From: Streptomyces lomondensis
GTDB lineage: Bacteria; Actinomycetota; Actinomycetes; Streptomycetales; Streptomycetaceae
Length of the DNA stretch: 64,000 nucleotides
Direction: 5' to 3'
NCBI RefSeq assembly: GCF_014651035.1
Contig: NZ_BMWC01000016.1
Coordinates: forward strand, 62,001 to 126,000
The translations under genes were made by a program, and so were the position numbers. Positions 1 through 64,000 of the stretch are shown here, one piece after another (within the stretch, counting starts at the first letter, position 1; every line of letters begins with the position of its first letter). The notes beneath the pieces are model-generated. The model had not been told where the DNA came from. It did not search any database and worked only from the letters and a program-made list of their open reading frames with translations.

Positions 1-1
1 G

Positions 2-493
2 GGCGGGGCAAGCGCCGGCGGGAACCTGGCCGCCGGCGCAGCGCTACGGCTGCGGGACGAGGGCGACCTCGTCCGCCCCTGCCGCCTCCTGCTGGCCTAC
101 CCCGTCGTACATCGCCGGCTGCCGCCGCTGCCGCACGAGCTGCGCGTGCGGATGACCGACATACCGCGGCTGCTCCGCTTCCTGCCCGAGGACGTCGAGG
201 AACTGGCTCGCACCTACCTCGGTGAGTCGGCGAACCACGCGGACGTCGTTCCCGGCTACGCGATGCCCGCCGAAGCCGACGTCTCAGGACTGCCGCCCAC
301 CGTCATCATCACCAGTGAGTACGACGACCTTCGCGCCTCCGCCGAAGTGTTCGCCGAACAGCTCGCCAGATCCTCCGTCCCGACGCGGGTCGTGATGGAG
401 CGCGGTGTGCTCCACGGGCACCTGAACCGCGACCCCCGCACCACGGGAACGAACCACTCGCTCGATCTCCTCGCAAACGCGCTCACACCCTGA
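2..493 (+). CDS. alpha/beta hydrolase (HSL/fold-3 type), 5'-truncated by window edge
   Basis: C-terminal 163 residues or so of an alpha/beta hydrolase whose start lies before the window. The visible frame opens with GGASAGGNLAAG, the nucleophile elbow (GxSAGG) of the hormone-sensitive-lipase/acetyl-hydrolase family, so the catalytic serine is present. The acid lies in the segment SEYDDLRASAEVFAEQL and the catalytic histidine in GVLHGHLN, both spaced as usual for the family. Such enzymes hydrolyse small esters in the cytoplasm; the substrate cannot be told. The stop at 491-493 is followed by about 250 bases with no convincing gene. Sure of the family, unsure of the substrate. Confidence 0.8.
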   Translation, partial: GGASAGGNLAAGAALRLRDEGDLVRPCRLLLAYPVVHRRLPPLPHELRVRMTDIPRLLRFLPEDVEELARTYLGESANHADVVPGYAMPAEADVSGLPPTVIITSEYDDLRASAEVFAEQLARSSVPTRVVMERGVLHGHLNRDPRTTGTNHSLDLLANALTP

Positions 494-739
494 CACCACA
501 CAAACAACCGAAAGGGCCAGGACGAAAGGGCGACGCCCGATGAACTGGGAGCACCCCGACAAGGCACTGGCGCCTGGCTGTCCGGCTGCCGACGCGGCCT
601 CGGCCCCGGGCCTCATGGTGGAGCGGGCTACACCACTGGTTGGGGAGTGCGCGTCCTCGTGCCGCTCAGCGTACGGCGGCATCGTGGAAGTCAGCCGATC
701 GGCGAGGTCGGCGGCACTCCCGCCGGAAGGAAGACCGCA

Positions 740-1672
740 ATGCCACGCCCGCTCCCGCTCTCGCCGCAGCCGGCCTCCGCAACGGCTCACGAGGCCCGGC
801 GCGAGGAGCGGGCCGCAGCCGTCGAGGACGGCATGGACCGGGGGCACCGTGTCACTCCTGGTCCGCTCGCCGCCTTCGCCCGGTTCGTCCTGTGCGGCGG
901 TGGTGTCGGGCTCGCGTCCAGTCCCGCTGTGACGGTGCTCGCCCTGCTGATGCCTTGGGCGCTGGCCAACGCGCTTGTCACGGTCGCGTCCACGGTGCTG
1001 TGCACTGAGCTCCATGCACGCTTCACCTTCCGGACCGGCCGGAGTGCCGGGCTGCGGCAGCACTGGCAGTCCGGTGGTTCAGCCGCCATCTCCTTCGTGG
1101 TGACCTCCGTCGCGATGTTCGCGCTGCACGCCGTCCAGCCGTCCGTCGGAGTCCTGCGGGAGCAGGTCGTCTACCTGAGTGCCTCCGGCCTCGCGGGAAT
1201 CGGGCGCTTTCTGGTACTCCGCCTGTTCGTCTTCGCCATCGGCCGGAAGCGAATGAGCGCCCCGCTGCGTCTCGAAGAGACACTCACCACCCCCAGCGGT
1301 CCCCTTCGTCAGGAGTACCCCGCACCAGCTCCGCATCGAGCAACGCGCCAGAGGCTCCCTCACCGCCCCAGCCGCTGCCACCAGTTGAACCGCACCGCAC
1401 GCCAAGCTTCCCCTCCTCTTCCGCACCACCACGACAACAAGGAGTCACGTCGCCTCGCCCCACTCCCACCACCACGAGCACACCCTGCTGTTCCTGAACG
1501 CGGGACGCCCTGTGCTGTGCGAGAAGGCGTTCGCGCTCGACGCCGTGCAGGCCGCCGAGATGGTGGCGGTGGCCCGGGAACGGGGGCTGTTCCTGATGGA
1601 GGCGATGTGGAGCCGGTTCCTGCCGGCCTATGTCAAAGTCAGGGACCTGCTCGCCGAGGGCGTCATCGGTGA
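740..1672 (+). CDS. GtrA-like small membrane protein with anomalous C-terminal extension
   Basis: ATG at 740 is preceded by GGAAGG at 725-730. After a charged N-terminus, about residues 45-170 contain four hydrophobic segments (around [45 protein letters not shown] and [23 protein letters not shown]) with the FTFRTGR loop, matching GtrA-type four-helix proteins that assist polyprenyl-linked sugar transfer. The family normally ends near RLFVFA (about base 1240). Here the frame runs on, unusually rich in Pro, Arg and His, through a non-conserved stretch into antisense-like reading of the neighbouring oxidoreductase remnant. I infer that the natural 3' end was lost in the rearrangement that also truncated that gene. 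An upstream start at 647 is possible but has no better ribosome site. Confidence 0.55.
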
Positions 1673-2137
1673 AGTCCAGTCCGTCGAGGCCGACTTCGGC
1701 TTCCGGTTCCCGACCGGATCACGGCATACGGCACGCTCGGCGCGACCGGCGTCGACGAGCACGTCGCCGTCCTCTCCGGCTACGACAGCGGCGCGGTCGC
1801 GCTGGCCCAGAGTTCCTTGCGGGCGACCCTCGGTTGCACAGCCCGTATCACCGGAACCGCCGGCCACATCGAGCTGCCGTTCCTGATGCACTGCCCGGAC
1901 GAACTCACCGTCCAGACGCGGGGCACCACCGAACGCCTGAGTCTGCCCGCCGCCCGCGAGGCCGACGGCGACGACACGGCGGGCGGCGGCCTGCACCACC
2001 AGATCCGTCACGTGCACGAGCGGCTACGCGCAGGGGAGTCGGAGAGCGACATCATGCCGCTCGACGAGACCGTGGCGGTGATGCGCACGCTCGACACCGC
2101 GCGCGACCAGATCGGCCTGAGCTACGCCGACCACTGA
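1443..2137 (+). pseudogene. Gfo/Idh/MocA-family NAD(P)-dependent oxidoreductase remnant
   Basis: Two frames together rebuild the middle and C-terminus of a sugar/inositol-dehydrogenase-like oxidoreductase. Frame one (about 1443-1715) reads [18 protein letters not shown], then [10 protein letters not shown] (family motif EKP with Pro changed to Ala) and [19 protein letters not shown]. Frame two resumes about 1716 as [18 protein letters not shown] and continues to LSYADH at 2137. About 40 residues normally lying between the two are missing, and the reading frame shifts at the join. The N-terminal Rossmann GxGxxG segment is absent, with no start codon, so the gene is broken at both places and cannot make an active enzyme. 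Confidence 0.8.
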
Positions 2138-2355
2138 CGTTCCGCGCGTCGGCCACGCCAGGCAGTCAGTCCCTGCGCGACCAGGCCATCTCCGAGATAC
2201 GCCGTGGCCATCTGATCGTCTCGGCCGAGAAGCCCGAAGGAACGTCGGAGCCGCCGGACCGCAGGGGTGTGATGCAGCGGGTGGCGGTGACCTCCGGCAG
2301 CATCCCCCCACCGTACCGGCGGTTCACTCGCCGGACGTACCATATCGACCTGCTC

Positions 2356-2374
2356 TTAGGTTAGGCTAACCTTC
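2356..2374 (+). promoter_or_regulatory. iron box (DmdR/IdeR-type operator)
   Basis: The 19-base palindrome TTAGGTTAGGCTAACCTTC matches 17 of 19 positions of the actinobacterial iron-box consensus, which is bound by iron-loaded DmdR1/IdeR (DtxR family) repressors. It ends five bases before the GTG start of the siderophore ATPase, so the operator probably covers the transcription start and little or no leader is left. The expected behaviour is repression of the importer when iron is plentiful. No second box was seen in front of the other iron genes of the locus. Confidence 0.9.
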
Positions 2375-2379
2375 GCCAT

Positions 2380-3249
2380 GTGAGATCTGGCGAAGAACCG
2401 GCCGGCAGACAGCGTCTGCGCGGGCATCAGCTGTCGGCGACGGGCGTGACCGTGTCGTACGACGGCACGGACGTCGTGCACGACGCGGCGATCGCGCTCC
2501 GGCCCGGCGAGGTGACCGTCCTGGTCGGACCCAACGGCAGCGGGAAGTCGACGCTGCTGCGGACGATCGCCCGGTTGCAGCGGGCCCGCCGGGCCTCGCT
2601 CGGCATCGACGGCGACATCGACGGCCTCGCCCTGTCCGCCCGGGAGTTCGCGCGGTACGTGGCCCTGCTGACGCAGGGGCGTCCCACGCCCAGCGGACTG
2701 ACCGTGCGGGACCTCGTCGAGTTCGGCCGCTACCCCTACCGGGGCCGCTTCGGCCGCCCCGATCCGGACGCGTCGAACGCGGTGGAACGGGCGCTCTCGC
2801 TGACCGGGGTCACGGACCTCGCCGAGCGCGGCGCCGACCAGCTCTCCGGCGGGCAGCTGCAACGGGTCTGGCTCGCCAGTTGTCTCGCGCAGGAGACCGG
2901 CGTGCTGCTGCTGGACGAGCCGACGACCTATCTCGACCTGCGCTACCAGATCGAACTCCTCGACCTCGTCCGCGATCTGGCGGACGACCACGGGATCGCC
3001 GTCGGGGTCGTGCTGCACGACCTCGACCAGGCGGCGGCCATCGCCGACCGGATCACGCTGCTCGAAGCGGGCCGGATCGTCGCCGACGGCCGGCCCGAGG
3101 AGGTCCTGACCCCGCAGCGGCTGACCGCCGTCTACGGCATCCGGATCGACGTCGACACAGACCCCCACACCGGCCGGATCCGGACCCGCCCGATCGGCCG
3201 GCACCACACCCGCACCACCCGAAGCGAAAGGCTCGGCACCACCTCATGA
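2380..3249 (+). CDS. ferric-siderophore ABC transporter, ATP-binding protein
   Basis: 289-residue FecE/FepC-type ATPase that powers uptake of ferric siderophores through the permease two genes downstream. Visible motifs: Walker A GPNGSGKST (about 50-58), Q-loop glutamine near 99, signature LSGGQ (about 155-159), Walker B VLLLDEP (about 175-181) and the switch histidine in VVLHDLDQ. The GTG start was chosen because it follows the iron box directly and no better start precedes the conserved region. The stop overlaps the ATG of the lipoprotein gene by four bases, indicating translational coupling. The gene order ATPase, lipoprotein, double permease recalls the CdtABC importer of S. coelicolor (from memory). 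Confidence 0.92.
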   Translation: MRSGEEPAGRQRLRGHQLSATGVTVSYDGTDVVHDAAIALRPGEVTVLVGPNGSGKSTLLRTIARLQRARRASLGIDGDIDGLALSAREFARYVALLTQGRPTPSGLTVRDLVEFGRYPYRGRFGRPDPDASNAVERALSLTGVTDLAERGADQLSGGQLQRVWLASCLAQETGVLLLDEPTTYLDLRYQIELLDLVRDLADDHGIAVGVVLHDLDQAAAIADRITLLEAGRIVADGRPEEVLTPQRLTAVYGIRIDVDTDPHTGRIRTRPIGRHHTRTTRSERLGTTS

Positions 3250-4229
3250 GACGTCTCCTGCTCACCGCGGCCACCACCACCGCCGCGGCGCTCACCCTCG
3301 CCGCCTGCGGCACGACCGAGCCGGCCGCCGACAGCTCGAAGGAGAAGACCTCCGAGTCCATCAGCCTCACCGACTCCACCGGCGCGAAGGTCGAGCTCGA
3401 CGGCCCGGCCGAGAAGGTCGTCGCCACCGAGTGGAACGAGGTCGAGAGTCTCATCACCCTCGGCGTCGACCCCGTCGGCGTCGCCGACGTCAAGGGCTAC
3501 AAGACCTGGGACACCGCCGTCCCGCTGAAGAACGAGCCGAAGGACATCGGCACCCGCGGCGAGCCCAGCATGGACACCATCGCCTCCCTCTCCCCCGACC
3601 TCATCGTGGCCAGCTCCGACCTGCCGGACGCGGCCGTGAAGCAGCTGCGGAAGATCGCCCCGGTGCTGGAGGTGAAGTCCGCCGACGCCTCCGACCAGAT
3701 CGGGCAGATGTTCAAGAACCTGGACCTCATCGCCCGGGCCACCGGCACCACCGACAAGGCGAAGACAGTCCGGCAGAACTTCGAGGCGAAGGTCGCCGAG
3801 GGTAAGAAGGCCCTGGCCGACGCGGGCCTCGGCGGCAGCGACCTCGCCTTCGCCGACGGCTACGTCACCTCCAACCAGGTCTCCGTGCGCCCGTTCACCA
3901 GCGGCTCCCTGATCGGCGCCGTCAACGAGCAGCTGGGCCTGAAGAACGCCTGGAAGGTCAAGGGCGACCCGGTCTACGGCCTCGGCACCACCGACGTCGA
4001 GGGCCTCACCGCCCTGCCGAAGGACGTCCGGTTCGCCTACATAGGCAACGACGGCGACAAGGCCAGCACGCCGTTCACCGGCGCGCTCGCGAAGAACGCC
4101 GTGTGGACGTCGCTGCCGTTCGTGAAGGCGGGCGAGGTGCACCGGCTGCCTGACGGCATCTGGATGTTCGGCGGTCCCGGTTCGATGGAGGCGTACATCG
4201 ACGCCCTCGTCGGCGCGCTGACGAAGTAA
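3246..4229 (+). CDS. iron-siderophore-binding lipoprotein
   Basis: 327 residues. A 20-residue signal with lipobox LAAC (Cys21) marks an exported lipoprotein. The mature part has the helical-backbone substrate-binding fold of FecB/FhuD proteins, with the start LTDSTGAKVELDGPAEKVV and the typical LSPDLIVASSDL segment. It captures the ferric siderophore outside the membrane and hands it to the fused permease. ATG overlaps the ATPase stop (ATGA), and the permease starts seven bases after its stop, so the three genes form one iron-box-controlled operon. The exact siderophore (hydroxamate or other) cannot be read from the sequence. Confidence 0.93.
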   Translation: MRRLLLTAATTTAAALTLAACGTTEPAADSSKEKTSESISLTDSTGAKVELDGPAEKVVATEWNEVESLITLGVDPVGVADVKGYKTWDTAVPLKNEPKDIGTRGEPSMDTIASLSPDLIVASSDLPDAAVKQLRKIAPVLEVKSADASDQIGQMFKNLDLIARATGTTDKAKTVRQNFEAKVAEGKKALADAGLGGSDLAFADGYVTSNQVSVRPFTSGSLIGAVNEQLGLKNAWKVKGDPVYGLGTTDVEGLTALPKDVRFAYIGNDGDKASTPFTGALAKNAVWTSLPFVKAGEVHRLPDGIWMFGGPGSMEAYIDALVGALTK

Positions 4230-4236
4230 CGGAGTC

Positions 4237-6315
4237 ATGGCCGTCACCGAAGCGCCCCCCGCCACTCGTCCGACGGCGGCCGCGTCCCGGGCGGGCGCGG
4301 CCGCGGTGACGGCCGGACTCGTCCTGCTGGTCGCCGTCCTCGCCGTCGTCGACATCACCCAGGGCACCGCCGCCGTCGGACCGGCCCAGGTGGTCAAGGC
4401 CCTGACCGGGCAGGCCGATCCGGGCGACGCGTCCGTGGTGGTCGCCTCCCGGCTGCCGCGGATGGCCGCCGGCCTCCTGGTCGGCGTGGTCCTCGGCATC
4501 GCGGGCGCGGTCCTCCAGGCCGTCAGCCGCAATGTCCTCGCCTCGCCCGACACCCTTGCCGTGAACGCCGGTTCGTATCTGGCGCTCGGGCTGGTCGGCG
4601 CGACCGGTGTGTCGCTGCCCCTGCTCGCCTCCTCCGGTGTCGCCTTCGTCGGCGGGCTGCTGGCCGCGGCCGTGGTGCTCGCCCTGTCCGGCCTCGGCAC
4701 AGGCACCGTACGGCTGGTCCTCGCCGGCACCGCGCTCGCGCTGGGCCTGAACTCCCTGACGGAGGGGCTGCTCCTGCTGTTCCCGCAGCAGACGGAGGGC
4801 CTCTACCAGTGGAACCAGGGCAGCATCGGCCAGAACGGCTTCGACGGCGTCCTGCAGATGCTGCCCGTGGCCCTCGTGGGGCTCGCCGGGCTGCTGCTGG
4901 TCGCCCGCCGGGTCGACGCGCTCGCCCTCGGGGACGACGCGGCGCGCGGGCTGGGCGTCCCGGTCCACGCCACCCGCGTCACGGTCGTCGTGCTGGCGGC
5001 GCTGCTGTCCGCGGCGGCCGTCACGCTCGCCGGGCCCATCGGCTTCGTCGGGCTGTGCGCACCCGCCCTGGTGCGCCCGCTCGCCCGCCGGTTCCGGGGC
5101 TTCGTGCGCGCCCGGGCGGCCCTGCCCGTGGCCGGACTGGCCGGCGCCGCGCTGGTGCTCGGCTCGGACGTGCTGCTGCGGGCCCTCATCCCCGCGGACA
5201 CGGCGGTCGCCGTGCCCACCGGCATCGTCACCAGCCTGGTCGGTGCCGTGTTCCTGGTGGTGACGGCCCTGCGGCTGCGGGACACGGCCGGTGCCGACGC
5301 GCCGGACCGGCTGCGCGTCCCGAGCCGGACGGCGTTGCTGGTGACGGTGGCCGCGCTGGTCGCCGTGGTCGTCGGCGTCACGCTGGCCGGCGTCCTGCTG
5401 GGCGACAGCAAGCTGCTGCTCGGCGATGTCGCCAACTGGGCGCAGGGGCGGGCCGGTCAGACCGTCTCCTTCGTCCTGGACACCCGCGTGCCCCGTGTGC
5501 TCGCGGCCCTGTGCGCGGGCGCGTCGCTCGCCCTGGCCGGCACGCTGGTGCAGGCCGTGACCCGCAATCCGCTAGCGGAGCCGGGGGTGTTGGGTGTCTC
5601 CGGCGGGGCCGCGCTGGGGGCCGTGCTGCTGGTGACCACCGTGCCCGCCGCGGGCTCCTGGGGCATCGCGGGTGCCGCGTTCGGGGGTGCCGCGCTGGCC
5701 TCCGCCGTGGTCTTCGGGCTCGCCGCCCGGGGCGGCTACCGGCAGAACCGGCTGGTCCTCGTCGGCATCGGCATGGCGGCCGGTTCCACGGCGGTGATCA
5801 GCCTGCTCATCGTGCTCACCGACCCCTTCAACGCCACGAAGGCGCTGACCTGGCTCTCCGGTTCGACGTACGGGCGGACCATGGCGGACGTGCTGCCCGT
5901 GGCGCTCGTGCTGGCGCTGGGCCTGGCCGTCGCGGTCGCCCGGCGCACCGAGCTGGACCTCGTCTCCCTGGACGAGGACACCCCGCGGCTGCTCGGCCTC
6001 GGACTGCCCGGGGCCCGGCTCGGCTTCCTGGTGGTGAGCGTCCTGCTCGCCGCGACCGCCGTCGCCTCGGCCGGCACCATCGGCTTCGTGGGCCTCGTGG
6101 CGCCGCACGCGGCACGTGCCCTGGTGGGCCGGCGGCATGTGCGGGTGGTGCCGGTCGCCGTCCTGCTCGGCGCCGCGCTCGTCTGCACGGCCGACCTGCT
6201 CGGCCGCACGGTCATCGCCCCCGCCCAGCTGGGCGCCGGCCTGATGACGGCGATGATCGGCACGCCGTACTTCCTGCGTCTGCTGGTCCGGAGCCGGAGG
6301 GCGGCAGGGTCATGA
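4237..6315 (+). CDS. ferric-siderophore ABC transporter permease, two FecCD units fused
   Basis: 692 residues, about twice the length of a single FecCD permease. Two homologous halves are visible: the first runs from PRMAAGLLVGVVLGIAGAVLQ to about residue 345, the second repeats the pattern with PRVLAALCAGASLALAGTLVQ. Each half ends with the coupling region (GPIGFVGLCAPALVRPL in the first, GTIGFVGLVAPHAARAL in the second). The fusion gives both membrane subunits in one chain, pairing with two copies of the upstream ATPase. The 3' end overlaps the convergent ferredoxin-like gene by six bases. Confidence 0.93.
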   Translation: MAVTEAPPATRPTAAASRAGAAAVTAGLVLLVAVLAVVDITQGTAAVGPAQVVKALTGQADPGDASVVVASRLPRMAAGLLVGVVLGIAGAVLQAVSRNVLASPDTLAVNAGSYLALGLVGATGVSLPLLASSGVAFVGGLLAAAVVLALSGLGTGTVRLVLAGTALALGLNSLTEGLLLLFPQQTEGLYQWNQGSIGQNGFDGVLQMLPVALVGLAGLLLVARRVDALALGDDAARGLGVPVHATRVTVVVLAALLSAAAVTLAGPIGFVGLCAPALVRPLARRFRGFVRARAALPVAGLAGAALVLGSDVLLRALIPADTAVAVPTGIVTSLVGAVFLVVTALRLRDTAGADAPDRLRVPSRTALLVTVAALVAVVVGVTLAGVLLGDSKLLLGDVANWAQGRAGQTVSFVLDTRVPRVLAALCAGASLALAGTLVQAVTRNPLAEPGVLGVSGGAALGAVLLVTTVPAAGSWGIAGAAFGGAALASAVVFGLAARGGYRQNRLVLVGIGMAAGSTAVISLLIVLTDPFNATKALTWLSGSTYGRTMADVLPVALVLALGLAVAVARRTELDLVSLDEDTPRLLGLGLPGARLGFLVVSVLLAATAVASAGTIGFVGLVAPHAARALVGRRHVRVVPVAVLLGAALVCTADLLGRTVIAPAQLGAGLMTAMIGTPYFLRLLVRSRRAAGS

Positions 6316-6726
6316 GCCGTCCGGGCGCCGTCGGGTGAGAGGGCTGAAGACGTACAGGTCCAGGATGTCGGGCAGCGGGGCGACACCGGGACCGCCCTCC
6401 CGGACCCAGGAGACGACGTCCTCGGTCGCGGCCGGGTCGTTGACCAGCCCGAGCCAGACCGGGCGGGCCCCGGCGGCCCGGCCGGCGGACGACGGCTGAA
6501 CGACGATGACGTTGGCCTGGTCGCAGACGTCCAGACAGTCGGAGACCCGCACCGGCGCCGCGGCGCGCAGGCGCTCGGTCTGGGCCGCGTGATCGACCCC
6601 GGTCACCTTGGGACTGCCGCAGCAGCAGTCCCGGCACACGACGACGCGGCAGGGCACGGGCCCGGTGGCGTTGTCGCTGTCGTCCAGGGGATCGTCGTTC
6701 GCCGCGTCGGACGGCGTCGCGGACAT
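6310..6726 (-). CDS. thioredoxin-like [2Fe-2S] ferredoxin-domain protein
   Basis: 138 residues. The cysteine pattern CRVVVCRDCCCG near residues 26-37 and the C-x3-C pair DCLDVC (64-68) correspond to the four-cysteine cluster site of thioredoxin-like [2Fe-2S] ferredoxins. The C-terminus WLGLVND..TEDVVSWV resembles the end of that fold. It is convergent with the siderophore permease and divergent from the kinase, inside an iron locus. A role in reducing ferric siderophore or donating electrons to an unseen oxidase is inference. Extra cysteines (31, 34, 35, 36) make the exact ligands uncertain. Confidence 0.75.
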   Translation of the reverse strand: MSATPSDAANDDPLDDSDNATGPVPCRVVVCRDCCCGSPKVTGVDHAAQTERLRAAAPVRVSDCLDVCDQANVIVVQPSSAGRAAGARPVWLGLVNDPAATEDVVSWVREGGPGVAPLPDILDLYVFSPLTRRRPDGS

Positions 6727-6863
6727 GCCGCACCTGCCCTCTCTCCGGGGAGATCCGCCCCGGTGGTTCGTCGAGGAGGCGACCGCGTGAGTCTCCTGGC
6801 CCCCGGGGTGATCATTCCATGAGGCGGTTGCCCGAAGAGCAGCGCGGGGGCGGAGGAGAGCAG

Positions 6864-7799
6864 GTGCGTGACCGGACGAGTCCTGGCGCGCCCTCCGTCG
6901 CGGCGCCCCGCGTCGGCTCCGGCAGCTGCCACGGCACGCTCGGCGAGTTGTACCAGGGGCCGTTGCGGGCGGGCCCGGATCCGGACATCGCGGTGGTGTC
7001 GTTCCCCGTCGAGCGTTACTCCCGGGTGTCCTTCACCCCTGGGGCGGCGCCCGGCCCGCACCGACCGCCGCCGCTGGGGGAGAAGTCGGCGACCGCGGCC
7101 CGGCTCTTCCTGGAGCACTACGGCCTCCGTCTGCCGCCGGGCGAGTGGACCGCGCACTCCGAGCTGCGGGTGGGGGTGGGCATGGCCAGTTCGACCGCCG
7201 ACATCGTGGCGACCCTGCGCTGCCTGTTCCAGGTCTTCTCGCTGCCGTACGACAGAGGGGTGGTCGTCGGCATCCTGGCGGCGATCGAGCGCGCCGACAG
7301 CGTCTTCCTCGACGAGTTCGCCCTGTATCTCAGCGGCCGGCACCGGCTGGTGCGGCGCCTGGGCAGGGACATCGGCTTCCACACGGCCTTCGTCACCGAG
7401 CCGGGCACGGTGGACACCGCCGCCGTCACGCCCCTGCTGCTGGAGCACTACCGGCGCCGCGGGGACGCCTACGAGCGGTGCCTGACCGGCCTGCTGACGG
7501 GCTTCGCCCGCGGGGACGCGGCCGCCGTGGCGCGGGCGGCGACCACCAGCGCCGTGCTGTCCCAGGAGGTGCTGCCGAAGGCGACGTTCGCGAGCGTGTT
7601 GGCCCACCGCGAGCGGTTCGGTGCCGACGGCGTCTTCGTCGCCCACACGGGCTGCCTGACCGGCTACCTCTTCACCCGCCGCCCGGACTCCCGTCTCCGG
7701 TCCGAACTGGCCGCGTTCTTCCGCTCGCTCGGCCACCCGTGCTCGTTCGCCCGGGCAGGTTACGGCCGCAGCCGGAGCGGGTTGGGCAGCGGCAGGTAG
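6864..7799 (+). CDS. GHMP-family kinase, PduX/L-threonine-kinase-like
   Basis: 311 residues. The N-terminal CHGTLGELYQGPL and the phosphate loop RVGVGMASSTADI match PduX, the ATP:L-threonine kinase that makes O-phospho-L-threonine for cobalamin side-chain synthesis; GHMP kinases share this Gly/Ser loop. The GTG at 6864 has GGAGGA at 6852-6857 with six-base spacing. An ATG at 6819 would add 15 residues without a good ribosome site. There is no cobalamin gene nearby: the neighbours are two NIS siderophore synthetases and a siderophore importer. Phosphorylation of Thr or Ser as a siderophore precursor is therefore an attractive inference, not a demonstration. The 3' end overlaps the convergent synthetase by 40 bases. 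Confidence 0.8.
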   Translation: MRDRTSPGAPSVAAPRVGSGSCHGTLGELYQGPLRAGPDPDIAVVSFPVERYSRVSFTPGAAPGPHRPPPLGEKSATAARLFLEHYGLRLPPGEWTAHSELRVGVGMASSTADIVATLRCLFQVFSLPYDRGVVVGILAAIERADSVFLDEFALYLSGRHRLVRRLGRDIGFHTAFVTEPGTVDTAAVTPLLLEHYRRRGDAYERCLTGLLTGFARGDAAAVARAATTSAVLSQEVLPKATFASVLAHRERFGADGVFVAHTGCLTGYLFTRRPDSRLRSELAAFFRSLGHPCSFARAGYGRSRSGLGSGR

Positions 7800-9301
7800 C
7801 GGGCGGCGGCGCCGTCCGCGCCCGTCCAGCGCAGCAGCAGGTTCGTCTTGGCGGGCAGGGTGGGTGAGGCGAGCAGGGCGGGGATCTCGGGGAGGTCGTG
7901 CCGGGCCAGTTCGCGGCGGGCGGCGGGCCAGGGGTCGAAGCCGGGCCGGCGTGCGGCGAGGGCGCCCGCGATCTCGGTGAGGTGGTTGACGACCAGGCAG
8001 TACACGAGCCGCTCCCAGCCCGCCTCGCGCGACACGTTGGGCAGCAGCTTCACGCCCTCGGCGTCCCGGTACAGCGCCTGTACGGGCATGCCCTCGGCGT
8101 CCACGGCGACCAGGGTGTTCTGCAGATGAGCCTCGATGACGACGCCGTGCCGGGCGAAGGCCGCCAGGGCCGGGGGCACCACCTGCGCGAGGTACGCCGC
8201 CCACCAGGCCTCCGGGTCGGCGGCGCGGTCGAGCGGGCTGCCGTCGAAGCCCTCGACGAGTCCGGCGGCGAGCAGCGGGGTCGCGCCCGGCAGCAGACGG
8301 CCGCGGAAGCCGTCGCGGACGAGGACCGCCAGGGCCTCGAAGGCGAAGTCGGCGGTGCGGTACCCGCGGTCGCTCAGCCAGGCCGCAGGGCCGTCGAACG
8401 CGGCGAAGGCGGCGCACACCGCCGCGTCGGTCGCGCGCAGGGCGAGCAGGTCGTGGTGCCACAGCCGGCGGATGTCGTTGGTGATGCGCACGTCCAGGCT
8501 GAACTTGAGGAAGAGGTCCCGCCCGGGTGCGTAGAGCGTGCGGATCGCGGCCGTCGGCCAGGTGTCGAAGGCGGTCGTGCCGAGCCGGACGAGCCGGCCG
8601 TCCGCGAAGGCGCCGGCGAGTTCGGGCGCGGCCAGGTCGAGCTGCCAGGGGTGGGCGGGCAGCAGCCGGTAGCCGGGCGGTGCCGTGCCGAGGGCGTCGA
8701 GGGCCGAGGTGTCGCCCTCCTCGACGACGGTGTCCTCGCGCAGGCCGAGCAGGGTCAGCGGGAAGCGGGCGTACACCTCGGGCGCGTACGGGAGCCAGCC
8801 GGCGGCGGGGCCGCCGCCGCGCGCCTTGGGGGCGGGGTGGTGGGTGTGGCCGGTGAGGAGGCACTGCTCGGAGCGCAGGTAGAGGTCCTCGGGCGGGATG
8901 GCACGGGACCGGGCCGCCAGCAGCGCGGCCACGGCGTCCCGGCTGTCGATCATCTCGGCGGGCAGTTCGTGGTTGGACAGCCCGGTGTGCCGGCGCAGTT
9001 CCTCGGCGACGAGCTTGACCAGCTCGGTGTGGCCGACGCGCTGCCAGCCGCCCGCCACCCGCACCTCGGGCTCGGCGGGCCGCCGGCTGCCGCGCACGCG
9101 CAGCAGGCGATCCCCGCCGGGCAGGCGGTAGACGCGGCGTTCGCCCTCCTGCCGCAGCGGCCGGGCCACCTCCCGCAGCAGGCAGTTCAGCAGCGGTACG
9201 GCGGCGTACGCGTCGGCACGCCCGGCGAGTCCGGTGGCACAGTCGTCGCCGTGGGCCGAGTCGTCGTCGGCGGGCGGGGGCATGAGGTCCACGCGTTCCA
9301 C
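7760..9301 (-). CDS. IucA/IucC-family NIS siderophore synthetase (first copy)
   Basis: 513 residues. NIS synthetases adenylate a carboxylate (often citrate) and join it to an amine or alcohol without a peptide synthetase. Seen here: SEQCLLTGHTHHPAPKARGG (about 144-163, nucleotide-binding His/Lys motif), HPWQ (217-220), KFSLDVRITNDIRR (266-279), then EAHLQNT and YRDAEG near the C-terminal active site. All the usual conserved residues appear present, so it should be active. Divergent from the second copy across about 100 bases holding both promoters. No iron box was found in that gap. Confidence 0.93.
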   Translation of the reverse strand: MERVDLMPPPADDDSAHGDDCATGLAGRADAYAAVPLLNCLLREVARPLRQEGERRVYRLPGGDRLLRVRGSRRPAEPEVRVAGGWQRVGHTELVKLVAEELRRHTGLSNHELPAEMIDSRDAVAALLAARSRAIPPEDLYLRSEQCLLTGHTHHPAPKARGGGPAAGWLPYAPEVYARFPLTLLGLREDTVVEEGDTSALDALGTAPPGYRLLPAHPWQLDLAAPELAGAFADGRLVRLGTTAFDTWPTAAIRTLYAPGRDLFLKFSLDVRITNDIRRLWHHDLLALRATDAAVCAAFAAFDGPAAWLSDRGYRTADFAFEALAVLVRDGFRGRLLPGATPLLAAGLVEGFDGSPLDRAADPEAWWAAYLAQVVPPALAAFARHGVVIEAHLQNTLVAVDAEGMPVQALYRDAEGVKLLPNVSREAGWERLVYCLVVNHLTEIAGALAARRPGFDPWPAARRELARHDLPEIPALLASPTLPAKTNLLLRWTGADGAAARYLPLPNPLRLRP

Positions 9302-9402
9302 TCGTTCCCTACGATCCTTCCGGCGCTCCGGGCGGAGATGATCAGTATGACGGTCGTCGCCGTTCCGCTGTGACGCCCTATTCGTACCCGAGGAGCCCGC
9401 CC

Positions 9403-10896
9403 GTGCACCGTTCCCCCACCGCCGAGGCCGAGGTCGCCGAGGAACTGGCCGTCGTCCGGCCCGGCCTCCTGCCGCGGTACGAGGCCGAACTGCCCGGCGC
9501 CCGGGCGGCCGTGCTGTCGCGCCTGTGGCGCGGTCTCGCCCATGATCCGCTGCCCTGGGTCGCCCGCCGGGAGGAGGGCCGGGACGGGCTGACGCTGCAC
9601 CTGTCGGACGGCCGCCGGCTGCACGGCCCGCGGCCGGATCCGTACGCGACCGGCGCGTACGTCACCGAGGTACGGCTCGACGCGACGGCCTACGGCGATC
9701 CGGCGCGGCTGGTGACGGACCTCGCCGTCCCGCACTCCGCCGCCTTCGCCGCCGAACTCGGGCACAGCGTCGCCTCGTTGGCGCTGTCGAGGGCGGGGCA
9801 GGACAGCGCGCGGGAGGCGTGGCCGGAGAGCGACTGGGCGTGGGAGCAGCGGATCGTCGACGGGCATCCGTTCCACCCGACCTGCCGGTCCCGGCCCGGT
9901 TTCTCGGTGGCCGAGCAGCTCGCCTACGGGCCCGAGCACCGGCCGCTGGTGGAACTCGGGCTGGTGCCGGTGCGGGCGGAGGAATGCCTGGTGACGGGGG
10001 CGTGGCCGCGGGACCTGCGGGACGGGGAGCGGGTGGTGCTGCCGGTGCACCCGTGGCAGGCGGCGCATGTGCTGAAGCGGACCTGCGAGGAGCGGCGTAC
10101 CGGGCATCCGCTGATGTCCCTGCGGACGCTCGCGCTGCCCGGCGGGCCGCATGTGAAGACCTCGCTCAGCGCCCGGCTGACGTCCTCGGTGCGGGACATC
10201 TCGCTGCCGTCGGTCGCCGCGTCCGCGGTGCTGTCGGACTTCGCCGGGATCCCGGCGGCGCGCGCGGACGGCCTGCTGCACGTCACCCGCACCCTGGGCG
10301 CGGCGGCGGCCGGCTCCCCCGACTTGGCGGCCGTCCTGCGGGAGTCGCCGCAGACCTACGCGGGCGACGGCGAGCGGGTGCTGCCGGTGGCGGCGCTCGC
10401 CACCACCGAGCTGCCCCGCTCCCCCGGCTGGCTGGCCGGTTTCGCGCGCCTCGCCCTCACGGTCGGCCTGCGGCTGCTGGAGCTGGGCGTGGCCCTGGAG
10501 GCGCACGGCCAGAACCTGCTGGTGGTGCTCTCGCCGGCGGGCGATCCGCTGCGGCTGGTCTACCGCGACCTGGCCGACATCCGCGTCAGCCCGGCCCGCC
10601 TCGGCCGGCACGGCATCGCGGTGCCCGAGCTGCCCGCCCGCATGGTCACGGACGACGAACGCACGCTCCGCCGCAAGCTGTTCGGCTCGCTCGTGGCGGG
10701 CGCGCTGGCCGGGACGGCGGGCTCGGGTGAGGCGCTCGCCGCGGCGCTGGAGACGGCCGTACGGGATCTCCCGCCCACTGCGGATCTCGCCGCGCTGCGT
10801 GCCGAGCCCCTGCCCACGAAGGCGCTGACGCTGATGCGGCTCTCGCCGCGGACACCCGGGGACCAGTGGGCGGAACTGCCCAATCCCCTTCGCTGA
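9403..10896 (+). CDS. IucA/IucC-family NIS siderophore synthetase (second copy)
   Basis: 497 residues from GTG at 9403, which has AGGAG at 9391-9395 seven bases upstream; GTG at 9370 would add 11 residues. Family motifs are present: GHPFHPTCRSRPGF, VHPWQ, HVKTSLSARLTSSVRDIS, EAHGQN and YRDLADIR. It differs clearly from the first copy, consistent with successive condensations on one scaffold as in aerobactin, staphyloferrin or schizokinen assembly. No lysine or ornithine monooxygenase and no decarboxylase is in the window, so the amine substrate must come from elsewhere or be a common metabolite. Confidence 0.92.
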   Translation: MHRSPTAEAEVAEELAVVRPGLLPRYEAELPGARAAVLSRLWRGLAHDPLPWVARREEGRDGLTLHLSDGRRLHGPRPDPYATGAYVTEVRLDATAYGDPARLVTDLAVPHSAAFAAELGHSVASLALSRAGQDSAREAWPESDWAWEQRIVDGHPFHPTCRSRPGFSVAEQLAYGPEHRPLVELGLVPVRAEECLVTGAWPRDLRDGERVVLPVHPWQAAHVLKRTCEERRTGHPLMSLRTLALPGGPHVKTSLSARLTSSVRDISLPSVAASAVLSDFAGIPAARADGLLHVTRTLGAAAAGSPDLAAVLRESPQTYAGDGERVLPVAALATTELPRSPGWLAGFARLALTVGLRLLELGVALEAHGQNLLVVLSPAGDPLRLVYRDLADIRVSPARLGRHGIAVPELPARMVTDDERTLRRKLFGSLVAGALAGTAGSGEALAAALETAVRDLPPTADLAALRAEPLPTKALTLMRLSPRTPGDQWAELPNPLR

Positions 10897-10926
10897 GCCC
10901 CGTTTTGGAGCCGTACGAGCCCTCTC

Positions 10927-11553
10927 TCATGCCTCGCGGAGTGCCTTGGCGAGCGTGCCCTCGCCGGTCACCTGGACCCGCCCGTCCCGCACGGCGTGGG
11001 CGAGGCTCAGTTCCCCCCGGCCGAGGGCCGTGCACGTACCGGTGTCCAGGACGAGCCGGGCGTCCGGCTCGGCGGGGGCGGGTCCGTCGCCGTAGACGGG
11101 CCCGTCCTCGGCACCGGCGTACACATGGAACAGCCCTTCCTCCAGGCGGACTTCGACGAGGCCCTCGCCGTCCAGCAGGCGCAGCAGGGGCAGGGCGAAC
11201 CAGTGCGCGCGCACGGCGTCCGTGGGGCGCCGCTCGTCGAGCTCGGACCGTCCCCACTCCCCCAGTGTCTGGAGCACCGGCAGCAACTCCCGTCCCCGGG
11301 CGGTGAGTTCGTAGACGTAGGCCGCGCCGGGCGGTGGCAGCCGGCGGCGGGTGGCGAGGCCGTCGCGCTCCATGTCCTTCAGCCGTGAGGCGAGGACGTC
11401 CGTGCTGACGCCGGGCAGGTCCGCGTGCAGGTCGGTGTAGCGGCGGGGGCCGGCGAGCAACTCCCGGACGATCAGCAGGGTCCAGCGGTCGCCGACGACG
11501 TCGAGCGCCCGGGCGGCGGAACAGTACTGGTCGTAGCTTCGGCGAGGTGGCAT
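10927..11553 (-). CDS. HxlR-family winged-helix regulator with C-terminal SCP2-like domain
   Basis: 208 residues from ATG 11553 (a TTG at 11571 is possible). The N-terminus YDQYCSAARALDVVGDRWTLLIVRELL plus RYTDLHADLPGVSTDVLASRLKDME is the HxlR winged helix, which often carries a redox- or metabolite-sensing cysteine as here. The second half (HWFALPLLRLLDGEGLVEVRLEEG) looks like the sterol-carrier-like domain found in longer HxlR proteins. Divergent from the aminotransferase gene across a short region with two palindromes, so autoregulation and control of the aminotransferase are likely. Confidence 0.88.
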   Translation of the reverse strand: MPPRRSYDQYCSAARALDVVGDRWTLLIVRELLAGPRRYTDLHADLPGVSTDVLASRLKDMERDGLATRRRLPPPGAAYVYELTARGRELLPVLQTLGEWGRSELDERRPTDAVRAHWFALPLLRLLDGEGLVEVRLEEGLFHVYAGAEDGPVYGDGPAPAEPDARLVLDTGTCTALGRGELSLAHAVRDGRVQVTGEGTLAKALREA

Positions 11554-11575
11554 GCGACGCAGTCTAGACAAGTTG

Positions 11576-11610
11576 TTGGACTTTCCAAGCTGCTACTTGG
11601 TAAAACCAAG
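11576..11610. promoter_or_regulatory. paired palindromes in HxlR/aminotransferase divergent region
   Basis: Two perfect 5-bp-arm palindromes lie 20 bases apart centre to centre: TTGGActtTCCAA (11576-11588) and CTTGGtaaaaCCAAG (11596-11610). Both use TTGG/CCAA half-sites and sit between the divergent starts at 11553 and 11640. This is the expected place for an HxlR dimer pair. The operator role is inferred from position and symmetry only. Confidence 0.6.
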
Positions 11611-11639
11611 CAACACCAGTGAGCGAGGGGAAGCGGCGC

Positions 11640-12848
11640 ATGGAGTTCCGGCAGTCGAGCAAACTCAGCGAGGTCTGTTACGAGATCCGCGGCCCGGTGA
11701 TAGAGCACGCCAACGCGCTGGAGGAGGCGGGCCACAGCGTGCTGCGCCTGAACACCGGCAACCCCGCGCTCTTCGGGTTCGAGGCGCCGGAGGAGATCCT
11801 CCAGGACATGATCCGGATGCTGCCGCAGGCGCACGGCTACACGGACTCGCGCGGCATCCTCTCCGCCCGCCGCGCCGTCGCCCAGCGCTATCAGACGCTG
11901 GGCCTGGAGGTCGGCGTGGACGACGTGTTCCTCGGCAACGGCGTGTCCGAGCTGGTCTCCATGGCCGTACAGGCGCTGGTCGAGGACGGCGACGAGATCC
12001 TGATCCCCGCCCCCGACTTCCCCCTCTGGACGGCGGTGACGACCCTCGCGGGCGGCAAGGCGGTCCACTACCTGTGCGACGAGCAGGCCGACTGGTACCC
12101 GGACCTGGACGACATGGCGTCGAAGATCACGGACCGCACCAAGGCGGTCGTGCTCATCAACCCCAACAACCCCACCGGCGCGGTCTACCCCAAGGAGATC
12201 GTCAAGGGCATCCTCGACCTCGCCCGCCGCCACGGCCTGATGGTCTTCGCCGACGAGATCTACGACCAGATCCTGTACGACGACGCCGTCCACCACTCGG
12301 CCGCCGCGCTCGCCCCCGACCTGGTCGTCCTCACCTTCTGCGGCCTGTCCAAGACCTACCGCGTGGCCGGCTTCCGCTCCGGCTGGCTGGTGGTCACGGG
12401 CCCGAAGCAGCACGCCAAGGACTACCTGGAGGGCCTGACCATGCTGGCCTCCATGCGGCTGTGCGCCAACGCGCCCGCCCAGTACGCCATCCAGGCCGCG
12501 CTCGGCGGCCGGCAGTCCATCGGCGAGCTGACCAGGCCCGGCGGGCGGCTGCTGGAGCAGCGGGACGTGGCCTGGCGGAAGCTCAACGAGATCCCCGGCG
12601 TGACCTGCGTGAAGCCGAAGGGCGCGCTGTACGCCTTCGCGCGCCTGGACCCCAAGGTGCACAAGATCCACGACGACGAGCAGTTCGTCCTGGACCTGCT
12701 GCTGCGGGAGAAGATCCAGGTGGTCCAGGGCACGGGCTTCAACTGGCCGACCCCGGACCACTTCCGCATCCTGACCCTGCCGCACGCGGACGACCTGGAG
12801 GCGGCGATCGGGCGGATCGGGCGGTTCCTGAGCGGGTACCGCCAGTAG
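11640..12848 (+). CDS. PLP-dependent aminotransferase, AlaA/fold-type I
   Basis: 402 residues from ATG 11640 preceded by GAGGGGAAG. A class I/II aminotransferase closest in pattern to AlaA-type glutamate-pyruvate transaminases: VLRLNTGNPALFGFEAP at the N-terminus, INPNNPTGAVY and ADEIYDQILYD for cofactor binding, SKTYRVAGFRSGW with the Schiff-base lysine, and the substrate arginine in HFRILTLP. It probably converts pyruvate and glutamate to alanine and 2-oxoglutarate. Control by the divergent HxlR repressor is likely. A role in supplying amines to the nearby siderophore genes is conceivable but unsupported. Confidence 0.92.
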   Translation: MEFRQSSKLSEVCYEIRGPVIEHANALEEAGHSVLRLNTGNPALFGFEAPEEILQDMIRMLPQAHGYTDSRGILSARRAVAQRYQTLGLEVGVDDVFLGNGVSELVSMAVQALVEDGDEILIPAPDFPLWTAVTTLAGGKAVHYLCDEQADWYPDLDDMASKITDRTKAVVLINPNNPTGAVYPKEIVKGILDLARRHGLMVFADEIYDQILYDDAVHHSAAALAPDLVVLTFCGLSKTYRVAGFRSGWLVVTGPKQHAKDYLEGLTMLASMRLCANAPAQYAIQAALGGRQSIGELTRPGGRLLEQRDVAWRKLNEIPGVTCVKPKGALYAFARLDPKVHKIHDDEQFVLDLLLREKIQVVQGTGFNWPTPDHFRILTLPHADDLEAAIGRIGRFLSGYRQ

Positions 12849-12934
12849 GCGCGGTCGGGCGCGGTTGTCAGTGGCGGGTCGTAGCCTGCGAGCAGGTGGG
12901 CGAGAGCCCGAAGCCGGCCCGAGAGGAGCGCGCC

Positions 12935-13570
12935 GTGACCCGACCGCCGAGCGCCGCGCAGCGGCGTGTCATCGACGCCGCCGACCCGGTGACCGGCCGC
13001 CTGCGGGGGACGGAGGCGCAGCTCGCGGCGCTGGTGAAGCGCGGGCTGGCCTTCCGGCACCCCCGGCCGCCGCACGATCACTTTCTGACGCCGGAGGGGC
13101 ATCGGGTGCGGCAGGGCATCACCCGGGCGCCCGAGCCGGCCGGGCCGGGGAAGGCCCCCGCCTCGACGGGTGTGTTCGCGGCACGGACCGGTGGCGAACC
13201 GGATCCCCCGCAGCCCGGGCCCGCCCGGCGCCGTGAGGTGCACAGCGCCTGGCTGGGCCTGCTGGAGCTGCGCCGGATGACCAACCCGGACGGGGCGGTG
13301 GACCGGCCGTGCGGCTGGGAGCGCACGCATCTGGTGCGGGCCGCCGCGCTCGCGCTGGAGGCGGCGGGCCACCGACCGGCCGGACCGGACGACGGGGGCT
13401 ACCGGGTACGGGAGACTCCGCAGCCGGAGGCCGTCGCCGTCCACGAGCCGGACGGCGAGGCGCTGCGCGCGTGCGCGGCCACTTTGGAGGAAGCAGGCTG
13501 GCAGGTGAGCGAGCACCGCGAGCCGCGCACCGGGACCCGATATCTCCTGGCTTCACCGCGCCGAGCGTGA
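12935..13570 (+). CDS. hypothetical protein, predicted DNA-binding-like fold
   Basis: 211 residues; GTG 12935 has GAGAGGAG at 12921-12928. Not recognised with certainty. The first 70 residues (TRPPSAAQRRVIDAAD, TEAQLAALVKRGLAFRH, FLTPEGHRVRQG) resemble a winged-helix-like helical unit ending in a MarR-type beta-hairpin. A Pro-rich linker follows, then a second unit from about 95 (HSAWLGLLELRRMTN) with a helix ERTHLVRAAALALEAAGH. Streptomyces carry many such proteins of unknown role. It sits 86 bases after the aminotransferase and may share its transcript. Confidence 0.75.
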   Translation: MTRPPSAAQRRVIDAADPVTGRLRGTEAQLAALVKRGLAFRHPRPPHDHFLTPEGHRVRQGITRAPEPAGPGKAPASTGVFAARTGGEPDPPQPGPARRREVHSAWLGLLELRRMTNPDGAVDRPCGWERTHLVRAAALALEAAGHRPAGPDDGGYRVRETPQPEAVAVHEPDGEALRACAATLEEAGWQVSEHREPRTGTRYLLASPRRA

Positions 13571-13635
13571 TGAGCATGCCAAGATCAGGGGATCGTTGCG
13601 TACGCCACGAGTGTCCGGTGCGAGAGGGGAAGCCC

Positions 13636-14058
13636 ATGAGCGAGCCGTTTTCCGTCCCGGTGACCGTCCGCGGTTACGAGACCGACGTACAGGGTCACCT
13701 CAACCAGAGCGTGTACCTGAATTACGCGGAACACGCCCGCTGGTCATTACTGCAAGCTGCGGGGATCAGCCAGGCCGGTCTCATATCCCAGGGGGTGGGA
13801 CCGGTCGCCCTGGAGACGACCATCCGCTACAAGCGGGAGCTGCTCGCGGGCGACGAGGTCGAGGTGACCTGCGCCTTCGAGTGGGGCGACGGCAAGACGT
13901 TCCGTATCGAGCAGACCGTCCGCAAGACCGACGGCACGGTGGCCGCCGAGATCACGGCGGTCGGCGGCATCCTGGACCTGAAGGAGCGCAGGCTGGTCGC
14001 CGACCCGGCGGAGATCTTCAAGGAGCTGGCCTCGGATCCGGGCTTGTTCGGGCTTTAG
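13636..14058 (+). CDS. hot-dog acyl-CoA thioesterase (4HBT/FadM-like)
   Basis: 140 residues, the usual size for a single hot-dog unit. Catalytic segment YETDVQGHLNQSVYLNYAEHARW contains the Asp-x-x-(G)H-(L/V)N pattern of 4-hydroxybenzoyl-CoA/FcbC-type thioesterases, which hydrolyse acyl-CoA to free acid and CoA. The helix WSLLQAAGI and the strand TTIRYKRELLAGDEVEV complete the fold. ATG 13636 follows GAGAGGGGAAG. The 3' end overlaps the convergent permease gene by 41 bases. The physiological acyl group is unknown. Confidence 0.9.
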   Translation: MSEPFSVPVTVRGYETDVQGHLNQSVYLNYAEHARWSLLQAAGISQAGLISQGVGPVALETTIRYKRELLAGDEVEVTCAFEWGDGKTFRIEQTVRKTDGTVAAEITAVGGILDLKERRLVADPAEIFKELASDPGLFGL

Positions 14059-15424
14059 GCGGATGAGGGGGCGTGATCTCCTCGCCCGCCTCCATGGGGT
14101 GGGTCACATCCCGCGCGTCCCTGTTGCCCAGGTGGTTGAAGACCAGGTTGAGCAGGACCGCCGCCACGCACCCCGTCGAGATGCCCGAGTCCAGGACGAT
14201 CCGCGCCGTCTCCGGGAAGGCGTGGTAGAACTCCGGCGCCGTGATGGGGATGATGCCGACGGCCAGGGAGACGGCCACGATCAGGACGTTGTTGTCCTTG
14301 TCGAGGCCGGCCCGGACCAGGGTCTGGATGCCGCTGGCGGCGACCGAGCCGAAGAGGACCACGCCCGCGCCGCCCAGGACCGGGCGCGGTACGACGGCGA
14401 TCAGTGAGGCGGCCATCGGGCACAGGCCCATGAGCACCAGGAAGCCGCCGCCGGCCGCGACGACGTACCGGCTGCGGATCCTCGTCATCGCGACCAGGCC
14501 GATGTTCTGCGCGAAGGCGCTGCACATGAAGCCGTTGAACACGGGGCTGAGCGCCGAGCCGAGGGTGTCGGCGCGCAGGCCGGCCGCGATGGTCTTCTCG
14601 TCGGCCGGGCGGTCGACGATCTCGCCCAGGGCCAGCATGTCGGCGGTCGACTCGGTCATCGACACCACCATGACCACGCACATCGAGAGGATCGCGGCGA
14701 GCTGGAACTGCGGGGCGCCGAAGTGGAACGGGGTCGGGAAGCCGATGACGGCCGCGTCCGCGACCGGGCCGAAGTCCGTGACGCCGAACGGGATCGCGAG
14801 CACCGTGCCGGCGACCAGGCCCAGCAGGACGGCGATCTGCTTGACGAAGCCCCGGGTGAAGCGGCGCAGCAGCAGGACGATCAGCAGGGTCACGGCCGCG
14901 AGGCCCAGGTTGGTCGCCGAACCGTAGTCGTGCGCCGCGGGGTCGGCTCCCTGCGCCCAGCCGAAGGCGACCGGGAGGAGGGAGATGCCGATGAGAGTGA
15001 TCACCGAGCCGGTGACGACCGGCGGGAAGAAGCGGATCGCCTTGCAGAAGACGGGGGCCGCCATGAAGCCCAGGAGTCCGGCGACGATGACCGCGCCGAA
15101 GATGATCGGCAGGGCGTCGGACTTGTCCTCGGTGGAGGCGACGATCGCGGTCATAGGGGCGACACCGGCGAAGGTGACGCCGTTGACGAACGGCAGCCGG
15201 GCGCCGATCTTCCAGATGCCGATGGTCTGCAGGAACGTGGCGAGGCCCGCGGTGAACAGGCAGGCGCCGGTGAGGAAGGTCAGCTCGGTGGCGGTCAGGC
15301 CGATGGCCGCGCCGACGATCAGAGGTGGGGCGACGACTCCCGCGTACATGGCGGCCACGTGCTGGAGGCCGGTCGTCGCCATCTTGAGCGCGGGGAGTTT
15401 CTCGTCAACGGGGTGGTCGGCCAC
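14018..15424 (-). CDS. nucleobase:cation symporter-2 (urate/xanthine permease)
   Basis: 468 residues with about 14 hydrophobic segments. The NCS2 signature is intact at QNIGLVAMTRIRSR (Q-N-x-G-x4-T-R-x3-R), and the earlier SMTESTADMLALGEI carries the substrate-binding glutamate region. It imports a purine base or urate with a proton or cation. Its place after the 8-oxoguanine deaminase and uricase genes on the same strand favours urate or xanthine over uracil. A hairpin in the 223-base gap before it suggests partly separate expression. Confidence 0.9.
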   Translation of the reverse strand: MADHPVDEKLPALKMATTGLQHVAAMYAGVVAPPLIVGAAIGLTATELTFLTGACLFTAGLATFLQTIGIWKIGARLPFVNGVTFAGVAPMTAIVASTEDKSDALPIIFGAVIVAGLLGFMAAPVFCKAIRFFPPVVTGSVITLIGISLLPVAFGWAQGADPAAHDYGSATNLGLAAVTLLIVLLLRRFTRGFVKQIAVLLGLVAGTVLAIPFGVTDFGPVADAAVIGFPTPFHFGAPQFQLAAILSMCVVMVVSMTESTADMLALGEIVDRPADEKTIAAGLRADTLGSALSPVFNGFMCSAFAQNIGLVAMTRIRSRYVVAAGGGFLVLMGLCPMAASLIAVVPRPVLGGAGVVLFGSVAASGIQTLVRAGLDKDNNVLIVAVSLAVGIIPITAPEFYHAFPETARIVLDSGISTGCVAAVLLNLVFNHLGNRDARDVTHPMEAGEEITPPHPPKARTSPDPRPAP

Positions 15425-15538
15425 GGCGGCGTCCCTCCGGTCGGTTACACGGCCGCGTCGCTCGCGGCCGTGGGTGTCAAGGAGGTGGTGCTGGTGGTCG
15501 TGCGGGACCGGACATGCGGTGGACGGGGGGTGGCCGTT

Positions 15539-15568
15539 CCGGGGCGCACGTGTTGACGCGCGCCCCGG
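15539..15568 (-). terminator. hairpin after 8-oxoguanine deaminase gene
   Basis: Perfect 9-bp arms CCGGGGCGC and GCGCCCCGG around a 12-base loop, downstream of the deaminase stop on the minus strand. There is no clear T tract. It probably ends or attenuates the upstream transcript before the permease gene. Confidence 0.5.
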
Positions 15569-15647
15569 AGACGGCCGCCGTGGGCCCCGCTCGGGTCCAC
15601 GGCCACCGGCCGGGAGCCGTCCCTCCCGGCCGGAGTCATCCGGGGGT

Positions 15648-17027
15648 TCAGCCCTGCGCGGCGATCCTCGCCAGCCGCCGGGCCTCGTCCCGCGTGGCGC
15701 GGGCGATGGCGTCCTCGTCGACGGTGAGCAGCCGCCCGTGCTCGACGATCTGCCGGCCGTTCACGAAGGAGGCGGTGACCGGGGCCGCCGCGCCGAAGAC
15801 CAGGGCGGTCACCGGGTCGGCGATGGAGGCGTGGGCGAGCGTGTCCATCCTCCACAGCACCAGGTCGGCGAGCTTGCCGGGCTCCAGGGAGCCGGTCTCG
15901 GCCGCCCGGCCCAGGACCTGGGCGCCGCCGTAGGTGCCCAGGCGCAGTGCCTGGCGGGCGTTCAGCGCCGCTTCCTTGTGTGCGCCGAGGCGGTTGATGA
16001 GGAGGGCGTTGCGCAGCTCGGTGTGGAGTTCGCCGGACTCGTTCGAGGCGGTGCCGTCGACGCCGAGGCCGACCGGGACGCCGGCGGCGAGCATGTCGGG
16101 CACGCGGGCGATGCCGGCCGCGAGGCGGGCGTTGGAGGACGGGCAGTGCGCGACGCCAGTCTTCGTCCGGGCGAAGGCGGCGATGTCGGAGTCGTTCATG
16201 TGGACGCAGTGCGCCATCCACACGTCCTCGCCGAGCCAGCCGGTGGACTCGAAGTAGTCGGTCGGGCCCATGCCGAACAGTTCGTGGCAGAACTTCTCCT
16301 CCTCCACGGTCTCCGAGCCGTGGGTGTGCAGCCGGACGCCGAGGCGGCGGGCGAGCTGGGCGCCGTCGCGGAGCAGTTCGGTGGAGACGGAGAAGGGCGA
16401 GCAGGGCGCGACGGCGACCTGGGTCATCGCGTCGAAGGAGGAGTCGTGGTGCTGCCGCACGGTCTCCTCGGTGGCGGCCAGGGCACCGTCGAGGGTCTCG
16501 ACGGCGAAGTCCGGGGGCAGGCCGCCGTCCTTCTCGCTGCGGTCCATGGAGCCGCGGGCGAGGGTGAAGCGGACACCCATGTCGCGGGCGGCGCCGATGA
16601 TCGCGCCGGACAGGTCGCCGGAGCCGTGCGGGAAGACGTAGTGGTGGTCCATGGCGGTGGTGACGCCGCCGCGGGCCATCATCGCGAGCGAGCCCTGGGC
16701 CGCCGCGCGCACCATCGGCTCGTCGATGCGCGCCCACACCGGGTACAGCGCGACCAGCCAGTCGAAGAGGTTGTGGTCGGTGGCCAGGCCCCGGGTGATC
16801 CACTGGTAGAAGTGGTGGTGGGTGTTGACCAGTCCGGGTGTCACGAGATGACCGGAGGCGTCGATACGGCGGACGACGTTCTCCAGGCCCTCGGGGGCCC
16901 TGCCCGCGCCGAGCGACTCGATGCGGTTGCCGGCGAGGACGACGTGCCCGGAGGCGTACTCGGTGTCGTGTCCGTCGACGGTCGCGATCGCGCAGTTCTC
17001 GATGACGATGCGCCGGTCTGCTGCCAT
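15648..17027 (-). CDS. 8-oxoguanine deaminase (amidohydrolase superfamily)
   Basis: 459 residues. Metal-binding motifs of cytosine-/guanine-deaminase-like amidohydrolases are all seen: NTHHHFYQW near residue 70, RLHTHGSETVEEE around 245 and GLGVDGTASNESGE around 325. The enzyme hydrolytically deaminates 8-oxoguanine to urate, which fits directly upstream of uricase in the pathway. ATG 17027 has AAGGGA upstream. An imperfect TTCA...TGAA palindrome lies just upstream at about 17038-17057. A hairpin separates the gene from uricase. Confidence 0.9.
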   Translation of the reverse strand: MAADRRIVIENCAIATVDGHDTEYASGHVVLAGNRIESLGAGRAPEGLENVVRRIDASGHLVTPGLVNTHHHFYQWITRGLATDHNLFDWLVALYPVWARIDEPMVRAAAQGSLAMMARGGVTTAMDHHYVFPHGSGDLSGAIIGAARDMGVRFTLARGSMDRSEKDGGLPPDFAVETLDGALAATEETVRQHHDSSFDAMTQVAVAPCSPFSVSTELLRDGAQLARRLGVRLHTHGSETVEEEKFCHELFGMGPTDYFESTGWLGEDVWMAHCVHMNDSDIAAFARTKTGVAHCPSSNARLAAGIARVPDMLAAGVPVGLGVDGTASNESGELHTELRNALLINRLGAHKEAALNARQALRLGTYGGAQVLGRAAETGSLEPGKLADLVLWRMDTLAHASIADPVTALVFGAAAPVTASFVNGRQIVEHGRLLTVDEDAIARATRDEARRLARIAAQG

Positions 17028-17094
17028 GGTTCGTCCCTTTTCACGAAGTGTGCTGAATTGGAGAGGGCACGGCAGGACCCTGGGAGTTTGAGTG

Positions 17095-17127
17095 CCGTGG
17101 CCGGAGGGACAGGTTCCCCGGCCACGG
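17095..17127 (-). terminator. hairpin after uricase gene
   Basis: Perfect 10-bp arms CCGTGGCCGG and CCGGCCACGG with a 13-base loop, starting 19 bases after the uricase stop on the minus strand. It probably separates the uricase operon from the deaminase gene, which has its own upstream region. Confidence 0.6.
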
Positions 17128-17145
17128 GTGCCGAAAGAGGGAACG

Positions 17146-18069
17146 TCAGAGGTTGGTGAGGTCCTCGGGGATCCGCGCCTCGCAGCCGTCCCTGAGGATC
17201 GTCGCCTCGATCAGGCCGTAGGGGCGGTCGGCCGCGAAGTAGATCTCGTTGTCGTTCTTCAGCCCGAACGGCTCCAGGTCGACCAGGAAATGGTGCTTGT
17301 TCGGGAGGGAGAAGCGGACCTCGTCGATCTCACTGCGGTTGTTGATGATCCGCGCGCCCATCTGGTACAGCGTCTGCTGGAGCGAGAGCGAGTACGTCTC
17401 GGCGAAGGCCTGGAGCATGTGCTTCCGCGTCTGCTCGTAGGACTTCTCCCAGTTGGGCATGCGCTGCTCGTCGTCGGTCCAGTTGAACCGCCAGCGGCCG
17501 GAGACCTGGGTGGCCAGGATGCGGTCGTAGGCCTCCTTGAGCGTCGTGTACTTGTCCTTGACGTAGCCCCAGAACTCGGAGTTGGTCGAGTTCATGACGA
17601 CCAGGTCCTTCAGCCCCGAGATGACCTCCCACGACGAGCCGTCGTAGGTGATCTGGGTCAGCCGGACCTCCTGGCCCTTGCGGACGAAGGAGTGCTTGAC
17701 CTCGTCGGCGCCGATGAACTTCGAGTTGGCGTCGGAGGCCTCGATCCGCTCCCAGGCGTACTCCTCGATGCGGATCCGGGCCCGGTGGATCGGCTCCTGG
17801 CTGGTGACGAAGTGCCGGGCGAGGTGGATGCCGAACTGCTCGGCGGACTCGATGCCGTGCTCCTTGGCGAACGCGTACACCGTGTTCTTGGTGGTGTCGG
17901 TCGGCAGGACGTTGGCGTTCGAGCCGGAGTAGTGGACCTCGTCCATGTCGCCGCTCAGCGCCACGGACACGTTCAGGTCCTTGATGTGGTGGGTGGCGCC
18001 GTCCCGCGTGATCTTGACGACTCGGTTCTCGGCCTTGCCGTACTGGTTCTGTCCCAGAATCGTGGGCAT
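17146..18069 (-). CDS. urate oxidase (uricase, factor-independent)
   Basis: 307 residues, the normal size for cofactor-free uricase. Conserved parts include the start LGQNQYGKAENRVVKI (catalytic Lys), SGSNANVLPTDTTKNTVYAFAKEHGI (catalytic Thr), MNSTNSEFWGY and the C-terminal NKHHFLVDLEPFGLKN. It oxidises urate with oxygen to 5-hydroxyisourate and hydrogen peroxide. The gene follows the HIU hydrolase by six bases in the order OHCU decarboxylase, HIU hydrolase, uricase. Its peroxide by-product gives a reason for the promoter element shared with the catalase at 35.4 kb. Confidence 0.96.
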   Translation of the reverse strand: MPTILGQNQYGKAENRVVKITRDGATHHIKDLNVSVALSGDMDEVHYSGSNANVLPTDTTKNTVYAFAKEHGIESAEQFGIHLARHFVTSQEPIHRARIRIEEYAWERIEASDANSKFIGADEVKHSFVRKGQEVRLTQITYDGSSWEVISGLKDLVVMNSTNSEFWGYVKDKYTTLKEAYDRILATQVSGRWRFNWTDDEQRMPNWEKSYEQTRKHMLQAFAETYSLSLQQTLYQMGARIINNRSEIDEVRFSLPNKHHFLVDLEPFGLKNDNEIYFAADRPYGLIEATILRDGCEARIPEDLTNL

Positions 18070-18075
18070 TTCTAG

Positions 18076-18489
18076 CTAGCTCCCTCGGTATACGGAGTAG
18101 CCGAACGGGTTGAGCAGCAGCGGTACGTGGTAGTGCTCGCCCGGTACGACGGCGAACGTGATCGCCACCTCCGGGAAGAACACCCCAGGGCCGCTGTCCC
18201 GATTCGCGGGGGCGTCCTGCTGCGCATCGGCTTGCTGGTTCGCGACCTTCGCGTTCTCTTCGAAGTACGCCTCGACGGCGAAGTCGAGCCGTACGTGGGT
18301 GGTCCCCTCCGGCAGTGCCGGGAGGTCCTTGCACCGCCCGTCCCCGTCGGTCGCGGAGCCGCCGAGCGCCTGCCAGTCCGCCTCCCGGCCCGCGCGGGCG
18401 GCGAGGTGGACGGCGACGCCCTCGGCGGGGCGGCCGATGCTGGTGTCCAGGATGTGCGTGGACACGGATGCGGTGATGCCGGTGCTCAT
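18076..18489 (-). CDS. uraH: 5-hydroxyisourate hydrolase (transthyretin-like)
   Basis: 137 residues. Typical HIU hydrolase landmarks: VSTHILDTSIGRPAEG at the N-terminus with the catalytic His, HVRLDFAVEAYF, HYHVPLLLNPFGYSVYRGS at the C-terminus including the diagnostic YRGS tail. It opens the ring of 5-hydroxyisourate to give OHCU. A 20-residue insert rich in Gln, Asp and Ala (KVANQQADAQQDAPANRD) lengthens the central loop compared with the usual 110-120 residues. The start lies three bases after the decarboxylase stop. Confidence 0.95.
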   Translation of the reverse strand: MSTGITASVSTHILDTSIGRPAEGVAVHLAARAGREADWQALGGSATDGDGRCKDLPALPEGTTHVRLDFAVEAYFEENAKVANQQADAQQDAPANRDSGPGVFFPEVAITFAVVPGEHYHVPLLLNPFGYSVYRGS

Positions 18490-18491
18490 GA

Positions 18492-19004
18492 TCAGGCTTC
18501 CTCTTCCACGAGTCGGGCCAGGCGGATGCGGTTGATCTTGCCCAGCTCGGTGCGGACGATCTCGCGCTCCCGCTCCGGCGGGTTCCCGATCCGCTCCTTG
18601 GCCGCGTCGCGCATCTGCTCGCCGGTGCGGCCGGTGGCGCAGATCAGGAAGACGTGGCCGAACCGCTCCTGGTAGGCCAGGTTCAGTTCCAGCATCTCCG
18701 CCTTCAGCTCCTCGGAGGCGCCGGCCATGCCGCGCTGCTCCCGGGCCGAGGCCGGGTCGCCGGGCTTGGGGCGGCCGATGGGCGGGTGGCCGGCCATCGC
18801 CTCCGCGAGGTCCTCGGCCGTCAGGTCCGCCATGGCGGCGTCGCTCGCGGCGTACAGGTCCTCGGCGGTGGCGTAGGGGCGGGCGGCGAGCAGGCGCCGG
18901 GCCCACGCCGAGGAGGCGCACACCTCGTGGAGCGCGGCGTGGGCCGCGTGCTCCTCCAGGGTGTTGAAACGGGCCAGGCCCGGCGGCGTGGAAGTGGACG
19001 TCAC
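18492..19004 (-). CDS. uraD: OHCU decarboxylase
   Basis: 170 residues from GTG 19004, with GGAGG five bases upstream. Motifs of 2-oxo-4-hydroxy-4-carboxy-5-ureidoimidazoline decarboxylase: FNTLEEHAAHAALHEVCAS, MAGHPPIGRPK (catalytic His region), REQRGMAG and LNLAYQERFGHVFLICATGRT. It makes (S)-allantoin, completing the three-step urate route. It is first in the operon with HIU hydrolase and uricase, and its promoter carries the palindrome also found before the catalase gene. Confidence 0.95.
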   Translation of the reverse strand: MTSTSTPPGLARFNTLEEHAAHAALHEVCASSAWARRLLAARPYATAEDLYAASDAAMADLTAEDLAEAMAGHPPIGRPKPGDPASAREQRGMAGASEELKAEMLELNLAYQERFGHVFLICATGRTGEQMRDAAKERIGNPPEREREIVRTELGKINRIRLARLVEEEA

Positions 19005-19054
19005 GGGAGCCTCCGTGGCCGCGAACGGCCGTCGTGCTGAACGGGCGTGCCGAT

Positions 19055-19096
19055 AGCTAACGCCCTCCCCCGACAGCACGTCAACAGTTTGTTGAA
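19055..19096 (-). promoter_or_regulatory. promoter and palindromic operator of the uricase operon
   Basis: On the minus strand a -35 TTGACG (19079-19084) and a -10 TTAGCT (19055-19060) are 18 bases apart. The -35 is embedded in TTCAACAAACTGTTGACG (19079-19096), containing the palindrome TCAACA-AAC-TGTTGA (19081-19095). The same 18 bases in the same relation to -35 and -10 occur before the catalase gene. An operator for a shared regulator is inferred. Confidence 0.75.
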
Positions 19097-19147
19097 AATT
19101 CCGTGTGACGAAACCCTGCGAGGCGGCGAAACCGGGCAGGCTCCCGG

Positions 19148-19516
19148 TCAGGCCCCCTTTTCGCGGTTGAGGTAGTTGTAGACGGTGAAGCGGCTGACGC
19201 CGAGGGCGCTCGCCACGGTCTCCACCCCGTGCCGTACGGAGAAGGCGCCGCGCGCCTCGAGTATCCGCACGACCTCCTGCTTGGCCTTGCGGTCCAGGTC
19301 GGCCAGCGGCATGCCCTTGCGGCGCTCCATGGCGGCGAGGATGTGATCGAGGGAGTCGGCGAGCTGCGGCAGCCGGACGGCGACGGCGTCGCGGCCCTCC
19401 CAGGACAGCACGACGTCGTCGGGGCCGGCCTCGTCCGGCGGGATCATCTCGCCGCCCATGGCGTCGACCAGCGGCTTGACGGCCGCGATGAACGGCTCGT
19501 CCCCCGGGCCGCTCAC
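19148..19516 (-). CDS. YheO/DauR-like HTH (HTH_22) regulator
   Basis: 122 residues. The C-terminal 50 residues (MPLADLDRKAKQEVVRILEARGAFSVRHGVE, then VASALGVSRFTVYNYLN) form the helix-turn-helix typical of YheO/DauR-type regulators. The N-terminal half (FIAAVKPLVDAMGGEMIP) is a short version of the sensor region, much smaller than the full YheO PAS-like domain. GTG overlaps the upstream stop by GTGA. It precedes the urate operon on the same strand, so it is a candidate local regulator, but DNA binding at the shared palindrome is untested. Confidence 0.8.
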   Translation of the reverse strand: MSGPGDEPFIAAVKPLVDAMGGEMIPPDEAGPDDVVLSWEGRDAVAVRLPQLADSLDHILAAMERRKGMPLADLDRKAKQEVVRILEARGAFSVRHGVETVASALGVSRFTVYNYLNREKGA

Positions 19517-19764
19517 GCCTCGCCCTCCTCGACGACGTTGACCTGGAGCGTGATGCGGGTGGCGCCCGCCTCCAGCGTCTTGCGGAGCAGGGCGTCCACG
19601 GCGGTGAGCACCGCGTCGGCACCGCCCTCCGCCGTGTTGCCGAACGGTCCCACGTCCACGGCGTCCAGCTCGGCGGCCTCGACGACCTCGCGGGCCACCA
19701 CGGCGTGGGCGGGCGCCTCGTCCAGGTCGAAGGGCTCGGTCGTGAACTCCACTCTCAGTCGCAC
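19513..19764 (-). CDS. small thiamine-binding-like protein (MTH1187/DUF77-like)
   Basis: 83 residues, GTG start at 19764. The sequence pattern (RVEFTTEPFDLDEAPAHAVVARE, DVGPFGNTAEGGADAVLTAVDALLRKTLEAGATRITLQVNVV) resembles the small ferredoxin-like proteins called MTH1187 thiamine-binding family. Translationally coupled to the HTH gene (GTGA). It may sense a small heterocycle for the partner regulator; that is speculation from the coupling alone. Confidence 0.65.
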   Translation of the reverse strand: MRLRVEFTTEPFDLDEAPAHAVVAREVVEAAELDAVDVGPFGNTAEGGADAVLTAVDALLRKTLEAGATRITLQVNVVEEGEA

Positions 19765-19925
19765 GCGCTCAACCTAACGCGCGACGCGGACGTTCGTGCA
19801 GCCCCTGCGATGACTCCCCGCGCGACTCCGGGACGCAGCGCCGGAAGTCGGTCACCGCGCGCGACGGACCAGTGCCTGTGCCGCGTAGAGCAGACGACGG
19901 ATCCGTACAGGGAGGGGACTGGGAG

Positions 19926-21011
19926 ATGGCAGGGCGTGTGTTCAGGGGCGGGCTCAGAGGGGCGCGGGGTACGGCGGTGGCGGCGGCCGCTCTGGCCGCG
20001 CTGACGGCGTCGCAGGCGCCGGGGGCGGCCCCGGCACGGGCCTCGGCACCCGCGCAGCAGGCATCGGGCGGGCAGGGACCGAGCGTGTCCGGCGACAGTC
20101 CGTACCGTACGGAGCTGCCGCCGCTGCGGGCCCGGAAGAACCGGGCGCAGGCGCGGGTGCCCGGCGGCGGTGCGCTGCCGGAGACGGTGTTCGCCGCGTA
20201 CCGGCACGCCGAGGCGGAGCTCACGCGCACCGCGCCGGGATGCCGGCTGCGCTGGCAGCTGCTCGCCGCGATCGGTCAGGTGGAGTCCGGGCAGGCGCGG
20301 GGCGGCCGGGTGACCGCGGACGGCACGGCCGTGACGCCGATCCTCGGCCCCCGGCTGGACGGCGCCGGGTTCGCACTCATCCGGGACAGCGACGGCGGCG
20401 CGTACGACGGGGACACCGTGTACGACCGGGCGGTCGGCCCGATGCAGTTCATCCCGTCGACCTGGGCCCGCTGGGGCGCGGACGGCAACGGCGACGGGCG
20501 GGCCGACCCGGACAACGTCTTCGACGCCGCGCTCGCCGCCGGCCGCTACCTGTGCGCGGGCGGACGGGATCTGTCGGATCCTGCCGACCTGGACCGGGCG
20601 ATCCTGGGCTACAACCACTCGCGGGCCTATCTGCGCACGGTCCTCGCCTGGTACGCGTACTTCCTGTCGGGGCACCGGGTGGTGCCGGACCGTGCCGTGA
20701 CGTCCTCGGAGCGAGCGGAGCCGTCGCGGCCCGCCTCCACGCCGAAGCCGGCGCCGAAGCCTTCGGCGAAGCCCTCGACGACGCCGTCCGCCCGCCCGAG
20801 CGCTCCCCGGCCGCGGACGCCGGCCGCGCCCGCCTCGCCCGCCCCGACCCGCCCCCGTCCGGCGGAGACGGAGGAGCCCGGGCTGCCCCTCCCCGGCACC
20901 GGCGCGGACCTCCCCGGCGACGGCCTGCTGCCCGGTGACACCCCGCTGACCGGCAACAGTGCGGACTCGATGGCCTCCGCCCCCTCCACAACCGCCGCTA
21001 CCGGGCGGTAA
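19926..21011 (+). CDS. secreted lytic murein transglycosylase with Pro-rich tail
   Basis: 361 residues. Arg-rich start and hydrophobic core form a signal peptide, probably cut near the Ala-rich region at 36-42. The catalytic domain (about 85-255) shows the SLT pattern: RWQLLAAIGQVESG with the catalytic Glu, AVGPMQFIPSTWARWGADGNGDGRADPDNVFDAALAAGRYLC, and AILGYNHSRAYLRTVL. It cleaves peptidoglycan glycan strands with anhydro-sugar formation. The last 100 residues are Pro/Thr/Ser-rich and presumably span the wall. ATG 19926 has GGAGGGGA upstream. Confidence 0.9.
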   Translation: MAGRVFRGGLRGARGTAVAAAALAALTASQAPGAAPARASAPAQQASGGQGPSVSGDSPYRTELPPLRARKNRAQARVPGGGALPETVFAAYRHAEAELTRTAPGCRLRWQLLAAIGQVESGQARGGRVTADGTAVTPILGPRLDGAGFALIRDSDGGAYDGDTVYDRAVGPMQFIPSTWARWGADGNGDGRADPDNVFDAALAAGRYLCAGGRDLSDPADLDRAILGYNHSRAYLRTVLAWYAYFLSGHRVVPDRAVTSSERAEPSRPASTPKPAPKPSAKPSTTPSARPSAPRPRTPAAPASPAPTRPRPAETEEPGLPLPGTGADLPGDGLLPGDTPLTGNSADSMASAPSTTAATGR

Positions 21012-21066
21012 TGTCGCCACCCGCCGGGCGGCACGGGCCCGGCGGGCGAGCACGAAGGGGCCCTCA

Positions 21067-22143
21067 ATGGCGACGGACATGCCTGCGGAGACGCATGCGA
21101 ACACGCCTGCCGGGAGACAGGCGGCGCACGACCGCTGGGAGCGCATGTGGAGCCACCGCGAGCACCTGCTCAAGGTGGCCCGGCGCAGGTCGATGAGCCA
21201 GGAGGACGCCGAGGACGCCGTGCACGAGGCGATGCTGCGCGCCGCGGAGCGCCCGGACCTGGACGACGAGCGCCTGGGCGCCTGGCTGACGACGGTGACC
21301 ATGCGGCTGTGCGTCGACCGCTACCGGCAGGTCAACCGCGAGGCCGAGGTGCGCACCAGCCCCACACTCGTCGCGCCCGGCCCGGTGCCCGTCGAGGAGG
21401 TGGTGTGCGACCGGGCGGAGGCGAAGTGGCTGGCCGTGCGCAGCGGGGAGCTGCCCGCCCGCCAGGCGGAGGCGCTGCGGCTGAAGTCCGAGGACCTGGA
21501 CGTCGGCCAGGTCGCCGTGCGCATGGGGCTGAGCTACCGGACCGTCGAGTCGCTGCTGGCCCGGGCCCGCCGCACGCTGCGCGCCTCGCTGGCCGGGACC
21601 CTCGGTGCGGTGCTGTTCCTGCTCGGGCGCGGGCGGCCGCACGGGAGCGGGAAGACCCAGGCGGTGGCGGTGGCCTCGACGGCGGCGACGCTGGCGGTGG
21701 CGGGGTTCGTGCTGCCGTACACGCTCGATGGAGGCGCGGACGGTCCGGTGCCGCGGCCGGCCGTGGCCTCCCCGGGCGCGGCGACGCTGCTGCGGCCCGA
21801 CGGCACCGACCGGATGTCCGTTCCGCAGCCGGCCGAGCCCTCGGCGGTCCCGTCCCGGCCGGAGCCGAGGGATGCTCCCGCCGACGGCTCCCTGCTGCCG
21901 CTGTCCGTGCCGGACCTGCCGGAGGTCTCCCCGCTGCCGGAGCTGTCGGCTCCCGGGGTGCCGGACGTGCCCGAGCTGCCGGCCCTCCCTGACGTGCCGG
22001 TCGAGCCCGCCGTCCCCGCGGTCCCGTCCGCCCCCGCGGTCCCCTCCGTCCGGCCGGTGCCGTCGGTTCCGCCCGTCCCCTCGCAGACTCCCGCCGTACC
22101 GGCCACTCCGTCGGCCGCGCCCACCCCGAGCGCGCTCCCGTAA
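21067..22143 (+). CDS. ECF-type sigma factor with C-terminal membrane anchor and Pro-rich outer tail
   Basis: 358 residues. Region 2 is at about 27-92 (HREHLLKVARRRSMSQEDAEDAVHEAML, LTTVTMRLCVDRYR) and region 4 at about 118-175 (LPARQAEALRLK, VAVRMGLSYRTVESLLARARRTLR). After region 4 there is a hydrophobic stretch, about 198-217 (QAVAVASTAATLAVAGFVLP), then some 140 residues of V/LP repeats with PVP and VPS motifs. Ordinary ECF factors end after region 4 and use a separate anti-sigma protein, which is absent here. Membrane tethering of the sigma factor itself is inferred. Neighbours act on the envelope. Confidence 0.85.
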   Translation: MATDMPAETHANTPAGRQAAHDRWERMWSHREHLLKVARRRSMSQEDAEDAVHEAMLRAAERPDLDDERLGAWLTTVTMRLCVDRYRQVNREAEVRTSPTLVAPGPVPVEEVVCDRAEAKWLAVRSGELPARQAEALRLKSEDLDVGQVAVRMGLSYRTVESLLARARRTLRASLAGTLGAVLFLLGRGRPHGSGKTQAVAVASTAATLAVAGFVLPYTLDGGADGPVPRPAVASPGAATLLRPDGTDRMSVPQPAEPSAVPSRPEPRDAPADGSLLPLSVPDLPEVSPLPELSAPGVPDVPELPALPDVPVEPAVPAVPSAPAVPSVRPVPSVPPVPSQTPAVPATPSAAPTPSALP

Positions 22144-22208
22144 GGGCGTCCGCCGGGCCGTCCGGAAACCCGTCCGAAAAAAATCGGCCTCCGCCGCGAC
22201 GGACGCCC
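22144..22208 (+). other. imperfect long hairpin with inner palindrome before the Mce operon
   Basis: Arms GGGCGTCCGCCG (22144-22155) and CGACGGACGCCC (22197-22208) pair at 11 of 12 positions around a 41-base loop that holds the perfect palindrome CCGAAAAAAATCGG (22174-22187). It lies directly after the sigma gene stop and 57 bases before the Mce ATPase. It could be a leaky terminator or a regulatory site; sequence alone does not decide. Confidence 0.4.
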
Positions 22209-22264
22209 CGCCCCTCCCCGTAGAGCAGATGTCGGAGCTGCTCCTCGGCTGAAGGGTGAACCGG

Positions 22265-23194
22265 ATGGGTGTCGAGATCTGTGTCGAAGGGCTGACCAAG
22301 TCCTTCGGTCACCAGGTCATCTGGCAGGACGTCTCGCTGACGCTGCCGGCCGGGGAGGTCTCGGTCCTGCTCGGCCCCTCGGGCACGGGCAAGTCGGTGT
22401 TCCTCAAGACGCTCGTCGGACTGCTGAAGCCGGAGCGCGGCTCGATCACGATTCAGGGCCGCGACCTCACCGGGCTCCGCGAGCACGAGCTGTACGAGGT
22501 GCGCAAGCTCTTCGGCGTGCTGTTCCAGGACGGCGCGCTGTTCGGCTCGATGAACCTGTACGACAACATCGCCTTCCCGCTGCGCGAGCACACCCGCAAG
22601 CCCGAGAGCGAGATCCGGCGCATCGTGCTGGAGAAGATGGACATGGTCGGGCTGATCGGCGCCGAGGAGAAGCTGCCCGGCGAGATCTCCGGCGGGATGC
22701 GCAAGCGGGCCGGGCTCGCCCGGGCGCTCGTCCTCGACCCGGAGATCATCCTCTTCGACGAACCCGACTCGGGCCTCGACCCGGTGCGCGTGGCCTATCT
22801 CAACCAGCTGATCGTCGACCTGAACGCGCAGATCGACGCGACCTTCCTGATCGTCACGCACGACATCGCCTCGGCCCGCCAGGTCCCGGACAACATCGGG
22901 CTGCTGTTCCGCCGCGAGCTGGTGATGTTCGGGCCCCGCGAGCGGCTGCTGGCCAGTGACGAGCCGGTCGTACGGCAGTTCCTGAACGGCCGGATGCAGG
23001 GGCCGATCGGCATGGCGGAGGAAAAAGACGCCGCGCAGGTCGAGCAGGAGCTGGCGCAGCTCACCGAGGCGCCCGTGGTGCGGGAGCCGACGCCCCGCCT
23101 GCTGCCGGGCCCCGGCATCACCCGCCCGCCCCGCTGGGAGGCGATCGCGAGACGCGAGGCCGAGTTGCGCCGCAGAGAGGCGGCGGACGCGTGA
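22265..23194 (+). CDS. Mce-type lipid ABC importer ATPase (MlaF/Mkl)
   Basis: 309 residues from ATG 22265 with GAAGGG at 22251-22256. Motifs: Walker A GPSGTGKS, signature ISGGMRKRAGLARAL (ISGGM is typical of MlaF/Mkl), Walker B IILFDEPDSGLDP and the switch His in VTHD. A 60-residue C-terminal tail, as in Mkl, follows the ATPase core. It powers lipid or sterol movement by the YrbE permeases and MceA-F tube. First gene of a tightly coupled operon running to about 33.4 kb; its stop overlaps the first permease GTG by four bases. Confidence 0.95.
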   Translation: MGVEICVEGLTKSFGHQVIWQDVSLTLPAGEVSVLLGPSGTGKSVFLKTLVGLLKPERGSITIQGRDLTGLREHELYEVRKLFGVLFQDGALFGSMNLYDNIAFPLREHTRKPESEIRRIVLEKMDMVGLIGAEEKLPGEISGGMRKRAGLARALVLDPEIILFDEPDSGLDPVRVAYLNQLIVDLNAQIDATFLIVTHDIASARQVPDNIGLLFRRELVMFGPRERLLASDEPVVRQFLNGRMQGPIGMAEEKDAAQVEQELAQLTEAPVVREPTPRLLPGPGITRPPRWEAIARREAELRRREAADA

Positions 23195-23961
23195 GCCTGT
23201 CACCGACCGGGGCGCTGCGGCAGTCGGGCAACCTGTTCGCGATGGCGCTGGACGTCGTCCGGACCATGCCCCGACGCCCCTTCCAAGTACGGGAGTTCAT
23301 CCAGCAGGCGTGGTTCATCGCGAGCGTCACGATCCTGCCCACGGCCCTCGTGTCGATTCCCTTCGGCGCGGTCATCGCGCTCCAGATCGGCAGCCTGACC
23401 CGGCAGCTCGGCGCCCAGTCCTTCGCCGGTGCCGCCTCGGTGCTCGCGGTGCTGCGGGAGGCCTCGCCGATCGTCACCGCGCTGCTGATCGCGGGCGCGG
23501 GCGGCACGGCGATCTGCGCGGACCTCGGGGCGCGCAAGATCCGCGACGAGATCGACGCCATGCAGGTCCTCGGCATCGACCCCATCCACCGTCTCGTCGT
23601 GCCCCGGGTGCTGGCCTCGATGCTGGTGGCGGTGCTGCTCAACGGCCTGGTGTCGGTGGTGGGCGTCGCGGGCGGCTACTTCTTCAACGTGGTCCTGCAG
23701 AACGGCACCCCGGGCGCCTATCTCGCCTCCTTCACCACCCTGGCGCAGCTCTCCGACCTGTGGGCGGCCGAGATCAAGGCGCTGGTGTTCGGCGCGATCG
23801 CGGCGATCGTCGCCTCGTACAAGGGGCTCACGGCGAAGGGCGGGCCGAAGGGCGTGGGGGACGCCGTCAACCAGTCGGTGGTGATCACGTTCATGTTGCT
23901 GTTCGTGACGAACTTCGTGATGACCGCCGTGTACTTCCAAGTCGTTCCGCAGAGGGGCTGA
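23191..23961 (+). CDS. MlaE/YrbE-family permease A
   Basis: 256 residues with five to six hydrophobic segments and the MlaE core pattern: QAWFIASVTILPTALVSIPFGAVIALQIG, LREASPIVTALLIAGAGGTAICADLGARKIRDEIDAM and LGIDPIHRLVVPR. It forms half of the inner channel of the Mce importer. GTG overlaps the ATPase stop. The partner permease follows after three bases. Confidence 0.95.
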   Translation: MSLSPTGALRQSGNLFAMALDVVRTMPRRPFQVREFIQQAWFIASVTILPTALVSIPFGAVIALQIGSLTRQLGAQSFAGAASVLAVLREASPIVTALLIAGAGGTAICADLGARKIRDEIDAMQVLGIDPIHRLVVPRVLASMLVAVLLNGLVSVVGVAGGYFFNVVLQNGTPGAYLASFTTLAQLSDLWAAEIKALVFGAIAAIVASYKGLTAKGGPKGVGDAVNQSVVITFMLLFVTNFVMTAVYFQVVPQRG

Positions 23962-23964
23962 GGC

Positions 23965-24768
23965 ATGGCGCTGTTGCATCGGCTGGAGGAGCTGGGCGCC
24001 CAACTGTCGTTCTACGGGCGTTCGCTGGCCTGGACCGGCCGCACCCTGCGCCGCTACAAGAAGGAGATCCTGCGGCTGCTCGCCGAGGTCAGCTTCGGGC
24101 GCGGCGCGCTCGCGGTCGTCGGCGGCACGGTCGGCGTGATCGCCTTCCTGTCGTTCTTCACCGGCACCGAGGTCGGGCTCCAGGGCTACGCGGCCCTCAA
24201 CCAGCTCGGCACCTCCAACTTCGTGGCGTTCCTGTCGGCGTACTTCAACACCCGGGAGATCGCCCCCCTGGTGGCCGGGCTCGCGCTGTCCGCGACGGTC
24301 GGTGCCGGGTTCACCGCCCAGCTCGGCGCGATGCGGATCAGCGAGGAGACCGACGCGCTGGAGGTGATGGGCGTGCCCTCGCTGCCGTTCCTCGTCACCA
24401 CCCGGATGATCGCCGGGTTCGTCGCCGTCATCCCGCTGTACGTGGTCGGGCTGCTGTCGTCGTACCTGGCCGCCCGGACCATCACCACCGTGTACCACGG
24501 GCAGTCGACGGGCACGTACGACCACTACTTCCACCAGTACCTGCCGCCGGTCGACGTGCTCTGGTCCTTCGGCAAGGTGATCGTCTTCGCCGTGCTGATC
24601 ATCCTGGTGCACTGCTACTACGGCTACTACGCGAGCGGCGGGCCGGCCGGTGTCGGTGTCGCGGTGGGCCGCGCGGTGCGGACGTCGATCGTCGCGATCA
24701 ACGTCCTGGACTTCTTCCTGAGCCTCGCGATCTGGGGCGCGAGCACGACCGTACGGATCGCGGGGTGA
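23965..24768 (+). CDS. MlaE/YrbE-family permease B
   Basis: 267 residues, paralogue of permease A with the same core: PLVAGLALSATVGAGFTAQLGAMRISEETDALEVMGV and five to six membrane segments. The loop KRDDYHY seen in many family members is replaced by TVYHGQSTGTYDHYFHQY. It completes the permease heterodimer of the Mce importer. The MceA gene starts five bases after its stop. Confidence 0.95.
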   Translation: MALLHRLEELGAQLSFYGRSLAWTGRTLRRYKKEILRLLAEVSFGRGALAVVGGTVGVIAFLSFFTGTEVGLQGYAALNQLGTSNFVAFLSAYFNTREIAPLVAGLALSATVGAGFTAQLGAMRISEETDALEVMGVPSLPFLVTTRMIAGFVAVIPLYVVGLLSSYLAARTITTVYHGQSTGTYDHYFHQYLPPVDVLWSFGKVIVFAVLIILVHCYYGYYASGGPAGVGVAVGRAVRTSIVAINVLDFFLSLAIWGASTTVRIAG

Positions 24769-24773
24769 GGCCG

Positions 24774-26027
24774 ATGAGAACCGTCCGACTACGGCTGTAC
24801 GGCATCACGTTCATCGCCGTGCTCGCACTGTTGCTGTCGCTGGCGGTGGCCGTCTACCGGCAGGCGTTCACGCCGGTGGTGCGCATCACGCTGGAGGCCG
24901 ACAGCCTGGGCAACCAGCTGGAGCCGCGCGCCGACGTCAAGCTGCGCGGGCTGCTGGTCGGCGAGGTGCGCGAGGTCAGCGCGGACGGTGCGAAGGCGAC
25001 GCTCGGCATCGCGCTCAAGCCGGAGTACGTCACGCACATCCCGGCGGACGTGCACGCGCGGCTGCTGCCCAAGACGCTGTTCGGCGAGAAGTACGTCGAC
25101 CTCGTGGCCCCCGACCGCGCCGCGTCGTCCTCGGCCCGGCCGATCCGCGCCGGGGACGTCATCACCCAGGACCGCACGAAGGCGGGGATGGAGGTGCAGC
25201 GGCTGCTGAACGACCTGCTGCCGCTGCTGCGCGCGGTCGAGCCCGGTGAACTCAGCGCCACGCTCTCGGCGTTCGCCACCGCGCTGGAGGGCCGGGGCGA
25301 CCGCATCGGCGACAACCTGACCCGGGTCGAGGCCTATCTGCGCCGGCTCAACCCGCATCTGCCGTCCCTGAAGGAGGACATCGCGCGCTTCGCCGACGTC
25401 GCCGAGGTGTACGGCGACGCCGCCCCCGACCTGATGAGGATCCTGCGCAACACCGTCACCACCAGCCGGACCCTCGTGGAGAAGCAGGACCGGCTGGCCG
25501 CGGGGCTCCGCACGACAGCCACGGTCGCGGGCACCGCGGAGGACTTCCTCGACGACAACGGCGACCGGCTGATCACCCTCGGCCGCGTCTCCCGGCCCAC
25601 GCTGGAGCTGTTCGCCCGCTACTCGCCCGAGTACCCGTGCCTGCTGGACGGCCTGGTGCGGCAGGAGCGGGTGTCGGAGGACGCGTTCCGGGGCGGCGCG
25701 ATGCGGATCACCCTCGAAGTGGTGCGGCCTCAGGGGGCGTACAAGCCCGGCGAGGAGCCGCGCTACGCCGATCGGTCGGGGCCCGACTGCCGGGGCCTGC
25801 CGCACCCGCCGGTGCCGGGACCGAAGCCCAAGCTCGACGACGGTACGTCGGCGGGGAGTCCGAGCGGTGGTGCGCCGCCCGGTGGCGTGTCCGCCACCTC
25901 CGCCGAGCAGCGGGCCGTCGGCTCGCTCGTGGCGCCCGTCCTGGGCGTACCGGCCGACGAGGTGCCGCCGGTGGCGACCCTGCTGTTCGGACCGCTGGCC
26001 CGTGGAACGGCGGTGAGCGTCGCATGA
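24774..26027 (+). CDS. Mce protein, MceA position
   Basis: 417 residues. N-terminal membrane anchor (about 8-28, GITFIAVLALLLSLAVAVY), then a single MCE domain around 38-120 with DSLGNQLEPRADVKLRGLLVGEVREV and LPKTLFGEKYVDLV. A long helical stretch follows (about 140-300, LNDLLPLLRAVEPGELSATLSA), as in mycobacterial Mce subunits that form the lipid tunnel. The C-terminal 90 residues are Pro/Gly-rich. First of six consecutive Mce subunits; it ends in a four-base overlap with the next. Confidence 0.94.
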   Translation: MRTVRLRLYGITFIAVLALLLSLAVAVYRQAFTPVVRITLEADSLGNQLEPRADVKLRGLLVGEVREVSADGAKATLGIALKPEYVTHIPADVHARLLPKTLFGEKYVDLVAPDRAASSSARPIRAGDVITQDRTKAGMEVQRLLNDLLPLLRAVEPGELSATLSAFATALEGRGDRIGDNLTRVEAYLRRLNPHLPSLKEDIARFADVAEVYGDAAPDLMRILRNTVTTSRTLVEKQDRLAAGLRTTATVAGTAEDFLDDNGDRLITLGRVSRPTLELFARYSPEYPCLLDGLVRQERVSEDAFRGGAMRITLEVVRPQGAYKPGEEPRYADRSGPDCRGLPHPPVPGPKPKLDDGTSAGSPSGGAPPGGVSATSAEQRAVGSLVAPVLGVPADEVPPVATLLFGPLARGTAVSVA

Positions 26028-27061
26028 GCACGTCCAAGGCACGCCGGACGGCCGGCCCGCTGGTCAAGTTCAGCCTCTTCACGCTGGTGACGGTCACGGC
26101 GACGGCCCTGCTCGCCGCCACCATCGTCAACCTCTCCTTCACCCCGGAGCACACCTACCGAGCGGTGTTCAGCGACGTCACCGGCCTGGAGGAGGGCGAC
26201 GACATCCGGGTGGCCGGGGTGCGGGTCGGTGAGGTCGAGGACATCCGGATCAAGGACCGGACGCTGGCCGAGGTCAGCTTCACGGTGCGCGAGGACCGTC
26301 CGCTGCTCACCAGCACCCACGCGGTCGTCCGCTACCGCAATCTGGTCGGGCAGCGGTACGTCGCCCTGACCGAGGGCGCGGGCGACGGCACCCGGCTGCG
26401 GCCCGGCGGCACGATCCCGCTGTCGCGGACGCAGCCGGCGCTGGACCTCAACGCGCTGCTGAACGGCTTCAAACCACTGTTCGCCGCGCTCAGCCCGAAG
26501 GACGTCAACCAGCTCGCCACCGAGATCATCCGGACGCTCCAGGGCGAGGGCGGCACGGTCAACAGCCTGCTCGCGCACACGGCATCGCTCACGACGACCC
26601 TCGCCAACCGCGACCGGCTGATCGGCTCGGTGATCGACAACCTCAACACCGTGCTGGCCACGCTCGACAAGCGCGGCGCCCGCTTCTCCGGGCTGCTCAA
26701 GCAGCTGCGGCGGGTGATCTCGGGGCTGTCCGCCGACCGCAAGCCCATCGGGGAGTCGCTGGTGGGCATCGGCGATCTGACCGAGGCCACGTCGGGGCTG
26801 CTCCGGGACGCCCGCCCGCCGCTGAAGGACGACATCGCCGAGCTGACCGATCTCACCGGAACGCTGAACAGGAACGAGAAGACCGTGGAGGGCGTGCTGA
26901 AGCGGCTGCCGAACAAGCTGGACGAGCTGACGGGGACGGCGTCCTACGGCTCGTGGTTCAACTTCTACCTCTGCGACTTCGACGGCCGGATCGTGCTGCC
27001 GAGGACGAAGCAGGTGCTCACTCCCGAGCTGCATGTGGCGAGGGCGAGGTGCGGCGGATGA
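26024..27061 (+). CDS. Mce protein, MceB position
   Basis: 345 residues. Membrane anchor near 14-36, MCE domain with FSDVTGLEEGDDIRVAGVRVGEVEDI and VRYRNLVGQRYVALTEG, then the helical Mce repeat region with TASLTTTLANRDRLIGSVIDNLNTVL and a C-terminal WFNFYLC signature common to MceB. ATG overlaps the MceA stop and its own stop overlaps the MceC ATG. It acts as one subunit of the heterohexameric lipid shuttle. Confidence 0.94.
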   Translation: MSTSKARRTAGPLVKFSLFTLVTVTATALLAATIVNLSFTPEHTYRAVFSDVTGLEEGDDIRVAGVRVGEVEDIRIKDRTLAEVSFTVREDRPLLTSTHAVVRYRNLVGQRYVALTEGAGDGTRLRPGGTIPLSRTQPALDLNALLNGFKPLFAALSPKDVNQLATEIIRTLQGEGGTVNSLLAHTASLTTTLANRDRLIGSVIDNLNTVLATLDKRGARFSGLLKQLRRVISGLSADRKPIGESLVGIGDLTEATSGLLRDARPPLKDDIAELTDLTGTLNRNEKTVEGVLKRLPNKLDELTGTASYGSWFNFYLCDFDGRIVLPRTKQVLTPELHVARARCGG

Positions 27062-28152
27062 CCCGGCGTGTCTTCCGGCGACGGGCCCGTCGCCCCGAGC
27101 CCTTGATGAAGGTGCGGATCATGCCGCCGAAACTGCCGGGGCTGCCGCGCCTGCGGCTGCGCCGGCCGCGTGCGAAGGCGTTCCGCGACCGCAATCCCGT
27201 GGTGATCGGCGCCGCCGGCCTCACCGCCCTGGCGCTGCTGACCCTCGCCGCGTTCAACGCCGACAGCCTGCCGCTGATCGGCGGCGGCGCGCGATACAGC
27301 GCGGCCTTCTCGGAGGCGGGCGGGCTCAAGCCGGGCGACGAGGTGCGGATCGCCGGGGTCAAGGTCGGCAAGGTCGAGGAGGTCGGCCTGGACGGCGACC
27401 ACGTCAAGGTCACGTTCAAGGTCAAGGGCGATCCGCGGTTCGGCACCGGCACCGGCGCGTCCATCCGGGTCAAGACGATCCTCGGCGCGAAGTACCTCGC
27501 CCTGCACCCCGAGGGGCCGGGCCAGTTGGAGCCGGGGAGCGAGATCCCGCTGCGGCGGACCGTCTCGGCGTACGACGTCGTGCAGGCGTTCAGCGACCTG
27601 ACGACCACGACCGAGGAGGTCGACACGCAGCGGCTCGCGAAGGCGCTGGACACCATCTCCACCACCTTCCAGGACTCGCCCGCCGAAGTACGGGCCTCCA
27701 TCAAGGGCCTGTCGCGGATCTCCCGGACGGTGGCCTCGCGCGACAAGGCGCTGCGCGAGCTCCTCGACCACGCGAACGGGGTCACCGGGGTGCTGGCCGA
27801 ACGGTCCGAGGACTTCTCCGCACTGGTCGAGGACGGCGACAAGCTGTTCAAGGAGATCAGCAAGCGGCGCGCCGCGATCCACAAGCTGCTCAAGAGCTCC
27901 GCCGCGCTCGGCATCCAGCTCTCCGGCCTGGTCGAGGACAACCGCGAGGAGATCGGGCCCGCCCTGAAGGGCCTGAACACGTTCGTCGCGATGCTCGAAC
28001 GCAACCAGAAGAGCCTGGACCGCAGCGTGCGGCTGCTCGCCCCGTACGTGCGGGTCTTCAGCAACACCCTCGGCAACGGCCGCTGGTTCGACTCCTACGT
28101 CCAGAACCTGGTGGCCGCTCCGGTGGTGCCCCGCACGGGAGGCACCCGATGA
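27058..28152 (+). CDS. Mce protein, MceC position
   Basis: 364 residues. An Arg/Pro-rich cytoplasmic start of 45 residues is longer than in its neighbours; an internal ATG codon (MKVRIMPPK) could be a later start, but the four-base overlap favours 27058. Anchor near 49-66 (VVIGAAGLTALALLTLA), MCE domain with FSEAGGLKPGDEVRIAGVKVGKVEEV and VKTILGAKYLALHPEG, then a helical region with ISRTVASRDKALRELLDHANGV. The end carries the NGRWFDSYVQN pattern typical of MceC. Confidence 0.94.
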   Translation: MTRRVFRRRARRPEPLMKVRIMPPKLPGLPRLRLRRPRAKAFRDRNPVVIGAAGLTALALLTLAAFNADSLPLIGGGARYSAAFSEAGGLKPGDEVRIAGVKVGKVEEVGLDGDHVKVTFKVKGDPRFGTGTGASIRVKTILGAKYLALHPEGPGQLEPGSEIPLRRTVSAYDVVQAFSDLTTTTEEVDTQRLAKALDTISTTFQDSPAEVRASIKGLSRISRTVASRDKALRELLDHANGVTGVLAERSEDFSALVEDGDKLFKEISKRRAAIHKLLKSSAALGIQLSGLVEDNREEIGPALKGLNTFVAMLERNQKSLDRSVRLLAPYVRVFSNTLGNGRWFDSYVQNLVAAPVVPRTGGTR

Positions 28153-29279
28153 CCGGACGTCTCAAGGCCGTCGCGCTGCTCACCGCGCTCGCGGTCGCCG
28201 CCGCGCTCGGCGTGGTGCTGTGGCCGCAGTCCGACCCGGTCCGGGTCACGGCGTACTTCCCGCGCACCGTCGGCATCTACCCCGGCTCGGACGTGCGCGT
28301 CCTCGGCGTCCGCATCGGCGAGGTCAGGAGCATCACGCCCGAGGGCGGCCGGGTGCGGGTCGAGCTGGAGTACGACAAGGCCCAGAGGGTCCCGGCCGAC
28401 GCGCAGGCGGCGATCATCAACTCCTCGGTGGTCAGCGACCGTTACGTGCAGCTGTTGCCGGTGTACCGCAAGGGCCCGGTGCTGCGGGACGGGGCCGTCA
28501 TCCCCGAGTCGCGCACCGCCGTCCCGGTCGAGCTGGACCGGATCTTCGACAGCCTGCACACCACGTCCGAGGCGCTCGGCCCGAAGGGCGCGAACAAGGA
28601 CGGTTCCCTGGCGCGGCTGCTGGGCGTGAGCGCGGACAACCTCGAAGGGCAGGGCAAGAACCTGAACCAGACGGTCGACGACCTCTCCCAGGCGGTCACC
28701 ACGCTGTCCGACGGCCGCGGCGACCTGTTCGGCACCGTGCGCAACCTCCAGGTCTTCACAGCCGCGCTGGCCGCCGACGACAAGGGCGTGCGGTCGTTCA
28801 ACAAGAGTCTCGCCGAGGTGGCCGGGCAGCTGGCCGGGGAGCGCAAGGACCTCGCGGCGGCGCTGAAGTACCTGGCCAAGGCGCTCGGTGACGTGGCCGA
28901 CTTCGTGCGGAAGAACAAGAAGACACTGGCCGCGGACGTCAAGGGCCTGAGCAAGGTCACCAAGGTGCTCGTCACCCAACGGGCCGCTCTGGAGGAGCTG
29001 TTGGAGGTGGCGCCCACCGGGCTGTCCAACCTCCAGAACGCCTACAACCCGGCCGCCGGCACCCTCGACACCCGCAACAACCCGCAGCATCCGCAGGACC
29101 CGGCCGCCCTGCTGTGCTCCCTGCTGAGGACCACCGGCGACGAGGGCGGGAAGAACCCCGACTGCGCCGAGCTGAGGAAACTCTTCGACTCCCTGCCCGA
29201 GGTGCCGAAGGCCCCGGCGGTGCCGAGCACCGGGACGGTCGACCGGAGCCTCGGCGGAATCCTGGAGGGCCGCGCATGA
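28149..29279 (+). CDS. Mce protein, MceD position
   Basis: 376 residues. Short start and anchor (about 5-25), MCE domain with YPGSDVRVLGVRIGEVRSI and NSSVVSDRYVQLLPVY, then a long helical region (SLHTTSEALGP, NLNQTVDDLSQAVTTLSDGRGDLFGTVRNLQVFTAALA). The NLNQTVDD and FTAAL stretch is the usual MceD mark. Two conserved cysteines near the end (LLCSLLR, PDCAEL) may pair outside the membrane. Overlaps both neighbours by four bases. Confidence 0.94.
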   Translation: MTGRLKAVALLTALAVAAALGVVLWPQSDPVRVTAYFPRTVGIYPGSDVRVLGVRIGEVRSITPEGGRVRVELEYDKAQRVPADAQAAIINSSVVSDRYVQLLPVYRKGPVLRDGAVIPESRTAVPVELDRIFDSLHTTSEALGPKGANKDGSLARLLGVSADNLEGQGKNLNQTVDDLSQAVTTLSDGRGDLFGTVRNLQVFTAALAADDKGVRSFNKSLAEVAGQLAGERKDLAAALKYLAKALGDVADFVRKNKKTLAADVKGLSKVTKVLVTQRAALEELLEVAPTGLSNLQNAYNPAAGTLDTRNNPQHPQDPAALLCSLLRTTGDEGGKNPDCAELRKLFDSLPEVPKAPAVPSTGTVDRSLGGILEGRA

Positions 29280-30598
29280 GCCTGCCGCGCATGAGCCTGC
29301 CGCGCAGGAGCCGGCTGGTCGCCTGGACGGCGGCCGGTTCGCTGCTGCTGACCGGCTGCGAGTTCAACGGCTGGTACGACGTGCCGCTGCCCGGCGGCGC
29401 CGCCGCGGACGGCCGTGCCTACCACGTCACGGTCGAGTTCCGGGACGTCCTGGACCTGGTGCCGCAGTCCGCGGTCAAGGTCGACGAGGTCACGGTGGGT
29501 GCCGTCGAGAAGGTCGAGCTGGACGGCTGGCACGCCCGGGTCCGGCTGCGGGTCGCCGACCATGTGAAGCTGCCCGGCAACGCGGTCGCCGAGCTGCGGC
29601 AGACCAGCATGCTCGGCGAGAAGTACGTGGCGCTGTCCGCCCCGCCGGGCACCGCACCCGCCGGCCGGCTCCGGGACGGCGACCTGATCCCGCTGTCCCG
29701 CAGCGGCCGCAACGCGGAGATCGAGGAGGTGCTGTCCGCCCTCTCCGCCCTCCTCAACGGCGGCGGCGTGGCCCAGCTCAAGACGATCACCGTGGAGCTG
29801 AACAAGGCCCTGGAGGGCCGCGAGAACCGGGTCAAGTCGCTGCTCAAGGAACTCAACACGTTCATCGGCGGCCTGGACGACCAGCGCGCGGACATCGTCC
29901 GGGCGCTCAAGGGCATCGACCGGCTGGCCAAGCGCCTCGCGAAGGAGAAGAAGACCATCGCCACGGCCGTCGACACCATGCCGCCCGCGCTGAAGGTCCT
30001 CGCCGACCAGCGGCGCGACCTGACGAAGATGCTCACCGCCCTGTCGAAGCTCGGGAAGACGGGCACGAAGGTGGTCAACGCCTCGCGGGACGACACGGTC
30101 GCGAACCTGAAGCAGCTCCGCCCCATCCTGCAGCAGCTGAACAAGGCGGGCGACGACCTGCCCAACTCCCTGGAGCTGCTGACGACCTACCCGTTCCCGC
30201 GCAACGCGGTGGACGCCGTCAAGGGCGACTACGTGAACCTCAGGGTGACCGCCGACCTGGACCTGGCGGGCATCTACGGCAACCTCACCGAGAAGCCCGG
30301 CGACGGCGGCGGCGACTCCGGCGGACCGAAGGCCCCGGACCTGCCCGACGCGCCGGATCTGCCGGCGCTGCCCGAGCTGCCGGACGTGCCGCCGGTCCCG
30401 GCACCGACCGTGCCGGACACCCCGGACCTGCCGGACACGCCCGTCGAGCCCTCGGCCCCCTCGTCCCCCTCGGACGGCGATCCGCTGTGCCCGCCGGTGT
30501 GCACCGCGGCCTACGGCCCTCCGGCCGGCTCCCACCGCCTCCCGCCGGGGATCGACCTCGATCTGGCGGAGCTCCTGCTGAAGGGGATACAGCCGTGA
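29276..30598 (+). CDS. Mce lipoprotein, MceE position
   Basis: 440 residues. Signal ends in the lipobox LTGC, so this subunit is a lipoprotein, as MceE (LprK-like) proteins are. MCE domain with FRDVLDLVPQSAVKVDEVTVGAVEKV and RQTSMLGEKYVALSAP, followed by helical repeats and YPFPRNAVDAVKGDYVNL, a conserved MceE segment. The last 100 residues contain a run of aspartate-proline-leucine repeats (DLPDAPDLPALPELPDVP). The frame opens with a duplicated MSLPRMSLPR; either methionine could start. Confidence 0.94.
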   Translation: MSLPRMSLPRRSRLVAWTAAGSLLLTGCEFNGWYDVPLPGGAAADGRAYHVTVEFRDVLDLVPQSAVKVDEVTVGAVEKVELDGWHARVRLRVADHVKLPGNAVAELRQTSMLGEKYVALSAPPGTAPAGRLRDGDLIPLSRSGRNAEIEEVLSALSALLNGGGVAQLKTITVELNKALEGRENRVKSLLKELNTFIGGLDDQRADIVRALKGIDRLAKRLAKEKKTIATAVDTMPPALKVLADQRRDLTKMLTALSKLGKTGTKVVNASRDDTVANLKQLRPILQQLNKAGDDLPNSLELLTTYPFPRNAVDAVKGDYVNLRVTADLDLAGIYGNLTEKPGDGGGDSGGPKAPDLPDAPDLPALPELPDVPPVPAPTVPDTPDLPDTPVEPSAPSSPSDGDPLCPPVCTAAYGPPAGSHRLPPGIDLDLAELLLKGIQP

Positions 30599-31869
30599 TC
30601 ACGCGTACGGTCAAGGCCCAGCTGCTCGCCTTCGCCACCGTCACCGCCGTCGGCGTGTCGTACGTCGGCGCCGAGTACACCGGCCTGGTGGACGGCCTGC
30701 TCGACCGGGGCTACACCGTGCGGGCCGACTTCGCCGACTCCGGCGGCATCTTCTCCGGCGCCGAGGTCACCTACCGCGGCGTGCCGGTGGGCCGCGTGGG
30801 CGAGCTGCGGCTGTCCGGTTCCGGGGTCTCGGTGGCCCTGGACATCGAGGACGGCGCGCCGCGCATCCCCTCGGACACGCTGGCGGTGGTGGCGAACCGC
30901 TCGGCGGTGGGCGAGCAGTACGTCGACCTGCAACCGCGCCGCACGAGCGGCCCGTACCTGCTGGACGGCAGTACGATCCCGCGCGACCGCACCCGTGTGC
31001 CGCTGCCCGTCACGGACATGGTCGTCAGCCTGGACCGGCTGGTGAACTCCGTCGGGAAGGACGATCTGCGGATCACCGTCGACGAGCTGGGCGACGCCTT
31101 CGCCGGGACGGGGCCGCGGCTGAGCCGGCTGGTGGACTCGGGCAACGCGCTCGTCGAGTCGGCGTCCGACTCGCTCCCGGAGACGATCTCGCTCATCGAG
31201 GACTCGCGCAGGGTCCTCAAGACGCAGGCCGACCAGGGCTCGTCCATCAAGTCGTTCTCCCGCGATCTGGCCACGCTCACCGCCCAGTTGAAGTCGAGCG
31301 ACGGGGACCTGCGCCGGCTGATCGGCAACACGCCGCCCGCCGGGACGGAGGTCAACTCGCTGCTGAAGTCCCTCCGGCCGGACCTGCCGGTGCTGCTGGC
31401 CAACCTCATCAGCGGCGGCCAGGTCACGCTGGCCCGGCTGCCCGGCGTGGAGCAGGCCCTGGTCACCTTCCCGGTGGTGGTCGCGGGCAGCCACACCGTC
31501 ATCCCCGGCGACGGGACCACCCACTTCGGCCTCGTCCTCAACGCCGACGACCCGCCGGCCTGCACCCAGGGCTACGACACGCGGCGGCGCGACCCCGCGG
31601 ACACCAGCAGGCGCCCGGCGAACACCGACGCGCGCTGCACCGCCCCGCGCGGCAGCGACACCTCGGTGCGCGGCGCCCAGAACGCCCCCGGCGCCTCCGG
31701 CCGCTCCAGCGGCGCCGACCGGGCGGCGTACGTCGCCCCGTACGACCCGGAGACCGGTACCGCCACCGGCCCGGACGGAACGCCCGTCGAGATCGGCTCG
31801 ACGGGCGGCGAACAGACCGTGTTCGGAAAGGACTCGTGGCAATGGCTGCTCGTCGGACCGATGGCATGA
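30595..31869 (+). CDS. Mce protein, MceF position
   Basis: 424 residues from GTG 30595. Anchor near 8-26, MCE domain with FADSGGIFSGAEVTYRGVPVGRVGEL and VANRSAVGEQYVDLQP, then helical region and the MceF segment VAGSHTVIPGDGTTHFGLVLNADDPPACTQGY. The C-terminal 100 residues are Arg/Asp/Gly-rich with no recognised domain and a probable disulfide pair. Last of the six Mce subunits; the stop overlaps the next gene by four bases if its ATG at 31866 is used. Confidence 0.94.
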   Translation: MITRTVKAQLLAFATVTAVGVSYVGAEYTGLVDGLLDRGYTVRADFADSGGIFSGAEVTYRGVPVGRVGELRLSGSGVSVALDIEDGAPRIPSDTLAVVANRSAVGEQYVDLQPRRTSGPYLLDGSTIPRDRTRVPLPVTDMVVSLDRLVNSVGKDDLRITVDELGDAFAGTGPRLSRLVDSGNALVESASDSLPETISLIEDSRRVLKTQADQGSSIKSFSRDLATLTAQLKSSDGDLRRLIGNTPPAGTEVNSLLKSLRPDLPVLLANLISGGQVTLARLPGVEQALVTFPVVVAGSHTVIPGDGTTHFGLVLNADDPPACTQGYDTRRRDPADTSRRPANTDARCTAPRGSDTSVRGAQNAPGASGRSSGADRAAYVAPYDPETGTATGPDGTPVEIGSTGGEQTVFGKDSWQWLLVGPMA

Positions 31870-32504
31870 GCGGGGGCCCGCGCCCGCTGACCGGTGGCCC
31901 GCGCCCGCTGACCGATGGCCCGCTCGCGCGGGCCGTACGACCGGTGCGGCGGCTGATCGCCGGACGGGCGGACACCCGTCGCCCCACGGCGTCGCCCGCC
32001 GGGGACCGCACCACGCCGGCCGCCGGCCGCCGGCGGGCGCTGTCGGCGGGGCTCGTCGTGGCGACGGTCCTGACCACGGCGTCGGCCCTCTGGCTGGGCT
32101 TCCAGGTGCGGGAGCAGCGCGCGGCCGAGCAGCGCCGCCAGGACATTCTGGCGGCGGCCCGGCAGTCGGCGCTGAACTTCACCTCGCTCGACTACCGGCA
32201 CTACGACCGCGACAGCGGCAACGTCCTGAAGGGCGCCACGGGCGACTTCAGGAAGCAGTTCGCCGCGCAGACCCAGGAGCTGACCAAGCTCGTCGCGCAG
32301 AACAAGTCGGTGTCCGAGGGCCAGGTCCTCGAAGCGGGCCTGGTGCGCTCGGACGCGCGGTCGGCCCGGGTCCTGGTGGTCGCCGACAGCAAGGTGACCA
32401 ACACCGCCGTGCCCAAGGGGGAGGCACGCACGTACCGGCTGCAACTCGACCTCGTCCTGGAGGGCGGCCGCTGGCTGACCTCCGACGTCGAGTTCGTCGG
32501 CTGA
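31866..32504 (+). CDS. Mce-associated membrane protein 1
   Basis: 212 residues. ATG 31866 was chosen because it gives the four-base overlap seen along this operon; GTG 31836 or ATG 31842 are possible. The start has an imperfect GPRPLT repeat, then an anchor (about 67-84, ALSAGLVVATVLTTASALW) and an extracytoplasmic NTF2-like region (ARQSALNFTSLDYRHYDRDSGNVLKGATGDF) typical of Mce-associated (Mas) proteins. These are thought to stabilise the Mce complex. Confidence 0.85.
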   Translation: MSGGPRPLTGGPRPLTDGPLARAVRPVRRLIAGRADTRRPTASPAGDRTTPAAGRRRALSAGLVVATVLTTASALWLGFQVREQRAAEQRRQDILAAARQSALNFTSLDYRHYDRDSGNVLKGATGDFRKQFAAQTQELTKLVAQNKSVSEGQVLEAGLVRSDARSARVLVVADSKVTNTAVPKGEARTYRLQLDLVLEGGRWLTSDVEFVG

Positions 32505-32541
32505 CCACCCGTCCAGCATCGAGGCTCCGAGGAGACAGACC

Positions 32542-33369
32542 GTGGCGAATCCGACCACCCGAGGCCGCGGCGCCGGCTCCCCCGCCCGCCGCACCATGAC
32601 CGCGGCCGCCCGCGCGGCGGCCAAGCGCACGCAGCGTGGGGAGCCGACGGAACGTACCGAGCGCGTGGAACGTACCGAGCGCGCGGCGCCGGAGCGGCGG
32701 CTGTCCGGGCGGACCCTGCTCGTCGAGGCGCCGGACGACGGCTGGGACGACCCGCCCGAGCCGTCGCCGGAGTTCGCCGAGGCCGTGGCGGCGGCCGAAC
32801 CGGCCGAGCCCGCCGACGTGGCCGACACGGCCGACGCGGGCGACACGGCCGTGCGAGCGCCGCGCCCATGGCGGAGGCCGCTCACCCTCGTGCTCGCCGT
32901 CCTGCTCCTGGCGGGCCTGGTCGCCGCCGCCGTGCTCGGCCGGCAGTACCTGGACGGACGGCAGGCCGGGCAGGCCCGGCAGCAGGCCCTCGCGGCGGCC
33001 CGGGCGGCGGCGCCGGTCGTCCTGTCGTACGACTACCGGCATCTGGAGCGCGACTTCGCCCGGGCGCGCACGCATCTGACCGGGAAGTTCGGCGACGAGT
33101 ACCGCAGGACCACCAAGGCCGTGGTCGGGCCGACCGCGAGGAAGTACCACGGGGTGGTGAAGGCGACGGTCGCGGAACCCGCAGGCGGCGGCGCCCCGGC
33201 GGCCTCCGTCGTGTCCGCCTCGGCGGACCGGGCGGTCGTCCTGCTCTTCGTCAACCAGGTCACCCGGAGCACCCAGGTCACGGGGTCGCGGGTGGACCTG
33301 AACCGGGTGCGCATGACACTGACCCGCACCTCCGAGGGCTGGAAGGTGAGCGCCGTCGACGCGCTGTGA
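32542..33369 (+). CDS. Mce-associated membrane protein 2
   Basis: 275 residues from GTG 32542 with GAGGAG at 32529-32534. A long charged cytoplasmic part with RTERVERTER and acidic AEPAEPADVADTAD repeats precedes the anchor (about 113-133, LTLVLAVLLLAGLVAAAVLG). The outer part APVVLSYDYRHLERDFARARTHLTGKF matches the first Mas protein (DYRHYDRD), so the two are paralogues. The last residues TLTRTSEGWKVSAVDAL end the NTF2-like fold. Last gene before the terminator. Confidence 0.87.
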   Translation: MANPTTRGRGAGSPARRTMTAAARAAAKRTQRGEPTERTERVERTERAAPERRLSGRTLLVEAPDDGWDDPPEPSPEFAEAVAAAEPAEPADVADTADAGDTAVRAPRPWRRPLTLVLAVLLLAGLVAAAVLGRQYLDGRQAGQARQQALAAARAAAPVVLSYDYRHLERDFARARTHLTGKFGDEYRRTTKAVVGPTARKYHGVVKATVAEPAGGGAPAASVVSASADRAVVLLFVNQVTRSTQVTGSRVDLNRVRMTLTRTSEGWKVSAVDAL

Positions 33370-33384
33370 ACCTTCCCTGCCGAT

Positions 33385-33417
33385 GCGCCCCCGCGCCCCC
33401 GCGCGGGGGCGCTTTTT
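33385..33417 (+). terminator. intrinsic terminator of the Mce operon
   Basis: Perfect 11-bp stem GCGCCCCCGCG / CGCGGGGGCGC with a six-base loop followed directly by TTTTT. Starts 16 bases after the stop of the last Mce-associated gene and separates the envelope block from the glyoxylate genes. Confidence 0.9.
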
Positions 33418-33428
33418 CGTGCGTGCTC

Positions 33429-33493
33429 TTGACAGTCCTTCCCAGCCACAGGCAATCTTCCATTACGCAGAAACATGATTCCGCGATACGGAA
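33429..33493 (+). promoter_or_regulatory. hyi-glxR promoter with tandem palindromic operator
   Basis: TTGACA (33429-33434) is a perfect -35; a weak -10 (GCAATC or CAATCT, about 33452-33458) follows. Directly downstream lie two operator-like palindromes: distal TTCCATTACGCAGAA (33458-33472, imperfect) and proximal TTCCGCGATACGGAA (33479-33493, perfect outer arms), centres 21 bases apart. The same pair, same spacing and order, precedes gcl. The position over the transcription start suggests repression, probably by an IclR-family protein such as AllR, which is not in the window. Confidence 0.8.
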
Positions 33494-33527
33494 TTACTGA
33501 ACTACCAGGAAGGGAGCGCCGCCCCCG

Positions 33528-34349
33528 ATGGGATTCGCAGACCAGCGCTTCAACGTCAACCTGTCGATCCTCTTCACGGAACTCCCGCTCCTGGAGCGCC
33601 CCGCGGCCGCCGCCGCGGCCGGCTTCACCGCGGTCGAGCTGTGGTGGCCCTGGGTCGACTCGCCCACGCCGGAGCGGTCCGAGCTCGACGCCCTGAAGCG
33701 GGCGATCGAGGACGCGGGCGTACAGCTCACCGGACTGAACTTCTACGCCGGGCAGCTCCCGGGCCCGGACCGCGGCGCCCTGTCGGTGCCCGGCGAGGAG
33801 TCGGAGCGGTTCCGCGCCAACATCGACGTGGCCGCCGGCTTCGCCGCCGCCCTGGGCTGCCGGGCGCTCAACGCCCTGTACGGCAACCGCGTCGAGGGCG
33901 TGGACCCGGCCGAGCAGGACGCGCTGGCGCTGGAGAACCTGGCCCTGGCGGCGCGGGCGGCCGACCGGATCGGCGCGGTGCTGCTGATCGAGGCGCTGAA
34001 CCGGCCCGAGTCACCGCGCTACCCGCTGGTGTCGGCCCCGGCCGCCGTGGGCGTCGTCGACAAGGTCAACGAGGCGACGGGGCTGGGCAACGCCCGCTTC
34101 CTCATGGACCTCTACCACCTGTCCATGAACGGCGAGGACCTCCCGGCGGTGATCGAGCGGTACGCCGCGAAGACAAGCCACGTCCAGATCGCCGACAACC
34201 CGGGCCGCGGCGCGCCGGGCACGGGCTCGCTCCCCCTCGAAGACCTCCTCGACCAGCTGAGGAAGGCGGGTTACGACGGCTGGGTCGGCCTCGAGTACAA
34301 GCCGGGCGAGCGCCCGAGCGCCGAGACCTTCGGCTGGCTGCCCCGCTGA
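33528..34349 (+). CDS. hyi: hydroxypyruvate isomerase
   Basis: 273 residues, TIM-barrel xylose-isomerase-like fold. Hallmarks: FNVNLSILFTELPLLERPAAAAAAGF, GFTAVELWWPW, LLIEALNRPESPRYPL (catalytic Glu), FLMDLYHLSMNGEDL, HVQIADNPGRGAPGTG and VGLEYKP (second metal Glu). It interconverts hydroxypyruvate and tartronate semialdehyde, the product of gcl. AGGAAGGGAG lies upstream of ATG 33528. glxR follows after 33 bases, presumably on the same transcript. Confidence 0.95.
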   Translation: MGFADQRFNVNLSILFTELPLLERPAAAAAAGFTAVELWWPWVDSPTPERSELDALKRAIEDAGVQLTGLNFYAGQLPGPDRGALSVPGEESERFRANIDVAAGFAAALGCRALNALYGNRVEGVDPAEQDALALENLALAARAADRIGAVLLIEALNRPESPRYPLVSAPAAVGVVDKVNEATGLGNARFLMDLYHLSMNGEDLPAVIERYAAKTSHVQIADNPGRGAPGTGSLPLEDLLDQLRKAGYDGWVGLEYKPGERPSAETFGWLPR

Positions 34350-34382
34350 CCCGCTGCCCCCTGTACCGAAAGGCACCCCATC

Positions 34383-35276
34383 ATGAGCAACTCCCTCCCC
34401 AAGATCGCCTGGATCGGCCTCGGCATCATGGGCTCCCCCATGTCCGAGAACCTGATCAAGGCGGGTTACGACGTCACCGGCTTCACGCTGGAGCGGGAGA
34501 AGCTGGACCGGCTGGCCGCCGCCGGCGGCACGGCCGCCGGGTCGATCGCCGAGGCCGTGCGGGACGCCGACGTCGTCATCACGATGGTGCCGGCCTCCCC
34601 GCAGGTCGAGGCCATCGCCTACGGCCCCGACGGCATCCTGGAGAACGCGCGGTCCGGCGCGCTGCTGATCGACATGTCCTCGATCACCCCGCAGACCTCG
34701 GTCGACCTGGCGAAGGCGGCCAAGGACAAGGGCATCAGGGTGCTGGACGCCCCGGTGTCCGGCGGTGAGGCCGGTGCCATCGAGGCCGTGCTGTCCATCA
34801 TGGTCGGCGGCGAACAGGCCGACTTCGACCAGGCCGAGCCGATCTTCGAGGCGCTCGGCAAGACCATCGTGCTGTGCGGTCCGCACGGCTCCGGACAGAC
34901 CGTGAAGGCCGCCAACCAGCTGATCGTCGCCGTCAACATCCAGGCGTGCGCCGAGGCCGTGGTCTTCCTGGAGAAGTCCGGCGTGGACCTGAAGGCGGCC
35001 CTGGACGTCCTCAACGGCGGCCTCGCGGGCTCCACCGTGCTGACGCGGAAGAAGGACAACTTCCTGAACCGCGACTTCAAGCCGGGCTTCCGCATCGACC
35101 TGCACCACAAGGACATGAGCATCGTCACGGACGCCGCCCGCACCGTCGGCGCGGCCCTGCCCGTCGGCGCCGTGGTCGCCCAGCTGGTCGCGTCCCTGCG
35201 CGCGCAGGGCGACGGCGGCCTGGACCACTCGGCGCTGCTGCGGGCCGTGGAGCGGCTGTCCGGCGCGCAGGTCTGA
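34383..35276 (+). CDS. glxR: 2-hydroxy-3-oxopropionate (tartronate semialdehyde) reductase
   Basis: 297 residues of the beta-hydroxyacid dehydrogenase family. Cofactor motif WIGLGIMGSPMSENL at the start, substrate motif DAPVSGGEAGAIEAVLSIMVGG near 125-140 and catalytic lysine in GSGQTVKAANQLIV near 170. It reduces tartronate semialdehyde to D-glycerate with NAD(P)H, the last step of the glyoxylate route begun by gcl. Follows hyi in the same orientation. A long GC-rich inverted repeat comes after it. Confidence 0.94.
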   Translation: MSNSLPKIAWIGLGIMGSPMSENLIKAGYDVTGFTLEREKLDRLAAAGGTAAGSIAEAVRDADVVITMVPASPQVEAIAYGPDGILENARSGALLIDMSSITPQTSVDLAKAAKDKGIRVLDAPVSGGEAGAIEAVLSIMVGGEQADFDQAEPIFEALGKTIVLCGPHGSGQTVKAANQLIVAVNIQACAEAVVFLEKSGVDLKAALDVLNGGLAGSTVLTRKKDNFLNRDFKPGFRIDLHHKDMSIVTDAARTVGAALPVGAVVAQLVASLRAQGDGGLDHSALLRAVERLSGAQV

Positions 35277-35294
35277 GGTCCGTACCCCGATACC

Positions 35295-35353
35295 CCGGGC
35301 GGCGCCGCCGCTGACACCTGTCCTGTCGCGCCCAGAGGGGCGGCGCCGCCCGG
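35295..35353 (+). terminator. long inverted repeat after glxR
   Basis: Perfect 15-base arms CCGGGCGGCGCCGCC (35295-35309) and GGCGGCGCCGCCCGG (35339-35353) flank a 29-base loop. No T tract follows. It probably ends the hyi-glxR transcript ahead of the catalase promoter. Confidence 0.55.
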
Positions 35354-35371
35354 CCCACCCATGCCCACCAA

Positions 35372-35439
35372 TTCAACAAACTGTTGACGCTCCGCTCGCC
35401 CCGACCCTAGGCTCCACAAAGCGGAAACACTTTTCCGCT
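35372..35439 (+). promoter_or_regulatory. catalase promoter with two palindromes
   Basis: TTCAACAAACTGTTGACG (35372-35389) carries the palindrome TCAACA-AAC-TGTTGA and supplies the -35 TTGACG (35384-35389). The -10 is TAGGCT (35408-35413) after 18 bases. The 18-mer is identical to that of the uricase operon promoter. A second, different palindrome AGCGGAAA-cact-TTTCCGCT (35420-35439) lies at the likely transcription start. Two regulators, or one regulator and an RNA hairpin, may act here. Confidence 0.75.
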
Positions 35440-35462
35440 GCCCTCTCGTACGGAAGGTCACG

Positions 35463-36920
35463 ATGTCGCAGCGCGTGCTCACCACCGAGTCCGGCGCCCC
35501 CGTCGCCGACAACCAGAACTCCGCCACCGCCGGCGTCGGCGGCCCGCTTCTGCTCCAGGACCAGCACCTGCTGGAGAAGCTCGCGCGCTTCAACCGCGAG
35601 CGCATCCCGGAGCGCGTGGTGCACGCCCGCGGCTCGGGCGCGTACGGCCACTTCGAAGTCACCGACGACGTCACGGACTTCACGCACGCCGACTTCCTGA
35701 GCTCCGTCGGCAGGCGCACCGAGGTGTTCGTCCGCTTCTCCACCGTGGCCGACTCGCTCGGCGGCGCGGACGCGGTGCGCGACCCGCGCGGTTTCGCGGT
35801 CAAGTTCTACACCGGGGAGGGCAATTACGACCTCGTCGGGAACAACACGCCGGTGTTCTTCATCAAGGACCCCATCAAGTTCCCCGACTTCATCCACTCG
35901 CAGAAGCGCGACCCGTTCACGGGCCGTCAGGAGCCGGACAACGTCTGGGACTTCTGGGCGCACTCCCCCGAGGCCACGCACCAGGTGACCTGGCTGATGG
36001 GCGACCGGGGCATCCCCGCCTCGTACCGGCACATGAACGGCTACGGCTCGCACACCTACCAGTGGACGAACAGCGCGGGCGAGGCCTTCTTCGTCAAGTA
36101 CCACTTCAAGACCAACCAGGGCATCCGCTGCCTCAGCAGCGAGCAGGCCGCGGAGCTCGCGGGCAAGGACCCCAACTCCCACCAGACGGACCTGCTCCAG
36201 GCGATCGAGCGGGGCGTGCACCCGTCGTGGACCCTGTACATCCAGCTCATGCCGGCGGCCGAGGCGGCCGGCTACCGCTTCAACCCGTTCGACCTGACCA
36301 AGGTCTGGCCGCACGGCGACTACCCGCTGCGGCGCGTGGGCCGGCTGGTGCTGGACCGCAACCCGGACAACGTCTTCGCCGAGGTCGAGCAGGCCGCGTT
36401 CTCCCCGAACAACTTCGTGCCGGGCATCGGCCCCTCGCCCGACAAGATGCTCCAGGGCCGCCTGTTCGCCTACGCCGACGCCCACCGCTATCGCCTGGGC
36501 GTCAACCACACGCAGCTGGCCGTCAACGCGCCCCGGGCCACGACCGCCGAGAACTACGGCCGGGACGGCTTCATGGCGACCAACGCCCAGGGCCGGCACG
36601 CGAAGAACTACGAACCGAACTCCTACGACGGCCCGGTGGAGACCGGCCGCCCGCTGTCGGCGCCGCTGGCGGTGTCCGGCCACACGGGCACCCACGAGGC
36701 GCCTCTCCACACCAAGGACGACGACTTCTTCCAGGCCGGCGAGCTGTACCGGCTGATGTCCGGCGAGGAGAGGTCCCGCCTGGTCGCGAACATCGCCGGC
36801 GGCCTCTCCCAGGTCTCCCGCGACGACGTGATCGAGAAGAACCTCGCGCACTTCTGCGCCGCCGACCCCGAGTACGGGCGGCGCGTGGAGGAGGCGGTCC
36901 GCGTCCTGCGCGAGGACTGA
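35463..36920 (+). CDS. monofunctional heme catalase
   Basis: 485 residues, a small-subunit clade catalase. Distal His in [16 protein letters not shown], Asn in [16 protein letters not shown], and proximal heme tyrosine in [14 protein letters not shown]. It splits hydrogen peroxide to water and oxygen in the cytoplasm. The promoter shares its palindrome with the uricase operon, so a role in removing uricase-derived peroxide is a reasonable inference. ATG 35463 follows CGGAAGG. Confidence 0.96.
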
Positions 36921-37226
36921 ACTCCCTGACCGCGTCCGACCGCCCGGGACCGACCCGGATGAGGGGTGGTCGCCCCGGGCACGGACGCGGGCAGGGCTGC
37001 GCGGACCGCGGCGGCGTGTGAGCCAGTGCGGTGGTGAAGGACCGGGACCGGCTTCTCGACCCGAGGGAAGCCCGCTCCGGCTCCGTCGCACCCGCCGCGG
37101 TCCCAGTACCCACCCTCCCCAGACCCCGTCCGGCGGCGCGAACGTCCTGTCGCGCCCAGCCTCGCGCCGCCGGACGGCCAGCCCGCTCAGGGTGCGGAAC
37201 GGTTCCGTCCGAAGCAGCCTGAAGGC
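36921..37226. other. intergenic region, no gene seen
   Basis: 306 bases between the catalase stop and the next small gene. Short frames here lack family resemblance and ribosome sites. The 3' part contains only a weak leader for the gene at 37227. Nothing else was recognised. Confidence 0.6.
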
Positions 37227-37463
37227 ATGGCACATCCAACCGAGCACCCGCATGTCGTGGTCCACGCCCCCGCCCTGGACGGATCCCGCCGGGTCACCCT
37301 GGGCGAGGAGCCCCTGGGGATCGCCACGCACGTCGACGACGTGGCGGAGATCCTGCGCCTGGCCGATCTCTACGTGACGGACGTCGAGGAGAGCGACCTC
37401 GTCGAGTGGCAGGGCGGCGGCCCGGACGACTGGCCCGGGCTGTCGGAGCACCACGAGTCCTGA
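37227..37463 (+). CDS. small hypothetical protein
   Basis: 78 residues, acidic. Not recognised. It reads as one soluble alpha/beta unit (VVVHAPALDGSRRVTLGEEPLGIATHVDDVAEILRLADL) ending in an acidic WQGGGPDDWPGLS tail. Codon use fits the genome and a strong hairpin follows the stop, supporting a real gene. No functional clue beyond standing alone between the catalase and a TIGR04222-like gene. Confidence 0.65.
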   Translation: MAHPTEHPHVVVHAPALDGSRRVTLGEEPLGIATHVDDVAEILRLADLYVTDVEESDLVEWQGGGPDDWPGLSEHHES

Positions 37464-37518
37464 GCGCGTACGGCAGCGGTCGTACACCCCGTACGGCACC
37501 CTCAAATCAACCTCTGAA

Positions 37519-37555
37519 CCCGGCCCCGGGGGCTTCAACCGCCCCCGGGGCCGGG
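37519..37555 (+). terminator. strong hairpin terminator
   Basis: Perfect 15-base arms CCCGGCCCCGGGGGC / GCCCCCGGGGCCGGG with a seven-base loop, 56 bases after the stop of the small gene. No T tract, as is common in actinobacteria. Confidence 0.75.
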
Positions 37556-37619
37556 CACATTCTCGACACACGGGGCCCGCCGGCACGGGGGCGGCGGGCC
37601 CCGATACGGGGGTGAAGCC

Positions 37620-38246
37620 ATGGGCGACGGTACGGCGGTCCGGCTGGAGCCGCACGAGATAGCGCTGCTGGGGGAAGGCCCGCGGGCCGCCGTCACCGTC
37701 GCCGTGGTGGACCTGCATCTGCGGGGCCTGGCCGAGGCCGACCTGCCGGGGACGATACGCAGGGGCATCGGGGACGCCGTGGCCGGGAAGCGGCCGCCGT
37801 CTCCCCTGGCGGAGGCGGTGCACCGGTCACTGCGCGAGCCCGCCGGCCTGCGGACCCTGGTGAAGGACCCGGACATCCGGCTCGCGGTGGCCCTCATGCG
37901 CATCCCCCTCGCCGAGGCAGGCCTGCTGCGCTACCCGCTGCTCGGCCCCACGCGCGCCGCCCGCCGCCACGTGCGGGAGCTGCGGCAGCGCCATCCGCTG
38001 CCCGCGAGCCGACGCGGCCTGAGCGACCACGACCGGCTGCTCGCGGTCGCCCTGCACGGCGAGGCGGCCCTGCGGCTGCTGGTGCCGCGCTTCGCCCTGC
38101 GGGCCGGACTGGTCCGCAGGGCCGAGGTGGGCGGCAAGAGCCTCCTCAAGCACTCGCGCGGTCCGTACGGAGGCGGAGGCGGAAGTGCGGGCCACGCCTA
38201 CTGCGGCGGAGGCGGAGGCGGATGCGGAGGAGGCGGCGGGAACTGA
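37620..38246 (+). CDS. TIGR04222-like protein with Gly/Cys-rich tail
   Basis: 208 residues. The start LEPHEIALLGEGPRAAVTVAVVDLHLRGL resembles TIGR04222-type proteins, and the helical middle ends in a tail of almost only glycine with two cysteines (HAYCGGGGGGCGGGGGN). The usual membrane segments of that family are not obvious, so this is a short or partial relative. The tail may be a wall or surface element; function unknown. Convergent with gcl across a bidirectional hairpin. Confidence 0.7.
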   Translation: MGDGTAVRLEPHEIALLGEGPRAAVTVAVVDLHLRGLAEADLPGTIRRGIGDAVAGKRPPSPLAEAVHRSLREPAGLRTLVKDPDIRLAVALMRIPLAEAGLLRYPLLGPTRAARRHVRELRQRHPLPASRRGLSDHDRLLAVALHGEAALRLLVPRFALRAGLVRRAEVGGKSLLKHSRGPYGGGGGSAGHAYCGGGGGGCGGGGGN

Positions 38247-38260
38247 ACGCGTGAACGCGT

Positions 38261-38295
38261 GAGGGGCGGCCCGTCCCAGAGACGGACCGCCCCTC
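38261..38295. terminator. bidirectional hairpin between convergent genes
   Basis: Arms GAGGGGCGGCCCGTC and GACGGACCGCCCCTC pair at 14 of 15 positions around CCAGA. It lies between the TIGR04222-like gene and gcl, which converge here, so it can serve both. Confidence 0.75.
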
Positions 38296-38308
38296 GGCCG
38301 TGTACGCG

Positions 38309-40093
<1,785 letters not shown>

Positions 40094-40151
40094 CGAGTAC
40101 TCCTGCTTCGGCTGTCGGATTCGCACTCCCGTCGCGCCCCGCGGTGAGCTC

Positions 40152-40218
40152 TTCCGTATTGCGGAAAGTATTTTCTACTATCTGGAATGAATGTAAGTGG
40201 GTGGGCGAAGGCCGTCAA
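40152..40218 (-). promoter_or_regulatory. gcl promoter with tandem palindromic operator
   Basis: Minus strand: -35 TTGACG (40213-40218), 17-base spacer, -10 TACATT (40190-40195). Just downstream: distal TTCCAGATAGTAGAA (40173-40187) and proximal TTCCGCAATACGGAA (40152-40166), centres 21 bases apart. The proximal site differs from the hyi site at one of 15 bases. Same architecture as at hyi, so one repressor for both is inferred. Confidence 0.85.
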
Positions 40219-40266
40219 GGGACGGAGTCGGCAAGCGGCGGACAGGCGGGGGCCGGAGGGAGCACG

Positions 40267-41025
40267 ATGGAAGCTGTCCCGACGCGACGTGGTTCTGGAG
40301 TGGCCATGGCCGAGACCGTCCCGGTGCGCTGCCCGGCCTGCCGCCGCGAGCACCGCTACACGGCTCCGGCGTACCCGTGCGTGTGCGGCGCGCCCGTCGC
40401 CCCGCCGCTGGACCGGCACAGGGCGGCGACGCCCGTCGCGCACCGGGTCTGGCAGGACGACTGGGTGACGGTGCGGTGCGCGTCCTGCGGGCGGCGCGGG
40501 GAGTGGCCGCGGCCGGAGCTGGGGTGCCCGTGCGGGGTGGTGCTGCGGGTACCGGTGGCGGACGGGGACGCCCTGGCAGGCCAGGACACCGCAGCCACCT
40601 CCACCCCTGCCCCTCCCGCTCCTGCCGGCAGGCCGCCCTTCCGGTCCGTGACGATCCGTACCGCGCTCGACGCCGTCACCGCCACCGCGCTGTATCTGCG
40701 CTGGCTGGGCTACCGGGACGTCCGCCGCGCCGACCAGCGGCCCCCGTCCGGCATCGGCCTCGCCGCCCGCGGCGTCGTCGCGCAGGTCGACCCGGCGGTG
40801 CGTCCGGCGACCCTGCGGGACGTGGAGTGCCTGTGGCTGACGGCCATGACGGAGTCCGCGGACTGCCTCTACTTCTCCGTCGCCGGATACGCGGACGACG
40901 CCCGGGCCCGCTCCGACGCCCTGGGGATCCCGCTGTTCGTCCTCGACCTCACCGGCACCCCGCGCCCGGTGAACGCCCCGGCCCACGCGCTGGCCGCGAC
41001 CGGCACGAAAAACCGGGCCCCCTGA
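40267..41025 (+). CDS. double zinc-ribbon protein with degenerate Mrr-like nuclease domain
   Basis: 252 residues from ATG 40267 (GGAGGG at 40255-40260; ATG 40306 is an alternative). Two CxxC...CxCG zinc ribbons (CPACRREHRYTAPAYPCVCG and CASCGRRGEWPRPELGCPCG) precede a C-terminal domain from about 140 (TALDAVTATALYLRWLGYRDVRRAD, GVVAQVDP, CLYFSVAGYADDA) with the outline of Mrr-type restriction-endonuclease folds. The catalytic Q-x-K position reads AQVDP, so the lysine appears lost and DNA cleavage is doubtful. It may bind nucleic acid only. Divergent from gcl. Confidence 0.75.
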   Translation: MEAVPTRRGSGVAMAETVPVRCPACRREHRYTAPAYPCVCGAPVAPPLDRHRAATPVAHRVWQDDWVTVRCASCGRRGEWPRPELGCPCGVVLRVPVADGDALAGQDTAATSTPAPPAPAGRPPFRSVTIRTALDAVTATALYLRWLGYRDVRRADQRPPSGIGLAARGVVAQVDPAVRPATLRDVECLWLTAMTESADCLYFSVAGYADDARARSDALGIPLFVLDLTGTPRPVNAPAHALAATGTKNRAP

Positions 41026-41051
41026 ACCCCGCCGCGTCCCATACTCACCGC

Positions 41052-41564
41052 ATGCCCCTCCGCATCCGCCCGGCGGCCCCCGCCGAACTCCCCGCCCTCC
41101 AGGACATCGAGCGCGCCGCCGGTGCCCTCTTCCGCGACCTCGGCATGCCGGAGATCGCCGACGACGAGCCGCCGGGACTCGACGTACTGGAGCGCTACCG
41201 CGGGGCGGGCCGCTGCTGGGTCGCCACCGAGGCGGGCGACCGGCCGATCGCCTACCTCGTCGCCGAACCCGTGGACGGCGCCCTGCACATCGAGCAGGTC
41301 TCGGTCCACCCGCGCGCCGCACGCCAGGGCGTGGGCCGGGCCCTGCTGGCGTACGCCGCCGGCCGCGCCCGCGAGGAGGGCCTGACCGCGCTGACGCTGA
41401 CCACCTTCGCCGAGGTCCCGTGGAACGCCCCCTACTACGCCCGCCTGGGCTTCCGCACCCTGGACGAGCGGGACCTCACGCCCGGCCTGCGCGCGATCCG
41501 CGCGAGGGAGGCCCAACACGGCCTGGACCGCCGGCCCCGGGTGTGCATGCGCGCCGCCGTCTGA
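41052..41564 (+). CDS. GNAT-family N-acetyltransferase
   Basis: 170 residues. Acetyl-CoA motif VHPRAARQGVGRALL (Q/R-x-x-G-x-G/A) and a C-terminal strand/helix pattern TLTTFAEVPWNAPYYARLGF are complete. The ligand acetylated cannot be told. Starts 26 bases after the zinc-ribbon gene and is probably cotranscribed. Confidence 0.9.
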   Translation: MPLRIRPAAPAELPALQDIERAAGALFRDLGMPEIADDEPPGLDVLERYRGAGRCWVATEAGDRPIAYLVAEPVDGALHIEQVSVHPRAARQGVGRALLAYAAGRAREEGLTALTLTTFAEVPWNAPYYARLGFRTLDERDLTPGLRAIRAREAQHGLDRRPRVCMRAAV

Positions 41565-41580
41565 GCCGGCCGCCCGTCCC

Positions 41581-42042
41581 TCACTCCCCCGCGAGCCTCT
41601 CCTCCGGGCAGAAGTAGAAGAGTTCGGGATCGCCTTCGTCCAGGCCGTGCACCAGACCGGCCGGGCACCAGCCGGCGCCGAGGAGCAGCTGGTGCATCGG
41701 CTGGTTGGAGACGTTGGCCGAGGTGAACAGCTTCGGAGTGGTGCACGCGGCCTCGACCGCCCCGAGGAGCCGCGTGCCCACCCCCCGCCTGCGGGCGTGG
41801 GAGCCGACCATCAGCAGGGTGACGAAGCCCTGCTCGAAGAAGGTGTACTCCAGCACGGCGTAGCCCACCGGGCCGGAGGCGTCCTCGGCCAGCAGGGCCG
41901 AGCCCTGTGCGCACCACCGCCGGATGCCCGCCCGCCGCGCCCGGTCGCCCGCCGAGGCGATCGAGTCGACGCCGGTCAGGGCCTCCGCGTCGGACACCGA
42001 GGCGCGGCGCACCACGAGGTCGCGGGATCCGGTGCCGTCCAT
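41581..42042 (-). CDS. GNAT-family N-acetyltransferase
   Basis: 153 residues. Acetyl-CoA loop VGSHARRRGVGTRLL; the C-terminus KLFTSANVSNQPMHQLLLGAGW is typical for GNATs acting on amino acid or antibiotic-like amines. The start lies three bases downstream of the acyl-CoA synthetase stop, so it is the third gene of that operon. Confidence 0.88.
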   Translation of the reverse strand: MDGTGSRDLVVRRASVSDAEALTGVDSIASAGDRARRAGIRRWCAQGSALLAEDASGPVGYAVLEYTFFEQGFVTLLMVGSHARRRGVGTRLLGAVEAACTTPKLFTSANVSNQPMHQLLLGAGWCPAGLVHGLDEGDPELFYFCPEERLAGE

Positions 42043-42045
42043 CTC

Positions 42046-43632
42046 CTAGCCGCCCCCGAACCGCTGCCGCAGCTCCACCTTGCGCACCTTCCCGGACACC
42101 GTCATCGGGAAGGTGTCGAGGATCCGCAGCCGGCTCGGGATCTTGTAGTGCGCCAACCGCCCCTCGCAGAAGGCCCGCAGCTCCTCCAGTGTGGGCGGGG
42201 TGGCCGGGTCGCGGGCGATGACGCAGGCCAGGACCTCCTCGCCGTAGTGGTCGTGCGGGACGCCCACGACCTGGACGTCCTGGATCTTGGGGTGGGTGTA
42301 GAGGAACTCCTCGATCTCGCGGGGGTAGATGTTCTCCCCGCCCCGGATGATCATGTCCTTGATGCGGCCGACGATCTCGACGTAGCCGTCCTCGCGCAGC
42401 ACGGCGAGGTCGCCGGTGTGCATCCAGCGGCCCGCGTCGATGGCCTCGGCGGTCTTCTCCGGCTCGTTCCAGTAGCCGAGCATCACGCTGTAGCCGCGGG
42501 TGCACAACTCGCCCGCCGTACCGCGCGGTTGCGTCACGCCCGTCGCCGGGTCGACGACCTTGACCTCGATGTGCGGCAGCACCCGGCCGACCGTGCCCGT
42601 GCGGTGCTCCAGGTCGTCGTCCCTGCGGGTCTGGAGGGAGACCGGGGACGTCTCGGTCATGCCGTAGCAGATGGAGACCTCCGCCATGTGCATCTCGGCG
42701 ACCACCCGCTTCATCACCTCCACCGGGCAGGGCGAGCCCGCCATGATGCCGGTGCGCAGGGAGGAGAGGTCGTAGGAGGCGAAGTCGGGGAGGTTCAGCT
42801 CCGCGATGAACATGGTCGGGACGCCGTAGAGCGAGGTGCAGCGCTCCTGCTGGACCGCCTCCAGCGTGGCCTTCGGGTCGAAGGACGGGGCGGGGATGAC
42901 CATGCAGGCGCCGTGCGAGGTGGCGGCGAGGTTGCCCATGACCATGCCGAAGCAGTGGTAGAAGGGCACCGGGATGCAGATCCGGTCCTGCTCGGTGTAG
43001 GCGATCGACTCCCCGACGAAATAGCCGTTGTTGAGGATGTTGTGGTGGGAGAGGGTCGCGCCCTTCGGGAAGCCCGTCGTGCCCGACGTGTACTGGATGT
43101 TGATGGGGTCGTCGCAGGAGAGGTCCTCGTAGGCCGGGTCCGGGGTCGCCCGTCCGAGCAGCGTCTCCCAGCTCGGGTCGCCGAAGTAGGCGACCTCGCG
43201 CAGGTCGGGGCAGCGGCCCCGCACCTCCTCCACCATCGCCCGGTAGTCGCTCGTCTTGTGGCTCAGGGAGGCGAACAGCAGCGACACCCCGGCCTGCTTC
43301 AGGACGTACTCCACCTCGTGGGTGCGGTACGCCGGGTTGATGTTGACCATGATCGCGCCGACGCGGGCGGTGGCGTACTGGACGAGGACCCACTCGGGGC
43401 AGTTGACCGCCCAGACGCCCACCCGGTCGCCCTTGACGACACCGGACGCCAGGAGGGCGGAGGCCAGCTCGTCCACCGCGGCGCCGAACCGCGCGTACGT
43501 CCAGCGCCGGCCGGACGGCACGTCCACCAGCGCCTCGCGGTCCGGCCAGGTGGCCACCGCCCGGTCCAGGTTGGCCCCGATGGTGTCGCCGAGCAGCGCC
43601 GTGCCGCCGGTTCCGTGGCTGTAGGAGCTCAC
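42046..43632 (-). CDS. AMP-forming acyl-CoA synthetase (fatty-acid-CoA ligase type)
   Basis: 528 residues from GTG 43632. Adenylate-forming motifs: [16 protein letters not shown] (P-loop), [45 protein letters not shown] and the C-terminal lysine in GKVRKVEL. It activates a carboxylic acid, probably a medium or long fatty acid, as acyl-AMP and then CoA ester. Coupled to the upstream paralogue by a four-base overlap (GTGA). Confidence 0.93.
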
Positions 43633-45308
43633 CGGACGCCCTCCTCGCGGTACTCGGCGTCCGAGCCGGCCTGCGTGGCCTCGCGCAGCTCGATCCGGCG
43701 GATCTTGCCGGAGACGGTCTTGGGCAGGTCGCCGAACTCCAGCCGGCGGATGCGCTTGTAGGGGGCCAGGGTCTGCCGGGAGTGCTCGAACAGCACCTTG
43801 GCCGTGTCGGGGCCGGGCTCCCAGCCGTCGGCCAGGACGACGTACGCCTTGGGGACGGCGAGCCGCAGTTCGTCCGGGGCGGGGACGACCGCCGCCTCGG
43901 CCACCGCCTCGTGCTCCAGCAGCGCGCTCTCCAGCTCGAAGGGGCTGATCTTGTAGTCGGAGGCTTTGAAGACGTCGTCGCTGCGCCCGGTATAGGTCAG
44001 ATATCCCTCTTCGTCCCTGGAGGCGATGTCTCCGGTCCGGTAGTAACCGCCGGCCATCGCCTCCGCCGTGCGGTCCGCGTCGCCGTGGTAGCCGGTCATC
44101 AGGCCGACGGGCCGGTCCGACAGGTCGAGCGCGATCTCGCCCTCCGCGGCGCCCGGCGCGCCCGAGACGGGGTCGAGGAGTTCGACGCGGTAGCCGGGGC
44201 TCGGGCGGCCCATCGAGCCGGTCTTGAGGGGCTGGCCGGGGCTGTTGGCGACCTGCACGGCCGTCTCGGTCTGGCCGAAGCCGTCCCGGATGGTCACGCC
44301 CCAGGACCGGCGGACCTGTTCGATGACCTCCGGGTTGAGGGGCTCGCCGGCGGCGACGACCTCGCGGGGCGGGGTGCGCAGCCGGCTCAGGTCGGCCTGG
44401 ATGAGCATGCGCCAGACGGTCGGCGGGGCGCAGAAGGTGGTGACGCCCGCCCGGTCCATCTCGGCCATGAGACGGGCGGCGTCGAAACGCGTGTAGTTGT
44501 ACAGGAAGACGGTCGCCTCGGCGTTCCACGGGGCGAAGAGGTTGGACCAGGCGTGCTTGGCCCAGCCCGGAGAGGAGATGTTCAGGTGCACGTCGCCGGG
44601 CTTGAGGCCGATCCAGTACATGGTCGACAGGTGGCCGATCGGGTACGACGTGTGGGTGTGCTCGACGAGTTTGGGCCGGGCGGTGGTGCCCGAGGTGAAG
44701 TAGAGCATCAGCGGGTCGTCGGCGCGGGTCGGGCCGTCGGGCGTGAAGTCGGCGGAGGCGCCGTAGGCGTCGTCCAGGGGCAGCCAGCCGTCCGGCACGG
44801 CGCCGGCGGCACCGGCGGCGATGCGCGTGTAGTCGCCGGGGACCTCGGCGAACTTGACGGCGTCCTCGGGGCGGGCGATGACGTGCCGGACCCGGCCGCG
44901 GTCGACGCGGTCGCGCAGGTCGGCGGGGCCGAGCAGCGGGGTGGCCGGGATGACCACCGCGCGCAGCTTCATCGCGGCGAGCGCGGTGATCCACAGTTCG
45001 GCCTGGTTGCCGAGCATGACGAGGATCCGGTCCTCGGCGCGCACGCCCCGGGCGCGCAGCCAGGTGGCGAACTGCGCCGACCGTACGGACATCTCCCCGA
45101 AGGACAGCTGTGTCTCGCGGCCGTCCTCCTCGACGAGGTGCAGAGCCGTGCGGGCGTTGCCGTCGGCGATCTCGTCGAACCAGTCGAGGGCCCAGTTGAA
45201 GTACTCGGGCCGGGGCCAGCGGAAGCCCTCGTAGGCGGTGGCGTAGTCCTCGCGGTGTTCCAGCAGGAAGTCCCGCGCGCTGCGGAACAGCTCCGTCGCC
45301 GATGTCAT
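43629..45308 (-). CDS. AMP-forming acyl-CoA synthetase (ACSM/benzoate-ligase-like)
   Basis: 559 residues from ATG 45308 preceded by AGGAGGACAG. Motifs: [61 protein letters not shown], and the lysine in [15 protein letters not shown]. It resembles medium-chain or aromatic acyl-CoA synthetases more than its downstream partner does. The pair may handle different acids. Divergently regulated by the GAF-LuxR gene upstream. Confidence 0.92.
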
Positions 45309-45433
45309 CTGTCCTCCTGGGTGCCGGACCATTGCCGGGCGGCTCCGAGCCATCGTGTAATCCGTGATGCAGGTCTCACTACCCCCGAACGGGGGGTGCG
45401 CCCGCGCGGCGGCCGTAGTGAAGGGGCGAACAG

Positions 45434-46255
45434 GTGACAGCAGACGCGTCCGACGCGGTCGAGATACGGAACGCGCTGCTGCGCCTGCGGCGCGCCACCC
45501 GCCTCCCGGTCGCCTTCGGCGGCCTGATGGAGGCCGGTCAGCAGATGCGCATCAGCGAACTGAGCGGCACGGCGACGCACGGGCTGCGGTCGCTGGTGGT
45601 GACGTCCGGGACCGGGCTGGGCGGCAAGGCGGTGGCGCTCGCCCGGCCGTGCGTGGTGACGGACTACTCGGCGTCGCGGCAGATCAGCCACGAGTACGAC
45701 GCGCCGGTGGCCATGGAGGGACTGCGCTCGGTGCTGGCCGTGCCGGTGGTCGTACGGCACCGGGTGCGCGGGGTGCTGTACGGCGCGCTGCGCACGGCCC
45801 AGCCCCTGGGCGGGCGCACGCTGGACGCGGCCGTGGAGGCGGCGCGGGACGTGGAACGGGCGCTGGCCGTGCGGGACGAGGCCCGTACGCTCGCCGCCGG
45901 GGCCGGGGCGGGCGCGGGCTGGGAGCAGGTGCGGGAGGCGCACGCGGCGCTGCGGGCGCTGGCCCCGCGGATCGCGGACCCGCTGCTGCGCGCCGAGCTG
46001 CTTCAGGCGTGTGCGCTGCTGACGGCCGACGGCGGTGATGCCGTCCCCTCGGGGGACCGGGCCCGGCTCGCGCCGCGCGAGGTGGACGTGCTGGCGTGTG
46101 TCGCCGCGGGGGCCACGAACGCGGTCGCCGCCGAGCGGCTGGGTGTGACGCCCGAGACCGTCAAGGGGTATCTGCGGTCGGCCATGCGGAAGCTGCGGGC
46201 CCGGACCCGGGGCGAGGCCGTGGTCGCCGCGCGCCGGGCGGGATGGTTGCCGTAG
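45434..46255 (+). CDS. GAF-LuxR transcriptional regulator
   Basis: 273 residues from GTG 45434. A GAF-type sensor (about 20-150: GLRSLVVTSGTGLGGKAVAL, GLRSVLAVPVVVRHRVRGVLYGALR) precedes a LuxR helix-turn-helix at 205-265 (LAPREVDVLACVAAGATNAVAAERLGVTPETVKGYL). Divergent from the acyl-CoA synthetase operon with about 125 bases between, so it probably controls those genes in response to a small ligand. Confidence 0.88.
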   Translation: MTADASDAVEIRNALLRLRRATRLPVAFGGLMEAGQQMRISELSGTATHGLRSLVVTSGTGLGGKAVALARPCVVTDYSASRQISHEYDAPVAMEGLRSVLAVPVVVRHRVRGVLYGALRTAQPLGGRTLDAAVEAARDVERALAVRDEARTLAAGAGAGAGWEQVREAHAALRALAPRIADPLLRAELLQACALLTADGGDAVPSGDRARLAPREVDVLACVAAGATNAVAAERLGVTPETVKGYLRSAMRKLRARTRGEAVVAARRAGWLP

Positions 46256-46271
46256 GTTTGTGATGTTTTCT

Positions 46272-46297
46272 GATATGCCGGTCTGTTCGATATGCCG
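46272..46297. repeat. direct repeat before the LAL regulator gene
   Basis: GATATGCCG occurs twice, at 46272-46280 and 46289-46297, 17 bases apart, in an AT-richer stretch of the 204-base gap between the GAF-LuxR and LAL genes. It could be a tandem half-site for a regulator. No other gene is seen in the gap. Confidence 0.35.
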
Positions 46298-46459
46298 AAG
46301 GGTTCCCGACAGGGCGCCGACGCCGTGTTCCGCCGCTTTCGGGAGACCGATGAATTTTCCCCTCGACGCCCGTTGTTATTTCCCTCACCACACCGTCCGT
46401 CCGAAATTCAATGAGCTGTTGCCTAATATTGGCCAGGACACGACACAGGGAGGGAAGCG

Positions 46460-49312
46460 GTGACCGTGCGACGGGACTTCCAGGAGCCTCCCAGGAGCCG
46501 CCCCGACCTGGTCATCGGCCGGGAGGACCTGTTCGCGTCGGCGCGTGAGCAGCTCGGCCGGGGCGGCAGTGTGCTGCTCCACGGCCCCGCCGGAATAGGC
46601 AAGTCGACGGTCCTGCGGGCGCTGGCCGCGGATTACGGCGGCACGGCCCGGACCGTGTTGCGCTGCTCGGCCACCGAGTCCGAATCCCACCTGCCCTTCC
46701 TGGCCCTGGCCGACCTGTTCGGCCTGGTCCTGGACGAGGTCTCGGGCGCGCTGCCCGGCGCCCAGCGCACCGCCCTGGAGTCGGCGCTCACCGGCCGCGG
46801 CGAGTCCACCCTGCAGCGCGACGGGCTCGCGCTGCGCCTGGCCGTGCTGTCGGCGCTGCGGGCGCTGGCCGCGAAGGGCCCGGTCCTCGTGGTCGCCGAC
46901 GACCTCCAGTGGCTGGATGCCGCCAGTGCCGAACTGCTCGGCTTCGCGGCCCGCCGGCTGGGCGACACGCCCGTGCAGATGCTGTGCGCGGTGCGGACCG
47001 AGGGCCAGGAGTACGACCGCCATCTACGCGCGTCCCCGCCCGACACGCTCGCCGTCCGGCTGGGCCCGCTGACCCGCACCCAGGTGTCGGCGCTGCTCGA
47101 CCACCGCGGCTACACCCCCCTGTCCCGCTCCACGATCCGCGACATCCACCGCACCAGCGGCGGCAATCCGCTCTTCGCGCTGGAGCTGGGCCGCGCGCTG
47201 GCCGAGAGCCCGGCCCGGCCCCGGCCCGGCGAGCCGCTGCCCGTGCCCACCTCGCTGCGGGCCCTGGTGCTGAGCCGGCTGGAGATGCTGTCGGACGAGG
47301 CGCGCCGCACCCTGCTCGTGGCCAGTGCCGGCGCGCGTCCAACGCTCGCGCTGCTGCACGCGGCCGGGCGGGAGCACGCCGAGGCCGAGACCGCCCAGGC
47401 GGCGGAGCTGGGCCTGCTGGCGACCGAGGCGGAAGGCCCCGCCGTACGGTTCGCGCATCCGCTGATCTCGGCCGCGCTGTACGCGGAGGCCCCGGCGGCG
47501 GAGCGGCGGGCCGTGCACGCCGCGCTGTCCACGGCGGCCTCCGACCCGATCGAGCGCGCCCGGCACCTGGCCCTGGCGACCACCGGGACCGACCCGGAGG
47601 TGGCGGCCCGGCTCGCCGAGGCCGCTTCGCTGGCCCGGGACCGCGGGGCACCGTCCGTGGCCGCCTCGCTCGGCCTGCTCGCCGCCCGGCACACCCCGGC
47701 GGACAGCTCGCCGGGCCCGGACGAGCGGCGGCTCCAGGCCGCGGAGGACGCGATCACCGCCGGCGAGGCCGACCTCGCCCGGGACATCGCCCGCGACGTA
47801 CTGACGCGTGCCACCGTGCCCGCCGAGCGGGTGCGGGCCTGGATGGTGGTCATCGAGGCGGCCGGGCAGGCGCTCGGCGACGTCGACGCCGTCTTCCCGC
47901 AGGTCCTGGCCGACGCCGGCGACGACCCGGGGCTGCTCGCCCTGGTCCACTACCAGCTGGCCTGGCGCGGCCTGGTCGTCGAGGGCGACTTCGCCGAGGC
48001 CCGGCAGGAGGCCGCGCACGCGGCGGAGCTGGCCGCCCTCGGCGAGGACCGGCGCACGGAGCTGATGGCGCTGTCCTTCCAGGCGTCCACCGAGACCCTG
48101 ATGGGGCACCCGGACGCCCCCGCGACCGTCAAACGGGCCCTCAAGGAACCCCAGGACCCCTACGTGGCCTGCCACCACAACGGCGCCGGCTCGGCCCGGT
48201 TCCGCTGGCTCATCATGAGCGACCAGCTGCCCGAGGCGCGGGCGACCATCACCGCGCTGCTGCGCGAGGTGCGGCGGCGCGGCATGGTCGAGAGCGAGGT
48301 GCACTTCCTGCGCTTCCTGGCCGACACCGAGCTGCGCTCCGGGCACTGCGGCCGGGCCCTGGACCTGGCCCGCGAGAGCCTGCGGCTGGCCCGCGACTCC
48401 GGGATCGGGGAGGGCGCCTCCGCCATGCTCACCTCCCTCGCGGAGGCCTCGGCCGGGGACGTCGACCGGGCGCTCGCCCTCGCCCGTGAGGCGGCCGACC
48501 ACGCCGAGGTCGACGGCGACCAGATGTACCTGTCCCGGGCCCTGGCGGCGCTGGGCTACGCCCAGTTGGTGGCCGGGGACCCGGCGGCCGCGGTCCGTTC
48601 GCTGCGCCGGGTGCGGGAGCTGGAGCAGGGCCTCGGCATCAACGACCCGGCGCGCGGCCGCTGGCACGGCGACCTCGCCGAGGCCCTGGTCCGCATCGGC
48701 GAACCGGGCGAGGCCCAGGACGTCATCGACACGGCGCGGGTGCACGCCCTGCGGCTGGGCCGGGAGAGCGTGCTCGCCGTGCTGGACCGGGCCGAGGCGC
48801 TGGTGCGGGCGGCGCGCGGCGAACACGAGGCCGCCCTCGTCCGGTTGGCGTCCGTGCGGGACCGGCTCGGCCGGCTCGGCTACGGCCTGGAGGAGGCGCG
48901 GGCCGCCTTCGCGCTGGCCCGCCTGCGCATCCAGACCGCCGCCTGCCCGCGCACCGGCGGCACTCCCCTGCCCGGACCGGCGTCGTACGACGAGACCGCC
49001 CGGCTGTTCCGGCGCTGCCGGGCGCTGCCCTGGCTGCGGCAGGTCGACGCGGCCGTCACGGCCGGTCCCGCGGCGGTGGAGCCGGCCCCGGTCGCGGCGC
49101 CGGTGCCGCTCGACGCGCTGGAGGGGCTCGCCTCGATGGAGCGTCAGGTCGCCTCGCTGGTGATGGAGGGCGCGACCAACCGGGAGATCGCGGCCCGCCT
49201 GTTCATCAGCGTCAAGACCGTCGAGGCGACCCTCACCCGGGTCTACCGGAAGCTGGGGATCCGCTCACGGGTGGACATCGTCCGGCTGGCGGCGGGCCGC
49301 CGCACGACCTGA
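46460..49312 (+). CDS. large ATP-binding LuxR-family (LAL) regulator
   Basis: 950 residues from GTG 46460 with AGGGAGGGAAG upstream. N-terminal AAA/NACHT-like ATPase: Walker A HGPAGIGKST (about 38-47), Walker B VLVVADDLQWLD, then a long helical TPR-like middle part (about 350-860) and a C-terminal LuxR helix-turn-helix (LASMERQVASLVMEGATNREIAARLFISVKTVEATL). LAL proteins are ligand- and ATP-gated activators, often of secondary metabolism or exoenzymes. The secreted trypsin gene directly downstream is a likely target. Confidence 0.93.
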   Translation: MTVRRDFQEPPRSRPDLVIGREDLFASAREQLGRGGSVLLHGPAGIGKSTVLRALAADYGGTARTVLRCSATESESHLPFLALADLFGLVLDEVSGALPGAQRTALESALTGRGESTLQRDGLALRLAVLSALRALAAKGPVLVVADDLQWLDAASAELLGFAARRLGDTPVQMLCAVRTEGQEYDRHLRASPPDTLAVRLGPLTRTQVSALLDHRGYTPLSRSTIRDIHRTSGGNPLFALELGRALAESPARPRPGEPLPVPTSLRALVLSRLEMLSDEARRTLLVASAGARPTLALLHAAGREHAEAETAQAAELGLLATEAEGPAVRFAHPLISAALYAEAPAAERRAVHAALSTAASDPIERARHLALATTGTDPEVAARLAEAASLARDRGAPSVAASLGLLAARHTPADSSPGPDERRLQAAEDAITAGEADLARDIARDVLTRATVPAERVRAWMVVIEAAGQALGDVDAVFPQVLADAGDDPGLLALVHYQLAWRGLVVEGDFAEARQEAAHAAELAALGEDRRTELMALSFQASTETLMGHPDAPATVKRALKEPQDPYVACHHNGAGSARFRWLIMSDQLPEARATITALLREVRRRGMVESEVHFLRFLADTELRSGHCGRALDLARESLRLARDSGIGEGASAMLTSLAEASAGDVDRALALAREAADHAEVDGDQMYLSRALAALGYAQLVAGDPAAAVRSLRRVRELEQGLGINDPARGRWHGDLAEALVRIGEPGEAQDVIDTARVHALRLGRESVLAVLDRAEALVRAARGEHEAALVRLASVRDRLGRLGYGLEEARAAFALARLRIQTAACPRTGGTPLPGPASYDETARLFRRCRALPWLRQVDAAVTAGPAAVEPAPVAAPVPLDALEGLASMERQVASLVMEGATNREIAARLFISVKTVEATLTRVYRKLGIRSRVDIVRLAAGRRTT

Positions 49313-49356
49313 TCCCACCTGGGTTTACGGGGCCGGACCGAGGGTTATCCCTGCCC

Positions 49357-49409
49357 AACTCCCTTAGGGGGTTCCCTCATTGGGAGCCCTCGCTTCCCGG
49401 CTCTAGCTT
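49357..49409 (+). promoter_or_regulatory. trypsin gene promoter with upstream inverted repeat
   Basis: A -10-like TAGCTT (49404-49409) is 18 bases from a -35-like TTGGGA (49380-49385). Upstream is the near-palindrome AACTCCC-tta-GGGGGTT (49357-49373, six of seven pairs), centred about 52 bases before the predicted start, a usual place for a LuxR activator. Assignment to the neighbouring LAL regulator is inferred. Confidence 0.5.
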
Positions 49410-49516
49410 TGGGGCGTGCCGCTCGCCGGACACACGGAGATCCGAACAAAGGCGTCAGGGTCCCCGAGCACCACCCACCCGCGCGACCCCCCACCGGCAA
49501 CTCCCCAAGGAGACCC

Positions 49517-50308
49517 ATGTTCGGGCTCAACCGTGCCAAGAAGGCCGCCGCCGTCGCCACGGCGACCGCCGCTGCCGCCGCTGCCGCGCTGCTCGCCGCT
49601 CCCTCCGCCGTCGCCGCGCCCCAGCCGATCGTCGGCGGTACCACGACCACGACGACCGCGTACCCGTTCGTCATGCAGATCACGGACGCCTCGCAGAGCC
49701 AGTTCTGCGGCGGCACGCTGGTCTCGCCCACCAAGGTCGTCACCGCCGCGCACTGCATGGTCGGCGAGACCACCAGCAGCGTGCGCGTCGTCGGTGGCCG
49801 CACCTACCGCAACGGCACCAACGGCACGGTCAGCAGAGTCAGCAAGATATGGATCCACCCGAGCTACACGGACGCCACCAACGGCGACGACGTGGCCGTG
49901 CTGACGCTCTCGACGTCGATGCCCTACACCCCGGCCAAGTACGTCTCCTCCTCCCAGACCTCGGTGTACGCGGCCGGCACCACCGCCCGCATCCTCGGCT
50001 GGGGCACCACCGCCTCGAACGGCAGCTCCTCCAACCAGCTGCGCACCGCGACCGTACCGACCGTGTCCGACTCCAGCTGCGGCAGCTCCTACAGCTCCGA
50101 CTTCGTGCAGAGCGACATGGTGTGCGCCGGATACACCTCCGGCGGCGTGGACACCTGCCAGGGCGACAGCGGCGGCCCCCTGCTCATCGGGGGCGTCCTG
50201 GCAGGCATCACTTCCTGGGGCGAGGGCTGCGCCCAGGCCGGTTACCCGGGTGTCTACACCCGGCTGACCACCTTCTCGAACCTGGTCACGACGCAGGTCA
50301 ACTCGTGA
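49517..50308 (+). CDS. secreted trypsin-like serine protease
   Basis: 263 residues, chymotrypsin family S1. Signal peptide and short propeptide end before IVGG (activation site, PQPIVGGTTTTTTAYPF). Catalytic triad: His in VVTAAHCM, Asp in NGDDVAVLTLS and Ser in CQGDSGGPLL. Asp six residues before the Ser (VDTCQGDSGG) gives trypsin-like Arg/Lys specificity. Six cysteines fit three disulfides. ATG 49517 has AAGGAGA upstream. It is an extracellular protease with a strong bidirectional terminator after it. Confidence 0.95.
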   Translation: MFGLNRAKKAAAVATATAAAAAAALLAAPSAVAAPQPIVGGTTTTTTAYPFVMQITDASQSQFCGGTLVSPTKVVTAAHCMVGETTSSVRVVGGRTYRNGTNGTVSRVSKIWIHPSYTDATNGDDVAVLTLSTSMPYTPAKYVSSSQTSVYAAGTTARILGWGTTASNGSSSNQLRTATVPTVSDSSCGSSYSSDFVQSDMVCAGYTSGGVDTCQGDSGGPLLIGGVLAGITSWGEGCAQAGYPGVYTRLTTFSNLVTTQVNS

Positions 50309-50348
50309 CCATCCACTAGCTCCTGAGTACCCCTCAGGTGAAAGACCA

Positions 50349-50389
50349 GGGGGCGTTGCGGGCCTCCACGAGCGGCCCGCAACGCCCCC
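50349..50389. terminator. bidirectional terminator
   Basis: Perfect 16-base arms GGGGGCGTTGCGGGCC / GGCCCGCAACGCCCCC with a nine-base loop between the convergent trypsin and AlkZ-like genes. Confidence 0.85.
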
Positions 50390-50425
50390 TCTCCATGTGT
50401 CCGTGCCGTTCGTCCCGGCACCGCC

Positions 50426-51541
50426 CTACTGGCGTACGACACCGAACCGGATGTCGTACGACGACTCCGGGTGCATCACCCGCAGTATCCGCTCCCCCTC
50501 GGCAGTGACGTCATCGCGCTGCGCCTGGGTGAGGCGGCCGAAGGGCTCGATCACGAGCGCGTCCTCCGCCAGCCGCCACAGCCCCGCGAGGAAGCCGTCG
50601 ACGAGGAGCGTGGAGTAGGCGATGTTGCCCTGCCAGGAGCGGCCCCGGTACTCGGGCGGGACGACGCGGGTGCGGTCGGCGTGGGACAGCAGCAGGTTGT
50701 CGAACTCGGGCAGGAAGCGCGGCGGGGCAGGCGTGTCCGGGTCGGGCCGGGGGGCGTCCGGGAGGTCGAAGAGCTCGGCGCCGCTGTCGTCCCGGAAGGT
50801 GACGAGCCGCGGCCGGAGGCGCTCGAAGGCGTCGCGCAGCCGGGTCAGTCCGGCCCAGGTCTGCATGTCCCGCACGGTAGCCGGGCCGAAGGCGGCGAGG
50901 TAGCGCAGGACGACCACGTCGGGCGCCGGGGCCGGTTCGGCGGGGCGGCCGAGCCAGTGCTCGGCGGTCGTGAGCCGGACCTGCCCGCTGCGGCCCCACA
51001 GACCGCGCGGGGTCACCTGCACCAGCGGCAGCCGGCACCGGGCGGCGACGGCCAGGGCCTGCGGATCGGCATCGGGCCACTCCTCAAGCAGTGCCTCGCG
51101 CAGTTGCCTCATGGTGCGGGGCTCGGCCTCGACGAGATCGCGGGCGAGGACGGCGAGCCGGTCCAGGTCGACACCGGCGAGTCCCGTGCGGAAGTTCACC
51201 AGCTCCCGGTCCCGCGCGGGCTGCACCAGCGGGCGCAGGGTGAGGCAGTCGTCCGCGGTGTGGGTGTGGATGGTGGAACGCATCGTGACGATACGGACGA
51301 CCTCGCGGTCGGCCATCAGCCGGGACAGCGCCTCGGGGGCGAACCCGTCGAGGCGGGCGGCGAGCGCGTAGTACGGAGGCTTGACGTTCTGCGCCTGGAG
51401 GCCGACCAGGTGCTCGACGGCCGCCGCGACGGACATCCGGGCGGGGCGCAGCAGCAACTGCCGGTCCAGGGTGGCGCGGTTGAGAGCCCGGGGGCCGAGG
51501 TGAGGGGCCGTGCGGGGGACGCTCCGCTTGGTGTTCGTCAT
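50426..51541 (-). CDS. winged-helix AlkZ-like (HTH_42) protein, possible DNA glycosylase
   Basis: 371 residues. HTH_42 family: RATLDRQLLLRPARMSVAAAVEHLVGLQAQ, with the Q-x-Q pattern QAQ at 49-51 that is the catalytic motif of AlkZ/YcaQ DNA glycosylases, and the end SWQGNIAYSTLLVDGFLAGLW. AlkZ unhooks interstrand crosslinks; many family members protect producers of genotoxic metabolites or act in general repair. No toxin biosynthesis is nearby, so a housekeeping repair role is likely. Confidence 0.85.
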   Translation of the reverse strand: MTNTKRSVPRTAPHLGPRALNRATLDRQLLLRPARMSVAAAVEHLVGLQAQNVKPPYYALAARLDGFAPEALSRLMADREVVRIVTMRSTIHTHTADDCLTLRPLVQPARDRELVNFRTGLAGVDLDRLAVLARDLVEAEPRTMRQLREALLEEWPDADPQALAVAARCRLPLVQVTPRGLWGRSGQVRLTTAEHWLGRPAEPAPAPDVVVLRYLAAFGPATVRDMQTWAGLTRLRDAFERLRPRLVTFRDDSGAELFDLPDAPRPDPDTPAPPRFLPEFDNLLLSHADRTRVVPPEYRGRSWQGNIAYSTLLVDGFLAGLWRLAEDALVIEPFGRLTQAQRDDVTAEGERILRVMHPESSYDIRFGVVRQ

Positions 51542-51674
51542 GAGGGGGACGGTAGCCGGGCTTGCGGACAGCTTCTGGCCGCGACTTTCGAGGGGGATGC
51601 GCGTGCGCCGCGTATGCTGCCCGTGTCCCGCTGCGTGATCACCCGTACGTACGCTCGACCGAGAGGCATCCGCG

Positions 51675-52874
51675 ATGCCCCAGCGACGCGCCCGCCCCGC
51701 CGAGAAGAACGAGCCGGCCCGGCCCTCGCGGTCGGCGAACCACACCTCTCGCAGGTCGGTCTGGCGCCGGGCCCTGGCCGCCCCGGTGCAGCCGCCCGCG
51801 CCGCAGCCTCCCGGCGCCGACGCCCCATCGGACCGGGAGGGGCGGGCCGAGGTGGCGAGCGTCGTCGAGGCGGCCCTCTACCGCGACGGCGTCCGCGTCT
51901 CCTCCCCCGCCACCCTGGCCGACACCTACCGCGAGCTGCGCGAGCAGCCGGCCGGCATGGCATGGATCGGCCTGGCCCGTCCCACGGACGGCGAACTCCA
52001 CTCGCTGGCCGCGGAGTTCGACCTCCACCCGCTCGCGGTAGAGGACGCGATGGAGGCCCACCAGCGCCCGAAGCTGGAGCGCTACGGCGAGACGCTGTTC
52101 GTCGTCCTGCGGGCCGCGCGCTACCTGGACGCCCCCGAGGAGGTCGAGTTCGGCGAACTGCACGTGTTCGTCGGTCCCGACTTCGTGATCACGGTCCGCC
52201 ACGGCGCGGCGCCGGACCTGTCGGCCGTACGCCGCCGTATGGAGGAGTCGCCGGAGCTGCTGAAACTGGGCCCGGAGGCGGTGCTGTACGCGATACTCGA
52301 CGCGGTCGTCGACGGCTACGCGCCGGTGGTCGCGGGCGTGCAGAACGACATCGACGAGATCGAGACCGAGGTGTTCCGCGGCGACCCCGAGGTCTCGCGC
52401 CGCATCTACGAACTCTCCCGCGAGATGGTCGAGTTCCAGCGCGCCACCCGCCCCCTGGTCGGCATGCTGCACGGCCTGATGGCGGGTTTCGCCAAGTACG
52501 GCACCGACGAGGAGCTACAGCGCTACCTGCGGGACGTGGCCGACCACGTCACCCACACCAGCGAACGCGTCGACACGTTCCGCCAGGCCCTGACGGAGAT
52601 CCTCACGGTGAACGCCACGCTGGTCACGCAGCAGCAGAACGCCGAGATGCGGGCGCTGGCGGAGGCGGGGTTCGAGCAGAACGAGGAGATCAAGAAGATC
52701 TCGTCGTGGGCGGCGATCCTGTTCGCTCCGACGCTGGTCGGGACGATCTACGGCATGAACTTCACACACATGCCGGAGTTGCACTGGGCGTTCGGATACC
52801 CCTTCGCGATCGCACTGATGGGGGTCGTCTGTACCGGTTTGTACGTCATCTTCAAGCGGCGGGACTGGCTCTGA
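51675..52874 (+). CDS. corA: CorA-type magnesium/cobalt transporter
   Basis: 399 residues. A Pro-rich disordered start of about 55 residues, then the CorA cytoplasmic funnel (ALYRDGVRVSSPATLAD, HPLAVEDAMEAHQRPKLERYG) and the long stalk helix. Two C-terminal membrane helices are joined by the loop with the pore motif YGMNF and an outer MPEL segment. It imports Mg2+ (or Co2+) driven by membrane potential. The integrase remnant begins right after its stop. Confidence 0.95.
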   Translation: MPQRRARPAEKNEPARPSRSANHTSRRSVWRRALAAPVQPPAPQPPGADAPSDREGRAEVASVVEAALYRDGVRVSSPATLADTYRELREQPAGMAWIGLARPTDGELHSLAAEFDLHPLAVEDAMEAHQRPKLERYGETLFVVLRAARYLDAPEEVEFGELHVFVGPDFVITVRHGAAPDLSAVRRRMEESPELLKLGPEAVLYAILDAVVDGYAPVVAGVQNDIDEIETEVFRGDPEVSRRIYELSREMVEFQRATRPLVGMLHGLMAGFAKYGTDEELQRYLRDVADHVTHTSERVDTFRQALTEILTVNATLVTQQQNAEMRALAEAGFEQNEEIKKISSWAAILFAPTLVGTIYGMNFTHMPELHWAFGYPFAIALMGVVCTGLYVIFKRRDWL

Positions 52875-52918
52875 GTAATCGCCGCGGAAGCTGTTGCCCG
52901 GAGCGCGTACAGCTGCGA

Positions 52919-53952
52919 TCACAGGCGTGGCCGACGGGTCTGAGGCCGCTGGGGAGAATCTGGGGAGAATGAGCCGTGCTCCGTTCGGGGCGGTCTACTG
53001 CGATCCTGAGGTGTTGGCGTACGAGAGCCTCGCCGCTGTGGTGGCGCCTGGGAACGCCGATGATCACGGAAAGTAGTGGTCTTCCGAGCTGAAACGCCAA
53101 AACGGATGGGCACAGCGAGGCGCTGTACTTCTTCGTCTCCCGATCGGGCTCCGGGCCGCCCCACGGCAGCTCGACCTCGACCGCGGGGTACTCCATGAAG
53201 TACTGGGCCAGCGCCGCAGCGACCGACGGAGGCATGTCTACGACGCGAGTCTTGCCGCCCTTCGGCAGGGTGAAGTACAAGCGCCCATGAAGGAGTTGTA
53301 CCTGTCGGCGGATACGCAGAACTCCGCGGGCGAAGTCGACGTCCTCCGGGGACAGGCCGAACACTTCGCCCTGCCGTAGGCCACAGCCCAGCGCGACCAC
53401 GACCGCGATGCGGTAGCGCGCGTTGATCGCGTCCCGTACGCGCTGCGCGGTCTCCAGCGGCCAGGCTTCCCTCTGGTCCTCCGGCACCTTGGGCCAGCGC
53501 ACGGACTTGGCCCGCACCGGGTTGCGCGCCAGCCGCTTGTCGTCGATGGCGGTCTCGAAGATGTTCGAGAGCGTGGTGAGGATCTGCCGGACGTACCGCG
53601 GCGAGCATTCCTTCTCCAGCGCGGCGATGTAGCCTCGCAGAACCGCTGGGCTGATGTCTCGCAGAGCGACGGTGCCCAGCTGGGGCCGGATGTGGAGGCG
53701 GACGCGTTCGTCGATGCGTTTGACCGTGCCGGGCGCCCCACGAACTCCCGTCTGCCAGAAGCGGGTCACGTAGTCGTCCAGCGTGATGGAGCCATCGCGG
53801 GGGTCGACGAACTCGCCGCGTTCGCTGTCGGTGCTGGCCCTGCGCAGCCATGCCTTGGCGTCTTCGAGCGTGTCGAACGACTTGTCCCGGCCGCCTGGGA
53901 TACCTGCGACCCGGTACCGCGAGCCCTTGCCGTAGCGGGCGGTGCGTTCCCG
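52919..53952 (-). pseudogene. tyrosine-recombinase integrase, truncated and frameshifted
   Basis: The frame from the excisionase stop reads TARYGKGSRYRVAGIPGGRDKSFDTLEDAKAWL, then core-binding and catalytic parts up to LPKGGKTRVVDMPPSVAAAL. The first catalytic Arg is seen in GCGLRQGEVFGL. After ETKKYSASL (about 53100) the frame leaves the family; the HxxR box and nucleophilic tyrosine are missing, and only a tail-like FSPDSPQ segment remains in another frame near 52950. The N-terminus lacks a start codon because the TAG of the upstream gene lies in frame just before it. Inactive remnant of an integrative element beside corA. Confidence 0.85.
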
Positions 53953-54234
53953 CTAGTCAGAGCGGGTCTGCGGTGCCGCCTCCAGAGGGCTCAGGACGGT
54001 GTTGGAGCGCGAGTCGGCCTGTTCCTGTTCGCGGATCCAGGCGTCGAGCGCTTCCAGCCGGTACATGACGCGACCGCGCGGCCCCATGCGGAAGCTGGGC
54101 GGTCCTTGGCGCCGATGCCGCCAGACGTACAGGGTGTGGGGCGACAGACCGAGGTACTCGGCGGCGTCCCTGGAGCACGAGGCTCGCGCACCGCCCGCGG
54201 CTGTGCTGAAGATGGCGATGAGATCCGTGGTCAA
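53953..54234 (-). CDS. excisionase/AlpA-like small HTH protein
   Basis: 93 residues. Winged HTH of MerR/excisionase type: AAEYLGLSPHTLYVWRHRRQGPPSFRMG and RVMYRLEALDAWIREQEQ. The first 22 residues (MTTDLIAIFSTAAGGARASCS) do not look like the family, so the true start may have been replaced. It precedes the integrase as in pSAM2-like elements. It may be a relic without function. Confidence 0.65.
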   Translation of the reverse strand: MTTDLIAIFSTAAGGARASCSRDAAEYLGLSPHTLYVWRHRRQGPPSFRMGPRGRVMYRLEALDAWIREQEQADSRSNTVLSPLEAAPQTRSD

Positions 54235-55471
54235 GCCGCAGCTCGACGTATCGCTACGGATGCCGGGCAGCGCGCGTCGGCTCGCCCTCCAGGTCTGAGA
54301 TGGCGAAGGCGGTTTCTATGCAGTCGTTGGCAGCCGCACCCGATGTCTGGAAGCAGTGCGGGAAGCGCCGGGCGAGTGAGGAAGCGCTGACGCCGACGCG
54401 GTCAGCCACTTGAAGACGTCCACGGCGGGGGAAGCACTGCGGCCAGTGCGCGCGACTCGGTTTTTGGGCAGGGGGTATCGCAAAAAGGCGCATGAGTGTT
54501 CCTTACGAGGTGGTGCAGAATCCACCGCCGCCGGTGGCGAGGGGATGGCCGTTGGGCGTGGTTCGTGCCTTTCTTGGATTCACGGGTCTGATCCTGCGCG
54601 CTGAACAGGCGCTAGAGGACGCCTGGGCACCAGGAAGGCGCTGTCCGCTCCAGGCCCACCGCCAAGTAGCCGGTGCGAACGACATCAATAGTCCGGAGGA
54701 TCGCCGGTTTGGCTGACCGGCGATCGTCGGTTATGTTGCGCACCGCCCGAACAGGGAAGTCCTCGGGCGCTCCTGGCTGACGATGCTCAGAGGGGCAGCC
54801 GGTACGACCGGAGACGGAAGGGCGCCGTCCGTCACGAGTACCAGGCCGTCGACCAGGCCCTCGGAACCCGTCGTCAGTGAGCCGGTCGAGGTTGCGAGCC
54901 GCGACGGGCTCGGGAGCACCAACGGCTCCGAGAGCGGTGAAACGGGCCGATCGGAGAGCGGCATTCGACAGGTGGTGCTCCTTGTCCTGCTCGGCGAACT
55001 CTGCACCGATGGCAGCCTCCGCACCGACCATGGCCCGGCCGTCCGCAGCTCGGTCAACGCCGCCTTCCGCAACGGCTACTTCATGGCGGTCGTGCCCGAC
55101 GAGAACAGCCAGGACGCTTGGCAGCGGATCGGGGTCGCCGTCCACGGCGCCCGGCACCTGCGCCAGGTGGTCGCCCTCCTCAGCGGCGAACCGGTGCCGC
55201 ACGCGTAGCCGACAGCCGCAGGCGAGGCCGGGAAACAGGCAGCGTTCCCCGGCCTCACTGCTGTTCTACCGCGCCCACCCACGCGCCGCCCACCGCACCC
55301 CCGCCCGCACCGAGAAGGGCCCCACACGTGGACTGGAAGCCGCGCCCGATCCGTCTTCCCGACTCCCACCTTCCCTGGACCGACTGAAAGTGCAGGGCAT
55401 GCGGCACGGCCTGGCCGTGCACCACGGCCGCCGAACACCTGACGGAGAACCGGTACAGCTGCGGCAGCCCC
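54235..55471. other. degenerate accessory DNA without a firm gene
   Basis: About 1.2 kb of lower-quality coding potential. One fragment, about 54955-55208 on the plus strand (VRSSVNAAFRNGYFMAVVPDENSQ, HLRQVVALLSGE), looks like the end of a protein, but upstream sequence shifts frame and no start is supported. Short frames at 54254-54493 and 54492-54716 have no recognised family. I treat the stretch as remains of an integrated element. Confidence 0.5.
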
Positions 55472-55501
55472 TTACTGATCGTTTCAGAATGGGGCGGACG
55501 G

Positions 55502-55876
55502 TCAGTCGTCGTTGAGCCGCTGAAGGACCTGTGTGAAGTCACCACAATTGAGCAGGCCGGTCAGCACCTGCGTGATGTTATCGATGCCTGCGTCTCGAAC
55601 GATGAGGCCGTCGGAGCACCAGAAGTAGCGGCCATTCAGGGCCTCGCCGGTTCGGGAATCCTTCTCCATGAGGCGTTCGACCTCAGCAAGAGTGAACACG
55701 GTCGCGCTCCAACGTGACTCGTCCGCTGTCAGCCGGACCTCGACGTCGACGTTGCAGACGGCGTCCAGGGGCTCGCCCGCACTGGGCAGGAATGATGCCT
55801 GGAACCGATCTGTTCGGACGCGATACCAGGGACCGTCCCATCCCTGCTCGGCGGCTCTGGTCCCGGTGCTGGTCAT
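55502..55876 (-). CDS. hypothetical passenger protein inside IS ends
   Basis: 124 residues, not recognised. One compact domain: GPWYRVRTDRFQASFLPSAGEPLDAVC, an acidic strand region DVEVRLTADESRWSATVFTLAEVERLM, then LIVRDAGIDNITQVLTGLL and a leucine-rich end. It lies wholly within the two IS terminal repeats, opposite to the transposase remnant. The size and acidic character would fit a small immunity or cytosolic protein; no more can be said. Confidence 0.7.
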   Translation of the reverse strand: MTSTGTRAAEQGWDGPWYRVRTDRFQASFLPSAGEPLDAVCNVDVEVRLTADESRWSATVFTLAEVERLMEKDSRTGEALNGRYFWCSDGLIVRDAGIDNITQVLTGLLNCGDFTQVLQRLNDD

Positions 55877-55944
55877 GCGGGGAGTATGTCGAGCTGGCCC
55901 GGAGGGCTCAACCGGATTCTCTGGCAGTCTTCAGCATCGTGACC

Positions 55945-56550
55945 ATGAACCTTGTCCTCGACGAGCTGTGGGACCCCGATAGCCCCGCTGCTGCCAGCAC
56001 GACCCGCGCGACGACATCGCCACCCCGGGCGTCTCCCCGTGCCGGACCGGGTCGCACTGGCCGGCATCATCTACGTCCTGCGCAAGGGCGTGGCCTGGCG
56101 TGACGTACCGAGCACTGTCGTGGGTTGCTCCGGTGTGACGGCCTGGCGCCGATTGCAGAACTAACCCCGCTCGCCGTCACACTTACCGGCGGCAACCGCC
56201 ATGACGTCACCCAGCTCCTGCCGCTACTCGACGCCATCCCGTCGATTCGGGGTCTGCGGGGACGCCCCCGCCGGAAGCCCCGGTGCCTGTATGCCGACCG
56301 GGGTTACGACTTCGAGAAGTACCGCCGCCTGCTGTGGAAGCGCGGCATCAAACCGCTGATCGCCCGACGTGGCGCCAACCACGGTTCCGGACTGGGCAAG
56401 GTGCGCTGGGTTGTCGAGCGCACATTCGCCTGGCTGCACCAGTTCAAACGACTGCGCATCCGCTACGAGCGACGCGCCGACCTCCACCAAGGTCTCCTCC
56501 AACTCGCCTGCAGCATCATCTGCCTCCGGAGGATTCGGGCGGCATTCTGA
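55945..56550 (+). pseudogene. IS5-family transposase, frameshifted with internal deletion
   Basis: Starts MNLVLDELWDP, then a frameshift near 55978 leads to IAPLLPARPARRHRHPG and GIIYVLRKGVAWRDVP, and ends at CSGVTAWRRLQ with a stop near 56164. Coding resumes in another frame with PLAVTLTGGNRHDVTQLLPLLDAIP and continues to the natural end ICLRRIRAAF. About 70 residues between TAWRRL and PLAVTL, including the first catalytic Asp region, are missing. The later YADRGYDFEKYRRLL and VERTFAWLHQFKRL parts are intact. Confidence 0.85.
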
Positions 56551-56577
56551 AACGACCAGTTAGGCCGTGTAGACGGG

Positions 56578-56800
56578 GTGGCCGCCCGTCTGGTCTCGAC
56601 GGCGTCTGATCGACGGCATACGGTTTTGGTCCGGACCGGTGCTCCGTGGCGGGACGTGCCCGTCGAGTACGGGCCGTGGGGCCGGGTCTACGACCTGTGG
56701 GTTCGCGTGCCCCGCATCGGGCCGGGCCGGCCACGCGCTCGACCCGATCGTGTGCGGGCTGACAAGGCGTACGCCTCCCGCAGGAACCGCACCTCGCGGA
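56578..56800 (+). pseudogene. second IS5-like transposase fragment
   Basis: Pieces RTGAPWRDVPVEYGPWGRVYDL and VRADKAYASRRNR, which lie some 130 residues apart in full-length relatives, are joined directly at about 56708. The catalytic centre and the rest of the 3' end are absent. Different from the IS5-type transposase just upstream. Confidence 0.7.
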
Positions 56801-56930
56801 CGATGTTGTGCTCCTGGCAGTCGGGGCACCGCCGGAACACCACCTCGTGGGTGATGCCGGAGGGCCGGCGGAGCTCTACAGCGTCCAGAGCGCGGGCCAC
56901 CTCCGTCCAGCAGGTGGCGTCCGGGCACTG
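56779..56930 (-). pseudogene. fragment of a zinc-ribbon hypothetical protein
   Basis: Minus-strand frame reads ATCWTEVARALDAVELRRP and THEVVFRRCPDCQEHNIVREVRF, a CxxC-containing end common in Streptomyces hypothetical proteins. No start or true end is present. It is wedged between transposase fragments. Confidence 0.5.
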
Positions 56931-57122
56931 CACGAGCGACAGCGCAAGGCACACTCCTCCCGACGTATCCGTGTCGAGCACGGCATCGCCCACCTGAAGA
57001 ACTGGCGGGCGCTGGCCCGTCACCTCGGCCGCCGCGAGCACATGAGCGACATCGTCCGGGCCGTCGCCAGCCTGCTGTCCCACCAGCAGACCGCGGACCT
57101 GATCCCGGCACGGCAGAGTTGA
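56925..57122 (+). pseudogene. C-terminal fragment of a DDE transposase
   Basis: Plus-strand frame reads ERQRKAHSSRRIRVEHGIAHLKNWRALARHLGRREHM (shown in part) and ends ADLIPARQS. This is the RVEHGIAHLKNWR end of DDE_Tnp_4-type transposases; the last catalytic Glu is in VEHG. The upstream four fifths of the gene are gone. Confidence 0.75.
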
Positions 57123-57221
57123 ACACTCAGCCTTGCAGAGGCCCTCGACGTCTCACCCACAACCACGCACGAGCTCGTTAGTCGCGGCCTTCACCACCCC
57201 GCTCGTCTCCACCGAACCGCT

Positions 57222-57437
57222 GCAAGGCACGAAGCGGAATGGCAGACCAAGGTCACCCCGGAGAGCCAGACACGCAGAGAGTTCTGCTGGTTCACCGACT
57301 TCGACGGCGAGCGGCGCCTCTTCGAGCTGCACGCCCGCTTCACGCCGGGCATGGGCCGCATCCACTTCCGCCTGGTCCCGGAGGAACGGGCGATCCGGCT
57401 CGCGCACATCGGCAGCAAGATCCGCCCGGATCTCTGA
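57222..57437 (+). pseudogene. C-terminal fragment of an unknown conserved protein
   Basis: Open frame without a supported start: EAEWQTKVTPESQTRREFCWF, then FELHARFTPGMGRIHFRL and EERAIRLAHIGSKIRPDL, stop TGA 57435-57437. The pattern looks like a well-conserved C-terminus rather than noise. The last codons and following 12 bases form the left copy of a 31-bp direct repeat. Confidence 0.55.
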
Positions 57438-57449
57438 GCCGTCAGTACA
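57419..57449 (+). repeat. left copy of 31-bp direct repeat
   Basis: Begins GATCCGCCCGGATCTCTGAG and runs to 57449. It matches 62246-62276 at 29 of 31 bases. The core GATCCG-CC-CGGATC is a palindrome. The copies flank the NucA/NucB-SUKH module. Confidence 0.85.
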
Positions 57450-57640
57450 TCCGTGTGATTCAACTTACGTTTGCGTTCGGGATGCGCAGTGCTTTCAACG
57501 ATTCCGACCGCCACCGCCTCGTCATAATCAGGACTGGCTCGAAATCCCCGTGCAGTACGAGTCTCCCCCTTCCTAGGTTCTACACCGTGCGCTTTCGAAC
57601 AGGAGTTCACTTCATACACGGGAAGGACCGGACTCACACC

Positions 57641-60600
57641 GTGCAGACCCAGGCGCAACCGCCCACATCAGGGCACAGAGCCAGACGCAGACGCCTCTCG
57701 CAACTCGCCGTAGCAACCGTGCTGTTACTGACCACCGAAGCTGGCGTCGCCCTCACCGGCCAGGCTGCGGCGGCCCCCGCCCCCGCGGACCCGCCTGCCT
57801 CCGCCGAGGCCATACAGCCGTCCGAGGCCGAGCTGCTCAAGGGCGATATGGCATGGGCAGCCGCCCACGCCAAGGGATCGAAGGCATGGGCGATCCTGGA
57901 GGCGCGGAAGACCGGCAAGAAGGTGGTCGTCACCGACGAGACCACCCCCGACTCGATCACCGTCGCCAACCCCGACGGAACGCTCACCGCCACGATGACG
58001 CCCGGCCCCGAGCGGGTCTGGCGGGGCGGCAAGTGGCGTACCGTCGACGCCACCCTGACGAAGTCCGCCGACGGCTCTGTGCAGGCGAAGGCACACCCCA
58101 ATGGCCTGCGCCTGGCCGGAAAGGGCGGCACCGTCCCCGGTTCGCTCGCCACCGCCAAGAAGGCCGCGGCACGGGACCTGGTAACGCTCGGCTCCGGTGA
58201 AGAGAGCGTGACGCTGCAATGGAAGGGCGGCCTGCCGGAACCCGAACTCGACGGCACCACCGCCCGCTACCCGGGGGCGGTGCCCGGTGCGGACCTGATC
58301 GTCGAGGCCACCCGCACCGGGTTCGAGCAGTTCGTCGAGATCGGCCGGCGACCGGACGGCGCCTACTCCTACACGCTCCCGGTCAAGGCCAAGGGCCTGA
58401 AGGCCAGGGCCAACGACGACGGTTCCGTCGCCTTCTCCGACGCCAGGACGGGCGCGGTGCGGGCCACGATGCCCGCGCCGGTCATGTGGGACGCGACGGT
58501 CGACGAGGCGTCCGGCGAGCACACCCGCAAGGCCCGCGTCGGAATGAAGGTCGTCGACAAGGGCAACGGCCGTATCGATCTGGTCGTCACCCCCAGCGCG
58601 AAGTTCCTCGGCGACCCGAGGACGCGGTACCCAGTCACCGTCGACCCCTCGACCTCGGCTCTGGCGGCCACGTTCGACACCTACGTGCAGCAGGGCGAGA
58701 CCACGGACCTGTCCACCGACACGGAACTGGACTTCGGCAACCCCGGCACCAAGAACGCCGACGGCACGCCCCGCACCGCCCGGTCCTTCATCCACTGGAA
58801 CACCACGCCGATCCAGGATGCGTTGATCGTCGACACGAACCTGGCGCTGTGGAACTTCCACTCCGGCAACACCGACTGCGCCAACCAGTCGTGGACCGTC
58901 TGGGACACCACCGCGGCCGGTACGTCCTCGCGCTGGACCAGCCAGCCCACCTGGAACCAGCAGTACCACTCCTCCACCCAGACCCGCGGCAACCCCGACT
59001 GCACCGGCACCCAGCCCGACGGCTGGATCAACGCCGACGTCGACGCCCTCGTGCAGACCTGGGCCTCGGCCAAAGCCACCCGCGGCTACATGGGTCTGCG
59101 CGCCGCCAACGACGACACCCGTGGCTGGAAGCGCGTCAACTCCGGGAACAGCACGGCCAATCAACCGAAGCTGACCGTGACCTACAACTACCGGCCCTCC
59201 GACGGCGCCGACCGTCAGGCCGGCGCGCCGTTCAGGTCGTACGCGGGCGTGTGGGCAGTCAACACCACCACGCCCACGCTGCGGGACACCTTCACCGACG
59301 CCGACGGCGACACCGTCAACGGCACCTTCCAGGTCTACGACGCCGCCACCAACACCCCCATCACCACGCCAACCGGTGAGGGCCTGCTGGTCTCGGACTT
59401 CGTCGCGTCCGGGAAGCCGGCCAGTGTCACCGTCCCGGCCGGGCAGCTCCAGGACGGCAAGACCTACAAGTTCCGGACCAACTCCTACGACGGCACCCAC
59501 TACAACCTGAACTGGTCTCCCTGGACGCAGTTCGTGGTGGACACCACCGCCCCCGTGGAGCCGAAGCAGATCGTCTCCTCGACCTACCCGGAGAACTGGG
59601 GCGGCGGCGGGGCCGGAATCGAGGGCCGCTTCGACGTCACGACCGGCGACGCGTCTCCCTACGAGGTCCAGTACCGCTTCGACCCGTACGAGGACGACGC
59701 CGACAACTACGGCTGGGCAGCTGTCCGTACCACCACGGCGACGACCCGGGCCCCAGCACCCGAAGCCTCCTACACCGCGACCCCGGCCGCCGACGGCAAC
59801 CACGTGACGCAGACGCGCACCGTGGACCGGGCGGGCAACGTGGGCCCGATCAAGGACTACGGGTTCACCGCCGGGAACCGGAACTACAACCGCGCCCAGA
59901 AGATCGACATCAAGCTGCCGCAGCCGGATCTGACCTCCGACGTCGCGGCGTACCTCAACGAGCCGCAGCGCATCGCCGACTGGAAGCAGGGCAGCGCCTC
60001 GCGCACCCTGCGCAAGGGCCATGAGACGGTCACCATCAAGGCCAAGGACAAGCGGTCGCTGGCGGGAACCCGCAAGGCCGCCAAGGAACTGGCCCAGCAG
60101 CGCAAGCTGCGCGCCCCGTCCTACCCCGATCCGATCGTCACCGGATCCTGGTGCCAGCCCTCGCTGTTCGGGGAGGCCCAGAAGTCGCTGATCACCCGCA
60201 ACGAGGCCTGCGTCTTCTACGACCTGAACTACACGAAGGAGTACTACCTCAACGGCGTCAAGACCGAGGAGCGCCACGCACGGTTCGAGATCGCCTTCCA
60301 GGTCAAGACCGACCGGCACGACGGGACGATCAAGACGTGGATTCAGCTGAACCCGGTCTTCAACGACTTCCCCGGGCACGACAGGTCCGTGCTGTTCGGC
60401 GACGGCAACCCCATCGCCCACATGGACTCGATGTGCTTCAGCGGTGCCTGCGAGGGTGCCACTGACAGCAGGGACGTGCGGAACTTCGACTTCTACGGCG
60501 ACCTCAGCTGGAAGGGCGGCGGCAACGCCACCCCGGTCGACTCCCACATGGCCACCGGTACCGCCTCGCACAAGTGGGACGGCTCCACCGACGGCGTGGG

Positions 60601-61468
60601 CCCCTCCGACGCCGGCCTGTCCAGGAAGCTGCCGGTCTGGTTCATCTTCAACCCGGAGAGCGAATACGTCCCGGTCGAGGGCAAGGACGACGAGATCGAC
60701 GGGGGCAGTGCGCGCTCACCCGGCATCGATGTGCGGTGCGACAAGGTCGATTCCTACGGCGTGCCGGGATGTGTGCTGACGCAGTACGTCCCCAAGTACC
60801 AGATGGACGCCGCCCGTTACCCGGCTGCCGCGGCTCACCTGTGGATGGTGCAGAACAAGTCCGCGGTCAAAAACCTGGGGACCGTCGGCAAGCCGCTGCA
60901 CTACCGACCCGACGCGGACAACGGCCGGGTGAACTCCACCTGGACGAAGAAGAAGATCCGAAACCGCGTCTGCGGCTACTACGGCGGCACCAGGGCCGAC
61001 GGGTACGTTCCGACCAAGGGGTTCGTGGCGCATCCGAAGACGTTCCTGCATCCGGAGTTCCGCCCGCAGGTCCCCCTGCCCAATCCGGACAAGGTGAACT
61101 GCGACGAGGTTCCGTTCGCCTCGACGTACGAGACCGTCGGCCTGCCCGCTACCGCCGGCGGGTTGAACCCGGCCGGCACGGCCGGCGGCGGCGAGTGCAT
61201 CCAGACCGTGGCGGCGAAGGCCGACGACGGCAGTGAGCACCTCCTGGACGACACGCGCTACGACGCGCCGACATTCAGCGAGAAGTGCGGCCGTTCCTCG
61301 ATGTCGGGGTACGTCAACCAGGGTGCGATGAACAAGTACGGCAATGAGTTCCTGGCGCAAATGCGGGTCATCGACGGCGACGCGTTCGCCATCGACCCGG
61401 GCGTTTCGTGGTTCAAGGGCTGCAACACCGGTGCGGCGACGCTCGTCTGCGAGATGAAGAAGCCGTAG
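57641..61468 (+). CDS. large secreted protein with DNRLRE-like stalk and NucA/NucB nuclease domain
   Basis: 1275 residues from GTG 57641 (an earlier GTG at 57587 is in frame; ribosome sites are weak for both). Signal: RRRRLSQLAVATVLLLTTEAGVAL, then Ala/Pro-rich mature start. Middle (about 100-580): beta-rich modules with DTYVQQGETTDLSTDTELDFGN and the long WDTT/DNRLRE-type strand region. A fibronectin-like unit follows. The end carries NucA/NucB marks: GCVLTQYVPKY, RYPAAAAHLWMVQN, NCDEVPFASTYE and RVIDGDAFAIDPGVSW. It is probably an exported DNase; as a toxin it would attack competitor DNA. Lies next to a SUKH protein. Confidence 0.85.
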   Translation: MQTQAQPPTSGHRARRRRLSQLAVATVLLLTTEAGVALTGQAAAAPAPADPPASAEAIQPSEAELLKGDMAWAAAHAKGSKAWAILEARKTGKKVVVTDETTPDSITVANPDGTLTATMTPGPERVWRGGKWRTVDATLTKSADGSVQAKAHPNGLRLAGKGGTVPGSLATAKKAAARDLVTLGSGEESVTLQWKGGLPEPELDGTTARYPGAVPGADLIVEATRTGFEQFVEIGRRPDGAYSYTLPVKAKGLKARANDDGSVAFSDARTGAVRATMPAPVMWDATVDEASGEHTRKARVGMKVVDKGNGRIDLVVTPSAKFLGDPRTRYPVTVDPSTSALAATFDTYVQQGETTDLSTDTELDFGNPGTKNADGTPRTARSFIHWNTTPIQDALIVDTNLALWNFHSGNTDCANQSWTVWDTTAAGTSSRWTSQPTWNQQYHSSTQTRGNPDCTGTQPDGWINADVDALVQTWASAKATRGYMGLRAANDDTRGWKRVNSGNSTANQPKLTVTYNYRPSDGADRQAGAPFRSYAGVWAVNTTTPTLRDTFTDADGDTVNGTFQVYDAATNTPITTPTGEGLLVSDFVASGKPASVTVPAGQLQDGKTYKFRTNSYDGTHYNLNWSPWTQFVVDTTAPVEPKQIVSSTYPENWGGGGAGIEGRFDVTTGDASPYEVQYRFDPYEDDADNYGWAAVRTTTATTRAPAPEASYTATPAADGNHVTQTRTVDRAGNVGPIKDYGFTAGNRNYNRAQKIDIKLPQPDLTSDVAAYLNEPQRIADWKQGSASRTLRKGHETVTIKAKDKRSLAGTRKAAKELAQQRKLRAPSYPDPIVTGSWCQPSLFGEAQKSLITRNEACVFYDLNYTKEYYLNGVKTEERHARFEIAFQVKTDRHDGTIKTWIQLNPVFNDFPGHDRSVLFGDGNPIAHMDSMCFSGACEGATDSRDVRNFDFYGDLSWKGGGNATPVDSHMATGTASHKWDGSTDGVGPSDAGLSRKLPVWFIFNPESEYVPVEGKDDEIDGGSARSPGIDVRCDKVDSYGVPGCVLTQYVPKYQMDAARYPAAAAHLWMVQNKSAVKNLGTVGKPLHYRPDADNGRVNSTWTKKKIRNRVCGYYGGTRADGYVPTKGFVAHPKTFLHPEFRPQVPLPNPDKVNCDEVPFASTYETVGLPATAGGLNPAGTAGGGECIQTVAAKADDGSEHLLDDTRYDAPTFSEKCGRSSMSGYVNQGAMNKYGNEFLAQMRVIDGDAFAIDPGVSWFKGCNTGAATLVCEMKKP

Positions 61469-61524
61469 CCACCGCACGCCTGCCCGGGGCCCGTCAGCCA
61501 GGCGGGTCCCGGGCAGCGACGCGC

Positions 61525-62169
61525 TCAGTGGACGGGGTGCCAGTGCTCCAACGCATCGTCCAGCAGAGGAGCCTCGGGGTCGTCCCAGATCAGACAGCCC
61601 CACACCAGGCCGGGCACATCGGGGCCCATGGCGTCGGCCGGCCCCTCGATGAGCGTGCGGTGAACGGCCTCGAGATAGGCGGCGATCGACGGATACTCGG
61701 GCTTGTCGCACGCGAGATTGTCCGGCAGCGACCAGGAGCCGACGCCGTCCTCGCCCACGTAGAGCCCCGACTCGGGTCCTGCCTCGTCGCCGGTCAGCCA
61801 AGGCACCACCGCGGAGCCCCACATATCGCCGCGCCCGACCTCCGGCAGCCGCGGCCGGAGCGCATCCTCCGGACCGAGCAGAACCCCGCCCGGCAGGAAC
61901 GCCCCCGAACCGACCTCGCCGGCTTCCTCATTGGCCTCGATGTACTGGTGCTCCACACCGCCGCACAGCCGCCACAGCGCCGCCAATTCCGTGGGCAGCC
62001 CGAAGCCGACGGCATGCCTCAGGCGGGAGTCGGCCGCGGCGATCTGCTCCTCCGTCGCAGGAGCAAGGAGAGAAGCGTGGGAGACGGGCGCATGCTTGGC
62101 GAGCCAGCCGGTCACCTTCCGCCAGGCAGCCGCGACCCGATCGACCTCACTGGTGTGTTGAACAGACAT
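61525..62169 (-). CDS. SUKH-superfamily (SMI1/KNR4) protein, candidate immunity protein
   Basis: 214 residues from ATG 62169. SMI1/KNR4 pattern: RVAAAWRKVTGWLAKHAP, PATEEQIAAADSRLRHAVGFGLPTELAALWRLCGGV (helix and W-x-x-x-G), then SAVVPWLTGDEAG, SGLYVGEDGVGSW and the helix SIAAYLEAVHRTL. SUKH proteins are known immunity partners of secreted nuclease toxins. It is convergent with the NucA/NucB gene, 56 bases apart, inside the same direct repeats. Most immunity genes follow their toxin on one strand, so the opposite orientation is unusual and the pairing is inferred. Confidence 0.85.
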   Translation of the reverse strand: MSVQHTSEVDRVAAAWRKVTGWLAKHAPVSHASLLAPATEEQIAAADSRLRHAVGFGLPTELAALWRLCGGVEHQYIEANEEAGEVGSGAFLPGGVLLGPEDALRPRLPEVGRGDMWGSAVVPWLTGDEAGPESGLYVGEDGVGSWSLPDNLACDKPEYPSIAAYLEAVHRTLIEGPADAMGPDVPGLVWGCLIWDDPEAPLLDDALEHWHPVH

Positions 62170-62245
62170 TCGGCCACCGTAGCCGCCGCATGCCCAACTC
62201 ACCACGACCGAGGCGAGTTCGTCGGCGGCGGAACGGCCGAGCCAT

Positions 62246-62276
62246 GATCCGCCCGGATCTCTGAGCTGTCCGTACA
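62246..62276 (+). repeat. right copy of 31-bp direct repeat
   Basis: GATCCGCCCGGATCTCTGAG and 11 further bases, 29 of 31 identical to 57419-57449. Upstream sequences of the copies differ. Reads IRPDL-stop in the same frame as the left copy, without the rest of that protein. Confidence 0.85.
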
Positions 62277-62289
62277 GAGTTCCCTGCCC

Positions 62290-62490
62290 GTCCGGCATAC
62301 GCGCCTTCTTGGCCTACGCCGGCCTCCAGCTCGTCCACACCCTTGCGGACCGTCGTCTCGCTTACCTGGGCCGCCCGCGCGACCGCCCCGATACCGCCGT
62401 GTCCCAGGAGCCGTGCCTCGGCCCCCATCAGCAGCCGCCGCTGACGCTCGTCCAGATGCGGGTTTGCGGTCGCCTTACCCGTGGCGACGG
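62290..62490 (-). pseudogene. ISAzo13-type transposase N-terminal fragment
   Basis: Minus-strand frame reads ATANPHLDERQRRLLMGAEARLLGHGG and AVARAAQVSETTVRKGVDELEAG, the start and helix-turn-helix of ISAzo13-family transposases. The sequence stops resembling the family after about 65 residues and the catalytic domain is absent. Confidence 0.75.
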
Positions 62491-62551
62491 GATCAGGCCA
62501 GGCTGTACGCCGGATCTGGAATGTGCGAGATGGACGGCCCACAATGGCCGG

Positions 62552-63739
62552 ATGACGTCGGCATCGAGGATGCGGTGCTGGGAACGATGGGGTACGGGCG
62601 GAGCCGTGATCCTCAAGCGGCCCTTGGCCTCGTCCGCCGTCACGCGCCTGGCCAAAGAGTTGCACCGGGACAAGCCCTCTCCAGCTGCGGCCGCGCTTGT
62701 CCGGATCGCGGCGAGCTCGGTACAACCGGCCGCCAGCAGGGCTTTCGAAGCGTTGGCCGAGGCATGCGAAGACCCTCAAGCGGCGGGCGATGTGATCTAC
62801 CAGTGCTTGTTGCAGTGCGGCGGCAGACAGGACGAAGACGACAGGACATGGTCATCGGTCGTCGCGCCCCTGCTGTTAGGGGGATCACCTCCTCGACTCG
62901 TTCGGTTCCTCGACCATGATCCGGTCGCGGGCCAGCCGTGGACTCGGCCGGAGGGCATCGTCGATCAATTGATGATGTGCGTTTCCTTCGACTCGCCCCG
63001 TCGCCCTGCCTTGGAGCGGTTCCTGTCCACCACGGATCAGCCGTTGGTCCTGGCCAAGCTGGTGGCGGAGTGGAGTGACGACACCTTTCTGCCCGGCCGG
63101 ATCGTGACCGATACGGCTGTCGCGAATCCGCACCTCGACCCGTCGGACTGGGGCAGGAACGTGCTGTTGGCCGTAGCGAAGGACCGCCTGGACCTGCTCG
63201 ATTTCACCCAGGCGGGCACTGTGGAAGCCGTGGTCCGCGGTACTCAGATGTCCAGGGCCGATCTGGCTGACAAGTACAGGCGCGTGTTGCGTGCGCTGCC
63301 TCCAGGCGTTGCGCGGGAGCGCCTGTGCGAAATCGCCCTCCTTCGGACCCGTGAAGCCGAGGAGGCCATCGCGGCCGCTATCGAGGCGGGGTTTGCGCCT
63401 GAGCGGCAACGGGATCGTGTGGTCTTCTTCTACCTCACCCAGCAGTGGGACCGTTACAAGGCGGTCGACCCCGATGGAGAGCTGCTCTACGCCGCCTACC
63501 TCGCAGTTCATCACTCCGCTGATCTCAGGGACCACGGCCTGACCTGGAGCATCATCAACGTAGCCCGCCGCAGCGGGCGACCCGATCCTGCCGTTCGATA
63601 CCTGGAGGAGAATCCGGTGTCCAAGAGCAGGGAATCGGGCAGGGGGCGCGGGCCGACCGGCGGATACAGCAGCGACTACGGCAGCGGTGGCGACTATGGC
63701 GGCAGCGCCGGTTGGACCGGCGGCAGCTTCCACACGTAA
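62552..63739 (+). CDS. unknown helical-repeat protein with Gly/Tyr/Ser-rich tail
   Basis: 395 residues from ATG 62552; GTG 62606 is an equally possible start. Not recognised. From about residue 25 to 350 it is built of short amphipathic helices (RLAKELHRDKPSPAAAALVRIAASS, RLCEIALLRTREAEEAIAAAIEAG) like HEAT or similar repeats. The last 40 residues are low-complexity (RGRGPTGGYSSDYGSGGDYGGSAG). GC is lower than in the core genes, suggesting transfer. Function unknown; repeat proteins beside toxin modules are sometimes partners, without proof here. Confidence 0.65.
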   Translation: MTSASRMRCWERWGTGGAVILKRPLASSAVTRLAKELHRDKPSPAAAALVRIAASSVQPAASRAFEALAEACEDPQAAGDVIYQCLLQCGGRQDEDDRTWSSVVAPLLLGGSPPRLVRFLDHDPVAGQPWTRPEGIVDQLMMCVSFDSPRRPALERFLSTTDQPLVLAKLVAEWSDDTFLPGRIVTDTAVANPHLDPSDWGRNVLLAVAKDRLDLLDFTQAGTVEAVVRGTQMSRADLADKYRRVLRALPPGVARERLCEIALLRTREAEEAIAAAIEAGFAPERQRDRVVFFYLTQQWDRYKAVDPDGELLYAAYLAVHHSADLRDHGLTWSIINVARRSGRPDPAVRYLEENPVSKSRESGRGRGPTGGYSSDYGSGGDYGGSAGWTGGSFHT

Positions 63740-63776
63740 GTGCATGAGCCTGTAGCCCACATGGAGCTGAACGTAC

Positions 63777-64000
63777 TCATCGAGTAGAAGTCGTGCTGCC
63801 CGTTCGCTTCACGGAAAATTGCTCAAGGCCGAACTGAGGCTCTTCAGCCCTTTCCGTGAAGCCTGTCAACTGGCGAGGAGAACACGGCGCTTGAGGAGAT
63901 CGAACCCGGCACTGCCGTAGTGCCGGCGCTTGAGTATCTTGGATCCGGTTCACGTGTCCCTCGACGGCGCCGGAGCTCCAGGGCACGGTGAGGCCGAGGG
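63777..64000 (-). pseudogene. ISL3-family transposase 3' end, frameshifted, cut by window edge
   Basis: Minus strand reads LGLTVPWSSGAVEGHVNRI, the ISL3 end motif, then a one-base shift at about 63937 moves the natural end KILKRRHYGSAGFDLLKRRVLLAS to another frame. The 5' part lies beyond the window. Confidence 0.75.
63807..63861. repeat. inverted repeat at the transposase end
   Basis: CTTCACGGAAA (63807-63817) and TTTCCGTGAAG (63851-63861) are perfect 11-base inverted copies around 33 bases. They lie just downstream of the ISL3-type transposase end and may be part of the IS terminus or a hairpin. Confidence 0.5.

Follow-up and report, generated by a model that had tools for sequence, protein, structure and literature searches.

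The closest described system to the locus analysed here is the allantoin regulon of Streptomyces coelicolor, of which AllR is reportedly the pathway repressor. It resembles this locus in its genes and their surroundings (allB, alc, gcl, hyi and aceB) and in the involvement of a local pathway repressor; however, co-occurrence places AllR with one palindrome, motif B, whereas the uricase operon here carries a different one, motif A, alone. The urate-responsive MarR repressors HucR, PecS and UrtR offer a parallel in that urate-pathway genes would be derepressed by a pathway metabolite, but the protein family adjoining motif A is not MarR. With the peroxide-sensing regulators CatR, FurA and OxyR the likeness is that a catalase is regulated, the difference being that a shared element links this catalase to purine genes. 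As for the regulatory protein, YheO/DauR-type regulators (PAS_6 plus HTH_22) possess the same C-terminal HTH_22 DNA-binding domain as a small protein encoded at the urate operon, which, however, has no PAS domain and whose partner, on a separate protein or within a fusion, is a Thiamine_BP-like domain. This partner resembles the PF01910 domain of the small ligand-binding Thiamine_BP (MTH1187/YkoF) proteins, with the difference that at this locus it goes together with a DNA reader.

In the window, the 64,000-nucleotide stretch of Streptomyces lomondensis DNA analysed here, the exact 18-mer TTCAACAAACTGTTGACG was found twice, before the uraD-uraH-uricase operon and before the catalase gene (Table 1), as the sequence-only reading had claimed, and domain matches confirmed the identity of the OHCU decarboxylase, HIU hydrolase, uricase and catalase genes downstream. 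The proposed promoters, in which the element supplies a TTGACG -35 followed by an 18-nt spacer and a -10 hexamer (TTAGCT at uraD, TAGGCT at catalase), also held, and their geometry is kept in orthologues, the best -10 being TTAGCT at 17-18 nt in 78 of 80 uraD promoters and TA(G/C)GCT at 17-18 nt in 35 of 37 catalase promoters. Conservation covers TTGACG and the palindrome TTCAACA-N3-TGTTGA(A/C), the latter of which we call motif A. Both window sites have the same AAC centre; since the uraD centre is AAG in most relatives, the palindrome claimed as shared is indeed conserved, but the identity of its centre is partly coincidence. Similarly, the 16-kb separation of the two sites is true for S. 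lomondensis, where an mce operon intervenes, but it is peculiar to that genome, the spacing elsewhere typically being about 2.8 kb. In 100 dinucleotide shuffles the 18-mer had no match even at 3 mismatches, and its first 16 bases have no further copy in the 8.78 Mb genome. A third strong motif A site, that of allB, is found 51 kb upstream, beyond the limits of the window, and the 12 near-matches with 2 mismatches that were inspected elsewhere in the genome all sit inside predicted reading frames and look like background. A chance repeat is ruled out by the shuffles, the uniqueness in the genome, the conservation at promoters and the presence of motif A in 117 of 121 Streptomyces genomes; a reversed motif A pattern had no match in any of the 121. 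Motif A is thus very probably a real operator, as judged from sequence comparison.

Table 1. Coordinates of genes, promoter elements and predicted operators in the window
Feature	Position	Strand	Remarks
Xanthine/uracil-family permease	14018..15424	-	PF00860
Amidohydrolase (called guaD here), after uricase	15648..17027	-	PF01979; position conserved
Uricase	17146..18069	-	PF01014
uraH, HIU hydrolase	18076..18489	-	PF00576 on enclosing ORF 18076-18921
uraD, OHCU decarboxylase	18492..19004	-	PF09349 on enclosing ORF 18492-19622; start 19004 chosen by reading
-10 TTAGCT of uraD promoter	19055..19060	-	18 nt past TTGACG -35 at 19079-19084
Motif A operator (predicted), TTCAACAAACTGTTGACG	19079..19096	-	overlaps -35 of uraD-uraH-uricase promoter; kept in 80/80 loci
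HTH_22 protein of 122 aa, candidate DNA-binding half of motif A regulator	19148..19516	-	PF13309 E=1.2e-20; orthologues, co-occurrence, conserved recognition helix
Thiamine_BP-like (MTH1187/YkoF-type) protein, 83 aa, proposed sensor half	19513..19764	-	4-nt overlap with HTH_22 gene; PF01910 E=7.7e-5
Motif B, TTCCGCGATACGGAA, upstream of hyi	33479..33493	+	63/64 hyi promoters within 2 mismatches
hyi, hydroxypyruvate isomerase	33528..34349	+	TIGR03234 E=3.9e-96, below its curated cut-off
glxR, tartronate semialdehyde reductase	34383..35276	+	TIGR01505
Motif A operator (predicted)	35372..35389	+	overlaps catalase promoter -35; kept in 38/38 orthologous promoters
-10 TAGGCT of catalase promoter	35408..35413	+	TTGACG, 18 nt, TAGGCT
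Motif-B-like palindrome GCGGAAACACTTTTCCGC, candidate second operator	35421..35438	+	downstream of catalase -10
Monofunctional haem catalase	35463..36920	+	PF00199
gcl, glyoxylate carboligase	38309..40093	-	TIGR01504
Motif B, TTCCGCAATACGGAA, upstream of gcl	40152..40166	-	52/56 gcl promoters within 2 mismatches

The orthologous loci, where absence of the element would have spoken against joint control of uricase and catalase, instead supported it: within 2 mismatches, motif A was present at every Streptomyces promoter tested of uraD (80/80), catalase (38/38) and allB (32/32), while the best match in shuffled promoters had at least 4 mismatches. At the same threshold it was absent from the promoters of hyi (0/64), gcl (0/56) and glxR (0/63), 0/183 in all. 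Moreover, the site beside glxR is gained and lost with the catalase gene, being present in 39 of 39 cases with catalase and absent in 24 of 24 without. The regulon predicted from these sites is wider than the uricase operon and catalase, since in some genomes motif A also marks ureABC, xdh (xanthine dehydrogenase), a xanthine permease, a cyclophilin-like gene (PF04126) and DUF6986. In S. coelicolor, the OHCU decarboxylase SCO6209, SCO6247, SCO6248 and the xanthine dehydrogenase SCO4972 change together (PMC6629963). The conservation of motif A supports it as the putative operator of a regulon for purine degradation, with both the H2O2-producing uricase and the adjacent catalase among its members. 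The operator covers the -35 at uraD and catalase, begins 2-3 nt past the -10 at allB and, in the cyclophilin-like gene, falls at the start codon; such placement suggests a repressor that is released by a signal from the purine pathway. An activator, too, would fit the uraD and catalase promoters, where the centre of motif A is near -41.

Motif B, with the palindromic sequence TTCCGC-N3-GCGGAA, stands before hyi, gcl and allR, being found within 2 mismatches in 30 of 32 allR promoters, and motif-B-like sites also precede aceB in genomes G043 and G312. Co-occurrence ties it to the IclR-family repressor AllR, to which we infer that it belongs. Both motifs occur at catalase and in the allB-allR spacer; 28 of 38 catalase promoters have motif B within 2 mismatches and 37 of 38 within 3, and just 2 of 80 uraD promoters have it within 2, leaving uricase with motif A only. 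Because the catalase carries motif B, which tracks AllR, besides motif A, it appears to be under the influence of the urate branch and the glyoxylate branch alike.

As to the protein that reads motif A, genome comparison suggests the HTH_22 and Thiamine_BP-like gene pair upstream of uraD as the best candidate. The sequence-only reading had named the first of these as a YheO-type regulator; its candidacy is the best backed, by co-occurrence and by a gene fusion, but the YheO label fits only in part, the 122-aa protein having an HTH_22 domain with no match to the N-terminal PAS_6 domain of YheO in a profile search. Motif A was found in 26 of 26 Actinomycetes genomes with an HTH_22 orthologue versus 24 of 271 without, where sites are mostly single and scattered, and three Streptomyces without HTH_22 have no motif A. 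Some of this co-occurrence is plain linkage, since HTH_22 and uraD are neighbours in almost every genome. In G457, a distant actinomycete from a different family, one fused Thiamine_BP+HTH_22 protein is encoded directly upstream of an identical 17-mer and uricase, a second motif A precedes xdh, and the recognition helix RFTVYNYLN is common to this protein and those of Streptomyces. The PF01910 score is 41.2 bits for the fused protein and 23.0 bits, just under the curated cut-off of 24.9, for the window protein; a PDB search with the fused protein gave a weak match to MTH1187 (1lxn, E=0.17), and a fold search of the HTH_22 model (mean pLDDT 86.6) against PDB gave no significant match. Individual genomes vary: in G197, without HTH_22, the allB site is altered but still palindromic (TTCGACGTTTCGTCGAA), and in G010, where the HTH_22 reading frame is broken, the allB site is gone and the uraD site is kept with one change (TTTAACAAACTGTTGAC). 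G010 was considered as proof that loss of HTH_22 means loss of the site, and was withdrawn because the uraD site survives. Among the papers that could be searched, none was found to describe S. coelicolor SCO6207 or SCO6208 (numbers inferred from gene order) as a purine regulator; the catalase of that species is SCO6204.

Three other accounts of the repeat were weighed. That it is just strong promoter sequence shared by two genes, without any regulator, would fit its overlap with TTGACG in both promoters, but a 17-nt palindrome far exceeds the length of a -35, hyi and gcl promoters with similar -35s have no motif A, and at allB and the cyclophilin-like gene the palindrome lies downstream of the -10 and over the start codon, where it cannot be promoter; these last two positions rule the account out, and we give it next to no weight. 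We also consider it improbable that a different, unlinked factor, for example of MarR/PecS or TetR type, reads motif A while HTH_22 merely travels with uraD. Linkage to uraD does inflate the co-occurrence, the promoter of HTH_22 itself has no motif A, and G120, an assembly of 950 contigs with neither uraD nor HTH_22, has a perfect motif A at allB, which counts against HTH_22 as its reader; yet linkage, fusion and the conserved recognition helix persist in another family, in G457, and L070 and L101, in which HTH_22 is gone from the uraD locus, retain it elsewhere in the genome.

The third account, which we regard as unlikely, is that motif A is bound by AllR itself, which would thereby control the uricase, catalase and allantoinase genes, while motif B would be the site of another protein or a second AllR site. 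It draws on the reported role of AllR in S. coelicolor, on G120, in which AllR and motif A remain although HTH_22 is absent, and on gene order, allR being divergent from allB with motif A between them in 31 of 32 promoter regions. We demoted AllR as the reader because motif A is not confined to AllR-bearing genomes: G211 and G073, which have no AllR orthologue, retain both HTH_22 and motif A at uraD, and in G073 motif B at hyi has decayed (TTCCGCATAATGAAA). Conversely, G043, G113, G228 and G197 have AllR but neither HTH_22 nor an exact motif A. Furthermore, nearly every promoter of hyi, which we take to be regulated by AllR, has motif B and none has motif A, and the sites before aceB are motif-B-like.

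We therefore prefer, with a probability of roughly 0.6, the reading that motif A is the operator of a purine regulon read by a local repressor, likeliest the HTH_22 and Thiamine_BP-like pair. In the likeliest arrangement the HTH_22 protein would read motif A and the Thiamine_BP-like protein would act as its sensor, the two being joined in the fused G457 protein. When purines are lacking, the repressor would sit over the -35 at uraD and catalase and over the allB start site; its release by a metabolite of the pathway, for which urate, allantoin and allantoate are candidates, would turn on urate breakdown and peroxide removal together. We would give even odds to the broader proposal that urate breakdown in Streptomyces has as its master repressor a split factor of new architecture, whose halves form a single protein in some actinomycetes, and that this factor couples peroxide removal to purine degradation via the shared operator, with catalase integrating the split factor and AllR. 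If so, the cell would anticipate the peroxide made by uricase, inducing a dedicated catalase by the same metabolic signal and not waiting for oxidative stress; a widespread orphan regulator pair of Streptomyces would gain a function, the Thiamine_BP-like domain a suggested ligand class, and the unstudied cyclophilin-like (PF04126) and DUF6986 genes a place in purine metabolism. The motif A operator is short, sharply delimited and readily testable. On the other side, data from S. coelicolor show that oxidative stress lowers the uricase operon by way of SenR (PMC4991794), an input different from the purine signal proposed here.

As the sequence-only reading had claimed, an identical 18-mer lies before both the uricase operon and the catalase gene: the window holds two copies and no others, 100 shuffles gave none with up to 3 mismatches allowed, and the first 16 bases occur at only these two sites across the 8.78 Mb genome. 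The gene assignments and promoter layout proposed with it also held, with OHCU decarboxylase, HIU hydrolase and uricase genes 3' of one copy, a monofunctional catalase gene 3' of the other, and TTGACG as the -35 in both operators, followed after an 18-nt spacer by TTAGCT (uraD) or TAGGCT (catalase). Among orthologous promoters, the best -10 at 17-18 nt was TTAGCT in 78/80 for uraD and TA(G/C)GCT in 35/37 for catalase. The operators are 16 kb apart here, versus ~2.8 kb in most relatives, because an mce operon encoding an ABC ATPase, two MlaE permeases and a number of MlaD/Mce4 proteins intervenes between the regulator pair and hyi.

Features discussed in the text (window positions unless marked)
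Feature	Position	Strand	Remark
uraD (OHCU decarboxylase)	18492-19004		
18-mer, uraD	19079-19096	-	motif A
HTH_22 gene	19148-19516	-	YheO-type
Thiamine_BP-like gene	19513-19764	-	
mce operon	22256-33369	+	
Motif B, hyi	33479-33493		
18-mer, catalase	35372-35389	+	motif A
Motif-B-like palindrome GCGGAAACACTTTTCCGC, catalase	35421-35438		shortly after catalase -10
Motif B, gcl	40152-40166		
Motif A, allB	C16:29649-29665		contig coordinates, outside window

The palindrome was likewise found at orthologous loci, TTCAACA-N3-TGTTGA(C) preceding uraD in all 80 named Streptomyces loci. Searching orthologue upstream regions for motif A, TTCAACA-N3-TGTTGA(A/C), with ≤2 mismatches, we obtained 80/80 for uraD, 38/38 for catalase and 32/32 for allB, and 0/64 for hyi, 0/56 for gcl and 0/63 for glxR, while the closest match in shuffled control promoters had 4 mismatches or more. 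In 63 testable loci, a site stood beside glxR if and only if the catalase gene was there (39 with, 24 without; Fisher p = 6e-18). Genome-wide, motif A was present in 117/121 Streptomyces, and its reversed control pattern had 0 matches in the 121 genomes. Since the loci have a common ancestry, their counts are not independent events; the stronger argument is the gene-to-gene contrast within the same loci. Some catalase promoters have a second copy ~22 bp from the first (loci L026:7112, L042:1663, L062:7097).

With ≤2 mismatches allowed, a second palindrome, motif B (TTCCGC-N3-GCGGAA), was found in 63/64 hyi, 52/56 gcl and 28/38 catalase promoters and in 29/32 allB-allR regions, against 2/80 for uraD. 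Catalase is the sole carrier of both motifs among the window enzyme genes examined.

Motif A was present in 26/26 Actinomycetes with an HTH_22 orthologue and in 24/271 without one, there mostly as lone scattered sites (Fisher p = 8e-24, kinship of genomes ignored). An AllR orthologue is missing from two Streptomyces, G211 and G073, which retain HTH_22 and motif A at uraD; in G073 the hyi motif B has decayed on one side. No exact motif A was found in G043, G113, G228 and G197, which kept AllR without HTH_22; motif-B-like sites lie upstream of aceB in G043 and G312. Such a double dissociation favours HTH_22 as the candidate reader of motif A and AllR as that of motif B, in a sample where HTH_22-less genomes mostly lost the target genes as well and AllR-less genomes are few (n=2; G073 fragmented). 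G197 kept allR and lost most of allB, and at the operator position of its allB-allR spacer (L290) stands TTCGACGTTTCGTCGAA, perfectly palindromic with altered arms. A counter-case to the HTH_22 assignment is G120, where uraD and HTH_22 are absent and allB has a perfect motif A; this may be a gap in the assembly or a genuine exception.

The HTH_22 gene overlaps the 3' end of the Thiamine_BP-like gene by 4 nt, and the two are adjacent in 76/78 loci. In G457, from another family, they form a single 190-aa protein with both domains above Pfam cut-offs and the Streptomyces recognition helix, encoded immediately upstream of an identical 17-mer and uricase. HTH_22 has moved away from the uraD locus in two genomes, yet is present elsewhere in both. 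We infer that the Thiamine_BP-like protein is the sensor.

At uraD and catalase, motif A overlaps the -35; at allB it runs from 2-3 nt past the -10 across the start site, and in a PF04126 cyclophilin-like gene it is located at the start codon. Such differing positions would most simply fit a repressor, and a local one is proposed for this reason; it would sit on motif A until released by a purine-pathway metabolite, the putative inducer.

The third strong motif A site of this genome lies 51 kb upstream, outside the window, between the allantoinase gene and allR; all 12 two-mismatch sites inspected fall within predicted reading frames. In other genomes, conserved copies precede ureABC, a xanthine permease gene, the PF04126 gene and DUF6986, and in G457 xanthine dehydrogenase. 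A site stands before the PF04126 gene beside cydAB in 29/84 sampled loci; in many Streptomyces this gene is divergent from cydAB and has a perfect copy at its start codon (L132:5740, L107, L118, others), which suggests that it may have a role in purine metabolism.

AllR is already known as the allantoin-pathway repressor. What appears new is the regulator architecture and the unusual catalase member, within a local metabolic regulon of known type. No purine role for SCO6207 or SCO6208 was found in the literature searched; motif A itself may already be described in Navone 2015. In S. coelicolor, SCO6209 (OHCU decarboxylase), SCO6247, SCO6248 and SCO4972 (xanthine dehydrogenase) change together (PMC6629963), which fits a single regulon and is no proof of one.

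Several genomes (L141:5048, L149:5852, L320:8793) carry a motif A copy a short distance upstream of DUF6986, whose product resembles HpcH/HpaI aldolases, and a DUF6986-like gene adjoins the G457 uricase cluster. In two genomes (L147:4962, L145:5149) a motif-A-like palindrome has isochorismatase genes on one side and a DJ-1/AraC-type regulator on the other, and may instead belong to this regulator.
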